Shown here: piece by piece, positions 1-64,000 of the stretch | Layout of the letters: each line of letters opens with the position of its first letter | How positions within the stretch are numbered: the first letter of the stretch is position 1 | DNA from: Ciborinia camelliae | Lineage: Eukaryota; Ascomycota; Leotiomycetes; Helotiales; Sclerotiniaceae | DNA: 64,000 bases | Direction: 5' to 3' | NCBI GenBank assembly: GCA_025890175.1 | Contig: JANPYM010000019.1 | Span: 186,001-250,000, forward strand | Translations under genes and position numbers: made by a program | The notes under the pieces: model-generated | The model's input: only the letters and a program-made list of their open reading frames with translations | What the model was told of the DNA's origin: nothing | Database searches by the model: none

Positions 1-424
1 AAATCGAAAAAAGAAAATAAATTCGAAAGGAAAAGATAGGTTTAAAGAAAAAAAGTAGATTCGAAGAAAAAAGGTAAATTCATAGGTTTGTGGGTTCATA
101 GGTTCGTAGATTCGTACAACAACAGGTAGAATACTTGTAGTAACAATTCGGTGTGCTCGACTGAAGTTGTGATCAATTTCTGAGATTGTGTTAGTAAACA
201 AACGGGGTTGCGAGGGAGGGGAGGTAGAAGGGGAAAAAAAAGGTTCTAATTGCATGGTCTCGCAGTCATCCTGACACAGATAGAATGATACGTGTTTGTC
301 TTCAAGGCAAGATGTAAGACATGCTGACTAAGAACCCCTCTAGTCTACACTTATGCGAGCCATCTCAAACGGCAAACTCGAGGGTTTCCCAAGTCAAGAT
401 GTTCTCCGAACATGCTTCGTTGAG
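1..424. other. No gene recognised; simple tracts
   Basis: Purine-rich start followed by repeated TTCATAGGTTCGTAGATTCG-like steps near 80-115, which resemble the reverse complement of the CTACGAAC repeat near 21 kb. Nothing coding is recognisable before the carrier fragment. Confidence 0.5.
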
Positions 425-514
425 CACAACCACACTTGACATGCCCCTCCATAAACTGAGAAGTCCCTCTCCAGTAGCTATCCTATATCCTCCTTGTATC
501 ATACCATTGTAAAC
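425..514 (-). pseudogene. Mitochondrial carrier (mitoferrin Mrs3/4-like) fragment
   Basis: The minus strand reads about 30 codons, VYNGMIQGGYRIATGEG then LLSLWRGMSSVVV. Mrs3/Mrs4-type iron carriers of the inner mitochondrial membrane have this run in a matrix loop, with the carrier consensus EG..LWRG. In the family the next residues are normally GAGPAHA, but here the frame runs into unrelated sequence, so the piece is cut at 425. It is an internal slice of a protein of roughly 300 residues with no start, stop or membrane helices. The family call is strong; mitoferrin rather than another carrier is inferred from the YNGMIQG motif. Confidence 0.82.
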
Positions 515-599
515 GGCGGAAGGGGTTGGGAAGTTTTTTAATTTTAAAGTTATATTGATTGAATTAAAGGTGGGTTAATTAATTTGATTTATTAATAAA

Positions 600-690
600 G
601 CAGCTCCACCAGCTCCACCAGCTCCACCAGCTACTCCAGCTACTCCAGCCACTCCGGAATCTAAGCCAAGCAACTCTCCAAGGGACCCAG
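600..690 (+). pseudogene. Ala/Pro-rich coding-like fragment with minisatellite
   Basis: CAGCTCCAC units are repeated in frame and read APPAPPAPPATPATPATPES, then KPSNSPRDP. It looks like a linker piece of a structural protein. The open frame runs straight into the dispersed repeat starting at 690, so the junction is abrupt. No protein can be named. Confidence 0.4.
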
Positions 691-821
691 TAACAGGGGT
701 GGATTTATCAGGTCACATGGGGATTAGACTAGCGTAGTATTAGTTCAGGATCTTGCTTATAAGCAATCCCAGTTTAAATCTTGAATCCACATCCCCTTTC
801 AACGAAACCACTGTATTTTCT
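690..821 (+). repeat. Dispersed repeat family, copy 1
   Basis: 132 bp that align without gaps to 18868-18999 and, in reverse, to about 63091-63190. Relative to this copy, the 18.9-kb copy has 11 differences that I count, all transitions, 10 of them C-to-T or G-to-A. This copy therefore looks least mutated. The unit contains the phrase AGGATCTTGCTTATAAGCA and ends in ACGAAACCA; no coding capacity is seen. Confidence 0.85.
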
Positions 822-1605
822 GGTATATGTTACGGCAGTAGTGAATACGGCCTCTAAGAGTTCCTGAGATGTCAGGCATATTACTTCTCGCTAGGCCCCT
901 TAGGGGCGCATGCTTAGGCGAAAAAACCACCTATTATAGGATAATTTATATTTTCCAGTTAAATACCCTTAATTTTTAAAATAACTAAACTTTTTCATTA
1001 ATTATTAATATCTGATACGTTTAAATTAACAGATATTATATTTAACGGATAATTTTAAAACTAGAAAAGCTATTTGAAGTTGATAATATTAAATTGGAAA
1101 GAAGCTTCGGAAAGAGTTGTTCCGATCCGATTAAAACTTACTAAGCCCATCGGGGCTTTTAAATTCCGACCGGGGTTTTCCCGAACCCCTAAAATACTTC
1201 GCTATACCCCCTACGCCACCTACGTCAACATTATAATAATATAAATACTAAAATCGATCGATTCAGCGAAAGTTGACCCGCACGCTTCGCCGGGGGTGGT
1301 GCCAATGTGGTAGTGGTGGTGGTGATGGTATTAGTAGTGATGGTTGATTGGCTGCTTACTTCTCTGCCTTCGCCGACCCCCGACCCCCCGACCCCCGACC
1401 CCTCGACCTAACCACTATCCACCAATCAAATTAACCATAAACTAACCAAAATTTTGAAATTAACCAATAAAAATCAAAATCTAAAAATATAATTAACTAG
1501 TTAGCTACTGGATAATTATCGGGTCAAATTAAAATATAGATATCAAAAATTTCATCGATACTTTAAAAAAATCTAGAACCTAACTAGATCTAGTGGGAAA
1601 TTTGA
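822..1605. repeat. AT-rich block, likely RIP-degraded repeat
   Basis: Two AT-rich stretches (about 930-1130 and 1430-1580) flank a GC-rich patch with CCCCGACC and GGTGGT tracts (1270-1400). Stops are dense in all frames. This composition is typical of mutated transposon remnants, but no transposon protein motif survives. Confidence 0.5.
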
Positions 1606-1770
1606 ACTGGGCCTGCGCCCCTAAGGCCGTCCTGGTTTTCCGGTTTCACCTCCGACCTCCACAACCCCTCCTTCTGGACCACCTTCTACAATAGCGCAAT
1701 CACAGCTGGCTTCGGACGGGCCTTTCTCAGCACCTTCTACGTTGTTGTACCACCCTTCGTCGCCCTTTGA
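1606..1770 (+). pseudogene. Membrane-protein-like coding fragment, unnamed
   Basis: An open frame without ATG reads about 54 codons to a TGA at 1768, including FTSDLHNPSFWTTFYNSAIT and GFGRAFLSTFYVVVPPF. The aromatic, hydrophobic ending suggests part of a membrane protein. I do not recognise the family. It sits between an AT-rich block and unrelated sequence. Confidence 0.45.
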
Positions 1771-2038
1771 AATCAGCTTCGACTTAAGCAGTGATTTGCG
1801 TGATCGTGCTTCAATGATAAGTATGAAAAGTCGTTGTTTCCAAAATGGTGACTGGCAGAATCTCTAAAAAAGTTGTTTTATTATTAATAAAACAAATTTT
1901 CTATATTGGGTTAAAGATAAAGTGACCGAAAGCTGACGTGCAAGGATTCATCTGTCCGTGCGACTTGGAGATTTGATAAGCACTTCCGAATGCCATCAGC
2001 GTTATTGAGAACAAGCACCAACTCTTCCTTCCGAAGGC

Positions 2039-2232
2039 ACGACCCTTTTGTGGGGCGTCACGGCGGCGCTGCCGTTTGTGGGCATCAGGGTGTTTTACGC
2101 GGCGGCGGTGTTGTCGCAAAACTCGCCCAGATGGCGCTCCCCCTCGCCCCCCTCGTGCGCATCACCAACGGCGAAGTGCACCCCTCGTTCCCCAAGCTCC
2201 TGGTCAATTTCTGGCTTCTCACGGCCATGCAA
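2039..2232 (+). pseudogene. Composite of two coding-like fragments
   Basis: Two overlapping frames look coding. The first (2039-2127) reads LLWGVTAALPFVGIRVFYAA, similar to a helix of fungal integral membrane proteins of the DUF7702 type. The second (about 2110-2232) reads HPSFPKLLVNFWLLTAMQ. The second resembles small fungal proteins with an HPSFP..L..FWLLT motif. The frame change near 2110-2130 fits a junction between two donor genes. Both names are tentative. Confidence 0.4.
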
Positions 2233-2514
2233 TTAATAAAAAGTCTAATAAATTTAGGGTGTATCTAATTGCTTGACCTTTGTGGAAATAGTTCCGGGCT
2301 TATCGTAAACGATCGCTTTGTAGTGTTAAGACCATCGAAAAATCTCGCTATTATCATCGTCTGGATATTTTGCGCCACCGCTGAAGGAATATCGGCATTG
2401 ATGGTGCCGCTATGATGTAATGGGGCATGGGAGTTTTCTCACGATGATGTTTGGTAGGTAGCTAGCGCTTAGAGAAGTGCAAGCCTTTTCTGAGAGATTG
2501 GGGGGATGAACATA
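2233..2514. other. No gene recognised
   Basis: Unique-looking sequence with no coding frame I trust. Confidence 0.4.
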
Positions 2515-3044
2515 CTAGTCTTCGGCAGTCATTTGCTCAACCCTAAAAGATGATGATGGTGATAAGTATTTGAATTCCAGATATCCCATACTATCTTTTG
2601 AAGGGTGGCCGCTCACAGCAGGAGGGGACAGGAATGGATCATTGCTGCTGCTACTATCTCCAGCGTCGGACGGGATGGATGGATGATCCATTGCTAAAGA
2701 GGTTGACATGATGGTGGGACTTGTATCTCCATCGTTTCCGTTAACACTAGCATCTTTGATTGGGCGAGGGACCTTTAACTTTTTGCCTTCAAACATAAAG
2801 CTCGTTGCCTCTCGGTCATTTTCGCACTCCATGATTCCGCCAATACAATGATATTGAGTGAGCCTTTGTACCAAGAACTCCAAGTCACAAGCGCCTTACC
2901 TTCCGAAAGTTCCGTATTTGGGTAGGTATCGTGACCGTGACCGTGACGGTTCCGCTGACTGGTAGAGTGGAGTGGAGTGGAGCTCAAGCTATGGATTCGT
3001 TTCAAGTCAATGTCCTCCTTGTAGATATTTGTAGTTGGTGACAT
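2515..3044 (-). pseudogene. Unnamed coding-like minus-strand stretch
   Basis: Two overlapping minus frames (2515-2883 and 2775-3044) are open. They are Ser/Asp/Pro-rich (for example SIPSDAGDSSSSNDPFLSPP), as in disordered regions of fungal regulators. No domain is visible. These may be exon pieces or chance frames. Confidence 0.3.
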
Positions 3045-3117
3045 CCTTTAGTATGTCCAATCTGTAAATATAAGTTAGATGATTCATCAACTCTAAGGTA
3101 CGCTGGTAAATTCCCAA

Positions 3118-3205
3118 GACAGTGAAGTTAATTTGAAACCGACAGCCGCAAGAGTATATCTTCCACCCGATGCAAACACATTCCTCTCAACCATCGCTCA
3201 GTCAG
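3118..3205 (+). pseudogene. Phosphoketolase fragment
   Basis: About 29 codons read VNLKPTAARVYLPPDANTFL then STIAQ. The RVYLPPDAN(T)xLST run is a conserved segment of xylulose-5-P/fructose-6-P phosphoketolase, a thiamine-diphosphate enzyme that splits sugar phosphates to acetyl phosphate. In the family the next residues are HCLKSKN. Here the frame meets a GTAAGA that could be a splice donor at 3206, and the homology stops. It is a sliver of a protein of about 800 residues. Confidence 0.7.
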
Positions 3206-3283
3206 GTAAGACGATTTACTGGAGCTGCATGTAGTTATGTAGGATAGACAATAGACTGTGAGCAACAATGCTCATCATCAGGA

Positions 3284-3424
3284 ATGTTTCGCACACTTGT
3301 TAGACGTGCTGCTCAGCAGACACGGTTGGAGTTACCCTACGACCCGAATGCAAATCCATATAAGGCGAAACGATTATTAGATTTGTCGAAACCGGGATTT
3401 TCCTTCGTTGATCTGATAGCTTGA
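3284..3424 (+). pseudogene. Short ORF with Arg-rich N terminus, unnamed
   Basis: Starts with ATG at 3284 and reads MFRTLVRRAAQQTRLELPY then DPNANPYKAKRLL, stopping at 3422. The Arg-rich hydrophobic start looks like a mitochondrial presequence, and the NPYKAKR run resembles small mitochondrial ribosomal proteins, where a WPPDF motif would normally follow. The downstream part differs, so it is probably a 5' fragment. Confidence 0.35.
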
Positions 3425-3433
3425 TTCATTTTC

Positions 3434-3724
3434 AGAAACCCGCCAGTATCTCAAGTTGAAGATGAACTTGAAGTCGGCGATCTCGACACCAAACATGAGG
3501 ACGTCGCAGTTAGTGAACCCTACATGGGTGTCACCGGCCTCTGGACCATCGTTCAACCCTGCGCACGACCCACTCCCCTCCCAGCTCTAAATCGCAAACG
3601 CCTCGCTGTCGATGCCTCGATCTGGATCTACCAATTCCTCAAAGCCGTCCGCGATAAAGAAGGAAATGCCCTTCGAAACACGAATGACGTTAGGTTCTTT
3701 AATGATCAGTATGGTACAGCATGA
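3434..3724 (+). pseudogene. RAD2/XPG nuclease N-terminal fragment
   Basis: From the ATG at 3524 the frame reads MGVTGLWTIVQPCARPTPLP, then LAVDASIWIYQFLKAVRDKEGNALRN up to about 3679. This is the start of the XPG-N domain of RAD2-type nucleotide-excision-repair endonucleases; the VDASIW motif holds the first catalytic Asp. The family continues HI.GFFRR.CKLL; here the residues become NDVRFFNDQY and stop. About 30 in-frame codons upstream (3434-3523, acidic) do not belong to RAD2. Only about 50 of more than 1000 residues remain. Confidence 0.88.
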
Positions 3725-3966
3725 ATTCGCTTGGCCCAAACGGTAACACCTTGACTCGAATCGATTGCAAGGTCAACTATTCCCGAGCACGTACCAATTT
3801 TTTGGCCTTTGATCCTAATTACAAAAACCACAAATGACATTAAGCCAGCTCCGATCTATCTTGAGGCCTGCTTTGTCAAATTCCGCTTTGTTTGGATATC
3901 TATATGTATATACTTGGGGAGGAGAGGGAGTCATTCAATCTCTTCGCCGGCCGCGGAGATATTAAT

Positions 3967-4104
3967 TCGGATGCGTTATTGGGGATAGAGTCAGAGTTCA
4001 CATATTTAGGCCTAAGTGGTCAACACATCATCAATAATCAACTACAAGTATGGAGTACGGGTGATGAGTATGTAGTTGGAAGTGCGCAAGCGTTTATGCA
4101 GGGA
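3967..4104 (+). pseudogene. Histidine acid phosphatase fragment (copy 1)
   Basis: Forty-six codons read SDALLGIESEFTYLGLSGQH, then QLQVWSTGDEYVVGSAQAFMQG. This matches the middle of fungal histidine-phosphatase-superfamily acid phosphatases (phytase-like secreted or surface enzymes), where Q.W....D.R(Y)VV.S(A)QAF.QG precedes LYPP. The catalytic RHG and HD motifs lie outside the piece. After QG the sequence becomes unrelated. Confidence 0.65.
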
Positions 4105-4761
4105 CGTCAAAGCTTATTCAAACGATGCGTGCTGGGGTTGGGCGCGTAGGGCTGGTGATTGGAATGTAAAATCCCAGAATAAACATTCACTAGATAGCTC
4201 GCCGCGCATATTTGAATCCTATACATTACTAAAACCGGAAATATTTTTCATCTCGCGGTGAACAATCCGCTCGTAACTACTGCACCAGTTGAGCTTGATG
4301 CAAGAGGTGAGTTTCGCAAAGGGAATCAAACGACTGACAGATGGTTGAGGTGTTGATGTGGTGCTTAATTCTTTGGTTGGCGATAGTCTGATAGCCTTTT
4401 GGGAGTGTATCGCTCCTTTTGGCCGCTTTAGCAAATGCAGCAAATGCAACAAATGCAGCAAATGCAACAGCAAATGCAGCAAAGCAGCAGCTGCAGTCAC
4501 AATCCGTATTTGATCTTCATTCTCAAGTCATAAAATGGTTCAAGGTATAGCGCTCAGGCATCTTAGCCCAGCTAGACCATGATCTCATACTAACAGAGTA
4601 TTTAGGATAATCGCACTAAGCTACCAATGACTTATAAGGAGGAAGAATGGATAAGGGGGGGGATAGTTGGGGGGATGTGATGAGGGGATAAGGGCATAAG
4701 GGCATATGATTGATAAGGTGGGGGGTGAGATAAGAGGAAGGAGGGGAGGAGAAAAGGGGGC

Positions 4762-4911
4762 AAAAGAATCTCTACAGCCTCTACAAACGTTAACTCAACC
4801 CCAGCGACCAAGAAGCGCACATCTCTAGGCAAGGAGAATGACACACCTTCGTCGACCAATAGTCGAAGTGCTAAAGACAGAGCACTGAATGCAATTCATG
4901 ATCTTTCAACT
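4762..4911 (+). pseudogene. Ser/Lys-rich coding-like fragment, unnamed
   Basis: Fifty codons read STPATKKRTSLGKENDTPSS then SRSAKDRALNAIHDL. The codon pattern and charge distribution look like a genuine disordered nuclear-protein region followed by a helix. The SRSAKDRAL.(A/K)IHDL phrase feels conserved, but I cannot name the family. A second copy lies at about 6500-6649. Confidence 0.45.
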
Positions 4912-4959
4912 TACCGCAATCCTTATAATATAAATCTAATAGAATCTATATCTAAATAC

Positions 4960-5130
4960 CTAGGTAGGGCTGGAGGATCCAGTACCGGTTGGTGCACTGC
5001 TAACAGTTCCAGTTCCCGCAGTTCCGGCTTGACTGATGAGAGCGGAGCATGTTGAGCTCGTTGAGCCGGATTGAATCTTAGCACTGCCGCTGAAGTCACA
5101 GGCAGTGGAAGCCTTGTTCTTGAACTTTAG
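4960..5130 (-). pseudogene. GH72 beta-1,3-glucanosyltransferase C-terminal fragment (copy 1)
   Basis: The minus strand reads FKNKASTACDFSGSAKIQ, then STCSALISQAGTAGTGTVSS and APTGTGSS. CDFSGSA is the last cysteine motif of the X8/CBM43 module of Gas/Gel/Phr enzymes, which remodel cell-wall beta-glucan. The following Ser/Thr/Gly-rich linker leads in intact proteins to the GPI-anchor signal. The catalytic domain and GPI signal are missing. Confidence 0.82.
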
Positions 5131-5604
5131 TACACTTTGGGTGTGGTGGTGAGCCCTGAAAATGACGGCGCTCAAAATTTAGCCTCGCCGGCCTCGCTCA
5201 TGAATTAAAACATATATTAAGACATCATGTCCAGATAAATCTGGTGTCAGGGGATTGTTCTCGTCGTTCCCGTTATACATTTTCTTTTTTCATTCTCTTC
5301 AAAAAAGGTAGTAGGTAAGGCATGTAGGTAGGTAGATAGTTGTAGTATTAAATAAAACCACTACTTGGCGGCTTGGCCATGAAGCTTTAGAAAGTTCCAA
5401 TAAAGTTAATTTCTAATATTAAACTTTACGGGGCAGTAATTAGTGAAAGAACATATCCGCGAAGAAAATCAGGATACTCCGCCCACTTCCGCTAACTCTC
5501 AATCTAGAAATCCGAGATTGGGTTTTGGGATTGGATTGGATTGGATTGTATCCTTTAGTTGTGAGTTGTATGTTATAGATGAAGGAAGGAAAGAAAGGTA
5601 TAAA
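5131..5604. other. No recognisable gene; GATTG and AGGTAGGT tracts
   Basis: Includes GGTAGGTAGATAG steps and a GGATTGGATTGG run (5530-5550) before the N gap. An open frame from about 5443 exists but is not recognisable. The second copy occupies 6869-7342. Confidence 0.4.
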
Positions 5605-5614
5605 NNNNNNNNNN
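5605..5614. other. Assembly gap of 10 N
   Basis: Ten N bases separate the two copies of the 1.73-kb unit. A round gap size of this kind is usually a placeholder set by scaffolding software. Confidence 0.98.
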
Positions 5615-5705
5615 TCAAATTCCGCTTTGTTTGGATATCTATATGTATATACTTGGGGAGGAGAGGGAGTCATTCAATCTCTTCGCCGGCCGCGGAGATA
5701 TTAAT

Positions 5706-5843
5706 TCGGATGCGTTATTGGGGATAGAGTCAGAGTTCACATATTTAGGCCTAAGTGGTCAACACATCATCAATAATCAACTACAAGTATGGAGTACGGG
5801 TGATGAGTATGTAGTTGGAAGTGCGCAAGCGTTTATGCAGGGA
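5706..5843 (+). pseudogene. Histidine acid phosphatase fragment (copy 2)
   Basis: Identical in sequence to 3967-4104. It probably represents the same locus if the duplication is an assembly artefact. Confidence 0.65.
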
Positions 5844-6697
5844 CGTCAAAGCTTATTCAAACGATGCGTGCTGGGGTTGGGCGCGTAGGGCTGGTGATTG
5901 GAATGTAAAATCCCAGAATAAACATTCACTAGATAGCTCGCCGCGCATATTTGAATCCTATACATTACTAAAACCGGAAATATTTTTCATCTCGCGGTGA
6001 ACAATCCGCTCGTAACTACTGCACCAGTTGAGCTTGATGCAAGAGGTGAGTTTCGCAAAGGGAATCAAACGACTGACAGATGGTTGAGGTGTTGATGTGG
6101 TGCTTAATTCTTTGGTTGGCGATAGTCTGATAGCCTTTTGGGAGTGTATCGCTCCTTTTGGCCGCTTTAGCAAATGCAGCAAATGCAACAAATGCAGCAA
6201 ATGCAACAGCAAATGCAGCAAAGCAGCAGCTGCAGTCACAATCCGTATTTGATCTTCATTCTCAAGTCATAAAATGGTTCAAGGTATAGCGCTCAGGCAT
6301 CTTAGCCCAGCTAGACCATGATCTCATACTAACAGAGTATTTAGGATAATCGCACTAAGCTACCAATGACTTATAAGGAGGAAGAATGGATAAGGGGGGG
6401 ATAGTTGGGGGGATGTGATGAGGGGATAAGGGCATAAGGGCATATGATTGATAAGGTGGGGGGTGAGATAAGAGGAAGGAGGGGAGGAGAAAAGGGGGCA
6501 AAAGAATCTCTACAGCCTCTACAAACGTTAACTCAACCCCAGCGACCAAGAAGCGCACATCTCTAGGCAAGGAGAATGACACACCTTCGTCGACCAATAG
6601 TCGAAGTGCTAAAGACAGAGCACTGAATGCAATTCATGATCTTTCAACTTACCGCAATCCTTATAATATAAATCTAATAGAATCTATATCTAAATAC

Positions 6698-6868
6698 CTA
6701 GGTAGGGCTGGAGGATCCAGTACCGGTTGGTGCACTGCTAACAGTTCCAGTTCCCGCAGTTCCGGCTTGACTGATGAGAGCGGAGCATGTTGAGCTCGTT
6801 GAGCCGGATTGAATCTTAGCACTGCCGCTGAAGTCACAGGCAGTGGAAGCCTTGTTCTTGAACTTTAG
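6698..6868 (-). pseudogene. GH72 beta-1,3-glucanosyltransferase C-terminal fragment (copy 2)
   Basis: Identical to 4960-5130, with the same CDFSGSA motif and Ser/Thr linker. See the note on the duplicated unit. Confidence 0.82.
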
Positions 6869-7478
6869 TACACTTTGGGTGTGGTGGTGAGCCCTGAAAA
6901 TGACGGCGCTCAAAATTTAGCCTCGCCGGCCTCGCTCATGAATTAAAACATATATTAAGACATCATGTCCAGATAAATCTGGTGTCAGGGGATTGTTCTC
7001 GTCGTTCCCGTTATACATTTTCTTTTTTCATTCTCTTCAAAAAAGGTAGTAGGTAAGGCATGTAGGTAGGTAGATAGTTGTAGTATTAAATAAAACCACT
7101 ACTTGGCGGCTTGGCCATGAAGCTTTAGAAAGTTCCAATAAAGTTAATTTCTAATATTAAACTTTACGGGGCAGTAATTAGTGAAAGAACATATCCGCGA
7201 AGAAAATCAGGATACTCCGCCCACTTCCGCTAACTCTCAATCTAGAAATCCGAGATTGGGTTTTGGGATTGGATTGGATTGGATTGTATCCTTTAGTTGT
7301 GAGTTGTATGTTATAGATGAAGGAAGGAAAGAAAGGTATAAATATACAAGATGACCAGCCGCCAAAGCACTACACAGGGAAAGCTCACCAGCCAAAACAG
7401 CTGCAGCAATTACGGGGATGTTGGGATCTAGGTAGGTAGATACTAGGTAGGTAAACGTTTTTATAGTACTTATGATTC

Positions 7479-7780
7479 GTGTATTCTTTATGTTATTATT
7501 ACAGTACTGGATTTTTAGAGTTGGAGTTCCAAAAATCGTCCTTCAGTCCAGAAATGAATTGCAGTCACTGGCTGCTCAATTTTCATAACTATGAGATCAA
7601 CTTATTAGCTGCTTGTTCGTTAGTAGATCTGCTGTCAGATATCATCTCGAATCATTTGAGTCCACCAGACGCCTTGCAGCCGCCAAGCTATTATCCGTAT
7701 GTTGAAGGGTCTCCAGGGTCTCCAGATGTGTGGTTTGCTGGTCAGTGGGTAAAGCAGGTTCTAGAATGGTCAGTCAGGTA
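7479..7780 (+). pseudogene. Unnamed 100-codon open frame
   Basis: Open from an ATG at 7479. The later half (ALQPPSYYPYVEGSPGSPDV then WFAGQWVKQVLEW) looks coding; the first half is less convincing. It runs directly into the NACHT-type fragment in another frame near 7781. No family recognised. Confidence 0.3.
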
Positions 7781-7918
7781 GCTAAATTATCAGACTCTGC
7801 ACTTACTGGAGTTGACCTAAATGGCCTCTTTGCTTCGATGTGGAAGAGGCTCGGGGCCGACGAGCATTTTTATAGAACCGAGGCAGCTAATATTTTTCAG
7901 CTTCTCCTCTGCCAGGAC
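7781..7918 (+). pseudogene. NACHT-type NTPase (HET/NLR-like) fragment
   Basis: Reads SGVDLNGLFASMW-like sequence (exactly TGVDLNGLFASMWKRLG), then YRTEAANIFQLLLC. Fungal NACHT/NLR-like proteins have this pattern after the NTPase core: (P)xxLxxLFxxMxxxI then Yxxx(A)xxIFQLxL. These proteins act in nonself recognition. Walker motifs are not in the piece. Confidence 0.6.
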
Positions 7919-8030
7919 GAGGTGTATCTTTCCATGTAACAATGCAACATGCTGAAGCAAAGAAGATCACCGAGCGGTTATTGTTTTCAAAAACGCAGCA
8001 CTTTTTTCATTTCAACCAAGCGGCCGGTAC

Positions 8031-8336
8031 CTTTACAACAACCTGATAGATCCTGGCAAGCTTACATCGGGTGATATCGCAGGCATAACAGACATTGTAA
8101 ATGCAGCCTCAGGTTTCTCAACGTACGTCCATCAGTCTAATGACAACTACAGACCTCTGAGTCCATCTGCTAGGGCTAGGGGTCATCCTCACAAAGAGAA
8201 ACACTACCAAGTAAATGGAGATTCGGGTGCCAACATCATCACGCCGGCAGTTCTCCTGAATAAACATCCAATCAATCAATCATAAACAAAATTAATCCGC
8301 AACTCAAATGCCATCCTTTCTTTTCTTTCATCTGAG
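8031..8336 (+). pseudogene. Unnamed 100-codon open frame without ATG
   Basis: Reads LYNNLIDPGKLTSGDIAGIT, DIVNAASGFSTYVHQ, then GHPHKEKHYQVNGDSGANII before a TGA near 8334. The residue mix looks coding for at least the first 60 codons and may be two or three pieces in the same frame. I cannot name it. Confidence 0.4.
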
Positions 8337-8466
8337 CCCGTCATAGCTTCATGACTTCCTCTAGCAATATTGTGCTCCGTCGAAGGAGTTGGAATGCCGC
8401 ACTCAAGCCAATCCATTATTCTTTTCCGCTCGCGATGGTTCACGAAATGCCGCCTCGGTTTGTTAA
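8334..8466 (-). pseudogene. Unnamed coding-like minus fragment
   Basis: The minus strand reads NKPRRHFVNHRERKRIMDWL then ECGIPTPSTEHNIARGSHEA. It converges tail to tail with the open frame on its left. No family recognised. Confidence 0.4.
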
Positions 8467-10501
8467 CAACGCCACATTATCACCGGTTTGAAATGGAAAG
8501 ACGAAGTAAACAAAATATCAATATGGTAAGTGTGATATTTAGGATGTATATGGCCCAACGACGGACATAATCGAGGTCTTTAGCAAAGAAATCCAGAGAC
8601 ACGCCATTAAGAATGTATGTTTTGCAGATTCTTATAGTGCGCGCAAAATTCTTCGAACCACGCGGAGAACGCTCAGTGGGCTGGAGCGTATCGTGATCCG
8701 TGATGTTACGGCACACACCTTTCGCACGCTCTCCCATTTGATCGGATTTTGATCGGATCTGATCGTATCGGATCCACATTTCCGTTTCAACGTTCCATAC
8801 CTACCTTGGTATTCATGCGTGGCGGGGCATTGACATTCATGCATTTGGAATGCCTGTACCCTACCTACTCAGAGTCTGGACTTGGCTGGGTAGGAAATTG
8901 GTAAGTAAACAAAGTCGTCGTAAACGAGTAACTTCTGTGATAAGAGTCGTAGAAGTAGTTCTTCCACGTACCAAATGTAATAGTGATCGAAATATCGGAA
9001 TGAAGAAATCACCTCATGTAACCACTCGTGCCAATGTCTCTCACTGCGTCAACATTTCATTTCGAAGATTGGCGCTGTCGGCCAAATTCTTCCACATCTT
9101 CGAGCGAAAATCATCGATCGCGAGGAAAGAACGATACGGCACACAAATCGAACCCCCAGTGGCCTCCGCAGAACATTTTCTTCGATTTGAGAATATGCAT
9201 TTTCCGGCAATGGAATCCTGTACATTGTAATTGTGTAATTATTTGTTACGGTAGATACGTGCAGCAATGAGAATAAAACTAATTAGTCCCCACACACACA
9301 CTCACTCCTCATACCCACTTACTCCATCTCCAATTCTATCTTCAGCGAAGGCGGTTCGGAGCCGCCCTGATGTGCCAGCTTGATGATTGGCCTCAGCCGG
9401 GCCTGTGAAGTGTAGTTGTCCCCATTCTGCGCGATCATCCCATTCGGTGGACAATTGTTCAACTACTCGTTTCTTCTTCTTCTTCTTCTTCTCATCATAA
9501 TCATATCGTGCCGCAAATGTGGCCGCTCTCGCATTCGGAATCGAGGGCTGCAAGGAGAGCAAGAGATCTTTTGGCTGGATCTATCGGAATTTGTAAGTGG
9601 CCAACTAAATCATTCGAACGTGAGTAGAATATTCGATACCACCAGTGATTTGCTGACAGTTTGGTGAACCACTCTACCGGTATTCGCATTAGAAATCTAC
9701 TGGGCCGAAGCATCACGTGAAGTAGAAGGCGAAATATTTATTAATTAATACATATATATATTTCCTATCACTCTCTGATCTGGATCTGGATCTGGATCTG
9801 GATTCTGATGTTGATGTTGATCCCGATTCTTCCCTAATTTCTTTCATTGCCGGACCCTTACCTTTCTTGACAAGCTTCAAAGTTGCACTCTTTCAAATTG
9901 AGATAAAGTTCCGTTCCGTTTTTTCGAACATGAATTTAAGTACCTATGTGCTGCTCATCAATATATCCTCAGTTTAAGGATCTCGGGAGCAGAGGTACAA
10001 TATCCTCCCATAACGTCTTGTCTTCAACTGCCACCTGAGTCTTAGTCACGTCGCAGTCCTTAACAAATTCTTTCGTATGATACTTCTTCTCTTAGAGTGT
10101 GTGAGCAGACAATATTTTTTGACCGTGCCTACAACTAATAATTTTTTTAAGTAGAGGGTGGGGAAGAGGGTGAGGGTTGAGGAGGGGGAGTATCGGGAGA
10201 GGGTTGGGAGGGAGAGGGAGGAGGCGAGGTTGGAGGGGATGGTGGGGGCGGCGATGAGGGTTGCGGAGAGGATGGATGGGGAGAGCTCTGACTGATGGCC
10301 GGCGTTGTTGTTGTTGTTATTAGATCTACCAAGATCTTCTTGCATCTGCTGTAACTCTTGTTCTTCTCTTAGTTGCTGTAGGTCCAACAATTGCATTTCC
10401 GCCTCGAAGCGCCACCAAGGAAAAGTTTTGTGCCGAATGATTGGTAGACACTCTGGGGGTATCATATGAGTTGACGCGAGGTACAGATGAATGTAACAGC
10501 C
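8467..10501. other. Mosaic with only doubtful coding pieces
   Basis: Several short frames look partly coding. Examples are 8611-8749 plus (SYSARKILRTTRRTLSGLER), 9512-9595 plus (ANVAALAFGIEGCKESKRSF) and 10147-10400 minus (a Gln/Glu-rich helix followed by an Asn run and Ser/Pro tract). None is recognisable. Low-complexity TTCTTC (9470-9490), GGATCT (9780-9800) and AGGGAGGGGA (10155-10290) tracts lie between them. Confidence 0.35.
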
Positions 10502-10615
10502 GAAGCCGACAACCGCAGAGCTCGCCTCAGAGCTCAAAAACTAGCCCAGCACAGAGCTGCAGCTATCGACCAACTCTTGATCTCCGTACCCATCGATGGG
10601 AATCAAACAGAGGTA
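10502..10615 (+). pseudogene. Helical coding-like fragment, unnamed
   Basis: Reads EADNRRARLRAQKLAQHRAA then AIDQLLISVPIDGNQTE: a basic amphipathic helix followed by an extended segment. The GAGGTAGG after it could be an exon end. Family unknown. Confidence 0.4.
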
Positions 10616-10814
10616 GGTAGACCGCCTGTTTGGGGGAAATAGGTTGAGAGTATTTCCGGGGGGTAAAACGGTAGCTCGATTTCCGAAGCAAATGGGGCGA
10701 ACTTTAAAGCCATGTTGAGTTTATTATTGTCGTTTCTGGTCTTTTGAAGCTTTCACATGCAGTCACGCAAAGCAATCGGAATGTCCGTTCCCAAATACTG
10801 TATTCCTGTCGATA

Positions 10815-10889
10815 TGCGAGAATAACATGTCGATTTTGAGATTGTTATCCGAGGAGGTGTTTGACTACTCGGCGGACCAGACTTTTTAA
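10815..10889 (+). pseudogene. Exportin-1 (CRM1/XPO1) fragment
   Basis: Reads CENNMSILRLLSEEVFDYSA then DQ before TFstop. NNM.ILRLLSEEVFD(Y/F)S..QMT is a near-invariant stretch in the N-terminal HEAT-repeat region of CRM1, the nuclear export receptor for leucine-rich signals. The expected MTSTKT is replaced by TF and a TAA at 10887. About 25 of 1070 residues remain. Confidence 0.9.
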
Positions 10890-10901
10890 AGCAACCTTTC
10901 A

Positions 10902-11213
10902 ATGAGCTATATTTCACATGTAGATTCATTTTCTACACACCATAAACCACAGTTACAAGAAACTTCATATTCTCCCTCACAAAAATCTCGATGCATAAGG
11001 AATTTGTTAATTCTCGAAGATTTCATGATACAATTTTCGGATTGTAGGTCTTTTGGTTATAGGCCTGATGATTGCCAGATTTTGAGCGTGGATGGAACAT
11101 GTTTTAGTCGTGAAGGTCTGTTTACCGAGGAACAATCTTTACATAGAGGATTAAAATTAGAATGTAGGAAGAGAAAAGGGACAGTAGCGTCCAGCTCCGG
11201 GAACTATACCTAG
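10902..11213 (+). other. Unnamed 103-codon open frame
   Basis: Open from ATG to TAG. The composition is mixed and no motif is recognised, so it could be chance or a join of intronic and exonic pieces. It begins 12 bases after the CRM1 piece stops. Confidence 0.25.
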
Positions 11214-12073
11214 TACGCTCCAAATACTTCCTTCTAGCCCAGGTAGTAGTAGTTAATTAAATTATATTTTAAACCCCTATATATCAGATCAGTATAATAT
11301 TCGAGTATTACAATTTGTATAGATTAAAACTCATCGAGTCGACTTATCAAAGATAGCAGAGAAAGTCCGAATGAACCCCATGTTTTACTGGAATCAAAAG
11401 TCACTTACATTTACTACATCGTAACATGGCTTCTTCTACCCACAACATTAAATCGGGCCCAGAATATGGTGGCAGTGACAGTGGGAGAAGAATACCCAAG
11501 TCTCAATTGTCTCGATGTCGAGAAAATCAGCAACATGCGGGTGACCACGAGACCCAGGTTCTAGAATCTAAACGTAAATGTGGACCAAGAACAACGCCGG
11601 AAACCATTCGCTGAATCCTTCACCAACCGGACAGATGGTTTCTAGGAATTTGCGAGTTCGGAGTAACATATTCCCCCTCCCGTCACACTATTGACAGCCG
11701 CCGAGTCAACCGAGAGGCCCAATTTAGGAGCAACTATACACGTCTGCTCCTCTTTCAGAACTCTATGGCCGGTTCTATATCTACCACGTGGGAAATGTGC
11801 TGCGGGGCGAGGGATACGGCAAAGATGGTTCCGACGAATGGAAAAGATCCAAGCACGGAGGAGTATCTAGTTTCCATCGTCGACATACCTCTCTCGTGAC
11901 TTCATTAATAAATGAATTGCAAATGCAAAAATTCAGTTTTCCATGCTTTCAGTCTGTTGTGTGTCCATAGCCAATTCCTCTTTAGAACGTTCTCGGAATA
12001 TTTAATATGGAGATCTGTCCATTCCATGGGCGATAGATTCATTTATTATCGTCCCTTGCGCTTATTTGATATA
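11214..12073. other. Doubtful coding pieces only
   Basis: A plus frame at about 11458-11562 (QNMVAVTVGEEYPSLNCLDV) and one at 11761-11898 (STTWEMCCGARDTAKMVP, then GKDPSTEEYLVSIVDI) look partly coding. Neither is recognised. Confidence 0.3.
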
Positions 12074-12206
12074 TGAAGATTAACCAAAACCAGTAAATCC
12101 AGGGTATTCTTTATGTGTCCAAATAGATCCTCCGAATTCGCCATTGTAGGCTCTCGCATAGTATCTCAGATCCTCGCCATGAGGAAGATAGCTTTGGGGG
12201 CAAGAA
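12074..12206 (-). pseudogene. Unnamed coding-like minus fragment
   Basis: The minus strand reads SYLPHGEDLRYYARAYNGEF then GGSIWTHKEYPGF, with aromatic and glycine-rich texture typical of a folded enzyme. No family recognised. Confidence 0.4.
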
Positions 12207-13069
12207 ACTCAAGGAGAAGAGGGTGTTCCCGTTCCCGAATATCTTAATAATACAACAACTGTAGCTAGCGGTTAACTGCCAATAATAGTACAGTACTTAA
12301 TATATATCATTTCTGTGGCATCATTTGACTATTTACTCAATCAACCTCAAATATACCTAGGTAAGGTATTCCAACAGTCATCCAACCATTGATATTGATT
12401 GCATTGCTGCTGCTGGTCAATCAACAACAATCCCAATCTCAATCACCATCATGGCTTCGAAGAAATCCCTAGATAAATCCAATGGGCCTGGACCCCACTG
12501 ATGCTCGCAATACAAATCCATCATCGAATTAAGCTTTTTATTTCACTTGCCTTCAAGTTTGCGCTTCATTATTTGCTGTGACTAGGAACACGCTACAATT
12601 TTGGTGAGTATTGAGTGTGTTGGAGAGAGTACGAATCAAGTACGAATCATCTTTTGGAGACGTTTGAGATTTATATATCCAATTCCTAATTTCTAAATGT
12701 ATTTCTCCTTCTCCTCCTCCGTCTTCCAAACTCACGAAATTCTAGTGCTAGGTCAAAGAATAAATCGAATCTATCTGAGTTGATCTGATCTGAGTAAATG
12801 AGGGGGAACTTTCAAACCTAGATCCCAGACACCTTTCTGCTTTCTTCAAAGTCCCCAAAATTCAAAAGCTATTTATTTACCTTGTTGATCTAAATCAAAA
12901 GTAAGAAATTAATCAGACATGTAACAAAACTTTAAGTGATTGAAAAGAAGCTATTTCCATCAGCCTCCTATCCTTCCCACTGTTCTAAATTCCCTTCTGA
13001 TATGATTGTTCGAACATACCTTGAGCAGCACGTCCGGTTCCTCCGGCAAATCTTCTCATTGGGACTGAA
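12207..13069. other. No gene recognised
   Basis: Contains AT-leaning unique sequence, a CTAGGTAAGGTATT step and short frames only. A small open frame from 12936 leads into the next fragment. Confidence 0.35.
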
Positions 13070-13148
13070 CCGTCTGCAACAAAACTCGAGAGCACGCCAG
13101 ATCGAGCCTCAACAAAACTGGCTAGCCAAGTTGTTTCGCGTGACATGA
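13070..13148 (+). pseudogene. Possible HSL1/Gin4-family kinase C-terminal piece
   Basis: Reads RLQQNSRARQIEPQQNWLAK then LFRVT and stops. PQQNWLA+(F/L)(L/F)..KPA is familiar from the C-terminal lipid-binding region of fungal Nim1/Hsl1/Gin4-type kinases that control septation and mitotic entry. Only about ten residues support this, so the call is tentative. Confidence 0.35.
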
Positions 13149-13807
13149 TCATCAACATATCCATCTACATATACATTTAAATTTCGGGAGACCCACGGCC
13201 GACGATATGCTACCTAGGTATACTATACATCAATAACGGTATGAAATCCCCATCCATTACTACATCCAAAAAGTATTGGTCACTAGATATTTTTGCAGGG
13301 TCGGCCATCCATCCGTTGAATGTTGGTAATGAATCAACCCCTCCCCGCCCACAACTAGAACGGTAGAGCCCCATCAGCGAAGAACTCGAACCTTCTCATC
13401 TAGGTCAGACCACCCTTTAGATGTATCGAAGATATCTGGATCCCTGTGCAGACAAGCAGACTCTCCGTCTGTACCAAATCGAGATAAGGTTGACAGTGAT
13501 CAAGCCCAAAATGTGGCATGTGTGATATATGAATCTGAGGGACGATGACTCTTTAGACGCCGCATTTTTATTTTCTCCTCGTCTGCCTCTTCCTCTTCCT
13601 TCACATCCTCTTTCTTTGCCTCCCCATCTCCATTCTCTGTGTTATATGGCATTCCGCTGGTATTGCTAATGAAGAGTGGTTACGCAGACGCGCTGCCAGT
13701 TTCTGTCTGACGCATTGGGGTAGAGAGGAAAAGAGGAGGAGGAGAGGAGGAGAGGAGGAGAGGAGAAGAGAAGGAGAGGAGAAGAGGAGGGACTTGCTAG
13801 CACGGGA
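13149..13807. other. Low-complexity and doubtful coding sequence
   Basis: A plus frame at 13380-13545 (RTRTFSSRSDHPLDVSKISG) may be coding. 13727-13790 is a GGAGAGGAGGAG purine tract. No recognisable gene. Confidence 0.35.
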
Positions 13808-13867
13808 TGGCACGCCGATATCACATTCGAGCGCGTCCCCTCCGATTACGCGTGCTTGAAAATCTGG
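13808..13867 (+). pseudogene. TauD/TfdA-family dioxygenase fragment
   Basis: Reads WHADITFERVPSDYACLKI. In fungal TauD-like Fe(II)/2-oxoglutarate dioxygenases the run WH(A/S)D(I)(T/S)FE.VPSDYA.L+I contains the His and Asp of the metal-binding HxD motif, both present here (H and D of WHAD). The family continues with TLP.TGGDTLW; here it diverges after KI. Confidence 0.85.
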
Positions 13868-14903
13868 TTGTCGGAGGGCGTGTTATCGACATTTTTTGAC
13901 AAGGATTACACCAATTCAGACCATCCAATCCAATCCAACTAAGTCGACGAAATCTTGGTTCATTTTATCCACGATATCTATGCATTGCTTTCTTGCAGGG
14001 TTTCTGGTTGTTTGAAAAGTGGATGGTTGAGATAGATTGTGAAAATTTGAATATGAAAGTCATGATATGGGAGTTGATGCCGAGATTCGCTGAGAGCAAC
14101 TATGAAGGGAAGAGAAGAGACTCGAGATGGAAAGAAAATGTGAGTCGATGAACCTCGTGTCACACACAACCATACACACTACATACACACTACCACCTAC
14201 CTCTTGAATCCTGATCAGAACCCCGACCGAGCCCATCAATCAAATCCATATCAATTTGCAGCCTCGATTCTCTCCCTTTCTCATTTTCATTGGATCCTGA
14301 AAGTGTGATTGCTGGAGCGCCAGATATAATGGTTTGACCGGCCACGAAACAAATACGCTCTTACAAGGGATTTGATTATGTTTATGCTACTGGAGGAATT
14401 GTCTGGTCTCGAAGCAAACTCTGAAAAGGCTGAGGAAGTCTTGACTACTTTGTTTTTTGTCTTCATCGCCGTCATGTTCAACAAGTATGTTTTCGTATAT
14501 GCACTCGCAAGAGTAGATTGATGTATTTTCATGTGGGAAAACTCCCACCCCCCTCGTAGCTCGCTGCGCTTGAAATGTTGGCGGGGGGTATGGGATGGAG
14601 GATGGGATGGAGGGGATGAAGTGGAGTATGGGATGGAGGATGGACCAAACACATACGGAAACCAACAAGGAGGAGGTAACCCCTACCCCAAACGCATTTG
14701 ATGCTCAGATTTTCGTCCTCACATCACATCACATGAGGTAGAAATTCTGGATCCTGGGGACGCTACCGTACGCACGTACTGTACTGCGTAAAATGGTGTG
14801 GATGGATTTTTATAGGTTAATGGAGTTTGTATTGTATCGTCACGAGTAAAGCTCTTGGTGGGTGTAGAATTACGGGCGAAGCTATTTCTCCCTAAAGTTG
14901 TAT
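13868..14903. other. No gene recognised
   Basis: Short frames only. One at 14361-14420 plus reads KGFDYVYATGGIVWSRSKL and may be coding. 14560-14650 is a GGGATGGAGG purine tract. Confidence 0.35.
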
Positions 14904-15011
14904 ACGAACAGTCTGGTCGAAACGAGCGAGTTGGATATTGGTAGGCGCTGTCGTTACTCCAAGTTCGTTAATAAACTCAAGGATAGCTCCAGGAGGGACA
15001 CCGCGTCTTTT
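14904..15011 (-). pseudogene. Glutaminyl-tRNA synthetase fragment
   Basis: The minus strand reads KRRGVPPGAILEFINELGVT then TAPTNIQLARFDQTVR. RRRG(V/I)PP.AI..F...LGVT...(T/S)(N/S)IQ...F(D/E)..(V)R is a conserved signature of eukaryotic glutaminyl-tRNA synthetase, which charges tRNA-Gln in the cytosol. It is an internal piece of 36 codons; the HIGH and KMSKS motifs are absent. Confidence 0.9.
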
Positions 15012-15239
15012 GATCCTACATTGATCGGCATGCCCGAACCTCCATCAAATCAAAAATGGGTTGGGCACGGAAAAGTCAAGTCATTTGCGGTCAAGCCAGA
15101 ATTTAACCTCCCTAACAGGAGCCATGCTACTTGGGTCGAAGTATTGTGCTTCTAAGATGCTTTGTTGAAGTTCCGATAGAAGCTTACTCCTCGTCATCTG
15201 TCTTAATCTTCAAGTCCATTTTGACAATACATATTTATC

Positions 15240-15409
15240 TAGCCAGAAGATCTACTTCTGGTTTGGAAAAGAGCAATTTAGAACCGCCGCCACCACCGCA
15301 ACCTCGAAGGTCGGGAAGAAAGGTGGATGATGAGGGAACAAAGCCAGGGTTGCCGAGGAGACAGGTGGATTTGTTGGGCGGGGCTTCTCGTGATTTTTTT
15401 GTAGATTAA
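15240..15409 (+). pseudogene. C-terminal end of an unnamed protein
   Basis: Reads GLEKSNLEPPPPPQPRRSGR then KVDDEGTKPGLPRRQVDLLG and GASRDFFVD before TAA at 15407. The proline run and charged tail look like a true protein C terminus. Family unknown. Confidence 0.45.
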
Positions 15410-15587
15410 TATATACTGTTTCTGATTGATCGATTTGAAGATTGTTTTCTATCAACAGGTGATTACTTCGTGTGTTTTCGCATCAATTGATAGACATAAC
15501 CATTCAAATCTATACTTTTGTATTGTGCAAAGACGTGGGGTTGCTGGGTTGCTGAGTTGCTGGATTGCTGGATTGTTGAATTTGCTT

Positions 15588-15752
15588 GACTACTAGACTA
15601 CTAGACTACTAGACTACTAGACTACTAGACTACTAGACTACTAGACTACTAGACTACTAGACTACTAGACTACTAGACTACTAGACTACTAGACTACTAG
15701 ACTACTAGACTACTAGACTACTAGACTACTAGACTACTAGACTACTAGACTA
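15588..15752 (+). repeat. 8-bp tandem repeat (GACTACTA)n
   Basis: About 20 perfect copies of GACTACTA with no visible interruption, followed directly by coding-like sequence. Perfection over 165 bp suggests recent expansion. Confidence 0.97.
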
Positions 15753-15761
15753 CAAAGATAT

Positions 15762-16197
15762 TTGGAGGGACCCGGTGGTATGGAAGCTCTTGCAATGGCA
15801 GGAATCGGTTTAAGATCCAAGAACATGGGTCAAACCCCTGGAGGTCTGGAAGCCCTCAGACTGGGTGGACAAGATCCTCGAGGTAGAAACCCCAACTTGG
15901 ACAGCCCACTCCCCGCTAACGAAACGCCCGTGGAAAATAAAAGTCTTCATCAAGGATTCGCCGCTGTGGGCCACCAACATCATGAACGGCACCAACATGT
16001 GGTTCGACGATATCCTCGCCAACTCGACGGCGGTCAATGCACCCTATGGAACGAACTGGGTGCAAAATACTGGGTATAAATTCTATGCCAAGACTAAAAT
16101 CGTTAGCCTGGAGGAGATGCCCATAAGACCTACCTACCTACCTCCCTATGCAACCGAGTGCGGAGGCACAATACCTGGATACCTGCCTACAACGTAG
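15762..16197 (+). pseudogene. Unnamed coding-like fragments
   Basis: A frame at 15762 reads GPGGMEALAMAGIGLRSKNM. A second frame from 15865 reads DKILEVETPTWTAHSPLTKR, then NIMNGTNMWFDDILANSTAV and NAPYGTNWVQNTGYKFYAK. The N-glycosylation-type NGT/NST sites and aromatic content suggest a secreted enzyme in the second part. At least two donor genes are likely; neither can be named. Confidence 0.4.
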
Positions 16198-16439
16198 TAC
16201 TACAAGATAACGAGAATACGGAGAAGAGATAGATGAAAAGAGACGAGTAGCATCGCAGATGGAGATCAGGGTCTAGGGATGGGAACATCCAATTTTCTCT
16301 CCTCTACCACTTCTTTCTTCATCAATTCGAAGTTTTTTCTAATCCAACCAAAAGTTGCTCGAAAATAGAATCCATACTGATAAGATACGAAGCAACAGAA
16401 ACGAGTGTAGTAGTTGATCAGTCAAATACACCATTGCAA

Positions 16440-16920
16440 TCTATATTATATTATCTAATCTTTTATATAATAAGAGATTATCGTTTGAAGTGATTAGCTA
16501 AAATAAGGGGTTAAAAAAACGAAAGGGGTAAATTATGTAATATTATTTTAATTTTAATTTTTGAAGTTTAAAATAATATAAAACGATAGAGTAAAGTTAA
16601 AAAAACTTAATGGTATTGTTAGATTATATATAAATAGCGTTGTTGATTTAATATAACAAAAACAGTATATTAGACGGTTATGTATAACATATAACAACAA
16701 TTCAGATTTTGGAATGTTCTTTTTGGGGTTTTTGAAAAAAAATTTGAAAATTTTTTTTATTTTCTTTTATATCATTGGATTTAGCTTAAAAAAGTATATA
16801 TTTTAATATTAAAAAAATTTCATTTTTTTAATATTTTATTTTTTCTAAAAAATTTGTTAGATTTGATTGAAATTGATTGTATTACGAAATTGGTAAAGGA
16901 TTTTTTAAAACTCTTTATTG
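16440..16920. repeat. AT-rich block, likely RIP-degraded
   Basis: Very AT-rich with runs such as AAAAAAATTTGAAAATTTTTTTTA and no coding frame. No repeat partner was found inside the window. Confidence 0.6.
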
Positions 16921-17066
16921 AAAGGAGTATAGATTTTAACATGGCGCTCTAACATGCATGTCTGTCTAAGCGGATAACTATAGCTTCATAAGAACAACCG
17001 CCCCAATGGGAATTTATAATCCAACTTCCAGAATCCATACATCCACAAAACCACAACGCCGACTAG

Positions 17067-17222
17067 GTGGGCACAGGAAGCTACGGATTCTTGCTTCCAA
17101 AGGAGGATGAACTTGTCGCGAACATGGCGCGGTTTTCCAATGCCAGTGAAACCCCCCTTACATTTCAACAATTCATATCGTCAGGTGAGGTTCCATTGGG
17201 ATTGATGAGCCTCAAGATGTAA
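17067..17222 (+). pseudogene. Unnamed coding-like fragment
   Basis: Open frame without ATG: VGTGSYGFLLPKEDELVANM then ARFSNASETPLTFQQFISSG, TAA at 17220. Probably true coding sequence at its core. No family recognised. Confidence 0.4.
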
Positions 17223-18867
17223 TCTGCAAGAGATAGAACTCCCTGAATGGCCTTGGAGAGCTACCAGAATACACTGAAATCTCTATCACTAGCGCTCCAT
17301 CCACAGTATCGAGCTCCGCGATTCCCTCTGTCACTCAATGAATTGCGAGGATTTCTGACCGTAGTGTTATTGACGACTACAAGCTGCGACAGTCGATTTA
17401 GGACTGTCCGGTGGTACAGTGCCATCATCACAATGAATATCTAATGATGGCGATCTTCAACTGGTTGAAAATTGAGATTGACAACTTGATATCTCATGAT
17501 TGGCACGAATCGCATCGCAATGATCCCATACTCTAAAGAGTGCTGATATCGATTCTCAAACTACCTAATCGAGCGAGACATAGAGTCAAGAACCATTGCT
17601 TGACTTTTGGTGATGTGATAGTTGCTTCGGTTATAAATCCGGATTTGAAGATTCATAATGAATTACCCCTCCAATAGCCACTCGGTGCATCATACGTTTG
17701 AAACCGCTAGCTTACAAGTACATGAAAGCCGCCGCTGGACATTCTTTCGAAACGGGGAAGGGATTTGGATTCGGCAAGAATGCTATATAACACAATAATT
17801 ATCCAAACCCATTTCACTTGTAAAACCACACCATCTAGGTTTTGCAATTCCTTTATAATCTCTTTCACCGTTTGCATATCTTCATCTAAAAAGGGTTTGT
17901 GGTTTAGTGGTACCCTGATGCCATCGTTTCCCTATCAACCGACAATGAATGGTCTACACATCTAGACGAACTCCTAGAAACCTGAAAACGGATATTTTTC
18001 TGAGATTGATCTCACAGCTAAACTACCGACTATGCATAATGTCATCCATATAAAGCGGCATCTACTGTCACGATGCTGACGCATCTAGAGTGAAATATTA
18101 TGTATTGCTCAGGTTACGGCTTTCTTAATATTTATGACTAACATTCCTGCAGATGACGATGAGAAATATGCTCCGAGCCGGATGGTCCGAATTCTGCGAG
18201 AATAGTGGTTCGGAGTTTGGAGTAGACAGCGGGATTGCTGGGTTTATGAGGTTTGCGACAAATCAATGATGAAAGAAGAATTGGAGCGGTGCTCTAAAAA
18301 ACATGTCATGAAGAGATCTGACACTCTGACAACAAGATCCGACCTTAGCCCAAATGCTACAGGGCATGCTACACGGCATCCCGCATGGCTTCAATGAATT
18401 GGCGGCTTTCCTTCACACGGTTTTCACCCAGGTTACAATGTCGTATCTGAGAATAGCAAATGTATTGAGAACCGCAAATGGTTCGATTTGGCTGACTGTG
18501 CTGGTTGTGCTGGTCGTGCTAGAGGTGCTGGTAGCGGCGGCGGAGGCATTGCCCTTCTAGTTCTTTCTTGTTCTACTTCGAGAAGAGAGACTAGTTGAAT
18601 ATTCACTCTCAGTTTTTCTTTAATCGAGTACACTAATGGGCAGAGATGCCAATAATCTTCCTTCAAAATCTACTTACTACTTAACTACCTACAATCTAGC
18701 ATATCAATCTGCTTTCATTAAATCACCTTTAGTTGACCACTTGGTATTGTAAATTCAAAAACACAACGGCCCACAAGAGCAGAACTCGCATTCATAAGGA
18801 AACATCGCTCGACCCCCGGACCGGGACGATTATTTGGTTTCAATGCCACTTTTATAAATAGATCACA
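17223..18867. other. Doubtful coding pieces only
   Basis: 17247-17444 plus is open and Leu-rich (YQNTLKSLSLALHPQYRAPR), somewhat like an F-box/LRR protein. 18348-18480 plus reads LQGMLHGIPHGFNELAAFLH. 18480-18560 minus is Pro/Ala-rich. None is named. Confidence 0.3.
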
Positions 18868-18999
18868 GTAATAGGGGTGGATTTATTAAATCACATAGGG
18901 ATTAGATTAACGTAGTATTAGCTCAGGATCTTGCTTATAAGCAATCCCAATTTAAATCTTAAATCCACATCCCCTTTCAACGAAACCATTGTATTTTCT
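18868..18999 (+). repeat. Dispersed repeat family, copy 2 (RIP-like)
   Basis: Aligns to 690-821 over the same 132 bp without gaps. Ten of the 11 changes I count are C-to-T or G-to-A in this copy, including GG to AA in TCAGGTCAC versus TTAAATCAC. Confidence 0.85.
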
Positions 19000-20520
19000 A
19001 TTACAGTTCAACAATGATTCATTTCGAAGATCTAATTTCATCTGAAACATTCATCATTCGTCAAATGTTCATTCAAGGTTTGTTATAGATTATAATTTTA
19101 GATTATAAATGTTACGAAGGTGGCACTAGTCTATATATAGTATGTTAGCTCTAGGCTTTTAGTCTAGAATTATATCTTTTTAGATTCCAGGGTTTATCAT
19201 AAAATTCTAGAAAAAAAGAAGCTTGGAATCGTCCTTGACCTTTAATAACTGTCGTTATGAAAAGTATTTCTTCGACGAACAACCCAAACTCGAGAATACT
19301 GTACTGCCTTGCAGAAGACACATAGGCGTCGGTGATGAAAATGATACGATGTCTCCTTCGACCCGAATAAAGAAACGGAATTATTCCCCATCGCCGGTCT
19401 TGTGGTTGCCGAGTTGAATAGAAAGGAAGGTGAATGAATTGGTTCAGCGCGAGGATTAGAGCTCACCGGGTAGCTTTTAGGTTGGCGCAGTGGTAAAGCT
19501 AACGATTACCGTCGTCACATTTGTATTCTACGGGTAAATGGGTTATGGCTGGTGAGAGGTTTAATGGCTGTCTTTGGCAAAGGTCCCCGTATTCCGGCGA
19601 TTGTTTGGCGGGCAGCTATCGAAGAAACACTGAACCCGAAAGGTTTGATGAGTCTAAGTATTTTATTTCATACGGCATATCAAGGTACTATTCCTCCATC
19701 CCAATCTATATTACTAATTAATAATATTCCACATCTCCGCACGCATTCATTTAAGGTTCTATCGCAAACATCATGTGTTAAGGATTGACGTTACATCATA
19801 AAACCTTTGAGTTATTATCCTGGTGATGATTAATTGTATCGCAGTTGTTGGAACTTTTATAGATTGCAAAGGCACGGTTTTGTAGAGATACCTGCGATTA
19901 TAGGAGAGACAGAGTAAATAACAAAGCTTCGTAACGTTATTTAGCGCCATTGTTATCGCATCGCGATGCCGGGGGAGATGAGTGAATGGGATTATTGCGA
20001 TGTAGATTGATACCAAACGCGTAGCCAAAACCTGAACAGTGCCGATGAACCAACGCCGTCTCATACGCTTGAATAGTATAAATGTTTGTTTGCCATCGAT
20101 TTCTCAAGAAAGCCGAGTAATTTTAAAGTTGTACTAAAGTGCAGCGATGATCGCGAGACAAAATGTGGTGTTACCCTCGATTCAATCCATTTCGGATCGA
20201 CCGAAATAACTTGGGCAAGTTACCAGCGGGTAGGTACCTACCGCAGCACAGCCTTACCCCAAGCAAACTTGTTGGAGAAACCCACGAACCAATAAACCCA
20301 CCAACCCACTCAGTAGCCTTCCAGTCCACCCGCAGGGTCCCAACCCACCAACTAACTCACCAACCAACTCACTTTACAAACAAGCCAACCAGCCAGCAAG
20401 CAAGTCGAGTTGCGTTGCGTTTATATAAACCCACCGATTCCCCCGAGTCGAGATTCTTGTTTTCGATATGCATGATATTCAGAGCTTAAAGATAAAGAGG
20501 TACAGAGCAACAAACGGGAT
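19000..20520. other. Doubtful coding pieces only
   Basis: 19348-19436 plus reads DVSFDPNKETELFPIAGLVV then AELNRKEGE. 19563-19670 plus reads AVFGKGPRIPAIVWRAAIEE. 20086-20235 plus reads SRKPSNFKVVLKCSDDRETK. All may be real fragments of unknown proteins. 20280-20400 is a CCAACC/CAAGC simple tract. Confidence 0.35.
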
Positions 20521-20700
20521 TTGTATTCTCGGGAGGCGTGGGCTTGGAGCAAGGCTATTGGGGAGAAGCTTGCACGAATGTCGCGGAATGAAGAATTGGC
20601 TGAGGCACAAAATGTTGAGGATATTGAAGAGCAATTGGATTTAGAGGCGTTCTCACTGGCCAGCGGTTCTCCGGAATTCCAGGACCTGATCTCCAGCAAC
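20521..20700 (+). pseudogene. Helical coding-like fragment fused in frame to amidase piece
   Basis: Reads YSREAWAWSKAIGEKLARMS, NEELAEAQNVEDIEEQLDLE, then LASGSPEFQDLI. It is helical and charged. Family unknown. The frame passes without a stop into the amidase fragment at 20701, giving a chimeric open frame of about 100 codons. Confidence 0.45.
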
Positions 20701-20796
20701 GATGCGTTTACAGTGGAACTCATTGGAGCCGCAAGAGGTGGTCTGATTGGCAAAACCAACATGCCGTCAATGGCGTATGGAGGTATGCAACGAGGA
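20701..20796 (+). pseudogene. Amidase-signature enzyme fragment
   Basis: Reads DAFTVELIGAARGGLIGKTN then MPSMAYGGMQRG. In amidase-signature hydrolases the phrase D(A)(F/V)(T/V)V..(L)R.AG.(I/L)(I/L)GKTN(M/L)P marks the region before the catalytic Ser-Ser loop, and fungal members continue MQRGVYGRAESPYN. Here it breaks after MQRG. The catalytic Lys and Ser residues lie outside. Confidence 0.85.
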
Positions 20797-20967
20797 AACT
20801 CGAGATGGCGGATGTGTTGTCTTTCAACCTGACACAAGCAAAGATACATTCATATCGGTACTCCATGAATTGAGGACCGCATGTTTTTGATGACTTGCTT
20901 TGGACGAACCCCAATTTACCTTTTTCTTTCGATCCTATATTTTTTCTCCAATCCTATTTTCTTTTTA

Positions 20968-21330
20968 CGAACCTACAAATCTACGAATCTACGAACCTAC
21001 GAACCTACGAACCTACGAACCTACGAATCTACGAATCTACGAACCTACCTCCTCCCTCCGATCCTACCTCCTCCCTCCGATCCTACCTCCTCCCTCCGAT
21101 CCTACCTCCTCCCTCCGATCCTACCTCCTCCCTCCGATCCTACCTCCTCCCTCCGATCCTACGAATCTAAAAACCTAAAAATCGTACGATTCCTTCCTCC
21201 GAACCTACCTCCTCCCTCTAAACCTACCTCCTCCCTCCGATCCTACGAATCTACGAACCTACCTCCTCCCTCCGATCCTACCTCCTCCCTCCGATCCTAC
21301 GAACCTACGAACCTACGAACCTTAATTATA
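20968..21330 (+). repeat. Compound minisatellite: CTACGAAC and CCTACCTCCTCCCTCCGAT units
   Basis: An 8-bp CTACGAAC/CTACGAAT array is followed by about six 19-bp units CCTACCTCCTCCCTCCGAT, then shorter alternations of both. All three plus frames stay open because of the repeat, so the long frames here are not evidence of genes. Confidence 0.95.
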
Positions 21331-22639
21331 AGTAGGTTTTTATGGTACTATTAATAGCTTATTTAGAACCTTTTTCGACACCCTCTCTTTTGCGGTAGGC
21401 TTGTTTATATGGATATTTCCATCAACGCTTGTCTAGAATTCTTTTCATTCTCAGGAACCAGGACCACGTCTGCAGATGTATTATGACCTCGGAGACGACC
21501 GATAATCTCGACTCTTTATATAATAATCTTCCCAACAAGTTCTAAGATTGTCTCAGTACAATTGGATCCTTTTCTCGTCGACGAATTGAAGTTCCCGACG
21601 AGTTGATTAAGCCAAATATTTAAAATGGACCAAGTATGGCGTTCGATTCGCCGCTAGTCCAATTTATCTCCAGAATTGTGACAACCTATACCATCTCTCG
21701 CAATTTGTTTTTATCCCTCTATTTTTACCTATCAAGTATGAGAACACCCCACCAGGTTCGATATCGTTCTTCTTGCTCAGTCCAAAGCTGAACGAGTGTT
21801 GTGGGAATTGTTCCAACCTAAATCAAAGCCGTCTTGGAGGCAGAGAAGAGGTCGAATTCTAAAAGAAATGAGTTAGTCAATGAGAAGAGGGATATAGCTT
21901 TTTTATATCTTGATAATAATAATTGGCGCCAGACTTGCATTGTTGAAAGCTGGGAAGGAATAAAATAAGTTACCATATACAGGGAATTTGGGAATGGGGT
22001 GGGTTGGGGTGAGATGAGTTGGGGTGAGTTGGGGTATACTCTAAATCCACCGATAATCTGACAATATGAAGTTTTATATCTTTGATGTTCTATGAATTCC
22101 CGGCCACGATTTTTACATTCTAGGTCAAGGCACCGGAACTTATTCAAACATCTCTGTCCAGCATGATTCTGTCCTCCCAACCCTTCTTATCGAGCGACTT
22201 TGAATGGATGTTGTTGCTCTGAATAATGAGTTGATTCTGTTTCCAATGAAGGTGTGTAGGGTACGGATGGATTATCGACGTGTTACTGTTACTGTTCTGT
22301 TACTGTTATTGTGATATGAAATTTTACTTATTCGCTTATCAACTAAGAACCTTAGTCCAAAACTAGGGAATAGCTTCAACTTAGCATCGCAGTGCAGTGC
22401 AGTCGCAACATCATAATGCAACATTGCAATAAGAGACTTTCAAGCCGAGCAATGCATTCTTAAAGTTTGTTGCTTTGCGTGCTCTGCGATGGTTGATAGA
22501 TTGGGTGCCAAGCTCCCCGGGGCCACGATAAGTGGCTGGATGTGCAGCGTCTTTGTACAAACCCCAAGGATACTATTGATCTGACATCTAAACGTGAATC
22601 TCTCTACTTGTTTGTTTTATTTTATTTTATTTGATATTG
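21331..22639. other. No gene recognised
   Basis: A plus piece at 21461-21500 reads GPRLQMYYDLGDD. A minus frame at 21818-22180 is open but not convincing. A GGGTTGGGGTGAG tract lies at 21990-22035. Confidence 0.3.
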
Positions 22640-22741
22640 TTCGAAGACGAATTAGCGGACCTTGAACAAGAGCAGCTAGACAATAAGATGCTGAAGACTG
22701 GTTCTGTGCCAGTCTCCGATGAGGTTCATAGATTGCCATCC
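22640..22741 (+). pseudogene. SNF7/VPS32 (ESCRT-III) C-terminal fragment
   Basis: Reads FEDELADLEQEQLDNKMLKT then GSVPVSDEVHRLPS. The DEL..EL..(L)EQE.LD.K(M)L(.T)G.(V)PVSD..H(R)LP pattern is the acidic C-terminal helix and linker of fungal Snf7, the main filament-forming subunit of ESCRT-III on endosomes. The start of the protein is absent. The frame continues into unrelated sequence to 22930. Confidence 0.88.
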
Positions 22742-23084
22742 GGCTTGATTCGCATGGAGTTCCGGAAAATGCAAATGTGGGACATCGGCGTCGTGGGCAA
22801 TCGAACGAATGGGAAATTATACCAACCTCACGGTACTCAACGACGAAAGGAGTTTCGGTACAAGCAAGTACCGATCGGCATTCAATGCCTTTTAGTTATC
22901 GTAGGTACCTATGAATATATGAATATATGAATATACGAATATATCATCCCAAATTCCATTCATTGATACTAACCCTAAGTACTAGCTAGCAAGCGCTTCG
23001 GACCGCTCGACCGAAGGAAAAGAAAGGAAAGGAAAGGAGAGGAGAGGAAAGCAATGCAAAGCAAAGCAAAACCACTGGAAAACG
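22742..23084. other. In-frame continuation and purine tract
   Basis: From 22742 to about 22890 the SNF7 frame continues as RMEFRKMQMWDIGVVGNRTN and GKLYQPHGTQRRKEFRYKQ, which may be another donor piece. 23010-23075 is a GGAAAGGAAAGG tract. Confidence 0.35.
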
Positions 23085-23492
23085 TCCGTTGAAGAGGAAA
23101 CATACGTCAGAGAGACAACGTTCCAAGAGATCTTTGCTGAATTAAATAAAGATCAAGCGACTTATAGCGTCCCTTCCAGGGATTCGCTTGAAACGTATAA
23201 CTTTATGCCCCACACTCCATGCAGAGTAAAAAAAAGTGAAGAGGCGCTTCATGCGAACCCCGCTGTGCCACCAGAGCTCCTCAATAACCCCGGAGATTCA
23301 TGTGCGATTTGCATTGCCTCAAGAATCCAGAGTGGTATATGCAGCATAATGACACCCATACCAAGAACGCTTGGGAGTGTAATGTCCCCCGTGACGGTTC
23401 ATCCTGGTACGTTTTGGTATAGAGTCGGTCAATATTCTGAGACTTCAATTACAGTCGAGCTTTGGTATCCCCCTTTTGATTGGTTCAGGTAA
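23085..23492 (+). pseudogene. Chimeric open frame containing a RING-type E3 fragment
   Basis: A frame open for about 135 codons joins three textures. The first is SVEEETYVRETTFQEIFAEL with NKDQATYSVPSRDSLETYNF, unknown. The second, 23257-23315, is VPPELLNNPGDSCAICI. The third is MTPIPRTLGSVMSPVTVHPG with TFWYRVGQYSETSITVELWY. The middle phrase matches the entry to a RING-H2 finger in fungal ubiquitin ligases (ELLN.PGDSCAICID.LED), giving only the first CxxC pair. Its remaining zinc ligands are missing. Confidence 0.6.
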
Positions 23493-23548
23493 GTGATATA
23501 GCTGGGTTAGCATGATGCTCGTATCATGCCCCTGTCACCATTCATCAG

Positions 23549-23609
23549 ATGCAATTACTGCCTGGAATGGAAGGAAAAGATATAATAAAGAGGTTGAAGC
23601 AGGAACTAT

Positions 23610-23647
<38 letters not shown>

Positions 23648-23794
23648 CTAAATCGCGATCGCGATAAATATCGTGACCGAGAAAGAGATGACGATAAACA
23701 CAGATCTTCGTCTCATAAGCATCGTTCTAGCCATCGCTCTCATCGCGATGAGCGTTCTAGAAGTCGAGAACGTGAACGTAGTGATCGTGCCTGA
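23549..23794 (+). pseudogene. Arg/Ser-rich splicing-factor-like fragment
   Basis: Reads QLLPGMEGKDIIKRLKQELL, then an RE run encoded by a (GA)n microsatellite at 23612-23644, then KHRSSSHKHRSSHRSHRDER and RSRERERS before a TGA. RD/RE/RS tails of this kind occur in pre-mRNA splicing proteins such as PRP38. The exact family cannot be set from such a tail. Confidence 0.5.
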
Positions 23795-23870
23795 AGCATG
23801 GAGGACCTCATTATTTCTCTTTAAAGACCATTCTCATGTGCCAACGGAACGTAACGAGGAACGAAAGAGA

Positions 23871-23924
23871 AGATCTGATCAACCGCTGTATCTTGGTGCT
23901 GTGAAGGCAAATGTTGGGCATGGG
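23871..23924 (+). pseudogene. Polyketide synthase ketosynthase (KS) fragment
   Basis: Reads RSDQPLYLGAVKANVGHG. PLY(L/I)G(A/S)VK(A/T)N(V/I)GH is the conserved KS motif around the third catalytic residue (the H of NVGH) of type I PKS. Here it is followed by YStop instead of EAAAG. A fungal PKS exceeds 2000 residues; only about 18 are present. Confidence 0.88.
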
Positions 23925-24579
23925 TATTAGCCAGATAGCATTATGCCACCAGCACCTGAAGAGGAATACAAACGCCTTCAATGGATTGAAGCATATCCAG
24001 GTTCATTGGAAGCCAAAACAGTTTGCCAATCAACAATGTTTGGTACATTAACTGCACCATGACCAGCAAGTGAGGTTCTTGGCCTGGCCTTGTTCTGTGC
24101 TGTTTAGTATAGTAGAGAACAGCATAGTATACTGTTACTGTTATTGTTATTGTTATTTAGTGTAGTGTTTTTATTTCTCTCATCTTCCTTCCTCTTTCCC
24201 TAAACCATAACCATAATCTATAATCTATAATCTATAACCATAAAAAACCTAATGGATGGGCGGATGTTGAAGAGGATTACGATGACGAGGATGAGTAGAA
24301 ACTTGTTCGGAAATCGGTATTCTGTGAGAATAACACTATAGCTTCTCGCAGGTCACTGCTTGAAACCCAACGCCATGTAAACATCGTATCTCACAAAACA
24401 AGCACTCACATCCGGCCTATTCAAGTTACTTTTTGCGATTTCGTCGATTAATAACATCACTTTGTGGATGGGGAAATACGACTGTGTGCTTTTGATCAGG
24501 GTTGTATGATGGGCCGCGACCCCTTCTCTTTTCAAATTAGCAATTTAAAATTTACCACTGGGAGGAATACACATACACA

Positions 24580-24725
24580 TCCAGTCAATTGTTGAAGCAT
24601 TTGTAGAACACAACCTGTTAGAAGTCGACGCCCGAGATGCGGCGAGCCTAGGACAATATCTTTGTTTTTCGGGACTTGAAAGGTTTGGGGGAAAGATCGT
24701 TATTGCTGCGCCTCTAAGACATTAA
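24580..24725 (+). pseudogene. Unnamed coding-like fragment
   Basis: Reads QSIVEAFVEHNLLEVDARDA then ASLGQYLCFSGLERFGGKIV and IAAPLRH, TAA at 24723. Good coding texture. Family unknown. A second stretch upstream, 23955-24050 (PAPEEEYKRLQWIEAYPGSL), also looks coding. Confidence 0.4.
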
Positions 24726-25549
<824 letters not shown>

Positions 25550-25873
25550 GCCATTGACAGGGAATAAGGTAATTTCATCATTACCAAATTCATATTGTAT
25601 TGAACAGCTTTACTCAGTGGCAATCTTGATGTTGATTGTCTAAACTTGAATTAAATGGAATGATATGGTCTGGTAGAGCACCACTCACCATTCTTTGGAC
25701 TTTATTTTGGGGAGGGGAGAATTGAGATGGGGGGGGTTTTTTGTTTGTTTGTTTTGGGGGGGGGGGGGGGAGAGGGGGGATATTTTTCCAATAATCCCGA
25801 CACCTCATTGAGAGGTCCAACTCTGCTTTGACCGATCAGACTATCAAAATAATTATTTTGTGGTTGACAACTT
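25550..25873. other. No gene; poly-G tracts
   Basis: A long G run at 25754-25770 beside TTTGTTTG steps. Nothing coding is recognised. Confidence 0.5.
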
Positions 25874-26052
25874 AGGATTTGATTTAATTTTGTTGTAAGA
25901 ACACGTGAATGTTATACATTCACTGTATGGGGAATATGCTATAGATACAGGACTAGCGTGAAACGCTAGTTCTGTATCCTGTAGCATATAATCCCCACAC
26001 AATTAATGTAGATTATTATGCACAATAATACAACAAATTTGATTTGATTTGA
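25874..26052. mobile_element. Long foldback (MITE-like) inverted repeat
   Basis: Two imperfect arms of about 85 bp meet at a 3-base loop (GAA, 25960-25962). The inner 35 bp pair almost perfectly: the left arm carries AATATGCTATAGATACAG and the right arm CTGTATCCTGTAGCATAT. The outer arms contain matching TTTGTTGTA and TTTGATTTGATTT tracts. It has no coding capacity. A transcript would form a long hairpin. It could be a foldback transposon remnant or an inverted duplication at a break. Confidence 0.75.
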
Positions 26053-26494
26053 TTTGATTTGTCGCGTAAGGAAGGAGGAATATCTTTAGAAGTATTGTTG
26101 TTTACTTTTGTGTGTGATGGTTGGATTGGATTGGATTGGATTGGAAGGAAATTTCAGGTCCTGAGGAAGTATCTAAGCTCTATAGTCAGTATTCTTCTCC
26201 AACCAAATGTTTGAAGATTTATAGACAATCTAAAGCCAAATCTTAGAAAAGGAGGGCATCACGCTTGGTATCAACTTTATCTGTTTCCCATCTTCGCTTG
26301 GAGGAATCGCCTTGGAAGGGCATCCCGTCGGAAAACTGGTCCTTATTGATTAGCACCAAATATTAATATCCAAGGTAGATTCATGCAAATATCGCGAACA
26401 TTTGTGGTAGCACTTTATATAAACTAATAAATTTTGAAAATTTGTTGAAAAGGTAGATCACGTGAAGGTGCAAGTTGTGTGATGTATATGATAA

Positions 26495-26712
26495 TACTAT
26501 AGTGGGCAAACCCACAGAGCCTGAAACGTATTTTTTTATTTTTAAAATATTTATAATAATTATATATTAGTATATATTAATTTTAATTTTTATTTTATTT
26601 TTTATTTATATTTTGTTTATATTTTGTTTTTTAATACTAATATATAATTATTATAAATATTTTAAAAATAAAAAAATACGTTTTAAACTCTATAGGTTTG
26701 CCCACTATAGTA
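26495..26712. mobile_element. TA-flanked MITE (Tc1/mariner type)
   Basis: A 214-bp AT-rich element (26497-26710) begins CTATAGTGGGCAAACC and ends GGTTTGCCCACTATAG, perfect terminal inverted repeats of at least 16 bp. A TA lies directly outside each end (26495-26496 and 26711-26712). TA target duplication is the hallmark of Tc1/mariner/pogo transposition. The subterminal AT-rich arms also pair (ACGTATTTTTTTATTTTT with its complement). No transposase is present, so it is non-autonomous. Confidence 0.88.
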
Positions 26713-27260
26713 ATATATAATATATAATCATATTAAATCTATTATATAAAGTTATTATAATAATATTTTTTTAAAGTTTTATATATATTATATTTTTAAA
26801 ATATAATATTAAGATATACAATCACGTGATCCGAACGCAGTAAAGTGGAGGGGTCGTTTTTGCTCCCGCCCCGGAACCCTTCCACTTCGTTTCAGGCATA
26901 TTACTATAGAACTAAGATTGAACCTTGTATGCTATTTAAGCTTGAGATAAGGCGCTAGACCGTATCAGGCCTACGGGCCGCTTCGCGGTCCGTATGGCTC
27001 ATACGGCCCTGACTACTCTCAACAAAATTTATTAATAAATAATTAAATATATATTAATCTATATATAAAATTATTATAAAATATTGTTTTACAAAAAAAT
27101 ATACTTTTTATTAAAAATATATATATATATATATGATCCTTCGGAGCCTTTGCTCCTTTATAAGCAAGGCTGGGGTGCGAGTCCGTCGTACGTTGCCGTA
27201 CTTGGGTTATTGATTGGTTCATGGTAAAGGGATGGTAAAGGGATGATAAAGGCCAAATAT
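26713..27260. repeat. AT-rich and palindromic repeat remnants
   Basis: AT-rich blocks (26715-26820 and 27020-27130) around a GC-rich part with ATCACGTGATCC (26822), CTACGGGCCGCTTCGCGG and a second CGTATGGCTCATACGGCC palindrome. This looks like decayed transposon ends; no protein motif survives. Confidence 0.5.
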
Positions 27261-27269
27261 TCAAGAAAA

Positions 27270-27360
27270 TGGTCTACACATACTAGTCAATGAACAAACC
27301 GCACCGATGCAAACGAGTCCAATAAGAGGAACCATAAACCAGAAGAATGGATCCTGTGAT
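27270..27360 (-). pseudogene. Membrane-segment fragment, unnamed
   Basis: The minus strand reads [20 protein letters not shown] then LVCIGAVCSL, an acidic stretch leading into a clear hydrophobic helix. The family is not recognised. It lies head to tail against the PKS piece on the opposite strand. Confidence 0.4.
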
Positions 27361-27383
27361 CCCACTAGCAGATCGTTTTCGAA

Positions 27384-27506
27384 TTCTTCATCATCCTCTC
27401 CTCCATGTCCGGAATCATCGGGAACACCGCGCAGGCCAACTACGCCGCGGGTAACGCGTTCGAAGACGCCGTGGCCCTGCATCGACATAAACTCGGTCTC
27501 GCAGGC
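27384..27506 (+). pseudogene. Polyketide synthase ketoreductase (KR) fragment
   Basis: Reads [20 protein letters not shown] then [22 protein letters not shown](V/I)(V/M/I)LSS.(S)G..G(N).(G)QANYAA.N.F.DA.A.(H/Y)R is the Ser-Tyr-Asn catalytic region of fungal type I PKS ketoreductase domains, and the active-site S, Y and N are all present. It is a 41-codon slice. The KS piece at 23.9 kb is 3.5 kb away with unrelated genes between, so they are not one gene. Confidence 0.93.
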
Positions 27507-27565
27507 ATACTTTCGTTTACTGACTTTCCTGATTTAGGGTACTTCAAACACCACTGCAACTCGCT

Positions 27566-27955
27566 ATGATTCCAAGTCCCGAGAGAGAAGACTCAGACAA
27601 TCAATCACTTGTCAAAATGAGTGTCAATCAATCTCCAATCAATCTCAATTATCTGGAATGTAAGCTCACAGCCAACGATCTTGCGCCGGCATCAGGAATC
27701 ACCTCGACTGTGTTAGCAAAGCCTTACAACAGAAGTAAATCCTTGATCGGATCCGGAATAAGCTGATTTTCTACCAAGCTCCAAATAAGAATTAATGTTT
27801 GGACATCAGGACGCTCTTACCCTGGATGATATTCCTAGAATAGTGGCTGCTGAACAAGCAAAGGAACAAAGACCGAATGTATACAAACATGCCCGGCATG
27901 AACTTTATGACTTCGATACTAACTGCACATCTTCTCACGTTACCAGCAAATAATA
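27566..27955 (+). pseudogene. Unnamed coding-like fragments
   Basis: 27566-27766 reads YLECKLTANDLAPASGITST then VLAKPYNRSKSLIGSG. 27798-27951 reads LFGHQDALTLDDIPRIVAAE then EQRPNVYKHARHELYDF. Both have coding texture; neither is recognised. Confidence 0.4.
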
Positions 27956-28009
27956 TCATGGCTCAAATTGATACACCTGCTATGTCTAAAATGGCCGATC
28001 CAATGTTAC

Positions 28010-28160
28010 AACCTTTCAATTTTATATATAAATATTAAGTTATATTTTCTATATATTTATAATCTATTTAAATAAGGTTTAAACTTTTTGGATTATTTTA
28101 AATAATAATTTTTTATTTCGTTTTAGTTTTTTTTTTATTGTTGTGCTTGTCACAATAATT
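28010..28160. repeat. AT-rich block
   Basis: Very AT-rich with a TTTTTTTTATTG run and no coding frame. Confidence 0.5.
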
Positions 28161-28609
28161 TTAGCTTCTAGACTACCCCTTATTTGATATTATACACAAA
28201 CCTGACGATATGTCGTTCCCAGGTTCAAGTTTTGTACTAGCCCTTCCGTTAATCATTTGCAATATGAGTACATACCAAGTGTGCAGCATATGTGGAATTA
28301 ACGCTCGAACCATTAGTATGCACCCGGCGACAAGCCTGCGGAATCAATTTCAAGAGTAACTGGATTCACAGCAATGATCAGAGTCAATGTTTCTACAAGC
28401 CCCCTTTCTGGTTCACTCCTTATAAATTTTGCCCCAAGGTCTTGATTTTGAATCTTTGATGGGCTATTCCGAAACGTTAGCTCAGTGCCACTTGTCCATT
28501 CGGTTCTACATCATAACTTTCAACGCCTATAAAGAAGCTACAGTACTAGACCACTTCTATTTGTTCGACAGGGGTTTTGCACCAAAAGTCAACCACTTTA
28601 ATAATTTAT
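28161..28609. other. Doubtful coding pieces only
   Basis: 28430-28620 plus reads PQGLDFESLMGYSETLAQC and later EATVLDHFYLFDRGFAPK. Not recognised. Confidence 0.3.
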
Positions 28610-29040
28610 ATAATTTCTAATATCAATAGAATTATTTTTATTATTTATAATATAGATTATTTCAAAAGAAAATTCAATTAAAAAATATATAATTTATTTT
28701 TAGAAATTTTCTAGTTTATATAATTAGGATACAAAGTTACTTAATAGTTTTTAAATCGATTTTTGCGGGGAAAATCAATAAAAAAATTAATTTCAACTTT
28801 AAAGATTAAATATTTCACGAATATAATTTTTTAGCTTTTGAAAATTTAATTATATAATCTTTTTGTAAAAATCTTTAATATATTAATAGGAATTAATGAT
28901 TAAACTTTTAATTGTATTAAAATATTAAAGTGAAATGTATGTATTTTGATTGATTTGGGTGTAAATTTAAGGTTCAACTAATATAAGTGGAGGGGTACTG
29001 TAGTCTAGCATATTATAGAAGACAATAATTTTTTTGCCAG
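28610..29040. repeat. AT-rich block ending in a 47-bp shared repeat
   Basis: AT-rich with no coding frame. Bases 28945-28991 reappear in reverse complement at 38642-38688 without mismatch, covering GATTTGGGTGTAAATTTAAG and ACTAATATAAGTGGA. The match is exact at an element edge, so this is probably the terminus of a repeat family. Confidence 0.75.
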
Positions 29041-29430
29041 TGTCATGTCTTGTCAGATCTCGGTTGAGCATGGTGACTTGTTTGACAAAACATACAAGAA
29101 AGCCCAGGCGACTTTCGATGTACTTCCATCGAGCAGAGTGAAAAGACCGAAGCCAACAGCTGACAGTGCAAAGGCTGTTGCGTGAAGAGGTCTATAAGGG
29201 CGGCCACCGGAAGGCGCAACGCAACTCGAGATCGTAATGGTCGGACGTAAAATCCGTTGGTTTTATTATCGACTAATCCTTGAATTTGATAAAAGGAGAT
29301 CAGGTAGACCGTCCGGGAACGTTCGCGTTGACAAATGATGGGAATTATCGATTTAAGATTCGGGGAATGTGAGCGGAGAAAAGTAAGAAAAGCTCGTATC
29401 AATCTTCGTGAAGCTATCTGCAATCTTGTT
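29041..29430. other. Doubtful coding sequence
   Basis: A 173-codon minus frame covers 29043-29564 but overlaps the better supported glycosyltransferase-like piece and is probably mostly a shadow. Its part RSRVALRLPVAALIDLFTQQ could be real. Confidence 0.3.
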
Positions 29431-29591
29431 TTTGCCACACCACTCTTCATTGCTTTTACTCGAAACTGGCCATTACTCCAACAAGCAGTCGTCGCATGGA
29501 TAACTTCCGGTTGGCCAGCAGAAGATATATATGTTGTTGAAAACACCGGAACAATGAAATCCAACGAATTACACCAACTCTGTTTCGGCTA
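29431..29591 (+). pseudogene. Fungal glycosyltransferase-like fragment
   Basis: Reads FATPLFIAFTRNWPLLQQAV, VAWITSGWPAEDIYVVENTG, then TMKSNELHQL. PLFI.FTRNWPLLQQ.V..(Y/W)I..GWP.EDI.VVENTG is a conserved block I associate with an uncharacterised fungal Golgi-type glycosyltransferase family. The nucleotide-sugar-binding residues cannot be assigned from this part. The family feel is strong, the functional name less so. Confidence 0.6.
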
Positions 29592-30025
29592 GCCTTGAGT
29601 TTAACACCCGACTCTCCGGAAAGGCACCAGGTAACAAATTCTCGACCGCCCACCTCCCTTGTCCCTTTCTCAACATGTTTTGAATCAACATGAACTCATC
29701 AAATCATTTGTAGCTTCCCCGTCGCGGAATTGTCGCATAAGTTGTAGAAATTGACTATTCTGAAATTTGTCACTTTGGTTGTTACTAACGCCGTTTAGAA
29801 GTTCCCCAGCCGTACGTGATAACACGTCACATGTGTGATGAATGTTTACGTTACTGTAGTGAGCGGGCCTGAATATCGATCGTATAGATGCACCATTCTC
29901 TACGTGCAGATTAGATATATCTTTGATCCATCGTTTCTCAAATCAAACAATCAAAATAATATCTACATGAAAGCCAGTCATTAAAACATTCTCATCCTAT
30001 GACCATCAATAAATAATTTTAACAG
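29592..30025. other. No gene recognised
   Basis: Unique sequence; nothing coding supported. Confidence 0.4.
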
Positions 30026-30100
30026 AAGCAAGATATCAAGAAGGGCAAGCTTCGTTTCGTCCGCAACTGCTTCCCCCACAAGGGATATCTCTGGAACTAC
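30026..30100 (+). pseudogene. Inorganic pyrophosphatase fragment
   Basis: Reads [20 protein letters not shown] then YLWNY. KQD.KKGK(L/P)R(F/Y)V.N.FPHKGYIWNYGA.PQTWEDP is a hallmark of family I soluble pyrophosphatase, which hydrolyses PPi in the cytosol. The piece stops before PQTWEDP and lacks the metal-binding aspartates. The codons that follow (NILNNND) belong to other sequence. Confidence 0.92.
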
Positions 30101-30562
30101 AATATTTTGAACAACAATGATGTACACATTGAAGCAGAGCCCTAGACTTATACCGGCAAGAGCTTGGTAGCCAATCCATACACTGGAAGAGGAGTTAGGC
30201 TGTAGGGTCCCCCCTCTGAACTAAATTTGCCCTCGGCCAGACTCCCATTCGCGCACCCATACTTTCATCCAGACAATTGTCCATCAAAAGTTGTACGACA
30301 TGTTGACGAACGGGGACTTTCAATGGCGTTTGTTTTTCATGAGAATTATTTTCTATCGCGTTTGTTTTTTTTTTGTTTTTTTTTAAATCTCCAAGCTCCA
30401 CAGTGGATTGGCACACCCGGATTTCAAAGTTTATCTTAAAGTCGTTGGACGGACCCCAACTTTCCACCCCGACCCCCATCCCCAAGCGCATCTTTCACAT
30501 CCACAACACCCAAACTATTTCGCGCAGCCAAATCCTTGGGGGATCCCTCAAACCTAGAATCT
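30101..30562. other. Doubtful coding pieces only
   Basis: 30453-30572 plus reads DPNFPPRPPSPSASFTSTTP then KLFRAAKSLGDPSNLESLL. A minus frame at 30195-30491 is also open. Neither is recognised. 30360-30390 is a T-rich tract. Confidence 0.35.
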
Positions 30563-30690
30563 CTTCTTTGATTATATGAGCTTTTTGGGAGTTTCCAGCA
30601 CTGGCTGTAGGCCCTGTGATAATATTGGCGGTAAGGAGAGGTCGATCAAATATAGAAACCGTGACGGTTTCTCCTGTCCATGAATTCAGC
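30563..30690 (-). pseudogene. Unnamed coding-like minus fragment
   Basis: The minus strand reads FKLNSWTGETVTVSIFDRPL then LTANIITGPTASAGNSQKAH. The beta-strand-like texture suggests a folded or secreted domain. No family recognised. Confidence 0.45.
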
Positions 30691-30900
30691 TTGAAAACAA
30701 AAAAAAATTATTAAAAAAATAGTTAAATTAATTATTTAATATATTTTCAAATTTTATAAATTATTCGATTTTATTATTTTTGATTAAAAATTTTAATTTG
30801 TTTTAGAGTTATAATAATATTTATTTTGTATTTTATAAATTCGAATATATAAGTTTATATTTTATTATTTTAAATTAAATAAACAAATTAAATTCATTTC
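30691..30900. repeat. AT-rich block
   Basis: AT-rich, followed by a TCTATTCTAT pentamer-like tract at 30900-30935 and by an ATCACGTGCTAGTCACGTGA palindrome near 31066. Confidence 0.5.
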
Positions 30901-30935
30901 TCTATTCTATTCTATTCTATTCCATTCTATCCTAT

Positions 30936-31983
30936 AGTCGGACCCAACGACCCAACGAGTACTGAACTAACGCTAATGCCTAGCGCATAGTACTAAGCGA
31001 ATACTATGCTTTAGAACCTAATACTATAGAAATGAAGAGCATTCACCACCAGGCACGTAATCGTAGATCACGTGCTAGTCACGTGACCCGTACCCCTGTA
31101 ACTTCGTGTGGATAGTGTGAAATTAGCAAACAGAGAAAGCTTGTCAAATTTGTCTTACAGATGTACAAGAGGAATTCTTTTATACCTAATCTACGCCGCG
31201 ACCGTTGCTAAGGGTGCCATTACTTATGCAATTACAAGGCATGCAAGGCTTATCATTATTATTTCGCAGAATTGCAGATTGTCGCTGCCGCTGATCTTTG
31301 AGTTTTTCGAGAAGAACGTAAGTGATGTTTCGTAGAGTGTGGTACTGAACTTGAACGGTGTAAGAATTTCCGAGAATCATGGGATCTATTTATACAGATT
31401 ATCGTGTATCAGTATTTGGATGACTTGAACAGGGTCTATACAACGTCTCTACAACTTTCTTTTCATCTCCCGTATACCATACACGTCGCTCCGCGTGCCG
31501 GGAATTCTACGCCAAGAAACTCATAGAGTGAGGCATCGTGTCTCATGCATGGATACTTCTTATACATCATGAATAAGACAGCATCCTTTGGCACAGAATT
31601 AAGAAAGATGAAGTGGTCAAAAATTCTATCACTAGCACCTATGCCCCAACAGGCCAAGTGCACTGGCCGTTATGCACAAAATTATGCAAGAGCTTTGATA
31701 GCACTTCCCCACACAAAAAAAAAAAGATCCTTCATGGAAATCAGAGGAGATCATTGCCATCATCTCACAATGACATGTCCGGTAGAACGAGGGCGTGGCA
31801 AGATTACCACCACCTACAGTTCCTCAAAATCAAGTACACTGAGAGAAACTTGGTGTGTTAGAATGACTGGCGCAATGTGAGTGATTCAAAACTTCACAAC
31901 TTCACAAGACGATGGTGAAAAGGCGACCGACGTAACATAGCGCGAATGGCCCCTAAGTGCTCTTCTCTTCTTCCAAAGCTAAT
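30936..31983. other. Doubtful coding pieces only
   Basis: 31108-31335 plus (IYAATVAKGAITYAITRHAR) and 31463-31600 minus (VPKDAVLFMMYKKYPCMRHD then ASLYEFLGVEFPARGATCMV) may be real fragments. Neither is recognised. Confidence 0.35.
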
Positions 31984-32124
31984 GGATTGCGCATTAGGAT
32001 CATCACATCAGTCATGTTAGCATATACAACTTTAGTATCGGCATTTACATCCAGTATCTTTTCAACCGCCACTCGAACCATCGCAGCGCAATATCATGTT
32101 TCAACTGAAGTTGGAATCTTGGGT
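31984..32124 (+). pseudogene. MFS drug:H+ antiporter-type transporter fragment
   Basis: Reads GLRIRIITSVMLAYTTLVSA, FTSSIFSTATRTIAAQYHVS, then TEVGILG. The TLVSAF.SSIFS.A...(V/I)A..YHVS.EV..LG block is the first transmembrane helix and loop of fungal DHA1-family MFS transporters, which export drugs and toxins at the plasma membrane. The expected TSLFVLG(Y/F) is missing. One of about 12 helices is present. Confidence 0.88.
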
Positions 32125-32601
32125 AGGCTTGCAACAAATTAATTACATGAATTAAATAATGACACCGTGGCATAAACATAGAACATAATCTACGCAGAGT
32201 AAGCGAATAACTTTCACTCCTCAGCCTCCACTTCTATACAACGTCAGTATCAACAATAGCAATGCACCTTCCTAACCTTCCCTTCCATTCTAAAAATGAA
32301 TCTAAAACGAAAAATTCCCCATCGGGCGAACAGGATTCCATAAATTCCCCAGAGCTTTGGCACCACCGCGAGCACCATTTGCGCAAAGAGTATCTAGTTC
32401 CAAATCTATGTCAATAGAGAGCTCAGATGATGTGTTTGCATTGATGAATTCAAATTAATAAGTCGAAGCATCGCATCGCATCCTTTTACATAACGCGATT
32501 CTTGATGAAAAATTGCGTCTTCTTTACTTTCAACCAACATAACCGTTTAAACCCGCCTTTTAATTCCTCGAAATATACTCAAATAAGTTAGGTTCATCTC
32601 A
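32125..32601. other. Doubtful coding piece
   Basis: 32364-32458 plus reads LAPPRAPFAQRVSSSKSMSI then ESSDDVFALMNSN and stops, plausible as a C-terminal piece. The rest is not recognised. Confidence 0.35.
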
Positions 32602-32712
32602 CCCATAAGCTTCCAGAAAATAATCCCCGTTCCCATGCAATCCATCTCGTCCAAATTCGAGACTAATATCAGCCCCAGATCTATCTGCTCCAGCCGTCTT
32701 GGGGTTCATGTC
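32602..32712 (-). pseudogene. Exon-end fragment, unnamed, with splice donor
   Basis: The minus strand reads DDMNPKTAGADRSGADISLE then FGRDGLHGNGDYFLEAYG, followed at once by GTGAGAT, a good donor. The Asp/Gly-rich sequence is coding-like. No family recognised. The CAAG microsatellite at 32738-32766 adjoins it. Confidence 0.45.
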
Positions 32713-32735
32713 GTCAAGTCCAAAATCGAGACCTC

Positions 32736-32766
<31 letters not shown>

Positions 32767-33114
32767 TCCACGAAGAAAGAACCAAGAACCAAGAACCAAG
32801 AACAAAGAATCAAGTATAGTGAGCAATCACGGACTGGAACCTGTTTCTGGATGGAAATGTGGAGGTACGTGGTTTCCGTTCCTTGTGGATTGTAAAAGAA
32901 AGGCGTAGGTGGGGGTACGAGAGATATCATTTCTGACACCTATTTCAACGCCTGAGTAGAATGCTTGAGGCATTCTGCGATGAGACGGATTCCGAAGTAT
33001 GAGTATCATGGATGGGTATCATGGATGGATATGGATATGGATATGGAAGCTAGCAGCTGGGAATTCATATTGATACGTCCGGGATCATCCGTACATTGAC
33101 ACTATAAGCATGTC
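32713..33114. other. CAAG and AAGAACC tracts, no gene
   Basis: (CAAG)n at 32738-32766, then three AACCAAG steps and a GATATGGATATGG tract near 33030. Confidence 0.5.
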
Positions 33115-33250
33115 AGCAACTGCATGCGGCACAGTAAATGAGTGATGCTTACACAGTAAACAATCTCCTTTGAAGTGCTAGCGCCTTCAGGTGAGATTGG
33201 AATGGTTGACAAGTCAACTTGTTCACCAGCTGGTGCTTGAAATATTTGGT
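33115..33250 (-). pseudogene. Unnamed coding-like minus fragment
   Basis: Reads NQIFQAPAGEQVDLSTIPIS then PEGASTSKEIVYCV on the minus strand. Good coding texture, not recognised. Confidence 0.45.
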
Positions 33251-33373
33251 TCATGGATGTTGCAAGTTGCAACTTGCAATGAATCAATGATCCTCAAGTA
33301 TGGGATGGAATATCCCGCACCACCAAGCTTCCTACCCTGAAAGAGGAAGGAACTCGAGGTCTTAGCGCCATTT

Positions 33374-33500
33374 ATGTTTTTGCTCGACCGCCTCAAATCC
33401 CGCCTCGTTTAACCAATCTTTGAATTTCATTGCAACGTTCAAATCTCGACCGAACAGTTTCGAAGCTTCGTCGAGGCCCGCTTGCCACTTTTGAAAACAA
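33374..33500 (-). pseudogene. LaeA-like SAM methyltransferase fragment
   Basis: The minus strand reads FQKWQAGLDEASKLFGRDLN then VAMKFKDWLNEAGFEAVEQK. Fungal LaeA/Tam1-type methyltransferases have W...(L)..A...FGR.(L)......K.WL.EAGF..V.E(+/Q)...(K/W) near the C terminus. Some family members regulate secondary metabolism, others are enzymes. The SAM-binding motif is outside. The final residues (KWR) already differ from the usual VP.GPW. Confidence 0.75.
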
Positions 33501-34166
33501 CCCTGAAGTTTCGAAGTTAATTGAAGGAAAAGCGAATATGGTGATGTTTCTATTTCTATTTCTATATTTGGTACCTTGTCCATCCCGCATAATAAAATGG
33601 TGCGGGTTGCGGGGGCCCTCACGGGAGCGGGTGGGTTCATCCGGTCGAAAATCGAAGATGTGCGCGGAGTGGACCATGAACAATCTCGGGGCGAAAGGTT
33701 ACGGGGGTTAGAACTCCGGATCGAAGATCTGCAAATATCGAACGTGCCCCTTGAACCTCGAGTTAACCAGACTCAGTGACTTGCAACAAGTAAATATAAA
33801 CTTTCATGACTTCATGGGAAACGGGATATCCAAATTTGGCTTGAATCCCTCTTGATGTACAGAACATACGTTGCATGCATACCCTACTTCGTTTGCCGTG
33901 GTCCGTGAATAGAAATAGGCCTAAAGCGTATCGCTCGAGTCTAGAGATTCAGAACTGAATATGGATGGATATGGATATGGATATGAACCGAGTATGAAGC
34001 GGAAAAAAGTGCATTGGCTGTACTAAAGCAAGCCAACCACAGCAAGAATAAGCTATGGGTCTCTGTTGCTCAAGGGCCATGGTATACTGTTTTCGGAAGA
34101 ATTTAAGAACTTCGAAATATTATCGAGAAACCTTGCAGCAATAGGATTATAGGTATTTGATGTTAT
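33501..34166. other. Doubtful coding piece
   Basis: 33594-33740 plus reads VRVAGALTGAGGFIRSKIED then HEQSRGERLRGLELRIEDLQ, which may be coding. The remainder is unrecognised, with a GGATATGGATAT tract near 33970. Confidence 0.35.
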
Positions 34167-34332
34167 AAAAGAATTAATAAAAGAATTAATAAAAGAATTA
34201 ATAAAAGAATTAATAAAAGAATTAATAAAAGAATTAATAAAAGAATTAATAAAAGAATTAATAAAAGAATTAATAAAAGAATTAATAAAAGAATTAATAA
34301 AAGAATTAATAAAAGAATTAATAAAAGAATTA
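34167..34332 (+). repeat. 12-bp tandem repeat (AAAAGAATTAAT)n
   Basis: About 14 perfect copies of AAAAGAATTAAT. The high AT content and perfect identity indicate recent slippage. Confidence 0.96.
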
Positions 34333-34490
34333 CAATTCCAATAATTACTTAATAAACTTCTCTATACGGAGCACAACGCATTCCATTCTTCTTTGGTCAA
34401 GATAGATACCGGTTAATTACCTCTCAATACACATCGGAAAAAAACTTTCGGACAAAATGTATTGATTTTTGGATCCTTTTGGCTTTTGGC

Positions 34491-34562
34491 GAGTTGGGCG
34501 TGAGGGTTCCGGTTGTGGTGAGGATTAGGGGGACGAATGAGTTGGAGGGGCAGAGGATTGTA
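34491..34562 (+). pseudogene. Succinyl-CoA ligase beta-subunit fragment
   Basis: Reads ELGVRVPVVVRIRGTNELEG then QRIV. The phrase (L)(G/D)(L/V)+VP(V/L)VVR(L/I).GTN...G..(I/L)(I/L).(E)SGL is a conserved block in the beta subunit of mitochondrial succinate-CoA ligase of the TCA cycle. After QRI the sequence reads GTAAGTTTT, which could be the authentic splice donor of the donor gene; no following exon is present. Confidence 0.85.
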
Positions 34563-36045
34563 AGTTTTTCTCGCCCGTTTCTTTTCCTTGGTCGACTTAA
34601 CAATGCACGTTGGCGCTCCTCGCATCGCAATTGATGATACGACATCCGATTTTAGACACGGTGTTACACTACCCGTCTCCTTTTCAGACTAGAAGTCCTC
34701 CTCCAGAATCTCCAACTACTGTAGCACCATTTTTTTCTTCTCCTCTATCGAGCCCTTTTTTTGGCAGAGATGGAAGACTCTGCCATATCTTCCTCTCGTT
34801 CCTGTGGATGGTTTGGGATGGTTTGGTTTGATTCTGCCCCCGTACTTGACAAAGAACATTCCTATTGGGAGAGTGGCATTGACGTTCACGCGTGGAGATG
34901 TAGATCCGGCTCTCATCCTCGCCTTTGATACCTCTGCCTTGAGCTCCTCCATGAGATAAAGTCAAGAATACACCAGCAGCTTGACTAGGATATCCTCCAT
35001 ACCAAAGCTTTTGAGCTGCCAATACTTGGTCAATTTGATCATAACGATCGAGTTTATTTCATTGGCCCTGGGGGCAGTCAACGTACGACCATCCAAAGTA
35101 TGGTGTGATTCCAAAGCCATGGCAGCTTAAGGTTGACCGATCTGTCCCAAACCCTTGTGAATACTACTATGCGGTATAGCTTACCACGTGATCCCTGATC
35201 ATGTGACCGGAAACCATTTGACCTGATTCCCCAATATAAATAATATAAATATATTAGATTGGTATAAAAATTAGTATAAAAATTATAAATAGTTTTAAAA
35301 AAATTAAAATATATTTCCCTACCCTTTTTATTTCTCTACCATCCCCAAGCATTTGTATCTCCTCCAATCCAAAATCACCTTCCTCCGCCGGAACGATCAT
35401 TCTCAATGTATCTCTTTTGGGGTTTGAAGTAATAATCTCGATTAGTTGTTTATAGTGTTTAAATCGGATTAGAGACGTCTTAATTAACTTTTAAAATGAT
35501 GAAGCGAGGAAGTTTGGGTTCTTTCTAAAGAAACTGTTTATAGTCCATATTCATATACATTTCGGGATACTTACAATCCACATTACAACTTGCAACTTAC
35601 AACTTACAACTTACAGGTGCTTCTAATTCCGATTCTATAATCTCCACGCGAACATCAATTGGTTAAGATTGTGGAGATTACAGAAGTCTTCTTACGACCC
35701 AGAATTCACCACCCGCTGTTCCCGAGAGTTGAGAGATATTAAAGAAGTTTTCACTGCTTAGAAGTAGGATAGATGTTTAAAGGTTAAAAATTTGTATATT
35801 CAAAAAGTTTTTTCAAAATATATTATAACAAATTATTTGATTTCTTAAAATTTCGAGTTTTCAATTATAAAGCATCTATTTAAAACTTTTCATTGTCGTT
35901 GATATATTTGTTTGTTCGAGTGAAGTTTGCGATAATAGTTGCTAGGGCTTTCGTGTTTATTGATGTGACCTCGAAATCTACATTCGGACTTTAGAATACA
36001 TATATCGACCACACACCACCCCGCCACATCGCATACACAACCAGC
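34563..36045. other. Doubtful coding pieces and AT-rich spacer
   Basis: 34837-34959 can be read plus (LTKNIPIGRVALTFTRGDVD) or minus (EELKAEVSKARMRAGSTSPR); I cannot decide. 34975-35035 minus reads QIDQVLAAQKLWYGGYPSQA, and 35036-35100 minus reads LDGRTLTAPRANEINSIVM. 35230-35330 is AT-rich next to a CACGTGATCCCTGATCATGTGA palindrome at 35185. Confidence 0.35.
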
Positions 36046-36102
36046 ATGTCGCGGTCCCCAACCAAAAGAATCCTCGCCGAACTCGCCGCCTATTATCGAT
36101 AG
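36046..36102 (+). pseudogene. Possible ubiquitin-conjugating enzyme N terminus
   Basis: A short ORF MSRSPTKRILAELAAYYR preceded by a CACACCACCCCGCCACA leader typical of a fungal 5' UTR. Several fungal E2 enzymes start with SPTKR(I/L)LAEL..Y(Q). The ORF stops after 18 codons, so it would be only the first exon or its start. Low certainty. Confidence 0.35.
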
Positions 36103-36788
36103 ATGAGATGGATCAAGGTCCAAAGGATCTGGTAATCTAGGAACCAATACAATCTTGTATCTTGTAAGCAATATACATTCATTTCAACATCTGAACACTT
36201 GTGATACTTCCAAATAGGTTGAATCTCAAATTAATTGAATCCTCAAACAAGATTCATTATTAAGTTGCACTCATTTTTCGAGTGGTTGGACGAGCCAACA
36301 GCGGTTTGGGGACTACTGTTATTCGCAGAATGGTAGTGAGTTTGCCAGATATCTTTGGTTACTTACAGCAGTGTATATTAGCTAATTATACTGTATAAGT
36401 ACTAAAAATATACCGAAACATTTCTGTCAGCAGCCGAACTAATACTCTACGGACAAATACTCCATTGTATAGTGAGCTAACGCTGGTAGAACTAGTCGCA
36501 ATATTGTCCATTCTACCTGTGAATTTACGCGGCTGGTAGCTGCCATTTTGGAATTAAACTTTGTGATATTGAAGAAGATGACAATTGATCAAGGGATAGA
36601 ACTGAAGTCGATCGAGTCCATCATCTTGGTTGGAGTCTTTCTAGATGGTCGTTCCTGTAACACTACTATCCGACTAGTCATGTACTCCAGAGTTTCTAAT
36701 CTGCAGTGTTGTATTAGGTTCTAGATGGGTGTTACGAAGGGTTTATATGTTTGTAAATTGTATTAATACCCCCGTATCCCATTTATCA
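36103..36788. other. Doubtful coding sequence
   Basis: 36556-36723 plus is open (NFVILKKMTIDQGIELKSIE then SIILVGVFLDGRSCNTTIRL). No family recognised. Confidence 0.3.
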
Positions 36789-36896
36789 TCATGAAGAACC
36801 ATCCTCAGGTAATTCCTCAATTACCCCTCTTACAATCTCCATCAATTCATCCACATCCGGTCTCTCGCTAGGCTCCACCTTCAAGCATTTCCAAAA
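36789..36896 (-). pseudogene. Protein-kinase C-terminal fragment
   Basis: The minus strand reads FWKCLKVEPSERPDVDELME then IVRGVIEELPEDGSS and a TGA at 36789-36791. (C)L...P.(E/D)RP....(E)L(M/L) is kinase subdomain XI, whose invariant Arg (of ERP) is present. It looks like a genuine kinase C terminus. The substrate class cannot be told. Confidence 0.6.
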
Positions 36897-37992
36897 ATTA
36901 ATATTTTAGTTTTTCATATACAAAAAAAGCATATTTTAGAAAAACACGGTAATTGTTGCGAAAGTTCGGACTTCTTCGGCAGAACTTTCTAGCCCTTGAT
37001 CAGCAAAAGGCACATCAGATATCCACTAAGTCGTACATTCAACCTGTGGGATTTCTTCGTGAGTATGTTTGATTTTTCAAAAGAAATCCCAAGAATGGCA
37101 GGATCATTGGCATTGTCCTTATGATTCTGCCCACGGAAATTCTCAAGAAAGCAAAACCAAACATAACTCTGTATTTCACGAATCACGCCTGAGAACTTTA
37201 TTTTTCATACGTTGTCCGCCAGGTCTGGAAGTATCTTTTCAACTACCCCTAGGTCAACTGGGACACCAAGACGGATTGTCATGCCGAATGTTTGGGAAAG
37301 AATCGCCAGGACGGTACCAAACTTGAAAACATCACAATCATAAAAGATAAATATCATGAATATAGCGCATCTGCCTCTCAATAGGTATGTAGTCATCCAT
37401 CGATGCCGCTAATAAACAAGCTTGAAGGAGAATATATTTATACTCTGTTATGATTTCTGTTGTCTCAACTCAAGCTTGTATGTAAAATATCCCCCGAAGA
37501 TTCAGGATCTTCGATAGGGTCTGAATCCACAACATTCTGGATGTCATTTGTATTAATATCAAATGACTCAAAAGCATAAGAAAAGCTACAAACGGTCGAG
37601 TCCGATTAGTTCTTCACGGTACCAATACATTTCCAGATTGTGGAGAGCAGAACTCTGTGATTGAACCATAGAGTAGATTTATATGGTTATAGAAATCCAC
37701 CACTGTTGAATTATAAGCTTGTACAAAGACGAGTAGTAGTGCTGTGGCGACGGGAACGGGGGTTGCGGCGATTTATGGCCCCCATTCTTTACCTCACCCC
37801 TCACTCCTCGCCCCTCACCCCCACCCCCACCCGTCATCTCCATCTCCATCTCCATCCGCATCCCCACCCCCAACCTCAACTCCACCTTACTCACCAATTC
37901 ACGACACCAAAGTCCAATCAAATCAGATTGTTTGAGGCTTTGGCAGATAAAGCGTGGCTGACAGATCCCAAAAGGTACCAAACTTGGCTGTA
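36897..37992. other. Doubtful coding pieces only
   Basis: 37205-37340 minus (DVFKFGTVLAILSQTFGM) has a kinase subdomain IX flavour. 37060-37170 minus (NFRGQNHKDNANDPAILGIS) and 37925-37992 plus (IRLFEALADKAWLTDPKRYQ) may be coding. 37790-37880 is a CCCCTCACCCCCACCC tract. Confidence 0.35.
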
Positions 37993-38091
37993 GAATGCTG
38001 CCTCGAAGGCAATATCTTTCTTTTCTTTGGCATCACAAAGTTCCTCTGCTTCTTCCATAATCTTGGCCCTCAACAACCTTTCATCCGAGAA
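37993..38091 (-). pseudogene. HIS4 phosphoribosyl-ATP pyrophosphatase-domain fragment
   Basis: The minus strand reads FSDERLLRAKIMEEAEELCD then AKEKKDIAFEAAF. LL+(A)KI(M/R)EEAEEL(C/.)......(I).(W/F)E(A)ADL is the metal-binding helix of phosphoribosyl-ATP pyrophosphohydrolase, part of the fungal trifunctional histidine-biosynthesis protein His4. The EExxE glutamates are present; the usual ADLIYF is replaced after EAA. Confidence 0.9.
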
Positions 38092-38641
38092 GAGAGCATG
38101 TATGCTGAGAGCACTATATTTTGTCTAGGATCTTGATAGAAACTGCAGATTAGTGCCTACGTTTTCAATAACATTGATGATAATGATTATGATAGAGAGG
38201 CTTGGTTTGAGCTTGATAAAATAAGTATTATAAAATAAAACGAAAGTTAAGCTATACTAATATATAAAATTATCTTGAGTAAGCTCCGAATCGGATAGTC
38301 CACCTGTTCGAACTTCGGAAAAGTCATGACGATATGAAGATTATATGGGCCAGATTAATCCACTATCAGAAATTCCAATAGAGAATGATGAAGACGAAGG
38401 AGATGAGATCATAGTTATTATGATGGATTATACGAAGATGGGGCACGTTTGTCCCTATTAAAATTTTAAATATTAATTATAATTTTAAAGATTTTAATAA
38501 ATTATATAATATTTTTGCTCCCGGTGAGCTTCGGTTTAGCTCAAGTGTAGACGTTGATTTTTTCATGGAAAAAAAAATGATAAATGTATTTTGTTTGTAT
38601 TTATATTTGTATGCATGTGTGTGTGTGTGTTTGTTCATTCA
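38092..38641. other. No gene; AT-rich in part
   Basis: 38450-38520 is AT-rich and 38620-38635 is a (GT)n tract. No coding sequence is supported. Confidence 0.4.
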
Positions 38642-38688
38642 TCCACTTATATTAGTTGAACCTTAAATTTACACCCAAATCAATCAAA
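38642..38688 (-). repeat. 47-bp repeat, inverted copy of 28945-28991
   Basis: Exact reverse complement of 28945-28991. The two copies are 9.7 kb apart and sit beside unrelated sequence, as expected for the end of a dispersed element. Confidence 0.85.
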
Positions 38689-38744
38689 TTACCTATACAC
38701 CTAATTGTATACACCCCATCCACTTATATACCCCGGACCAAAAC

Positions 38745-38875
38745 CTAAAAGGACCCCAGCCCATTGGTTCCCACTTCGTCATAATCTCAGTAACCTTCTG
38801 TGCAAGATCTCCGAGTTCACTCTCGTTACCAGCGATCCTGGTGCTTAATCGATGGTTTCGAATTCCATTGATCAT
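38745..38875 (-). pseudogene. Unnamed coding-like minus fragment
   Basis: The minus strand reads TRIAGNESELGDLAQKVTEI then MTKWEPMGWGPFRFW. It has coding texture. Family unknown. Confidence 0.4.
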
Positions 38876-39474
38876 TGATCGTTGATCTAAAATGAAAGAA
38901 CGAAAGATATTGATTGGCCTTTTTGCAACCTATCTAGCATGGTCAGCAAGAACATACGAGAGCTCCGACAAGACCTTCATATTCATACTCATCTAGTGGT
39001 GATGCAGGTCTCCATGGTGGTATGAAAATTTGAGTCGTGCTTCCCCTGACACTATTAAAAACCTATTGTCTCTCACTCAAATCATCGCATTTGGGAGACG
39101 TATATTACGCCCGGAAGTAGGCGGGACGGATTGGCGAGGGTGTGGGATGGTGTTCCTGCTTTGAAAGGAGACGAGACAACCAAGTTAAGCGATTCCATTG
39201 GATACCTCGGATCATATGACATCTTCCAAAACATCACAAGCATGTGATTCTCCCGAATGCAACGGAAACCCTTCTGTACGTACTTTATTAAGTATTTATA
39301 ATATCTACCTCTTTTTCTGAGACATAATAAACAAAATGATTTATGATGAAAATGCTGGTACTATTAAAATAAATACCATACAATACTTGTACAATTCACA
39401 GGACGGAAAATTGTTTATTATTGTCTACAAGTAGTAGCAACATTAGATTGGGTTTTCTGCCAGTACTTATCTTA
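38876..39474. other. Doubtful coding pieces only
   Basis: 39158-39245 plus reads LKGDETTKLSDSIGYLGSYD. 39086-39150 plus reads GRRILRPEVGGTDWRGCG. Neither is named. Confidence 0.35.
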
Positions 39475-39816
39475 TTAGATAAGTATTCTACACACGATTC
39501 TGGGTGAAAGATGGCTGCCGTGATGTTGAAGGCTATTTGTTCTCCAATAATAGCTCTGTGGGTAGAATTTCAAATTGCAGCACTTAAAAACAAACCCAGA
39601 TAAATAGAAATTCTCATTTCGGTTACCATCACCATCACCATACATCACCAATTTTGCGTTGAGTGGGTTTGGTTTGGTATCTGGAGATAGAAGATTTGAG
39701 ATTGAGATTGCGTCGGGGTTCACAATTCGATATTCTCGTCTCATTTGATCTCTTATTTTGTGTTCAAAATCCATCTCTTTAGCCTTGTATGTCTCCATTG
39801 TTTGCTTGAGTTCCAT
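39475..39816 (-). pseudogene. Coiled-coil-like coding fragment, unnamed
   Basis: The minus strand from the right end reads MELKQTMETYKAKEMDFEHK, IRDQMRREYRIVNPDAISIS, then NLLSPDTKPNPLNAKLVMYG. It has a helical start and is coding-like to about 39620. The rest is doubtful. Confidence 0.4.
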
Positions 39817-39825
39817 TACCCATTA

Positions 39826-39972
39826 CATCGGCAATTCAGCAGTCTGTACAATCAAAGGAATTGAAGCAAGCTGAAAAGGCCGCGAGAGATCAAAACAAGA
39901 ATTCGTCATCAAAAGAAAGTGAAGAGCCAGCTGAGGAAAAACGAGGAGGCGAATATGCAATGGTTAAGTGCT
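39826..39972 (+). pseudogene. Lys/Glu-rich coding-like fragment, unnamed
   Basis: Reads SAIQQSVQSKELKQAEKAAR then NSSSKESEEPAEEKRGGEYA. It diverges from the minus-strand piece to its left. Family unknown. Confidence 0.4.
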
Positions 39973-40429
39973 TGCAGCTTGCATATGCAAGGGAGGTCTT
40001 GATTTTTGGGTAATTGAAACCTGGAAATTAAACAGGGCTGGGTTTGGCCTCCAAGGCAGCAGACTGTTCCATCAGGTCTAGCCTACATCTCCGGATTGAC
40101 CATCTTATTATGTTTCGCTTAAAAGGGCCTAGGAAGGTTAAGAAATCAAGTTACTTTCTCATTCAGGAGTTCCGCGAGTGTGATGATACGATGCCGATTG
40201 CGGCGCCAGTTTGATATCATGTTGCTACTGACAATATCCAACTTTTCCCTCAACTCTGAGCGAACTACGCGGTTGCCCAAGTGTGTATAGCATCTTCAAT
40301 TAACTTGGCTGTGACGTTGAGCCAGTCGATCCGAATGTGATAACAATTATCACTGTCTTACGCATATAAAGGCCGCAGCGCTTTGTAGCAGTTAGTCTCT
40401 TTGGCTTGACCGGTATGCAAACGTGCCGT
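39973..40429. other. Doubtful coding piece
   Basis: 40158-40275 minus reads VRSELREKLDIVSSNMISNW then RIITLAELLNEKV and could be a real fragment. The rest is not recognised. Confidence 0.35.
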
Positions 40430-40573
40430 TTTGGAGATAGCCTTCGACGACGGTGCTTTCGGTTCCATTGGGATGGTTGAGATACCAACCCCACGAACGG
40501 CGGATGAGATCGATAGTAATGAACAAATGAAAGCCCCACACGTTCAAATTCAAAGCTGCCCACAGAAATGCTT
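40430..40573 (+). pseudogene. Unnamed coding-like fragment
   Basis: Reads VLEIAFDDGAFGSIGMVEIP then TPRTADEIDSNEQMKAPHVQ, TGA at the end. Good coding texture in its first 30 codons. Not recognised. Confidence 0.4.
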
Positions 40574-40820
40574 TTGAGCATTAGGCACTGGATCATACCC
40601 CACTCGTTTACCGCAATTGGAAACATGTGTAGACGCGGCTTTTCCTATGAATACCAAAGAGATCTCAGCATCGTTTCGCCGGTGTGGTGGAGGAGGAGGA
40701 GAGCGTGAGTGCGTATAATACGAGACCACTACAGCGTGGTGGTGAGACAGGTGTTTCTAATCTTACACCCGGCATGGCGATCGCGATGCAGTGGGGTATG
40801 CCTGCACTCTCCTTGATCAT
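40574..40820. other. No confident gene
   Basis: An open plus frame from 40684 continues across the PEPCK piece on the other strand, so at least its end is a shadow. Confidence 0.35.
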
Positions 40821-40874
40821 AGGTGGGAGAACACCACGAGCATCACACGTAAGAAGAATGATATTGCTTGGATG
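40821..40874 (-). pseudogene. ATP-dependent PEP carboxykinase fragment
   Basis: The minus strand reads HPSNIILLTCDARGVLPP. HP.N(I/V)ILLTCDA.GVLPP(I/V)SKL is a signature of ATP-type phosphoenolpyruvate carboxykinase (gluconeogenesis, cytosol), and the D of TCDA is a metal ligand. After PP the sequence changes to MIKES. Eighteen residues of about 550. Confidence 0.83.
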
Positions 40875-41029
40875 GTTTGTCATAGCAGATGCTGATCTGG
40901 ACAGAGTTGTAGGTGTGGGATCATATCGTCGCTTTGTTGGAGCAGAAGGAGTTGGTGCCGGCCCAGTAGATTCGCCTCGATCTCCTCTTCCCCCGCAGAT
41001 CGTTCCGACTGTGACGTAATCTTTCGTTC

Positions 41030-41182
41030 CAACCGCGCCTCATTAACCACCCTGGCTCTATCGGCAGGAAGCCCAACATGCAAAACACAACACCCAGTTC
41101 TCATAGCCTTCGCCTCGCAAAATAACTGAAGCCGCAGCGGCATCGTAGGCTCGGCACAATAAGCCTGCTGCACAAAGAACAC
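41030..41182 (-). pseudogene. Unnamed coding-like minus fragment
   Basis: The minus strand reads FFVQQAYCAEPTMPLRLQLF, CEAKAMRTGCCVLHVGLPAD, then RARVVNEARLERK. Good coding texture but unknown. It lies 15 bases left of the telomeric repeat. Confidence 0.4.
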
Positions 41183-41197
41183 AATCCAACCCGATGA

Positions 41198-41217
41198 CTA
41201 ACCCTAACCCTAACCCC
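41198..41217 (-). repeat. Interstitial telomeric repeat (CCCTAA type)
   Basis: CTAACCCTAACCCTAACCCC: three units of the fungal telomere repeat, inside the contig and between two gene fragments. Confidence 0.9.
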
Positions 41218-41252
41218 TGACAAGTATGTACAGTATTTCATGGTAGTTTCTT

Positions 41253-41446
41253 GTGCAGTACCTTGGAGCCCGATTCAACTGGATATCTACATTCTACTAT
41301 ACTAAAATTCAAAATGTGTTGAATTTGTATAGCAAAGAAAAGGACGATAAAATCGATACACAGGTACCAATATCACATAGTCAGCCGCGGGTTGTACGAC
41401 AATGCGCCATTGTCTTAGATAAAGCTGAACCACTTATGTTTTCACC
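41253..41446 (+). pseudogene. Unnamed coding-like fragment
   Basis: Reads FNWISTFYYTKIQNVLNLYS then KEKDDKIDTQVPISHSQPRV. Possibly coding, not recognised. It ends where the transhydrogenase piece begins in another frame. Confidence 0.3.
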
Positions 41447-41554
41447 TTTGCATTGGCTGGATTGATCGGTTATCGAGTAGTATGGGGTGTCACCCCTGCA
41501 CTTCATTCTCCACTCATGAGTGTCACGAATGCAATCTCGGGTATGGTTGGTGTG
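41447..41554 (+). pseudogene. NAD(P) transhydrogenase (mitochondrial) fragment
   Basis: Reads [20 protein letters not shown] then [16 protein letters not shown]. The run (L)AG(I/L)(I/V)GY(R/H)[22 protein letters not shown] is a near-invariant membrane-domain signature of proton-translocating NAD(P) transhydrogenase of the inner mitochondrial membrane. It normally continues GGLLLMGGG. The frame passes straight into the next, unrelated piece. Confidence 0.95.
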
Positions 41555-41731
41555 AATGGTAGCAAGAATACAGTAAAACCGCCAGCGAAGAGCACAACAC
41601 CGAAGGCTGCGCAAAAATCAATACAATGTCAAATATGTGGCAGGCGCTTAAAACTTGATTTGTTGGCGGCACATGTGGAGCAACAAGGTGAAATAAGACG
41701 AATTGGGCGAATGAACGGCGGTGAGTACTAA
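41555..41731 (+). pseudogene. Zinc-finger-like fragment fused in frame
   Basis: Reads [20 protein letters not shown] then [20 protein letters not shown]. The CxxC...H spacing resembles a UBZ/C2HC-type finger, with the last ligand unclear. It is joined in frame to the transhydrogenase piece, making a chimeric ORF of about 95 codons that ends at 41731. Confidence 0.4.
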
Positions 41732-41836
41732 GGCTGCAATGGAATCTCCGAGTAGTAGGTAGTTGTTGGAACTTTGATAGAGGCTGATATTGAAGTAATT
41801 GGTTCGTAGAATCTCTAAGCCATTCCGCGTTGATGC

Positions 41837-41971
41837 GCAGAAGAGGAACGCAAGAGACAACTCGAAGAAGAGCAAGAACAAATCAAGGAGTAAGAGAGCC
41901 AATGGCGACAAGACCAAATACAAGAGGCCGCTACAGTTGCGGCAGCTGCGCGAGAAGAAACCCGTCGCGGT
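41837..41971 (+). pseudogene. Glu/Gln-rich coiled-coil fragment, unnamed
   Basis: Reads [40 protein letters not shown], then ETRR. A strong amphipathic helix. It is truncated where a PEX1 piece begins on the opposite strand. Confidence 0.5.
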
Positions 41972-42081
41972 TCGTTCGAAGAGATCGCGAATGGACTTTT
42001 CAGAAGCACCGATATATTTATTGAGGATTTCGGGTCCTTTAACACTTATGAAGTTCAGACCGCATTCTCCACCTGCCACTA
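41972..42081 (-). pseudogene. PEX1 AAA-ATPase (D2 domain) fragment
   Basis: The minus strand reads [20 protein letters not shown] then [16 protein letters not shown]. (A)[33 protein letters not shown] lies between Walker A and Walker B of the second AAA domain of Pex1, which exports the PEX5 receptor from peroxisomes. One inserted or changed residue (AGGE for AGE) is seen near the left edge. CDC48-type proteins are similar but read SIKGPELLTMWFGESE. Confidence 0.9.
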
Positions 42082-42480
42082 GAATATAGGGTTCGGCAAA
42101 TGGTAGGGTGATCATCCGAGATAAAACGCATTGGAAATCTCTTCTACCTTTCTTTGACAGGGTAGGGTAACCACTTTCTAAATACTTCGGTTATTTGGAT
42201 CGACACTAGGAAGTAAAAGACGTTTGGGAACGACTGCTGATTCTCCAGAGCCCCTTGAGGACTTATTCTTGTTCGCATATCGTTGTCGTAAAATTTCGGC
42301 TTTGATTGATTAAAGTAAGGTTGTTCTAGTGTTCTCAGTATTTCTCAATCCAGTAGTTCCAGTAGTTCCCGTAGGTCAGGTCAACAAGGCCAGGAAGAGA
42401 AGAAATGGACAAGAAGCGAAAACACCTGCGAAGAATCGACTTATCATCAATGTCTGGAAATCTTTTGCTGTTGCTGCCAT
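42082..42480 (+). pseudogene. Unnamed coding-like fragments
   Basis: 42197-42312 reads STLGSKRRLGTTADSPEPLE then DLFLFAYRCRKISALID and stops. 42380-42470 reads QQGQEEKKWTRSENTCEEST. Neither is recognised. Confidence 0.35.
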
Positions 42481-42770
42481 ATAAATCTTAATTTAATATT
42501 TTTAATTATAAATATTTTTAAGGAAAATTAAATATTATTAAATTTATTATTTTTTGTAATATTTTTAAAATTTGTAAATAAACAAAATAAAATATTTAAA
42601 ACGATATTAATTTATAATTATAGTGATCACATAATTAATCACATGACTATCATTCATTAGGCAGGGGCCTTGGCGTGATATTGTGTATATTATTTTTTGT
42701 TGGAAATATTTTTAGAATTTGTTTTAAATTGTAATGAGATTAATAAATTATCCCAACAATAACTTCTTGT
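42481..42770. repeat. AT-rich block with TGATCACATAATTAATCACATGA core
   Basis: AT-rich arms around a short imperfect palindrome, GTGATCACATAATTAATCAC (42623-42642). No coding frame. It resembles the motif seen beside other AT-rich blocks in this window. Confidence 0.5.
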
Positions 42771-43071
42771 GCAGATAGTGTAACAGACTGTCCAGCAAGA
42801 AAAACCGCTACCAGCGCTTCATCTGATGTCACATCCCAAAAAACGGTTTCTTCACCTCCTTCAACACTCTCAAATTCCCAGTACCAGTACCAAATTTACC
42901 ATCTGCATCTCCATCTACCCATCCATCCATCCATCCATTTATCCTACGTTGTTAGGAACCAATATGGCAGGTACGACTAGAGTTCTAGGTGGGCCTATAT
43001 AAACCTCAAGATCGTATATAATAAACAATCAACCTCTCTACACCCTACATCAAGAATCCTCACCCCCTCAA
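42771..43071. other. No confident gene
   Basis: A plus frame is open from 42790 to 43002, but the sequence is CATCCATC-rich and unconvincing. Confidence 0.35.
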
Positions 43072-43215
43072 CGTCTACACCCCGTCGCCCCCACGGACTC
43101 ACGAATTGCTTTACAAGACACCATCCTCCCTACCGGAGGGGGCTCGCAAGGCACCTCGCCTATCTTTATGCAAAAGGGCCAGATAGTCGTGACTTCTTAC
43201 AGAACGCAGCTTTAT
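43072..43215 (+). pseudogene. CYP52-type cytochrome P450 fragment
   Basis: Reads RLHPVAPTDSRIALQDTILP then TGGGSQGTSPIFMQKGQIVV. RL(H/Y)P.VP.N.R.A..DT.LP.GGG..G.SP(I/V)F..KG..V is the block after the ExxR motif in fungal P450s of the CYP52 (alkane/fatty acid omega-hydroxylase) type, bound to the ER membrane. The ExxR itself and the haem-binding Cys are missing. The family would continue Y.(V/T).(M/A)HRR; here TSYRTQLYR follows. Confidence 0.88.
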
Positions 43216-43735
43216 CGGGTTCGTTCTAGACTGTAGCCCTGTTGATGGTAATCAAACAAGAAAATTGAGGATCTTAAATACAGTGTTCGATAGATTACTA
43301 TTTCCTCGGTTCGTTACTCAATATCTTAGATACTACCACGCATTACCCATCACAACACTTGACGCAATAGCCCTTCCCTATCCCTTCCATATCCTTCTTA
43401 TCCTCATTCTCATCCTCAATCTCGTCCTCAATAATCTCATCCTCAATCTCGTTTTCCACGGGCCCATGCTACGAAAGGTACACGGTTTCTGTAAGCCCCG
43501 GGGTTTGATATCCAGTCTAGAATGGCCTGCTTTCATCAAAGAGGTTGTTATAGTTTCCGCATGCTGACGACTTTGTAACAAATTATACCCGCACCCTCTT
43601 AGCTCTACACCATCAATACTACAGAAGATTTATACCTACTATTGCTGGTCACCTTACTACCACATATGTGTGTTCATCACCCTGAGATGAACCGACAGTT
43701 ATTTCATGAGATCCTTGGTGGCCCCCAACAATGCC
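43216..43735. other. Doubtful coding sequence
   Basis: 43265-43567 plus is open, with a CTCATCCTCA-type repeated Leu/Ile run (43395-43450). 43670-43735 plus reads HHPEMNRQLFHEILGGPQQC. Not recognised. Confidence 0.3.
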
Positions 43736-43826
43736 CGTCGCAACGGGCCGGGAAATCCGATCGTTCAAAAACAATTGTTGGAACAGAATGGGATCATGCC
43801 GCTTCTTAATTGCTGTGTTTACGATA
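43736..43826 (+). pseudogene. Ataxin-10-like fragment
   Basis: Reads RRNGPGNPIVQKQLLEQNGI then MPLLNCCVYD. The pattern (N).(V)Q..(L/V)...(G)(I/L)..(L)LN.C..D(D/E).NP(F/Y)I+E is typical of the C-terminal armadillo-like domain of Ataxin-10 homologues (Ctr86-like in yeast). Here the frame leaves the pattern after YD. Confidence 0.55.
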
Positions 43827-44460
43827 AGTCGTTGCTAACTCAGCTAACTTATCTCTAGAAGCCTTTACTCTGCGATTAGGTTCTCTTCACTACACCGATT
43901 CGACTTAATACTACCACTACATTCCATAACAATCACAAGAAAAGGACAGTCAGTCTTTGACATTCAAGATCAAACAATCAAAACTGGGTGTGTTCACCAT
44001 AAACCCAATTTCAGCTGATGAACGACCACCCAATTGTGTAGTAATCAGCTGCATATACTGTGAAGAGAAGAATGATTGTTATGGACGTGTTGAACGTGAG
44101 GTTGTAGGGGGATTGTTGGAGGTTGGATTCGAATACCATGGCGGTAATGAGCTGTTTCACTTGTGTGTAACTTCTCCCTCGGCGGAACAAAACGAGAGAG
44201 TAAAGTTCAATGGACTAGGTCAAATGGGCAATCGACAGCGTGCATGCAGCGCTTGCGCAAGCGCAAGCGCTGGCGCAAGCAATGTATCATAAATAGTCTA
44301 GCTTGCAGATAGCAATACTACAGCTTTTACTACATTACAATAACTGTGACTCCATCAATAATAAAGTTTTTTGATCTCCAACCAACTTCAAATCTTCCTC
44401 CATTCCCGCTAATCGCGCCGCTGCAATATTATTCTATCATGAATTATGACGAATGACCAC
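43827..44460. other. Doubtful coding sequence; GCAAGCGC palindromes
   Basis: 43957-44292 plus is open (TINPISADERPPNCVVISCI). Its last part is a CGCTTGCGCAAGCGCAAGCG palindromic tract (44249-44280), so the end of the frame is not a gene. Confidence 0.3.
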
Positions 44461-44526
44461 GCCATGTTCAATCATGACAGCAATCCAGAAGACGTTACGT
44501 CTTTGTTCCATTTCCGCAAGCGAGAA
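44461..44526 (-). pseudogene. Fungal-specific transcription factor domain fragment
   Basis: The minus strand reads LAEMEQRRNVFWIAVMIEHG. (E).E.R+R.FW..(F/V).(L/I)(D/E) is the conserved RR.FW motif of the fungal transcription-factor middle homology region found in Zn2Cys6 regulators. The DNA-binding cluster is absent. Confidence 0.6.
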
Positions 44527-44529
44527 AAA

Positions 44530-44580
44530 TGGAAATCTAAGCCTAAGCCTTTGACTTCTTAGCTTTCTTGGCCTTAGCAG
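44530..44580 (-). pseudogene. Lys/Ala-rich C-terminal tail, unnamed
   Basis: The minus strand reads QAKKAAKAKKAKKSKA then a stop, as in tails of ribosomal or nucleolar proteins. Too simple to name. Confidence 0.3.
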
Positions 44581-44622
44581 CCTTCTTTGCTTGAAGCTGA
44601 AGATCGAATCAGGGGGTTGACC

Positions 44623-44688
44623 GGAAAGCAAACTGGCACTACTTTCAACGATATATGCTTAAAGCCCACTGGTGATGCTTGTGTCGTT
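44623..44688 (+). pseudogene. Possible NPC1/NCR1-like sterol transporter piece
   Basis: Reads GKQTGTTFNDICLKPTGDAC then VV and stops. (T)(L/F).D(I/F)C(L/F).PTG.(A/P)CVVQS is found in the luminal loop of NPC1/NCR1 sterol transporters. Only about 15 residues support the call. Confidence 0.45.
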
Positions 44689-44919
44689 TAATCTGTAGTG
44701 ATGTGAAATTATACATTCATACATTCATTCATTCATTCATACACTCTCTTTCGGGTTCTTTTCACCAGCTTCACAGAAACTATTCTGTTAACAGCGATTT
44801 TCCCTGAAACATTGTCGCAAAGGTATCTCGGGCGGAATACTAATTCTGCCCAATCAGAACGCCAAATCAAGTTCTTACATCGACGTGTGAGGGCGGAGGT
44901 GGAAAGGTCACAAAAAGGC

Positions 44920-45006
44920 AATGATGAATATATCGCGACACAATCATCCGATCGATCCGTCCACATTTATACCTTAAGAACGAAAGATGGACAATTTAGT
45001 CTCTAA
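44920..45006 (+). pseudogene. CAF-1 p60 (CAC2) WD-repeat fragment
   Basis: Reads NDEYIATQSSDRSVHIYTLR then TKDGQFSL and stops. NE(Y/F)(I/V)ATQSSDRSVHIY.LKTKDGQF is the conserved WD40 segment of chromatin assembly factor 1 subunit B (Cac2), which deposits H3-H4 in the nucleus. The preceding in-frame codons (44812-44919) do not match it. Confidence 0.85.
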
Positions 45007-45113
45007 AGACCAAGTGATACCCAACACCAATCTTCCGAGTCTCCCTACTTCATCATCTTCTTGTCATAATACACCCGACAACCTTTCTTGACCATCAAAT
45101 CATCAGAACATAT

Positions 45114-45404
45114 TCAGACACCCTCTGATGCTGAATTGAAAAAATCACCCGAAATCACCAATTCCGAATCTGCCGAATATTCTTCAAGCAAGTTTTCACA
45201 TCCATTAGGCGTTTGCCTCCTTTGACTCGCCAAGTCTGTGAAGTGGAGTTTTTTGCTTGGATCGGCTTCTTCCCTCAACTTTTCTACTCGAGCTCCTATG
45301 TCGGTGATATTGGTCGGCATTCTTCTTAAACTCCCTCTTCTTGAGTTGTCTTTCTTGAGAAGACCGGTTGTACCAGTAGGTGATGATTGAAGGTTAATTG
45401 GCAT
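45114..45404 (-). pseudogene. Unnamed coding-like minus fragment
   Basis: The minus strand reads NSRRGSLRRMPTNITDIGAR, VEKLREEADPSKKLHFTDLA, then NGCENLLEEYSADSELVIS. Charged and helical, likely real coding. Family unknown. Confidence 0.45.
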
Positions 45405-45497
45405 TGGAAAGAATTAAACAAGTAAACAAACGACGATGTTGAGCTTGCCTTTTCTGAGCTATGAGAAGATGCTGATGGTGCTTTCGTCACAGGCGAA

Positions 45498-45952
45498 TTG
45501 GTTCCGGATGTTGCGCTATCATTCAGACCAAGCTCGCCCAGATCATTTCAACTGAGTAAAGCTCCGGACTTCAACTCCAATATACCAACTCAACTGCAAC
45601 CTCCCCCAAGAACCCATTCCGCTACTGCGGGTGCAAGCTCATGCGCCGCGCCAAAATACCCGGTACCGGTATTTTTCTCATCGTTGCATCAAGAATATCT
45701 TATCATCGGACAGCAACCGAGTAAACCATCTCGTGGGCTGTTCAATCGGTCCTTGCGCGTTTACTTGCCTCATCTTCATCATGACCATTTGTTGCCGTCT
45801 CCCCAGCTACTTCATCATGTCCTCTTACTCTCGCACGTTCGCGATATCAGCACATTAGTCGAGGACATGCTTAGCAATGGTTCTCAATGCAATTTCCGCA
45901 AGTCACCTTCGAAAGGCAACATTGTACCCCCGCCTATCTCTTCTCTAGAACT
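45498..45952 (+). pseudogene. Long chimeric open frame, unnamed
   Basis: 162 codons are open from 45498 (ELVPDVALSFRPSSPRSFQL; later PVPVFFSSLHQEYLIIGQQP; later DISTLVEDMLSNGSQCNF). The texture changes several times, as in a join of several pieces that share a frame by chance. None is recognised. Confidence 0.35.
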
Positions 45953-46045
45953 CACTTTGCCCGTGATTGCCAAGCTCAAGCTATGAAGTGCTATGCATGC
46001 GGAAGAACTGGTCACAGTTCCCGTGAGTGCACTAGCCCTAACGGT
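45953..46045 (+). pseudogene. GIS2/CNBP-type zinc-knuckle protein fragment
   Basis: Reads HFARDCQAQAMKCYACGRTG then HSSRECTSPNG. It holds the tail of one CCHC knuckle (H....C) and one complete C..C...GH....C knuckle. HFARDCQAQAMKCYACG+.GHISRDCTAPNGG is characteristic of fungal Gis2/Byr3, a cytoplasmic mRNA-binding translational regulator. Confidence 0.9.
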
Positions 46046-46565
46046 GTATCGATGGCGTTTCGGGCATGAGGTAAAAGTATAGGAATTCGACTAATTTGAG
46101 CTTTACTTCGCGACTGGTTTCTCGAGATTTACTGGAGCCGTTGTACGGCCGAGCCAGCGCACGCTAGCGCGGACTAGCGTCTACATAGCGCCTATATAAG
46201 AATCTACCTTAGTATAGCTTAATCAACAATATCTTGTGGGACTGGTTTTGGTTGTTGTTCTTGAATATTCTATTGCTGTCCGAGTTTATTTAATATATAT
46301 GCGAGCTAAGTGACTGTTACAGAAGAGCATATGCATAACTCTTCTTATATCAACACCACGGCTGGATATGTACCACGGGTGAACTTCAACGAGCAAACGA
46401 GTCCCAGCTTACAGGGGGCGTTAATGGTTCAAGATATAAAAAGGTCTGGAAATTTGTCAAGTCCATCTTCTCATCGCATTTGCAACCTTCCTTTCAGCTA
46501 CATCTACATTCTCTTCTTGTTCAGTTCTGAGAACTTCAACTTTATACACTCTTTAAATTCTACCT
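46046..46565. other. GC palindromes and doubtful coding
   Basis: 46150-46200 carries GCGCACGCTAGCGCGGACTAGCG palindromic steps like those at 60.7 kb. 46310-46480 plus (YINTTAGYVPRVNFNEQTSP) may be coding. Confidence 0.35.
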
Positions 46566-46724
46566 CTCGATACCGCCGATGAATTAGATGCCAAACTCAA
46601 GAAATACCATAGCAATTTCACCGAGATAGAAGCGCATCTAAGAAGTCTGGAACAAAGCACGGCGCAACAAACACAAGCTTTACTTGCACGCAGAAGTGGA
46701 AGAGCTTATCAGCAGGAAGCATAA
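46566..46724 (+). pseudogene. Possible NUP49-like nucleoporin coiled-coil fragment
   Basis: Reads LDTADELDAKLKKYHSNFTE, IEAHLRSLEQSTAQQTQALL, then ARRSGRAYQQEA and stops. The (Y)...(I/F).EIE.HL+..E coiled-coil phrase is like the C-terminal domain of fungal Nup49/Nsp1-complex nucleoporins. Coding character is clear; the family name is tentative. Confidence 0.45.
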
Positions 46725-47768
46725 AGGCGAGGTTAGCCGTTAGCGGGATGCTTGCATGCATGCATGCAGGGCAAGGCAGGGTGGAAGTTGAAAGGTTTAT
46801 CAATTCCATTCCGCTCCGCCCCTAAATTCCTTTCCATTAAACTCTATCCAGACTTACCTCCTCATGAATATTTCACAAATCCAATGAATAAAATAAAATA
46901 AAATAAAAAAATTCTAAGGCAGCGATAAGCAAGACTTTTCCGCCCCTGTCAGCTTACTTACCACCTTCTAAATCCTTCAACTGCCTATTATAGGTAACAC
47001 TCCCGAATTCATCTCGCTATGTTTTTGGACGTGAGCATTGTAGTGAACACGATTCAAGAATCGCATCATAACCATCTGAGAGTCATCGCTGACCCAACAG
47101 CCACTATACACATCATTAGCGATGACAAATCGATTGAATGCGTATGAAGAGAAGCTCACATGAAAGCAGTTGGCTGTTTAAGATTGAGGTGAAGATTTGA
47201 CTGTCAAGTACTTCCCAAAAAGACGAGCAAGAACCGAGGGGGCTTCATAGACGAGGTTTCGCTCTGCTTTGAGGAGCAATTTGCATGGAATGCCATCGGA
47301 AGAAAGTATATCTTAAATAGAGTGATGATAAACAAAAAACTTATTATAAGCTAATGGGTTAAATTTAACAAAAAAAAGTTTAAAAGTTACCCTTTTTTTG
47401 CTCGAAAGCTTTTGACGCTAATTATTGGAGGGCTATTGGAGGGCGGGGTTCTAAATTGATTCACATACACCCCCCGTGTGTTTAAAGGGTGGGGCATGGG
47501 GAGGATGATTGGTACGTTGACATTGGTAAGAAAATTAGCCATTGACTTCTAAAATTACTGGAAATAAATCTTTGCACACAGATGCAGATTTAACTTACGC
47601 TCAATGAAAGCAATCAATCTTCCAGTCCTTCCTCCAACTTTCCCTAGGGCATTTCCAATGTTTTTGGAGGACTTGGTTTTATGGCGGCTGCATGGGCGAT
47701 GTTGTAGCTTTTGGGTTGGGGTTGGGATTCATGCTTTGCTTCCAGAAAGCAACAAGGAAGGAGTGACA
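46725..47768. other. Doubtful coding pieces only
   Basis: 46977-47159 can be read in both directions (minus NRFVIANDVYSGCWVSDDSQ; plus NTIQESHHNHLRVIADPTAT). 47652-47697 plus reads GISNVFGGLGFMAAAWAML, a possible membrane helix. None is named. Confidence 0.35.
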
Positions 47769-47857
47769 ACTTGCCAAGGTTCCAGCGCGAACCTGGACGT
47801 CTGTGACGTTGTAGTCGATAGTGCAATGAGCTGCGGTAATGACAGTGTAGGCGTTCA
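47769..47857 (-). pseudogene. Trypsin-like serine protease fragment
   Basis: The minus strand reads NAYTVITAAHCTIDYNVTDV then QVRAGTLAS. (V/I).TAAHC is the catalytic-His motif of S1 proteases and VRAGT/VRVGS follows as in trypsins. The Asp and Ser of the triad are outside. Probably a secreted fungal trypsin. Confidence 0.9.
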
Positions 47858-48196
47858 TTTCTTTTCTCCTCTTGGTCCAAATCTCAATTGATGAGGAGAA
47901 CAACTTTGAGCTTCGATGAATTAAGATGAACAGATAGACAGCGTGGCAGCCACAATGATAGAGTCTTATGGAAATAGCACGTGAGAAATGATTTTAGGGA
48001 AAAGTTGAAGTTAAAGTTAAGATTCAGGTTGGATTTAGATCCGCGATTGTCCATTGATCTTTCGACAGAAAAAATAGTCTTTTTGGGTAGGTTTGTATGT
48101 AGGTTTGTATGTATGTAATCCTATCTACCTACCTACCTACATACCTAGATACCTAAATACCTAAATACAATGGAATGGGATTGGTTTTGTTTTATC
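47858..48196. other. No gene; CTACCTAC tract
   Basis: TACCTACCTACCTACATACC steps at 48120-48170. Nothing coding is recognised. Confidence 0.45.
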
Positions 48197-48214
48197 TTAG
48201 GGTTAGGGTTAGGG
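48197..48214 (+). repeat. Interstitial telomeric repeat (TTAGGG type)
   Basis: TTAGGGTTAGGGTTAGGG, three exact units, opposite in orientation to the one at 41.2 kb. It is followed directly by coding-like Arg-rich sequence. Confidence 0.92.
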
Positions 48215-48636
48215 CGACGGCCAGCGCCGTTTGCAGGAAGGCGCGCCGCGTCAATGTGAAGGTGAGGTCGCAGAACTTGAGGGGAATAACGGAGGAATAG
48301 ACGGTTGAGTCTTTATTTATCCTTTGCGGTTGTAGACGCATTCAAGGAGTGGAATGTGAACACCATACTTGTGCCATTATCAAACCAACATCCAACTACA
48401 TTGTGTTACTATAACATATGTCCATTTATCATGCGCAACAGTTGGATTCGTTCATGCACCAACGATAATGTGGCGAAAATCTTGATTGAGATATGGCCTG
48501 TCAACCTGGCAGTTTTCCAATTCACCCTAAAGGGCTGAAGATTGGCCAATACTGTTCCTTACGCCGAGTTGTGTACTATGGCTGGAAATTCTTTTAGAAA
48601 AGCCTTCAAAACCCCAAAAAACAAAATCTCGAAATT
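48215..48636. other. Doubtful coding pieces only
   Basis: 48215-48298 plus reads CRKARRVNVKVRSQNLRGIT. 48305-48538 plus is open. Not recognised. Confidence 0.3.
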
Positions 48637-48744
48637 CGAACACTTCAAGGAGGTCAACCGGAAGCTTCTAAATCTCCAACCAATGATGAATCCTCGTCAC
48701 AGCCACCCAAGAAACATCGACAAAAGAAACGAAAGCGACCCTAA
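48637..48744 (+). pseudogene. Basic C-terminal tail of an unnamed protein
   Basis: Reads QPEASKSPTNDESSSQPPKK then HRQKKRKRP and TAA at 48742. A bipartite basic tail looks like a nuclear localisation signal at a true C terminus. Confidence 0.4.
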
Positions 48745-49536
48745 CCCACTTGAGTTGGAGCTTGTTCAAGACCAACTTCTAGTGAGGGAGCCATTATGTG
48801 AAATTTGTAGGAATATTTGACATGAATGTTATATATATCTGATACCAACCAAAGTCGTCCATTAATTTTATTATTTTATTAATTAATTTATAAAAAATAT
48901 AATTTTATATTCAGAATCCGATTCAGATAGTACGTATGTACGTATCTAGGTAGGTAGGTATACAGTGTAAGCCATTTTCAGCCTACCTAGATACCTAAGA
49001 AGGAGTAAGATAGGTAGGTAGTAATAGGATTCAGGCTGCCTATCTTCTTTTCTACCGCAGGCGTTCAGCGGAGCCTCTTGGTGGGCTTGTCATGTCTGTT
49101 ATTGGTATGTACCTACTATTTTCAAGTCATACTAGTAGGAACCTTCTGATTATCTCGTGCCGGCTTGGAAATTCAAATACTTCATCTCACCACCATTTGA
49201 TTGTTTTTAGTATCACAACCCAAGGGTCTAGCCCTAAACTAACTACAAATCCTGAAAGTTCCATCACCCTTTCTACACGCCATCCATCCTACTAACAATG
49301 TTATCGAACAGCTGTTGCTGATATGTCAAACCTTGAACTGTTCTGAAGTTGCCTGCCAAGGCGAATGTTGATGGTCATTTACTTCTCAAGAGTAATCTTA
49401 CAATGCGCTATTGCAAAATATACCCTCTGAAATTGCCGAGATGGCCATTAATGCAGCATGCCTGTCTCTCCATGCTTCAGATGGAGAGAGTAGATGAAGT
49501 CTTTTATATCACTGACATTATTATTGATGTCTGCAG
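48745..49536. other. Doubtful coding pieces only
   Basis: 49406-49483 plus reads NIPSEIAEMAINAACLSLHA then SDGESR. 48850-48910 is AT-rich and 48935-48960 is an AGGTAGGTAGG tract. Confidence 0.35.
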
Positions 49537-49616
49537 GTGAGCAGTTCGGATAAAAAGAAAGATGAAGCCACCAAGCTCGGTGCACACGAATTCATCGCAA
49601 CTAGAGGTGCTAAGGA
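49537..49616 (+). pseudogene. NADP-dependent zinc alcohol dehydrogenase (ADH6-like) fragment
   Basis: Reads VSSSDKKKDEATKLGAHEFI then ATRGAK. (V/I)S.S..KK.(D/E)A.KLGA..(F/Y)(I/V)AT is the Rossmann-fold NADP-specificity loop (SxxK/R) in cinnamyl-alcohol-dehydrogenase-like ADH6/7 enzymes. The zinc ligands are outside. Confidence 0.87.
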
Positions 49617-49733
49617 GCTGCCGCTGATACATTTGCGACGACTAAAAATCCTGTACGTTCCGGCACAGCGAAAGATGACTTTGATGCAGCCTTTGCAGGT
49701 TTTGGAAGCTCTAGCAAAGCCTCGGAACGTATC
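49617..49733 (+). pseudogene. Possible EDE1/EH-domain endocytosis protein fragment
   Basis: In another frame from the ADH piece it reads AAADTFATTKNPVRSGTAKD then DFDAAFAGFGSSSKASER. (K)(D)DFD.AFA.(F/L)G is typical of the disordered or cargo regions of Ede1-like proteins. Tentative. Confidence 0.45.
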
Positions 49734-50224
49734 TGGAAATTCTTCATAATTGTTTAGGGTGAGAGGAGGACGGGATTTGGATCGGGGTTCTTGGGCTGAT
49801 GAATGTGAACGGTGGGAACGATGCGATCGGTCTATTTTTTAGATGCAAATGATAATGGAATCCTGTCCGGGTAAAACCGTCGTCTCGGGTGTAATGGGAT
49901 TTGCCCTCGGTGGAGCCTGCTGACTATATATCCATGGGTGAAAGATCTGCTGTAGGTTGACTGAAAGGCTAAAATACTCACACCAGCGAAAACTTTGTAC
50001 AAAATTCTAGATTTAAACCCCCCCTGCCAAAATAAAAATTGTTCTGTGCCTTAAATTGCAAGTGTGTTGCGATACCAGTGAATCTGCAGGGCAGATTCAC
50101 CGGGGCGCGGCCGCGTGCGGGCATATAAGCTCGCAGATCGATCGTAGATCGATCTGCATGCTTTTTATAATATACTATTTCATACTTTTGATATTTCAAT
50201 ACCACCGAGGTGATTCGACAGTGA
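49734..50224. other. No gene; two perfect short hairpins
   Basis: GAATCTGC-AGG-GCAGATTC at 50083-50101 and GCAGATCGATC-GTA-GATCGATCTGC near 50132-50156 are perfect inverted repeats with 3-base loops, separated by a GC-rich GGGGCGCGGCCGCG segment. They may be the end of a mobile element; no coding. Confidence 0.6.
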
Positions 50225-50347
50225 GTGAACGAGGAGATACCAGCGTACTTCGCTCATAAGGTTGTCAAAGCTAAGACGGCTAGAAAGCCTCTTCCTTCTT
50301 CTTCCTCTATCAAGAGTAAAGTCAGCAGAGTGAGCAAAGCCTTGAAC
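50225..50347 (+). pseudogene. Basic coding-like fragment fused in frame to ARP2 piece
   Basis: Reads [20 protein letters not shown] then [16 protein letters not shown]. Coding-like and Lys/Ser-rich. The family is unknown. The frame continues into ARP2. Confidence 0.4.
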
Positions 50348-50455
50348 AGAACAGCGGATTTTGAAACCGTTCGACAAATTAAGGAGAAGCTCTGCTATGT
50401 CTCGTATGATTTAGAGTTGGATCAACGCTTGAGCGAGGATACAACTGTATTGGTC
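50348..50455 (+). pseudogene. Actin-related protein 2 (ARP2) fragment
   Basis: Reads [20 protein letters not shown] then [40 protein letters not shown]+L.EETTVLV is specific for Arp2, a nucleating subunit of the Arp2/3 complex of cortical actin. Arp3 and actin differ here. It is one internal piece of about 390 residues. Confidence 0.95.
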
Positions 50456-50605
50456 TCCGTCCGCGTCGCCACGAGCGCCTACGGTCTCCACCTTCTCGGC
50501 AAAGTCCTCCTCCCCGAAACCGATCAACAATATTTCATGTTCCGTGCATTCATCGCCGGAGATTCCGACACCGCGAAACTCAATATTAATGTGTTTCTTT
50601 TGTAG
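50456..50605 (+). pseudogene. Unnamed fragment fused in frame after ARP2
   Basis: Continues [40 protein letters not shown], then KLNINVFLL and stops. It looks conserved but I cannot name it. The whole frame 50225-50605 (126 codons with ATG) is a three-part chimera. Confidence 0.45.
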
Positions 50606-51149
50606 GTTCATAATAGGGACACCTTTTTTAAAGAATTCCCATATCCTTCGGTTAAGTCGATATTTGAATTCATGAAAGCCGTGAGAACTGATAATTTTCA
50701 AATCAGTTGAGTTATAATTGATCAAACAACTTTGGCAGTTTACTGCTTGAAGTTCATCGTTGATGTAGGGCAATAGTGATGAACATACTTCTACGGGATA
50801 AGCGGTATGATTCGTGCTGCCATCGATGCTTCAAATCACTAAGTGAAGCTCAAGTGGGATGAGATGAAGGACTTACCCTTATTGCTTCCAGCCAGTCTAA
50901 AAGCTGCAATATCCGAACACTTGTAATATCTCTTGTCACTTGCCACCATGTGGACTTTAAGTTCTACTAACTTACTGCGAACCATGAATCGGAACGTACC
51001 TCTTCTGATCCAGTCTCTTGGGTCATTGGAAACAACTACCCAAATTCAAGGCTCAAACTTTCGAATTTAAGATATTTGAATGTTGGTGATGGAATAACTG
51101 GCTTGGCTCTGCTTGTGACCTTTTATTTCATCATAGAAAAAACCAGGGC
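50606..51149. other. Doubtful coding pieces only
   Basis: Around 51000-51130 plus, LKLSNLRYLNVGDGITGLAL has a leucine-rich-repeat flavour. The rest is not recognised. Confidence 0.3.
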
Positions 51150-51260
51150 AAACTCTTCATTTTCTCACAAAACACTCTTGACCATCCATAGTAACCCTCG
51201 CCGTCAATTATTTCGCCAGTAATCTCATCCAGAATGATTGGCACAGGACATTTAGGTTCA
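51150..51260 (-). pseudogene. Unnamed coding-like minus fragment
   Basis: The minus strand reads CPVPIILDEITGEIIDGEGY then YGWSRVFCEKMKSLPW. Strong coding texture. Not recognised. Confidence 0.45.
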
Positions 51261-52221
51261 ATATTTCACCTATTTGTGGAAGAAGAGGTTGGTCTATGTC
51301 AAGGTTTGCATTGGCTTACATGCCTCATACCATAGATCAGCCAGTGCGTCAAAGTTTCCAGTTCTCCTCCATCACCTTGCAACCATGGGATATCTCAACA
51401 CACATTCACCACCTTCAACATCATCACCAAGGAATTTGGAATGCTTGCGAACCATTCCTGGTCCTTCCCGATGGCTCCCACGTCCCCTTGGCCAAGCCCT
51501 CACCCAATCCCCAATCCCAATCCCCTCGCCCTAAAAGTCAAAACCCCCCACCAGCAAACAGACAAAAATTCTTTGTGGAATAGTGGGATTAGAATTCAAA
51601 TAGTATATGGAAAGTATGATTGGATGGATGCATGGGTTTGGGTTGAATGGAATGTGATGCATGGCTTTTGCCCAGCGGAGAACATGAGTTCGAATCTGAC
51701 ACCATCGGCGCAATTGGCATCAAGGTAGGCCTTATCGGGCAACCAGAAGATGACTCCAATGAGGATTATTTTGCAAAACTTCGAGCCGCCCGAGCAAACC
51801 GATACACCCCAGATGAGGAACCTCCACAATTTCGCGGTAGTGCTCTGGGTAGACTCTCCATCCTTATCAGGGGGGTTCTGGGCCTTACCGAAACATACGG
51901 AGCAGATCTTTCATGCCCGACCATATAAATTTGAGCAAGGAGAAGTGAAGGACCAGACTGGAAAATCTCAACACTAAAGTGTGGGGTGCTGATATTCATG
52001 TGATTTTTCTCCACGTGTGTTGATTTATTATTTCTTATTATTTCGAGCCTCCATCTCCGCAGCCATCGGTGGCCCCGGAACCAGACATAGTGCATTAGTC
52101 ACCAAATCGTAATATAAGTCAATTGAATTGAATTGAATATCAAAATTGAAATTGAAATGGAAAGATTGTAAGGAGTACTTTACCAAGGTAGTTTTAGTCT
52201 TGTAGAGAGAGTAGAGGGGAT
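51261..52221. other. Overlapping coding-like frames, none named
   Basis: 51650-51810 can be read plus (ESDTIGAIGIKVGLIGQPED then AARANRYTPDEE) or minus (GVIFWLPDKAYLDANCADGV). 51835-51970 plus reads VVLWVDSPSLSGGFWALPKH. 51440-51500 plus reads NACEPFLVLPDGSHVPLAKP. They are probably fragments of several genes, including opposite strands. Confidence 0.35.
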
Positions 52222-52305
52222 GATTATTCCCGTTGCGAACAATGGATAGCATTCCACCATGCCGGCGTCGGTCCCATGCAAGGCCAATCAAACCATTTCT
52301 ACCGA
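52222..52305 (+). pseudogene. Glutathione S-transferase (URE2-like class) fragment
   Basis: Reads [20 protein letters not shown] then GQSNHFYR. Q.(L)(.F)(Q/H)[17 protein letters not shown] is the start of the C-terminal helical domain of fungal GSTs related to Ure2. The glutathione-binding thioredoxin fold is missing. Confidence 0.9.
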
Positions 52306-52650
52306 TTGAATTTATGAGAACCCTCGAGGGGTTTATTGAAGAGGATGAAAAATGAAGAAGAGGAAGAAAAAAAAAGAGAACTTTTGAGAAGAAAAGAACA
52401 GAAGAAATCTCAGAGCTTGAAATCAAATAGAAGGAAATAACCCTCGACTTTCCTTAATAACAATTGCCAATACAAACACACACACATGTACAGTACAACA
52501 ATATCTCGAATGCTTTACTCCATATTTTCATAAAAGCATACGTTCCACAAAACTACGCTTTCACCCATTATTACCCTAGGAAGAAAGGAGTATCAGCTAA
52601 TGTTGAAGTTATTGGAACGACTCAGTGATAGAACTTCTTCTTGGTCTTGA
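52306..52650. other. No gene recognised
   Basis: Contains an AAGAAGAGGAAGAAAAAAAAAG tract (52350-52400) and no supported coding frame. Confidence 0.4.
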
Positions 52651-52761
52651 TTTAATGGAGAAATTGTCGGAGATGGAGGATATATCACTAGTGATACTTG
52701 CGACGTCGTCAATCGAGGAGCTGGTACTCAATGGACAATTCTTGAAAGACTAGCAGTCTAA
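52651..52761 (+). pseudogene. Unnamed coding-like fragment
   Basis: Reads FNGEIVGDGGYITSDTCDVV then NRGAGTQWTILERLAV. A Gly/Cys texture like a secreted lectin domain. An alternative frame (KLSEMEDISLVILATSSIEE) is also open, so strand and frame are uncertain. Confidence 0.35.
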
Positions 52762-53516
52762 CTCGTGTGTGTTTCTTTCTCCACCTCCCCCCCATTTTCT
52801 TTAATCTTCGCCAAAAATGTCAACATCATCGAATGGGCAACTAAGAAATTCAAGCGGTCGGCTCAATTTAAGGACTTTAATCTCTTCGTAAGTCAAAAGT
52901 ATGCCCGAAGTGACTTGGCGACCGGATACTGATGCGATAATGTTTAGATGGATAAAGTTAACAAGCAAGGTCGGTTGTAATCGATGCAGTCTCGAGAGGA
53001 AGCTTTTGTTCCCGGTACTCTATCCAAATATTTTGCAGATACTCTCGAATGTCATTCAGATCTTTGAAAAAGCAGAACATCAGTGTTCAAAGCAAAGAGA
53101 ATAAAGGACATTCGCTCATCAACGTGCCTGAGTTGAATGCTGCTATTCAGCTTTATCAACGACTTAAGACAGATTATAGATCTTATGATTTCAGTCATGC
53201 AGAACAGCGGCGCATGAAACAACATGCGTGATATTCGCATTCGCTTCCGCGAATAAAACGGCCAGCTTGAGTCGCTGCTCCGGGCACTTTCCTCCTATAC
53301 TTCGCACGAATACACGAGATAGGAAATGATTGTAAGCGAGATTAGATTAAAATATCTTGACAGTCAAAGTCTGAATACATTGCCATATCTATACTGTTGC
53401 AATAGTTTATAGTACGCCAATTGCACTATAAACAGCCCTTACATACGCCTGCGTGCGTTCAGACTGTGTGGTTATGGAATTTGCTTTGCGAATCGGAAAA
53501 TAAATATATGGCTTAC
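52762..53516. other. Doubtful coding pieces only
   Basis: 52824-52930 plus reads NIIEWATKKFKRSAQFKDFN. 52986-53055 plus reads QSREEAFVPGTLSKYFADTL. 53080-53230 plus reads NVPELNAAIQLYQRLKTDYR. All are plausible; none is named. Confidence 0.35.
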
Positions 53517-53624
53517 CCCGTGAATCAGGAAGATGGTCGCAACGGGTTCAGCTCCATCTTTAGGTTCGGCAAGGATATAGGAGTAAGTTCGACCATTGAC
53601 ATCGGCGGACTTGTATTGAACTCG
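53517..53624 (-). pseudogene. Epoxide hydrolase-type alpha/beta-hydrolase fragment
   Basis: The minus strand reads RVQYKSADVNGRTYSYILAE then PKDGAEPVATIFLIHG. NG..Y.Y(I/V)(L/Y)(A)(E)P....ATI(F/L)LIHG(W/F)PD is the N-terminal strand pair and oxyanion HG motif of soluble epoxide hydrolases. The next bases are GTAAGC, a likely splice donor in place of the WPD codons. Confidence 0.88.
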
Positions 53625-53785
53625 CTTCATATCCCCTGCCTATACCGATGTATGTACCCTCATCAATTAATCATGTACCCCGTAGACTCATCCCTTCATT
53701 TATAAGAATTGTTTGGACCAACTGTTGGACTTTTGATAATCATTGCGGATACCATGAATTCTAAGAAACTCTGGGCAAGTTAAAC
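53625..53785. other. No gene recognised
   Basis: Short spacer without supported coding. Confidence 0.4.
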
Positions 53786-54007
53786 GTGGTGCTGGGCTCA
53801 TTGATGATTCGTGCATTCCGCTGGCCAGATGATTTCGACGACAGTAAACTCATGACTTTGGCAGGCTGGACCAGAGACCAAATTAAAAATGAAAGGATTC
53901 AGCAAGTCCAATGGGTTCTTCGTACGCTTGAGATGCAGAGAGGGGTTTCACCAGGCGACTCAATACGTAACGACAACTCAAACAGACGTCTACCTACATA
54001 CGTATGA
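53786..54007 (+). pseudogene. Unnamed coding-like fragment
   Basis: Reads AFRWPDDFDDSKLMTLAGWT, RDQIKNERIQQVQWVLRTLE, then MQRGVSPG. Likely real coding for about 60 codons. Family unknown. Confidence 0.45.
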
Positions 54008-54079
54008 GGTTGCATGCTTACACGGTGGATTGCGTTGATATCGCCTGAGCATTTCTGTACAGCTAGAATTGAGAAAGCT

Positions 54080-54220
54080 CCTCAGTTGAACCTTTATATA
54101 TCTTCATTCCGAGTTGAAGCATTTCCCGCAGATGCTACTGTCTTATTTCTCTATACCAATGAGCGCAGCATAGTGATTGGGCGAAACCAAAACCCTTGGA
54201 ATGAAGTGAACCTCCACTAG
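54080..54220 (+). pseudogene. Lipoate-protein ligase (AIM22/LplA-like) fragment
   Basis: Reads APQLNLYISSFRVEAFPADA, TVLFLYTNERSIVIGRNQNP, then WNEVNL. NP..NL(.).E.(.)L......(S)..(L)FLY.N...(I/V)VIGRNQNPW.E.N(L) is the diagnostic block of lipoate-protein ligases in mitochondria. The catalytic Lys lies further on and is absent. Confidence 0.92.
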
Positions 54221-54521
54221 ATAATTTGTTAAGATTATTTTTTACGTTGTTATTTTTTTGTGGATTCAATTAATTTTTGTAAAATAAAGAATCCATGAAA
54301 ACGAAAGTAGAAAAAGATATAGATAGACAAAAAGATAGCAACTGTAAATGGGTGCAAAGCTGTAGAAATTCTGGTGAAGGGGGGAATAAACTTGATCTTA
54401 TTTGACTTCAAAAATTGTAACAATGTCAGAGTAAAACTCAAAGCTTGACAATAAAAGGAGATAGGGAGCTTAAGAGGCCCGGATTTCCCGTGGAACTGGA
54501 AGTGTACTGTGCTACCTAGCA
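54221..54521. other. No gene recognised
   Basis: Includes T-rich sequence; a minus frame (54250-54522) is open but hydrophobic and unconvincing. Confidence 0.4.
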
Positions 54522-54731
54522 CTATACTGGTGTGCTGTGCGGCTGTGCAGCTGTATGATTCAATGGAAGTATGTAATTATATGGAATGTCGCTCGAAGGT
54601 CTTCTTCTTTCTTCCATTTCTTCATCGCACATGAAATCATCTGAATATCTTGATATTACCTCTTCAACAGCGGGTCCATTATCAATATTGGACTGGGTAT
54701 TTCTTCTCAATCTTGCGATTGCCTTTGTCAT
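54522..54731 (-). pseudogene. Unnamed coding-like minus fragment
   Basis: From the ATG at 54731 the minus strand reads AIARLRRNTQSNIDNGPAVE then EVISRYSDDFMCDEEMEERR. Charged and plausible; not recognised. Confidence 0.4.
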
Positions 54732-55064
54732 ATTAGAAAAATGACAATATCTAATTCGTAAAATCGTCTTTGTTGTTCTTCATTCAAACTTCAAAACAAC
54801 ACAGGTAACACGAATTCTAAGCTCAAAATCACATTAGCGTACATGGGGCATTAGCTCGGACATGAGTATCATGTGTCTCCACCCGAGTTATAATTGATAT
54901 TCGTTTATGGCAGTGATTATAGAACAATGAGAGTGAAAATACTGCCCTTCTGGTTACATACATTAACAATCACACGCCACCTCTGACTCGTTGCTTTTGA
55001 CGGTCATTTACATCGAGATCATTCACCTTTGGTAGCCTTGTGTGCCTAGGACCTCGTCGGCTTT
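54732..55064. other. No gene recognised
   Basis: Unique sequence, nothing supported. Confidence 0.4.
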
Positions 55065-55110
55065 GGTGGTGAACAGCTCGACGAGATCCTCGTTGCTGGT
55101 GGACCATGGA
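55065..55110 (-). pseudogene. RRM RNA-binding protein (GBP2-like) fragment
   Basis: The minus strand reads PWSTSNEDLVELFTT. In fungal Gbp2/Hrb1-type shuttling mRNA-binding proteins RNP2 reads (N)LPWSTSNEDLVELF.TIGKV(E). The continuation here (KADEVLGTQGYQR) is unrelated, so only 15 residues support the call. Confidence 0.65.
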
Positions 55111-55149
55111 AGCTACATTGTGCATTAGTTTGTGAAACTATAAATTTTA

Positions 55150-55263
55150 CAGTTCATCGAAGATCTCCGCGGCATGGTTGAAGAGCGGCTTGAGGCATTT
55201 CACGAAAGAAATGACTCACTCCCGGCACACATCCTTTTTTATCGTGACGGAGTTGAGAGATGA
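55150..55263 (+). pseudogene. Argonaute PIWI-domain fragment
   Basis: Reads QFIEDLRGMVEERLEAFHER then NDSLPAHILFYRDGVER and a TGA. L+.M(V/I).ERL..(F/W)...N..LP..IL(V/F)YRDGVSE is the PIWI core of eukaryotic Argonautes (QDE-2/Sms-2 type in fungi), and the D of YRDG is a slicer catalytic residue. The donor organism therefore probably has RNA interference; this copy cannot act. Confidence 0.93.
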
Positions 55264-55395
55264 GAGGAGAGGAAATGGAAACTGTAGATACTCTTACCAA
55301 GGGGCCACAGTTTGGCATACATATGATCCCTGTTTTTTAATACCTGATAATCCCTGGGTGGGGGGGATTTCAGGGTAGGTAACATGATATGATAG
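55264..55395. other. No gene recognised
   Basis: Short spacer with a GGGTGGGGGG run. Confidence 0.4.
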
Positions 55396-55470
55396 GTGAG
55401 ATTCTCGTCCATTGGAGGAGATAGTATAGAGGCCTTCCTGGAAGTGTGTTCCAGGTGGCAGATTGTAAGA
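55396..55470 (+). pseudogene. Possible carrier-protein (NRPS/PKS) fragment
   Basis: Reads RFSSIGGDSIEAFLEVCSRW. (F)(F).(I/L)GGDS(I/L)(.)A is the phosphopantetheine attachment motif of NRPS/adenylate-forming carrier domains, Ser included. It rests on a dozen residues; a minus frame over 55480-55590 (AARLNTAILTDDEIAFVPIV) is also coding-like next door. Confidence 0.45.
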
Positions 55471-55598
55471 TCTGTTCAGCCATCGATCTCCCTAAGTCCA
55501 GTTGGCTTGTTTTCTTGTTCCACAATAGGAACGAAAGCTATCTCATCATCTGTTAAAATAGCCGTATTTAAACGAGCTGCTCTCCCCAGCTGAGCCTG

Positions 55599-55730
55599 CA
55601 TATCCCCCACCAACAGTGATGCCAGGAAACTCCATTACTACCGGTGGTATCAGATTATGCTCCATGGTCGCCTCGAACTTTTCCTTGAGGATCGCGATAT
55701 GTTGATCTGAAGGGTTCGCAAAGGTATCAG
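55599..55730 (-). pseudogene. FAD-linked sterol reductase (DHCR24-like) fragment
   Basis: The minus strand reads DTFANPSDQHIAILKEKFEA, TMEHNLIPPVVMEFPGITVG, then GGY. (L).P.V(V/M)(M/P)EF(P/K)GITVGGG(F/Y).G(T/S)(.GES)S is the FAD-binding-4 signature of delta-24 sterol reductase-like flavoproteins. The conserved GGG nucleotide-binding turn is present; the piece ends there. Confidence 0.85.
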
Positions 55731-55772
55731 CTGCAATTATAGAAAATATCGTATATGCTAATTGGTACTTAC

Positions 55773-55898
55773 TTGGGCAGCTGCATAAGTTTCTACATTT
55801 CTACATGCAGCCATCATGACCACGCAATCCAAACACGGTACTTTGAGGAAATAAAGTCTTTCTGCGAGCAAGCCCAAAATATCCGCTAGGCGATCCTA
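55773..55898 (-). pseudogene. Unnamed fragment ending at a splice donor
   Basis: The minus strand reads DRLADILGLLAERLYFLKVP then CLDCVVMMAACRNVETYAAA and Q, followed directly by GTAAGT. Strong coding texture. Family unknown. Confidence 0.5.
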
Positions 55899-56925
55899 CA
55901 TAATTAGGTGTCCAATGCGCCTTGAATGGCTTTAAAATTTTATTTTTTTACATTTTCCTTCTATAGCCAAGGGGGGCTCATGCATGCTTAGTATTCCCGT
56001 TCTGATTTGAAGGGAGACCTGTAGAATGCCGTGAAGTAATACCGCAAAATCTAGCATGGGTACGCTCGATTCCACTGACTATATCATTCGCAATCTCTCA
56101 GACGCATCAAAAGCGCCCAAGGACGATTGGACTCGAGCAGCTGATCTTTGTTCTCTCCCCCCTCCTCACCTCCATCTCCATGCATGCCCCTCAACTTTCA
56201 ACCGACTAAACAACTCTCCATCTCGAGATGAGAACCTTGGGATTGGAAGTTCTGTTATCATGTCTCCACGATCTCGTCCAAAGTTTTCTGATGCTTGGTA
56301 TTCGTAATCTCGGAGTCGACTCTTTTGTGGCCCTTTTTCTGTTTCTCTCCCGTCCAGCTTGTTGATGATAAAGGGGAATATCTTCTCGAGTACATTCCCA
56401 GTATTAAACCAACTGCACTCCTCAATCTATCACTCGGATCAATTATCGAATTTAGAGTTAAAGAATCAGAATCAGACAAAACTGCAATCTAGCTAAAACC
56501 CTATTAATTGGAATTAGATCCGTTTCCATGTAGAAACTCATGGCCGGCCAAACCTTTGTCTCGGTGCATCTCCAACGACTACAACACGGAATCTATTCCG
56601 ATGCCAACTTGCACACCAAACACACCAGTATTTATCCTTCCCCAGACAAAGCGGGGAAGTGGGGAGGGGAACATTATGTAGATAAGAATATGAGAACAGG
56701 TAAATAGAAAACATACCTCAGCACGAGGTGACACGGGTGGGAATGGGCATGGGCATGACTCGGACTATCAAGTCAATTGAAGGAACTATCTTCAAAATAA
56801 TCAAAAGCATTGAAACGAACATCTTGAAGCCGGAGTTAAAGGATATCTCGCGGAGTTCATGTCCGGCATAATCGCTTTCGAGGATAGGGGAATATTTGTT
56901 TGAATTCGAGCGAGCTAACGCAGAT
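55899..56925. other. Doubtful coding pieces only
   Basis: 56056-56150 plus (TDYIIRNLSDASKAPKDDWT), 56345-56470 plus (VQLVDDKGEYLLEYIPSIKP) and 56545-56700 plus (TFVSVHLQRLQHGIYSDANL) are coding-like. None is named. Confidence 0.35.
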
Positions 56926-57048
56926 GTTACCTACATGGAGTTATTCAAGCCCAACATGATTAATCGAACACACATCGGTATCTTCACACAAATCTGGTCT
57001 CAACTTACTGGTATGAATGTCATGATGTATTACATTACTTACATTTTA
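56926..57048 (+). pseudogene. Hexose/sugar MFS transporter fragment
   Basis: Reads VTYMELFKPNMINRTHIGIF then TQIWSQLTGMNVMMYYITYI. (E)LF(+)P.M..R..IG.F.Q.W.QLTGMN.MMYYI.Y(V/I)F is the loop and helix 7 region of fungal sugar porters of the plasma membrane; QLTGMN lines the sugar site. The next helix is missing. Confidence 0.93.
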
Positions 57049-57105
57049 GAAGCAACGACATTCCTGGATACTCTTCGCCCTCGACTTTTCTTTAAAGTGA
57101 CTGCG

Positions 57106-57185
57106 GCTTCATAATCATCAATCGCTTCAGCTTGTTCTGAAGAATCCGCAACAATTTCTTCCTCATTATTCCCAACCTGGATAGA
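57106..57185 (-). pseudogene. Acidic coding-like minus fragment, unnamed
   Basis: The minus strand reads QVGNNEEEIVADSSEQAEAI then DDYEAAVTLKK. Other frames over this interval are less convincing. Family unknown. Confidence 0.4.
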
Positions 57186-57873
57186 TTGGTATGAACGATA
57201 GTATCACAATCTGTCATCTTAAGAAGATTCGTGATAGCGGGTGCCGCAATTCTCGTGAGTACGCGGAGTAGATGAACAATTGGTGCGATCAGGACTACCA
57301 TTACTGTAAAAGACATTGGATGGCGCCGACAAGGGACTAAACATGGACTTTGACTTTCTGACCAAGAACATCTGAGGATGCAACCACTGAAGGCACCGCA
57401 TCGGACATTTAAAATTATAATAAAAATAAAGATTTTAATTTTTTTTTTGCGAGCTGAGGTCAAGACTCAATTTTCGTTCCATAGGTACCCAAGGTGTAAG
57501 TAGGTAGGTAATACATATACCTACCCACCTAGGTATTAGAGAGTACTGCCCAAGTATGAGTAGGTACCACGATTAAGAACCGGAGAAAATTGAGTTTAGT
57601 CATACATTTTCTGCTGCGATCTTCAATGAGGCTGATTTTGAGGTGGCCGCTAATTAATAATTTTTTTGCAGAACTTTCCCTCCGTCTCGTAGCAATTCAC
57701 AAATCCTACAATGAGGTCTCACGTATTTCGCACGTGTGGCTCAGCTCAGCGATAGTTATCGAGGTGTCGAGGTTCATAAAAATGAAATTAAAATATAAAA
57801 TATTGATCGGAATCTTTGAATCTATCCAGTGGTCCAATTAAATTAATTCTACGATATGTGGTTCAAAAGTTAT
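57186..57873. other. No confident gene
   Basis: Includes an AGGTAGGTAATAC/TACCTACCCACCTAGG tract (57495-57535). No recognised coding. Confidence 0.35.
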
Positions 57874-57887
57874 AACCCTAACCCTAA
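57874..57887 (-). repeat. Interstitial telomeric repeat (CCCTAA type)
   Basis: AACCCTAACCCTAA, just over two units. A minus-strand coding-like frame begins a few bases to the right. Confidence 0.75.
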
Positions 57888-57890
57888 GTT

Positions 57891-58097
57891 GAAATCGATA
57901 GAAGAATTAATGAGGGAGTCTTGAATAGGAGTAAGAGGAATTGGAGGACTTGAACAAATAGTAGGATAAACATCTTCATGATCAACAAATCCTGTATTAT
58001 TTCGAATCTCAGTTCTTTTGATTAATTGTACAGTGATGCATTTATGGCTTCGAGCCGGAGATAACGTACCGGAAAAGCTAGAAAACCCACCGGGCAA
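57891..58097 (-). pseudogene. Unnamed coding-like minus fragment
   Basis: The minus strand reads ARSHKCITVQLIKRTEIRNN then HEDVYPTICSSPPIPLTPIQ. Plausible real coding. Not recognised. Confidence 0.4.
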
Positions 58098-58189
58098 GAA
58101 CTGAAATTGTCACATGTAAAGATGGGGCTCGCATGTCACTGTTATAAAATTATCTGCGGCGTCCATACCAGACCTTGGCTATCAATCCC

Positions 58190-58286
58190 TCAACTCATAC
58201 GACCAATTTCCCCTCCCCCACTCCACCCAAGAAGGGAAAAAAAGAAAGCTTCGAAGAGTGAAGAGTGCAGAGGGCAAAATGCATTG
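58190..58286 (+). pseudogene. Exon-like fragment before a putative intron
   Basis: Reads YDQFPLPHSTQEGKKRKLRR then VKSAEGKMHW up to a GTAAGC. The Lys-rich sequence is coding-like. Together with the following intron it is the best sign that donor pieces were genomic. Family unknown. Confidence 0.45.
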
Positions 58287-58334
58287 GTAAGCCTTGTCTT
58301 TTGATTATTGCTTTCCCTCCTTGACATCACCCAG
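58287..58334 (+). other. Putative retained 48-nt spliceosomal intron
   Basis: Starts GTAAGC, contains a TTGAC branch-like motif 10 bases before the end, and ends ACCCAG. Length and signals fit Pezizomycotina introns. After it the sequence soon becomes AT-rich, so the downstream exon is cut short. Confidence 0.55.
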
Positions 58335-58653
58335 CCAGCGTTCGGGTCGGGCAAGAAATATTTTAGATTAAATATTATATTCAATTTTAGAAAACTTAAT
58401 TAATATATAAAAGATACTACATGATGGAGAAGTATATCAATTGAAACTGAAGTATTCCTTTTCCACTTAATTCACACACTCAACAAACAATCCAGCATAG
58501 GAAGGTCTCGGGCTATATTATAGCGATAGTGGGATTCACTTGTCATTGAGATCTAAAACGAAGTGTTATTCTGTAAGGGTTTAGGGCACGGTCCAGGAGC
58601 GGAAACCCTTCTGATACGATCGATTCAAAAATGTCGGGTTGATCATTAAGAAG
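58335..58653. other. No gene recognised
   Basis: AT-rich at 58360-58420, otherwise unique. Confidence 0.4.
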
Positions 58654-58760
58654 TGCTGGTGGTGCCTCTGACAATGATCAAAGTAGCCTTGCTTTTCTTC
58701 AGGGCCTCCACGATACACTAAAACGGTTGCATAATATTTACTCTTGGGTCCATGGTTGAG
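58654..58760 (+). pseudogene. Unnamed helical coding-like fragment
   Basis: Reads SAGGASDNDQSSLAFLQGLH then DTLKRLHNIYSWVHG and stops. Likely real coding. Not recognised. Confidence 0.4.
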
Positions 58761-58959
58761 CTTAATTCTCCCTCTCCTGAGTTAAAATTGTCGCGAGTTT
58801 AAAGTTTTGATACTTAGTATAATGTCAATATCAGAAAAAGGAGTTCGAGCTCGTTAAGGATTCGGGTTGGACTGCTTGTAACATAAATCTTCTTTATAGC
58901 AACAAATTTCCGCCCACGACGCTGTTGATTGTAATTGCCTATAGCCAGGCAAATACCAC

Positions 58960-59178
58960 GACACAGTCGTGCAAGCGCTCATTTCCGCCGGCATGCCCTA
59001 CGATCAGGAGCACATGGACAACACGCTTTTTGAATGTGGCGATGCGTCGAAGAAGGGCATCTGCGCGTGTATCCTTGCATTTGCCATATCCGGGCTGCAT
59101 TGGCTATCTTCTGTCGGCACACACTACCGTTTTACCGCGAATGCGGTCATCTCTTCTCTCCTTAAAGTAGGCCCATGA
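58960..59178 (+). pseudogene. Unnamed coding-like fragment
   Basis: Reads YHDTVVQALISAGMPYDQEH, MDNTLFECGDASKKG, then ICACILAFAISGLHWLSSVG. A soluble texture changes to a hydrophobic one near the middle, suggesting two donors in one frame. 59210-59285 (NYWNPKKAPPSITYVTGKQK) is a further coding-like piece. Confidence 0.4.
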
Positions 59179-59314
59179 CCAGCGACGATTGCGTTCATGA
59201 ATCTTACTCAGGAGCAGAATTATTGGAACCCAAAGAAAGCACCTCCTTCCATCACATATGTCACGGGGAAACAAAAACCCCCAACAGTATAACCCAAAAA
59301 AAGATCCCTTCAAT

Positions 59315-59860
59315 TGGCTTTCCTTCCCACCTCTCGATTTCCTTTCCTACCCTTTATAACAAGGTTTAAACAAAGGGAAATAAATTCCTTTAGAAAAAAT
59401 ATAGATTTTTTTTTTATTAATAATTTTTATAAAAAGATACTTACTTATTGAAATTGATTACGGGGATTTGAAATCTTATAATAACGTTAATAATTATTTT
59501 TGAGAAAACTTTTCTATTTTTTTATTTTCCCATTTTTTCATTTTCCCGAATGTTTATTCTCATTTTTATCACTACCGTATCTTCCCCTTCCCTCCTTTTC
59601 TATCCTTTGTAACGAGGTTTGGACAAAGGGGAATAAATTCCTTTGGGAAAGATGTAGATTTTTTTTGTTAATAATTTTTACAAAAAGATATTCATTTACT
59701 GAAATTGATTGCGGGGATTTAGAATCTTACAGTAACGTTAATGGTTATCCCCGAGAAAATCTTTTCATCTTTCTATTTTTCCATCTTTTCATTTTCCCGA
59801 ACGCTTATTCTCATTTTCATTGCTACTGTATCCTCCCCTCCCCTTCTTTCCTCTCCCCTC
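59315..59860 (+). repeat. Tandem pair of about 253-bp units with RIP-like differences
   Basis: Unit 1 (about 59315-59597) and unit 2 (about 59598-59860) align along their length, for example CCCTTTATAACAAGGTTT versus TCCTTTGTAACGAGGTTT. Most differences are transitions, with unit 1 more AT-rich. The units hold pyrimidine tracts and no coding. Confidence 0.85.
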
Positions 59861-60240
59861 CCGTATCTAAACTTTTCTTCTTTTTTTTTATTCAATAGAC
59901 TAATGATACAAAAAGATGTTGTGAGAACTTCTTACCCCTTATAATGAATCTTGCATTGCCAGCTTGGAACAATTTTCTAATCTTTCCTTCTCTATTTCAG
60001 AGGGTGGTGGCAATATCTCACAATAAAAGATGGCGTTGATGGAGTAGATCCTATGTGGGAAAAACCAAGAGTACGATGGAGAACTTCGTATATTTCATTG
60101 GAAATAAAATAGTCCATTATACAAGCTTTGTGGCTTTTATACAACTTAAAAATAGAAAGAACCATATGATGTAACATTATAGGTTCATGTTCACGCATGG
60201 ATTTCTAAGTAAAAGCGGGGCAACCTTTTGGAATGTGGGG
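59861..60240. other. No gene recognised
   Basis: A minus frame at 59992-60198 is open but not convincing. Confidence 0.35.
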
Positions 60241-60545
60241 TAATCTTAATAAAATAAAAGAAAATAGCTTGGTTTCGTTGGAAGGGAATATGAATTGAAG
60301 ATTTAAATTAGAATTATTTATAAATAAAATTTTAAACCAATATTATATTTTGCAATTATATTTTTAATATTATAATTGTAAATAAAATATTAAACGAATT
60401 TTGAAATTATATAATTTAATAATTTTTAAAATAATTATTTATATTATTATAATATTATAATACTAATACATTTAAAAAATATTTATTATAATTATTTATA
60501 ATTTTTTTGTTTAAATTTTTTTAATAATTATTTTATTCCAAAATA
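60241..60545. repeat. AT-rich block
   Basis: Extremely AT-rich with no coding; probably a mutated repeat. Confidence 0.55.
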
Positions 60546-60689
60546 TAATTTCACCTCTTCGGGTGGTTTACCTTATCCTGCTAGATTCTACGGGGTGGTT
60601 ACTGTTGGAATCACTATGGGCGATGGAGAACAAATGTACTATAGTATGCAGTGTATTTGGCTCGAAGCTTTGAAAACTATGCTACAGAT

Positions 60690-60805
60690 CAACTATATAT
60701 GCCCGCTAGCGCATGCTAGCGCCGTAGCGCGGGGGTGCCGCAAGCGTGCCGTAGGCACGTGATTTATCCAACAGTTACCTTATAAAACCCGCGGGTACGG
60801 GTAGA
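60690..60805. repeat. GC-rich palindromic repeat end
   Basis: GCTAGCGCATGCTAGCGCCG, GTGCCGCAAGCGTGCCGTAG and CCCGCGGGTACGGGTAGACC form several short inverted repeats, including CACGTGAT. Their texture matches 46150-46200 and looks like unmutated ends of a repetitive element. Confidence 0.5.
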
Positions 60806-61050
60806 CCCGTGGGTATATATTATGTGATCGTCTAATGCTATCATCTAAAGTTGAAGCTATTCCCAACTTTATTTCTATTTTTTATTTTTCATTTTTTTAA
60901 CCTTAACCCTAAAAAATCAAAATCAAATATTAACTTTAATTTTAATATTTATCTTTTTTTTATTTTTCATTTTTTTCACTTTTTTTATCCCTTTTTTCAA
61001 TTTTGAACGACTACATTAGACGATCACATGATATACCTGCGGGTTTATTC
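60806..61050. mobile_element. Inverted-repeat element with AT-rich centre
   Basis: The left arm (about 60806-60857) contains ATTATGTGATCGTCTAATG. The right arm (about 60993-61050) contains CATTAGACGATCACATGAT. The arms pair over roughly 45 bp, including the outer ACCCGTGGGTATA / TATACCTGCGGGT parts. The centre is poly-T/A-rich. MITE-like; the target-site duplication is not clear. Confidence 0.65.
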
Positions 61051-61076
61051 GTATTCTAGAGTATTTTACAAAGTAG

Positions 61077-61472
61077 TTATTTTATCTCGTAGGGGGGGAG
61101 CAGGGTGGCTACCCGCCGGGTTTTACCTCGGGTTACCCTGGGTGTACCCTACCCTGTGCCCAACCCTGTATTTCAGAAGAGCACCTTCCAGAGGAAAGTG
61201 ATCTACTAGTTTCGCAAGAAAGTGATCTACTAGCTTCGAACGAATTACTAGCTTCGAACGAATCACTTTCTATAATCGAACCTACTACCCTCTGCACTTC
61301 GATTCTATCTACCCCCTGCACTTCGATTCTACCTACCCCCTACACTTCGATTCTACCTACCCCCTGCACTTCGATTCTATATACGTTTCAGCCTCGAACC
61401 TTATTTCAACCTCTAGTTTTATTAGTACAACTACGCCACTTACGACAGCGACGGAAGGATGGAATAGAATAG
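61077..61472 (+). CDS. 131-codon open frame with in-frame 24-bp repeat
   Basis: Open from after a stop at 61074 to a TAG at 61470, with no ATG seen at its start. It reads EEHLPEESDLLVSQESDLLA, then four copies of an 8-residue unit like CTSILPTP (61292-61385), then FQPRTLFQPLVLLVQLRHLR and QRRKDGIE. The 24-bp period keeps the frame, and related 17-18 base repeats (AGTGATCTACTAG) precede it. It stands in RIP-like DNA yet is not AT-rich, so it may be part of a retrotransposon polyprotein or a repeat-bearing fragment. Function unknown. Confidence 0.45.
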   Translation, partial: LFYLVGGEQGGYPPGFTSGYPGCTLPCAQPCISEEHLPEESDLLVSQESDLLASNELLASNESLSIIEPTTLCTSILSTPCTSILPTPYTSILPTPCTSILYTFQPRTLFQPLVLLVQLRHLRQRRKDGIE

Positions 61473-61549
61473 TGGTATATAAGGGTATATCAGGGCATAT
61501 CAGGGCATATTAGGGTATATTTGGGCATGATAAAAGAAGCTAGCTAATG

Positions 61550-62260
61550 GGAATACTGATTTATATAATCTCTTCGACCTTTTTAAAAAATTACTAGTAT
61601 TAAATAAATGAATTATACAAATCATATAAATTATACCGTACAAATTAACGTAAACTAATATAATTTAATACAACATTAAATAGTATATAATAAGGCATTT
61701 TATAGTTAGAATCTTTTAATAATACATAATCAATTAAAAGTATATATCTATATATATATATAATCATTATTTCCTATAGTATATTCCAATATATATAAAT
61801 TATTTTAAAAAAAAATTTTTTACAAAATCAAAATTATATTCAAAACGAAATAATTATTTCAAAATAAATATATTATTATCAAATCAATTTCCAAAAACAA
61901 ATTTTGATTTTTTATTTAGAATAATTATAAATATTTTAAAAAATAAAAATAATAAAAATAAATCTTTTTTAAAGATTTTAACAATATATTTATAATTGTA
62001 AATCTTGTATACAAAACTTCAATTTCAAAATTTAATTTACGAAAAAATAATAACAATATTAAAAAATAAATTTAAAAAAATTAATAATGTTATATAAAAA
62101 ATAAAAAAAAAATGATATTGATATATAATAAAAGATTATAATATTTATTATTAATATTAATTCCCAAAAAAATTTAAATTAAAAAAAATTAAAAAATATA
62201 AAGTATTATAAACAATTGAATATTACAACTTTTGTTGAAGTAGTAAGTCAGGTACTACGT
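61550..62260. repeat. Large AT-rich block
   Basis: About 700 bp of almost pure A/T with no coding frame, typical of heavily RIP-mutated repeats. Confidence 0.65.
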
Positions 62261-62450
62261 TCTAGTACTAGCCTAGTCTAGTTTAGCTTAGCGTAGCTTA
62301 GCGTAGCTACCCCATATCATCTACCATATAGTCGTAGATTGTCACGGAGTGAAATAGAAAAAGGAATTATAATCTTAGGCATCGGAATAGTATTATAGTA
62401 AACTATAAAGAGGAAAGGATTCTGATCTGAAAGAGGATCTTTAAATACCC

Positions 62451-62570
62451 TCTAGCTCCTGTCCTAGCTCTCTAGCTCCTGTCCTAGCTCTCTAGCTCCT
62501 GTCCTAGCTCTCTAGCTCCTGCCCTAGCTCTCTAGCTCCTACCCTAGGTAGCTCTCTAGCTTCTGCCTTA
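62451..62570 (+). repeat. 20-bp minisatellite (TCTAGCTCCTGTCCTAGCTC)n
   Basis: About five units of a 20-bp repeat with later copies diverged (CCTGCCCTAG, CCTACCCTAG). A GCTTAGCGTAG tract lies just upstream (62285-62310). Confidence 0.95.
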
Positions 62571-62659
62571 GACAGAAACCCTTGGCAGTTTCTAATATAG
62601 ATCGCGTATAGCTTCAATCTACAACCTTTCCACCACTCCCGCTGCCCCGCCTTGATTCT

Positions 62660-63090
62660 GTAATGGAGTCATCCTCTTAATAACTTTTATAATAAATTTT
62701 GTATAATTTAATTTTACTTAAATTAAATATAATTTAAAAAAAATATATAAATTTAAGTTTTAAAAATGAAAAAATAATTTATTAATTATATTTCAATTTC
62801 TTAAAAAACTATATCGGAATTAATTATAATATAAAAATATTTAATTTCTTTTTTTGAAAAAATATTAAAAAATACAAAATACTAAAAATATATAATAAAA
62901 AAATTATATTTAAAGATTTTAAAAAATTATATTATTAATTTAAATAAAAATATAGAAAAATTCAAAAATTAAAATATATATTATAATATATTAAATAAAA
63001 AAAATCAAATAAATAAAAATTCTAAATTAAAATCGAAAAATCCTATAAAGATTATCAAAAAATAGTTTGATTTTGTTAAAAAAAAATATA
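62660..63090. repeat. AT-rich block
   Basis: Almost pure A/T, no coding. It runs into the third copy of the dispersed repeat. Confidence 0.6.
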
Positions 63091-63190
63091 GATTAAAAAT
63101 TTAAACTAGAATTATTTATAAGCAAGGTCCTAAACTAATACTACGCTAGTCTAGTCCCTATATGACCTAATAAATCCACCCCTATTATTG
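63091..63190 (-). repeat. Dispersed repeat family, copy 3 (inverted)
   Basis: The reverse complement reads AATAGGGGTGGATTTATTAG then ACTAGACTAGCGTAGTATTA, matching 690-821 and 18868-18999. It carries further transitions (for example ATAATTCTAG for GCAATCCCAG). It merges into the AT-rich block on its left. Confidence 0.8.
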
Positions 63191-63469
63191 TAAATAAGTT
63201 ACCCGTAGTATTAATCCTGTTATATTGGGGAAGCTTTGTGGAACGATTCTTCTCCCGTATAGGGGTTTTACGTCATTCCGTATTTGTTACCGATGAGCAT
63301 TCTAGATCCGTCTCCTTATTCAGAAACCTATCATCGAAACAAATACAAAGTACCTCAACTCAGACTCTCCAAGAAACAGTCTATCTATCTATCTATCTAG
63401 TATAGAAAAGAAATGTAAGTAGAAAAGAAAGAGAAAAGAAAAAGAAAAGGAAAAGGAAGTAGAAAAGAA
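63191..63469. other. No gene; CTATCTAT and AAAAGAAAAG tracts
   Basis: (CTAT)n at 63380-63400 and an AAAAGAAAAGAAAAAG purine tract at 63420-63485. No recognised coding before the next frame. Confidence 0.4.
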
Positions 63470-63682
63470 AAGAAAAAGAAAAAGACTCAAGGAGAAGTAG
63501 ATGCTAGACTACCCAGTCCTCCGATCTTAACTTGCAATAAGCCTCTGCCAATGAGAATTCTCATTAGAAAAATCGTATCCCAGACAATTTACAAAAAGGA
63601 ATTAGTCCCGGATGATGTATATCAGCTCCTGCCTCGAACTCTTCCCCGCCGAGCTTATAAGAAGATATACCCTGAATTTTAA
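63470..63682 (+). pseudogene. Unnamed open frame, coding-like
   Basis: Open without ATG and reads TQGEVDARLPSPPILTCNKP, LPMRILIRKIVSQTIYKKEL, then VPDDVYQLLPRTLPRRAYKK before TAA at 63680. Basic and well balanced, likely real. Family unknown. Confidence 0.45.
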
Positions 63683-63822
63683 ACCCTTAACCGCCGCTGG
63701 AGATAATTCAAAAAAGGCTTTGGTAGTAAGCCGGTGCCAAGCGGTCAAATGCAAGGAGGAACAAAACAAGCCAGAAGATGGTGTACACGATTTTGATAGG
63801 AAACTCCGCAGCCGTAAAAAGC

Positions 63823-63930
63823 AAAATCGAACGTCAACGGAATCAAAGAAAGACCAGTCGTACCACCAAATAGTTGATTGACGATAACATTATCAGGAGC
63901 GATCCAAGAGATAATAATGCATGTAGTGGA
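63823..63930 (-). pseudogene. OPT-family oligopeptide transporter fragment
   Basis: The minus strand reads WIAPDNVIVNQLFGGTTGLS then LIPLTFDFA. (A/P)(.)N(.)(.)VNQLFG...GLS(L/M)(I/L)P(L/I)TFDW is the signature of OPT oligopeptide transporters in the fungal plasma membrane. The W after TFD is already F, marking the junction. It is one loop and helix of about 800 residues. Confidence 0.92.
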
Positions 63931-64000
63931 GGTGGAATAACTTACTTCGTGATGCCGGCTATTGTCGACTCCCCCTCCGAACTCCAACTATTTTCCCGGC

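What the first reader, a model, noticed from the sequence alone, without database searches (positions are those of the whole stretch)
1..64000. A 64-kb mosaic of short fragments from dozens of unrelated genes
Seen: about 45 pieces, mostly 60-170 bp, each matching an internal block of a different conserved protein, in both orientations, with unrelated sequence beginning abruptly on each side and no complete gene. Known: normal fungal chromosomes carry a gene every 2-4 kb, and gene-fragment accumulation is described for B chromosomes and for filler DNA at repaired breaks. Inference: this region grew by repeated insertion of short pieces of host DNA, or is a degenerate dispensable chromosome. I know of no described fungal region this dense in single-copy gene fragments.
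Basis: partly seen in the sequence, partly recalled or inferred. Interest (0 to 1): 0.93.

Follow-up and report, generated by a model that had tools for sequence, protein, structure and literature searches.

The report
Chromosome region built from genome shards
A stretch of a fungal chromosome looks pieced together end to end from short (about 40-170 letter) copies of DNA from all over the same genome, as if shredded DNA had been glued into chains and kept, which is far beyond the few-piece patches described for DNA break repair.

Summary
The window lies on a 536-kb contig (C11) of Ciborinia camelliae (Sclerotiniaceae). Where a search against its own genome was not saturated, the sequence resolves into 41-171-bp pieces (mean 94, n=62) joined end to end, 86-100% identical to mostly single places. 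Two 3-kb blocks are covered 2993/3001 (42 of these bridged) and 2807/3001; 155 pieces from 20 contigs were placed in the window. A normal 2.2-kb locus matched only itself and its one copy in the window. Of 47 joints with both sources known, 42 have no added base, 33 of them with 0-1 bp overlap. Orientation is 77/78; sources follow contig length (p=0.76). Split pieces, expected from repeated insertion, are nearly absent (one doubtful case). Two other C11 places carry copies of already-joined window DNA, so joints are seen twice and joining recurred. Best explanation: end joining (Ku/Lig4-type) of short double-stranded genome fragments into chains; sizes match the 44-bp floor and 60-150-bp optimum reported for end-joining capture in yeast. 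Raw reads were not available, so an artefact is unlikely but not excluded; 26 kb of the window was not queried.

The parts
10000..13000 (.). resolved block: 35 pieces with sources on 19 contigs; 2993 of 3001 bases covered, 42 of them bridged inside one C8 piece; one piece (C3) has two equal source copies
45000..48000 (.). second resolved block: 30 pieces, 2807 of 3001 bases covered; unexplained gaps of 4, 14, 7, 114 and 55 bp; two of the pieces (46146-46234, 46719-46800) have several source copies
7000..10000 (.). 16 further distinct pieces of 81-171 bp placed (search saturated at 40 candidates)
36000..45000 (.). 26 single-place pieces spread over 9 kb (search saturated; two repeat families left out)
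50300..59200 (.). 39 single-place pieces spread over 8.9 kb (search saturated)
1..3000 (.). 5 single-place pieces (103-224, 426-530, 2116-2225, 2604-2716, 2716-2822); other candidate slots taken by repeats
27200..35100 (.). 4 single-place pieces seen; other candidate slots taken by dispersed repeats
10858..10968 (.). 111-bp stretch spanning three pieces (sources C27, C1, C7) that recurs at 98% as one piece of another mosaic at C11:42458-42568
45298..45397 (.). 100-bp stretch spanning the joint of pieces from C24 and C4, recurring at 100% at C11:77852-77951 with both window differences from the C4 source
11075..11223 (+). piece from C8:76689-76830 holding an unmatched internal insertion of about 30 bp and a 7-bp deletion: the only candidate for a split piece
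11582..11681 (-). piece of a Bmt2 (25S rRNA methyltransferase) gene, source C23:1613986-1614085, 100% identical
9344..9473 (-). piece of a gene with glutaminase A-type domains (PF17168, PF16335), source C24:187754-187886
10474..10612 (+). piece within the open frame of a RING-finger gene, source C26:455622-455760
7813..7933 (+). piece of a NACHT-type gene whose frame is 100% identical to NHQ30_002607 [Ciborinia camelliae]; source C21:106343-106463
12297..12467 (+). 171-bp piece from a place with no frame covering 80% of it (C21:1705323-1705493); its source locus served as the negative control

Best explanation
The region is one or more natural concatemers of shredded nuclear DNA. Short double-stranded fragments (about 40-170 bp) from across the genome were joined end to end, nearly bluntly and in random orientation, by the non-homologous end-joining machinery (Ku/Lig4), and the chains became part of contig C11. 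This happened in at least two rounds, because other places on the same contig contain cut-out copies of already joined window DNA. Shown: copies of sources that are still present, end-to-end tiling in two blocks, near-blunt joints, a narrow size range with a floor near 45 bp, genome-wide sampling, near absence of split pieces, reuse of joined DNA. Inferred: the enzymes, the origin of the fragments (for example incompletely degraded nuclei in multinucleate hyphae), whether each chain was inserted at a break or formed free, and that the joining was by ligation and not by synthesis.
For: Tiling. Joints: of 60 consecutive pairs among 61 fetched pieces, 47 lie close enough to score (13 have gaps of 50 bp or more and were set aside); 42 of 47 without added bases, overlaps 0 bp 19, 1 bp 14, 2 bp 4, 3 bp 2, and 5, 6 and 10 bp once each, against 55/28/11/4% for 0-3 bp expected for blunt joins; 5 joints with 1-3 added bases. 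Little base preference at 121 source ends (one of 16 positions p<0.05). Sizes: 62 resolved pieces 41-171 bp, CV 0.35, 1 below 45 bp against 23.6 expected for an exponential with the same mean. In yeast, end-joining capture has a 44-46 bp floor attributed to Ku binding, transformed fragments of about 60-70 to 150 bp insert most often, and insertions of two to four joined pieces occur; very rare insertions were seen without Pol4 (PMC10802722, passages). Sources follow contig length (155 pieces, p=0.76), orientation 77/78, neighbours from one contig 3 of 34 and 4 of 29 against 2.2 and 1.9 expected. One mismatch rate, 1.49%, fits the 35 pieces of the 10-13 kb block (p=0.54). Reuse of joints. Coding mismatches 11 non-synonymous, 7 synonymous. 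No RIP-type excess: parent-to-mosaic A>G class 35, C>T class 26.
Against: Three of 42 joints overlap by 5, 6 and 10 bp, more than chance (nominal p=0.002), so some microhomology use or aligner over-extension. Over all 61 pieces the mismatch rate is not uniform (p=0.0003), and the uniform 10-13 kb test used strict alignments that leave out the second part of the C8 piece. That C8 piece may be split by a small insertion. An earlier hand-collected tally of 116 sources, including other C11 stretches, was uneven between contigs (p=0.0135). In the yeast study captured nuclear-genome pieces were about twice as long as mitochondrial ones, often came from fragile regions, and microhomology at ends was part of the evidence; none of that is matched here. 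Whole dispersed repeats of about 110-510 bp also sit in the region. No Ku or Lig4 gene was looked for in this genome. Divergent pieces would be missed, so ages are truncated.
Confidence: 0.7

Rival explanations
1. Template-switching synthesis (MMBIR/FoSTeS or polymerase-theta type): a broken end copied about 90 bp at a time from many places.
For: Pieces are copies and the sources remain. Three joints have 5-10 bp overlap and 5 have 1-3 added bases. Templated insertions at breaks are documented in yeast (PMC11724301, search listing with start of abstract only).
Against: Overlaps are close to chance (33 of 42 at 0-1 bp); successive sources show little clustering (3 of 34 and 4 of 29 on the same contig, 2.2 and 1.9 expected); the narrow size range with a floor near 45 bp fits Ku binding better.
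Confidence: 0.13
2. Assembly or library artefact: ligated fragments or chimeric reads assembled into a contig.
For: There is an unmerged 1729-bp overlap at a 10-N gap, so the assembly is imperfect here. Raw reads could not be seen.
Against: Window joints recur at C11:42 kb and 77 kb with truncated piece ends. Pieces differ from sources by 92 substitutions, 61 of them transitions, and only 4 indel openings in 6258 bp of strict alignment, unlike raw long-read error. The 1729-bp mosaic stretch occurs twice at 99.94%, as expected if two contigs held the same DNA.
Confidence: 0.07
3. Repeated insertion of single short pieces into a growing region.
For: More than one round occurred. One C8 piece carries an unmatched internal insertion of about 30 bp.
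Against: No other split collinear piece among the 155 placed; pieces abut over 3 kb; one mismatch rate fits the 10-13 kb block.
Confidence: 0.05
4. RNA-based or transposon-based capture: reverse-transcriptase template jumping over RNAs, or Helitron/Pack-MULE capture.
For: End-to-end template jumping needs no homology (recalled). Transposon-like repeats are present.
Against: Some pieces lie in no open frame and coding pieces are mixed in sense, 6 on + and 3 on -, including neighbours. The 10-13 kb block leaves almost no room for transposon ends between pieces (gaps of 1-3 bp and one 42-bp bridge). A scan for introns in 19 pieces printed nothing and decides nothing.
Confidence: 0.05

Closest known systems
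Complex insertions captured by end joining at double-strand breaks in Saccharomyces cerevisiae (PMC10802722; passages read)
   Same: Short pieces of nuclear and other DNA joined to each other; 44-46 bp floor; about 60-150 bp favoured; several pieces in one insertion
   Different: Two to four pieces there; here 35 in one 3-kb block and an extrapolated 740 in the window, in a natural genome, with reuse of joined DNA; sources there favour fragile regions, here they follow contig length
Ectopic insertion of SPO11 double-cut fragments in mouse meiosis (PMC12918824; abstract and outline seen)
   Same: Short double-stranded genomic fragments inserted elsewhere, by end joining
   Different: Those come from recombination hotspots; here sources follow contig length, and no chain of this size is described in what I read
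Concatemers of transfected or carrier DNA in cultured cells (recalled, no call)
   Same: Random end-to-end ligation of many fragments into a long array that is kept
   Different: Experimental, foreign and usually longer fragments; here natural and self-derived
Chromothripsis (recalled, no call)
   Same: Many blunt or near-blunt joins of shattered DNA
   Different: Large pieces of one or few chromosomes rearranged; here tiny copies from 20 contigs with sources still present

Membership tests
End-joining captured complex insertion | Blunt or near-blunt joints with little added sequence | tested here: met
   42 of 47 joints without added bases; 33 of these 42 overlap by 0-1 bp; 3 of 42 overlap by 5-10 bp, more than chance
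End-joining captured complex insertion | Piece sizes with a floor near 45 bp and an optimum of about 60-150 bp | tested here: met
   62 pieces: 1 below 45 bp, 48 of 60-150 bp; reference values from PMC10802722, passages
End-joining captured complex insertion | Dependence on Ku, Lig4, Pol4 | not testable with these tools
   Needs mutants; the genes were not looked for either
End-joining captured complex insertion | A few (two to four) joined pieces at one break in otherwise normal sequence | tested here: not met
   35 pieces in 3 kb; mosaic also at C11:41.5-43.6 kb and 156-166 kb
MMBIR/FoSTeS or polymerase-theta templated insertion | Microhomology of about 2-6 bp at most joints (recalled) | tested here: not met
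   9 of 42 joints overlap by 2 bp or more, chance 16% (p=0.24)
Helitron/Pack-MULE gene capture | Captured host DNA enclosed by the ends of one transposon (recalled) | tested here: inconclusive
   Almost no room for such ends in the 10-13 kb block; the whole window was not resolved
Chromothripsis | Pieces moved from one or few chromosomes (recalled) | tested here: not met
   Sources on 20 contigs and still present
Dispensable (B or accessory) chromosome | Absent from some strains, unstable inheritance (recalled) | not testable with these tools
   Only one genome of the species was at hand

The most novel reading that the evidence does not exclude
A natural, recurring process in this fungus turns shredded copies of its own genome into long chains of about 90-bp shards and adds them to a chromosome. 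The resulting territory is itself re-shredded and reused, so it acts as an archive of random genome samples and a source of chimeric reading frames, one of which is already listed in public databases as a predicted protein (NHQ30_011322).
Probability: 0.55. Interest if true: 0.94.

Novelty: new variant of a known kind. Interest (0 to 1): 0.87.

Why it matters
End-joining capture of DNA scraps is reported as patches of one to four pieces. Here it appears to have built at least several kilobases, probably tens, of chromosome. That would make the process readable as a natural record (hundreds of joints with known sources), would show that fragmented nuclear DNA can be kept instead of destroyed, and would give a route by which new non-coding territory and chimeric reading frames arise. 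Pieces this short may also escape duplication-dependent mutation (RIP), whose length threshold is recalled, not tested here.

Tried and rejected
Restriction-ligation or proximity-ligation chimera: no consistent base preference at 121 source ends. RIP decay of the mosaic: no C>T excess overall; a local excess beside a transposon-like element at C11:160 kb is listed in passing. Spo11 double-cut origin: considered because of fragment size; the genome-wide spread does not call for it, but it was not excluded. Test whether a transposon interrupts one piece: the element at C11:160681-161186 lies at a joint, so undecided. Intron test: nothing printed, undecided. The C11 pair 169617/229587 first looked like reuse of mosaic but belongs to a dispersed 111-bp repeat and was dropped; the other short C11 pairs were not resolved and are not counted. 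C11:286-296 kb could not be judged because repeats filled the scored slots. Rows left out of the 155 pieces: matches on C11 itself, second copies of a source, and the repeat families; one multi-copy stretch (46146-46234) was kept with its best match. Papers: in the listings (titles and starts of abstracts) of ten searches I saw no report of a comparable region; only open-licence PMC papers are held. Of PMC10512376 (mitochondrial genome of the species) I saw passages.
Full report
Where it is. The window is C11:186001-250000 of a 46.2-Mb genome in 27 contigs; C11 is 536,084 bp. A source locus encodes 706 aa that are 100% identical to NHQ30_002607 of Ciborinia camelliae, and a predicted protein of that species, NHQ30_011322, lies on a contig of exactly 536,084 bp. 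Taxonomy: Sclerotiniaceae, Leotiomycetes.

What is there. The window was searched in seven queries against its own genome (lies inside). Each search scores about 40 candidates, so long queries are incomplete, and 26 kb was not queried. The two 3-kb queries that were not swamped came out almost fully tiled: 35 pieces covering 2993 of 3001 bases at 10000-13000 (42 bases bridged between two matches of one C8 source), and 30 pieces covering 2807 of 3001 at 45000-48000, with gaps of 4, 14, 7, 114 and 55 bp. In all, 155 distinct pieces cover 16,491 bases. Most have one source place; in the resolved blocks three (12468-12570, 46146-46234, 46719-46800) have more than one copy. As a control, one 2171-bp normal locus matched only itself and its copy in the window. 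No frame of 200 aa lies between C11 174,864 and 267,753.

Pieces. In the two resolved blocks 62 pieces not cut by a query end are 41-171 bp long, mean 94, CV 0.35; one is shorter than 45 bp where an exponential of the same mean would give 23.6. Orientation is 77 to 78 and sources match contig length (chi2 16.1, p=0.76). An earlier hand-collected set of 116 gave p=0.0135 with C1 low; the larger window-only set does not show it. Nine of 19 pieces with long source flanks lie in frames of 200 aa or more, 6 sense and 3 antisense to the window; four lie in no frame covering 80% of the piece. Of ten source frames scanned, five had Pfam matches, among them Bmt2, glutaminase A-type, DUF4187 and RING-finger domains.

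Joints. Of 60 consecutive pairs among the 61 pieces fetched with flanks, 47 lie close enough to score; 13 with gaps of 50 bp or more were set aside. Five joints carry 1-3 unexplained bases; of the other 42, 19 have no overlap, 14 one base, 4 two, 2 three, and one each five, six and ten. Blunt joining predicts 55, 28, 11 and 4% for 0-3 bp. Overlap of two or more is not in excess (9 of 42, p=0.24); overlap of five or more is (3 of 42, nominal p=0.002). There is no consistent base preference at 121 source ends (one of 16 positions below 0.05).

Split pieces. One pair of placed pieces has sources within 5 kb, 46 kb apart in the window. One piece, from C8, is interrupted in the window by an unmatched insertion of about 30 bp and has a 7-bp deletion. 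That is the only candidate for a piece cut by a later insertion; random insertion of pieces would have left many.

Age and rounds. At 9,988-13,060 mismatches fit a single rate of 1.49% (35 pieces, p=0.54). This test used strict alignments that leave out the second part of the C8 piece. Over all 61 pieces one rate does not fit (p=0.0003), mainly through three pieces at 7.6-9.3 kb. The 15 pieces of the 45-48 kb block in that set were chosen among the best hits, so their 0.71% is biased low. A 2.1-kb stretch at C11:41458-43568 is also mosaic, and one of its pieces is a 98% copy of window 10858-10968, which spans three window pieces. At C11:77852-77951 lies a 100% copy of window 45298-45397, spanning a joint and carrying both window differences from the C4 source; in the window both source pieces continue beyond the copied stretch, so the window is the older arrangement. 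A third shared stretch links C11:77.6 kb with C11:160.6 kb at 90%. C11:156-166 kb is mosaic too, with ten single-place pieces among the scored matches. Joining therefore happened in more than one round, and existing mosaic served as raw material. Whether the rounds were far apart cannot be told from 0 differences in 100 bp and 2 in 111.

Mechanism. Template switching predicts microhomology that is mostly absent. End joining of double-stranded fragments predicts what is seen, including the size floor: in yeast the minimal size for efficient insertion is 44-46 bp, attributed to Ku binding, transformed fragments of about 60-70 to 150 bp insert most often, and two to four pieces can be joined (PMC10802722, passages). 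The match is not complete: there, captured nuclear-genome pieces were longer than mitochondrial ones and often came from fragile regions. The source of so many fragments is unknown; DNA of degraded nuclei in multinucleate hyphae is my inference. A donor of another strain is not excluded: coding mismatches, 11 non-synonymous and 7 synonymous, or 5 and 6 without the NACHT piece, are few but lean towards loss of constraint in the copy.

Reality. Against an artefact: window joints repeated elsewhere on C11, a biological mismatch pattern (61 of 92 substitutions are transitions, 4 indel openings in 6258 bp of strict alignment), and the same 1729-bp stretch on both sides of the 10-N gap at 99.94%. 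For caution: no reads were available, all comparisons use one assembly, and the gap shows that the assembly is imperfect here.

Novelty. The inferred joining chemistry is known; the scale, the tiling without filler and the reuse are not described in anything I saw in the listings of ten searches of the held papers or that I recall. I rate it a new variant of a known kind with high interest.

Noticed in passing
window 9305-9553 and 10133-10396, - strand: The public predicted protein NHQ30_011322 (169 aa, contig of 536,084 bp) maps as two exons across six shards of unrelated loci: an annotated gene that is a by-product of the mosaic.
   Followed up: partly
window 3876-5604 and 5615-7342: A 1729-bp stretch is repeated at 99.94% on both sides of a 10-N gap: probably an unmerged contig overlap, possibly a tandem duplication.
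   Followed up: no
window 28536-29004: Element of about 465 bp with TACAGTAC...GTACTGTA ends (Tc1/mariner-like, judged from the ends alone) and 13 listed copies elsewhere at 94-98%.
   Followed up: partly
window 688-821, 18866-18999, 63053-63190: Dispersed element of about 134 bp; 33 matches listed for the first copy in the capped search, most at 88-95%.
   Followed up: no
window 898-1627: Element of 730 bp with inverted ends CCTTAGGGGCGCA; matches at 72-94% on C12, C11, C13 and C4.
   Followed up: no
window 43588-43698: Short dispersed repeat of about 111 bp with several copies at 95-100% in the genome.
   Followed up: no
L015:4559-4668 (C11:160559-160668): Mosaic next to a TA-flanked element differs from its copy at C11:77.6 kb mostly by C-to-T (7 of 11, plus one G-to-A): RIP-like leakage from the neighbouring element is possible.
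   Followed up: partly
window 15588-15753 and 34165-34332: Perfect tandem arrays: an 8-bp unit 20.8 times and a 12-bp unit 14 times.
   Followed up: no
C11:96001-106000 and C11:356001-360000 (L009, L028): Very AT-rich DNA (G+C 0.20 and 0.105) on the same contig.
   Followed up: no
C11:267753-276146 (L019-L020): Cluster of frames of 209-323 aa to the right of the window, not identified.
   Followed up: no
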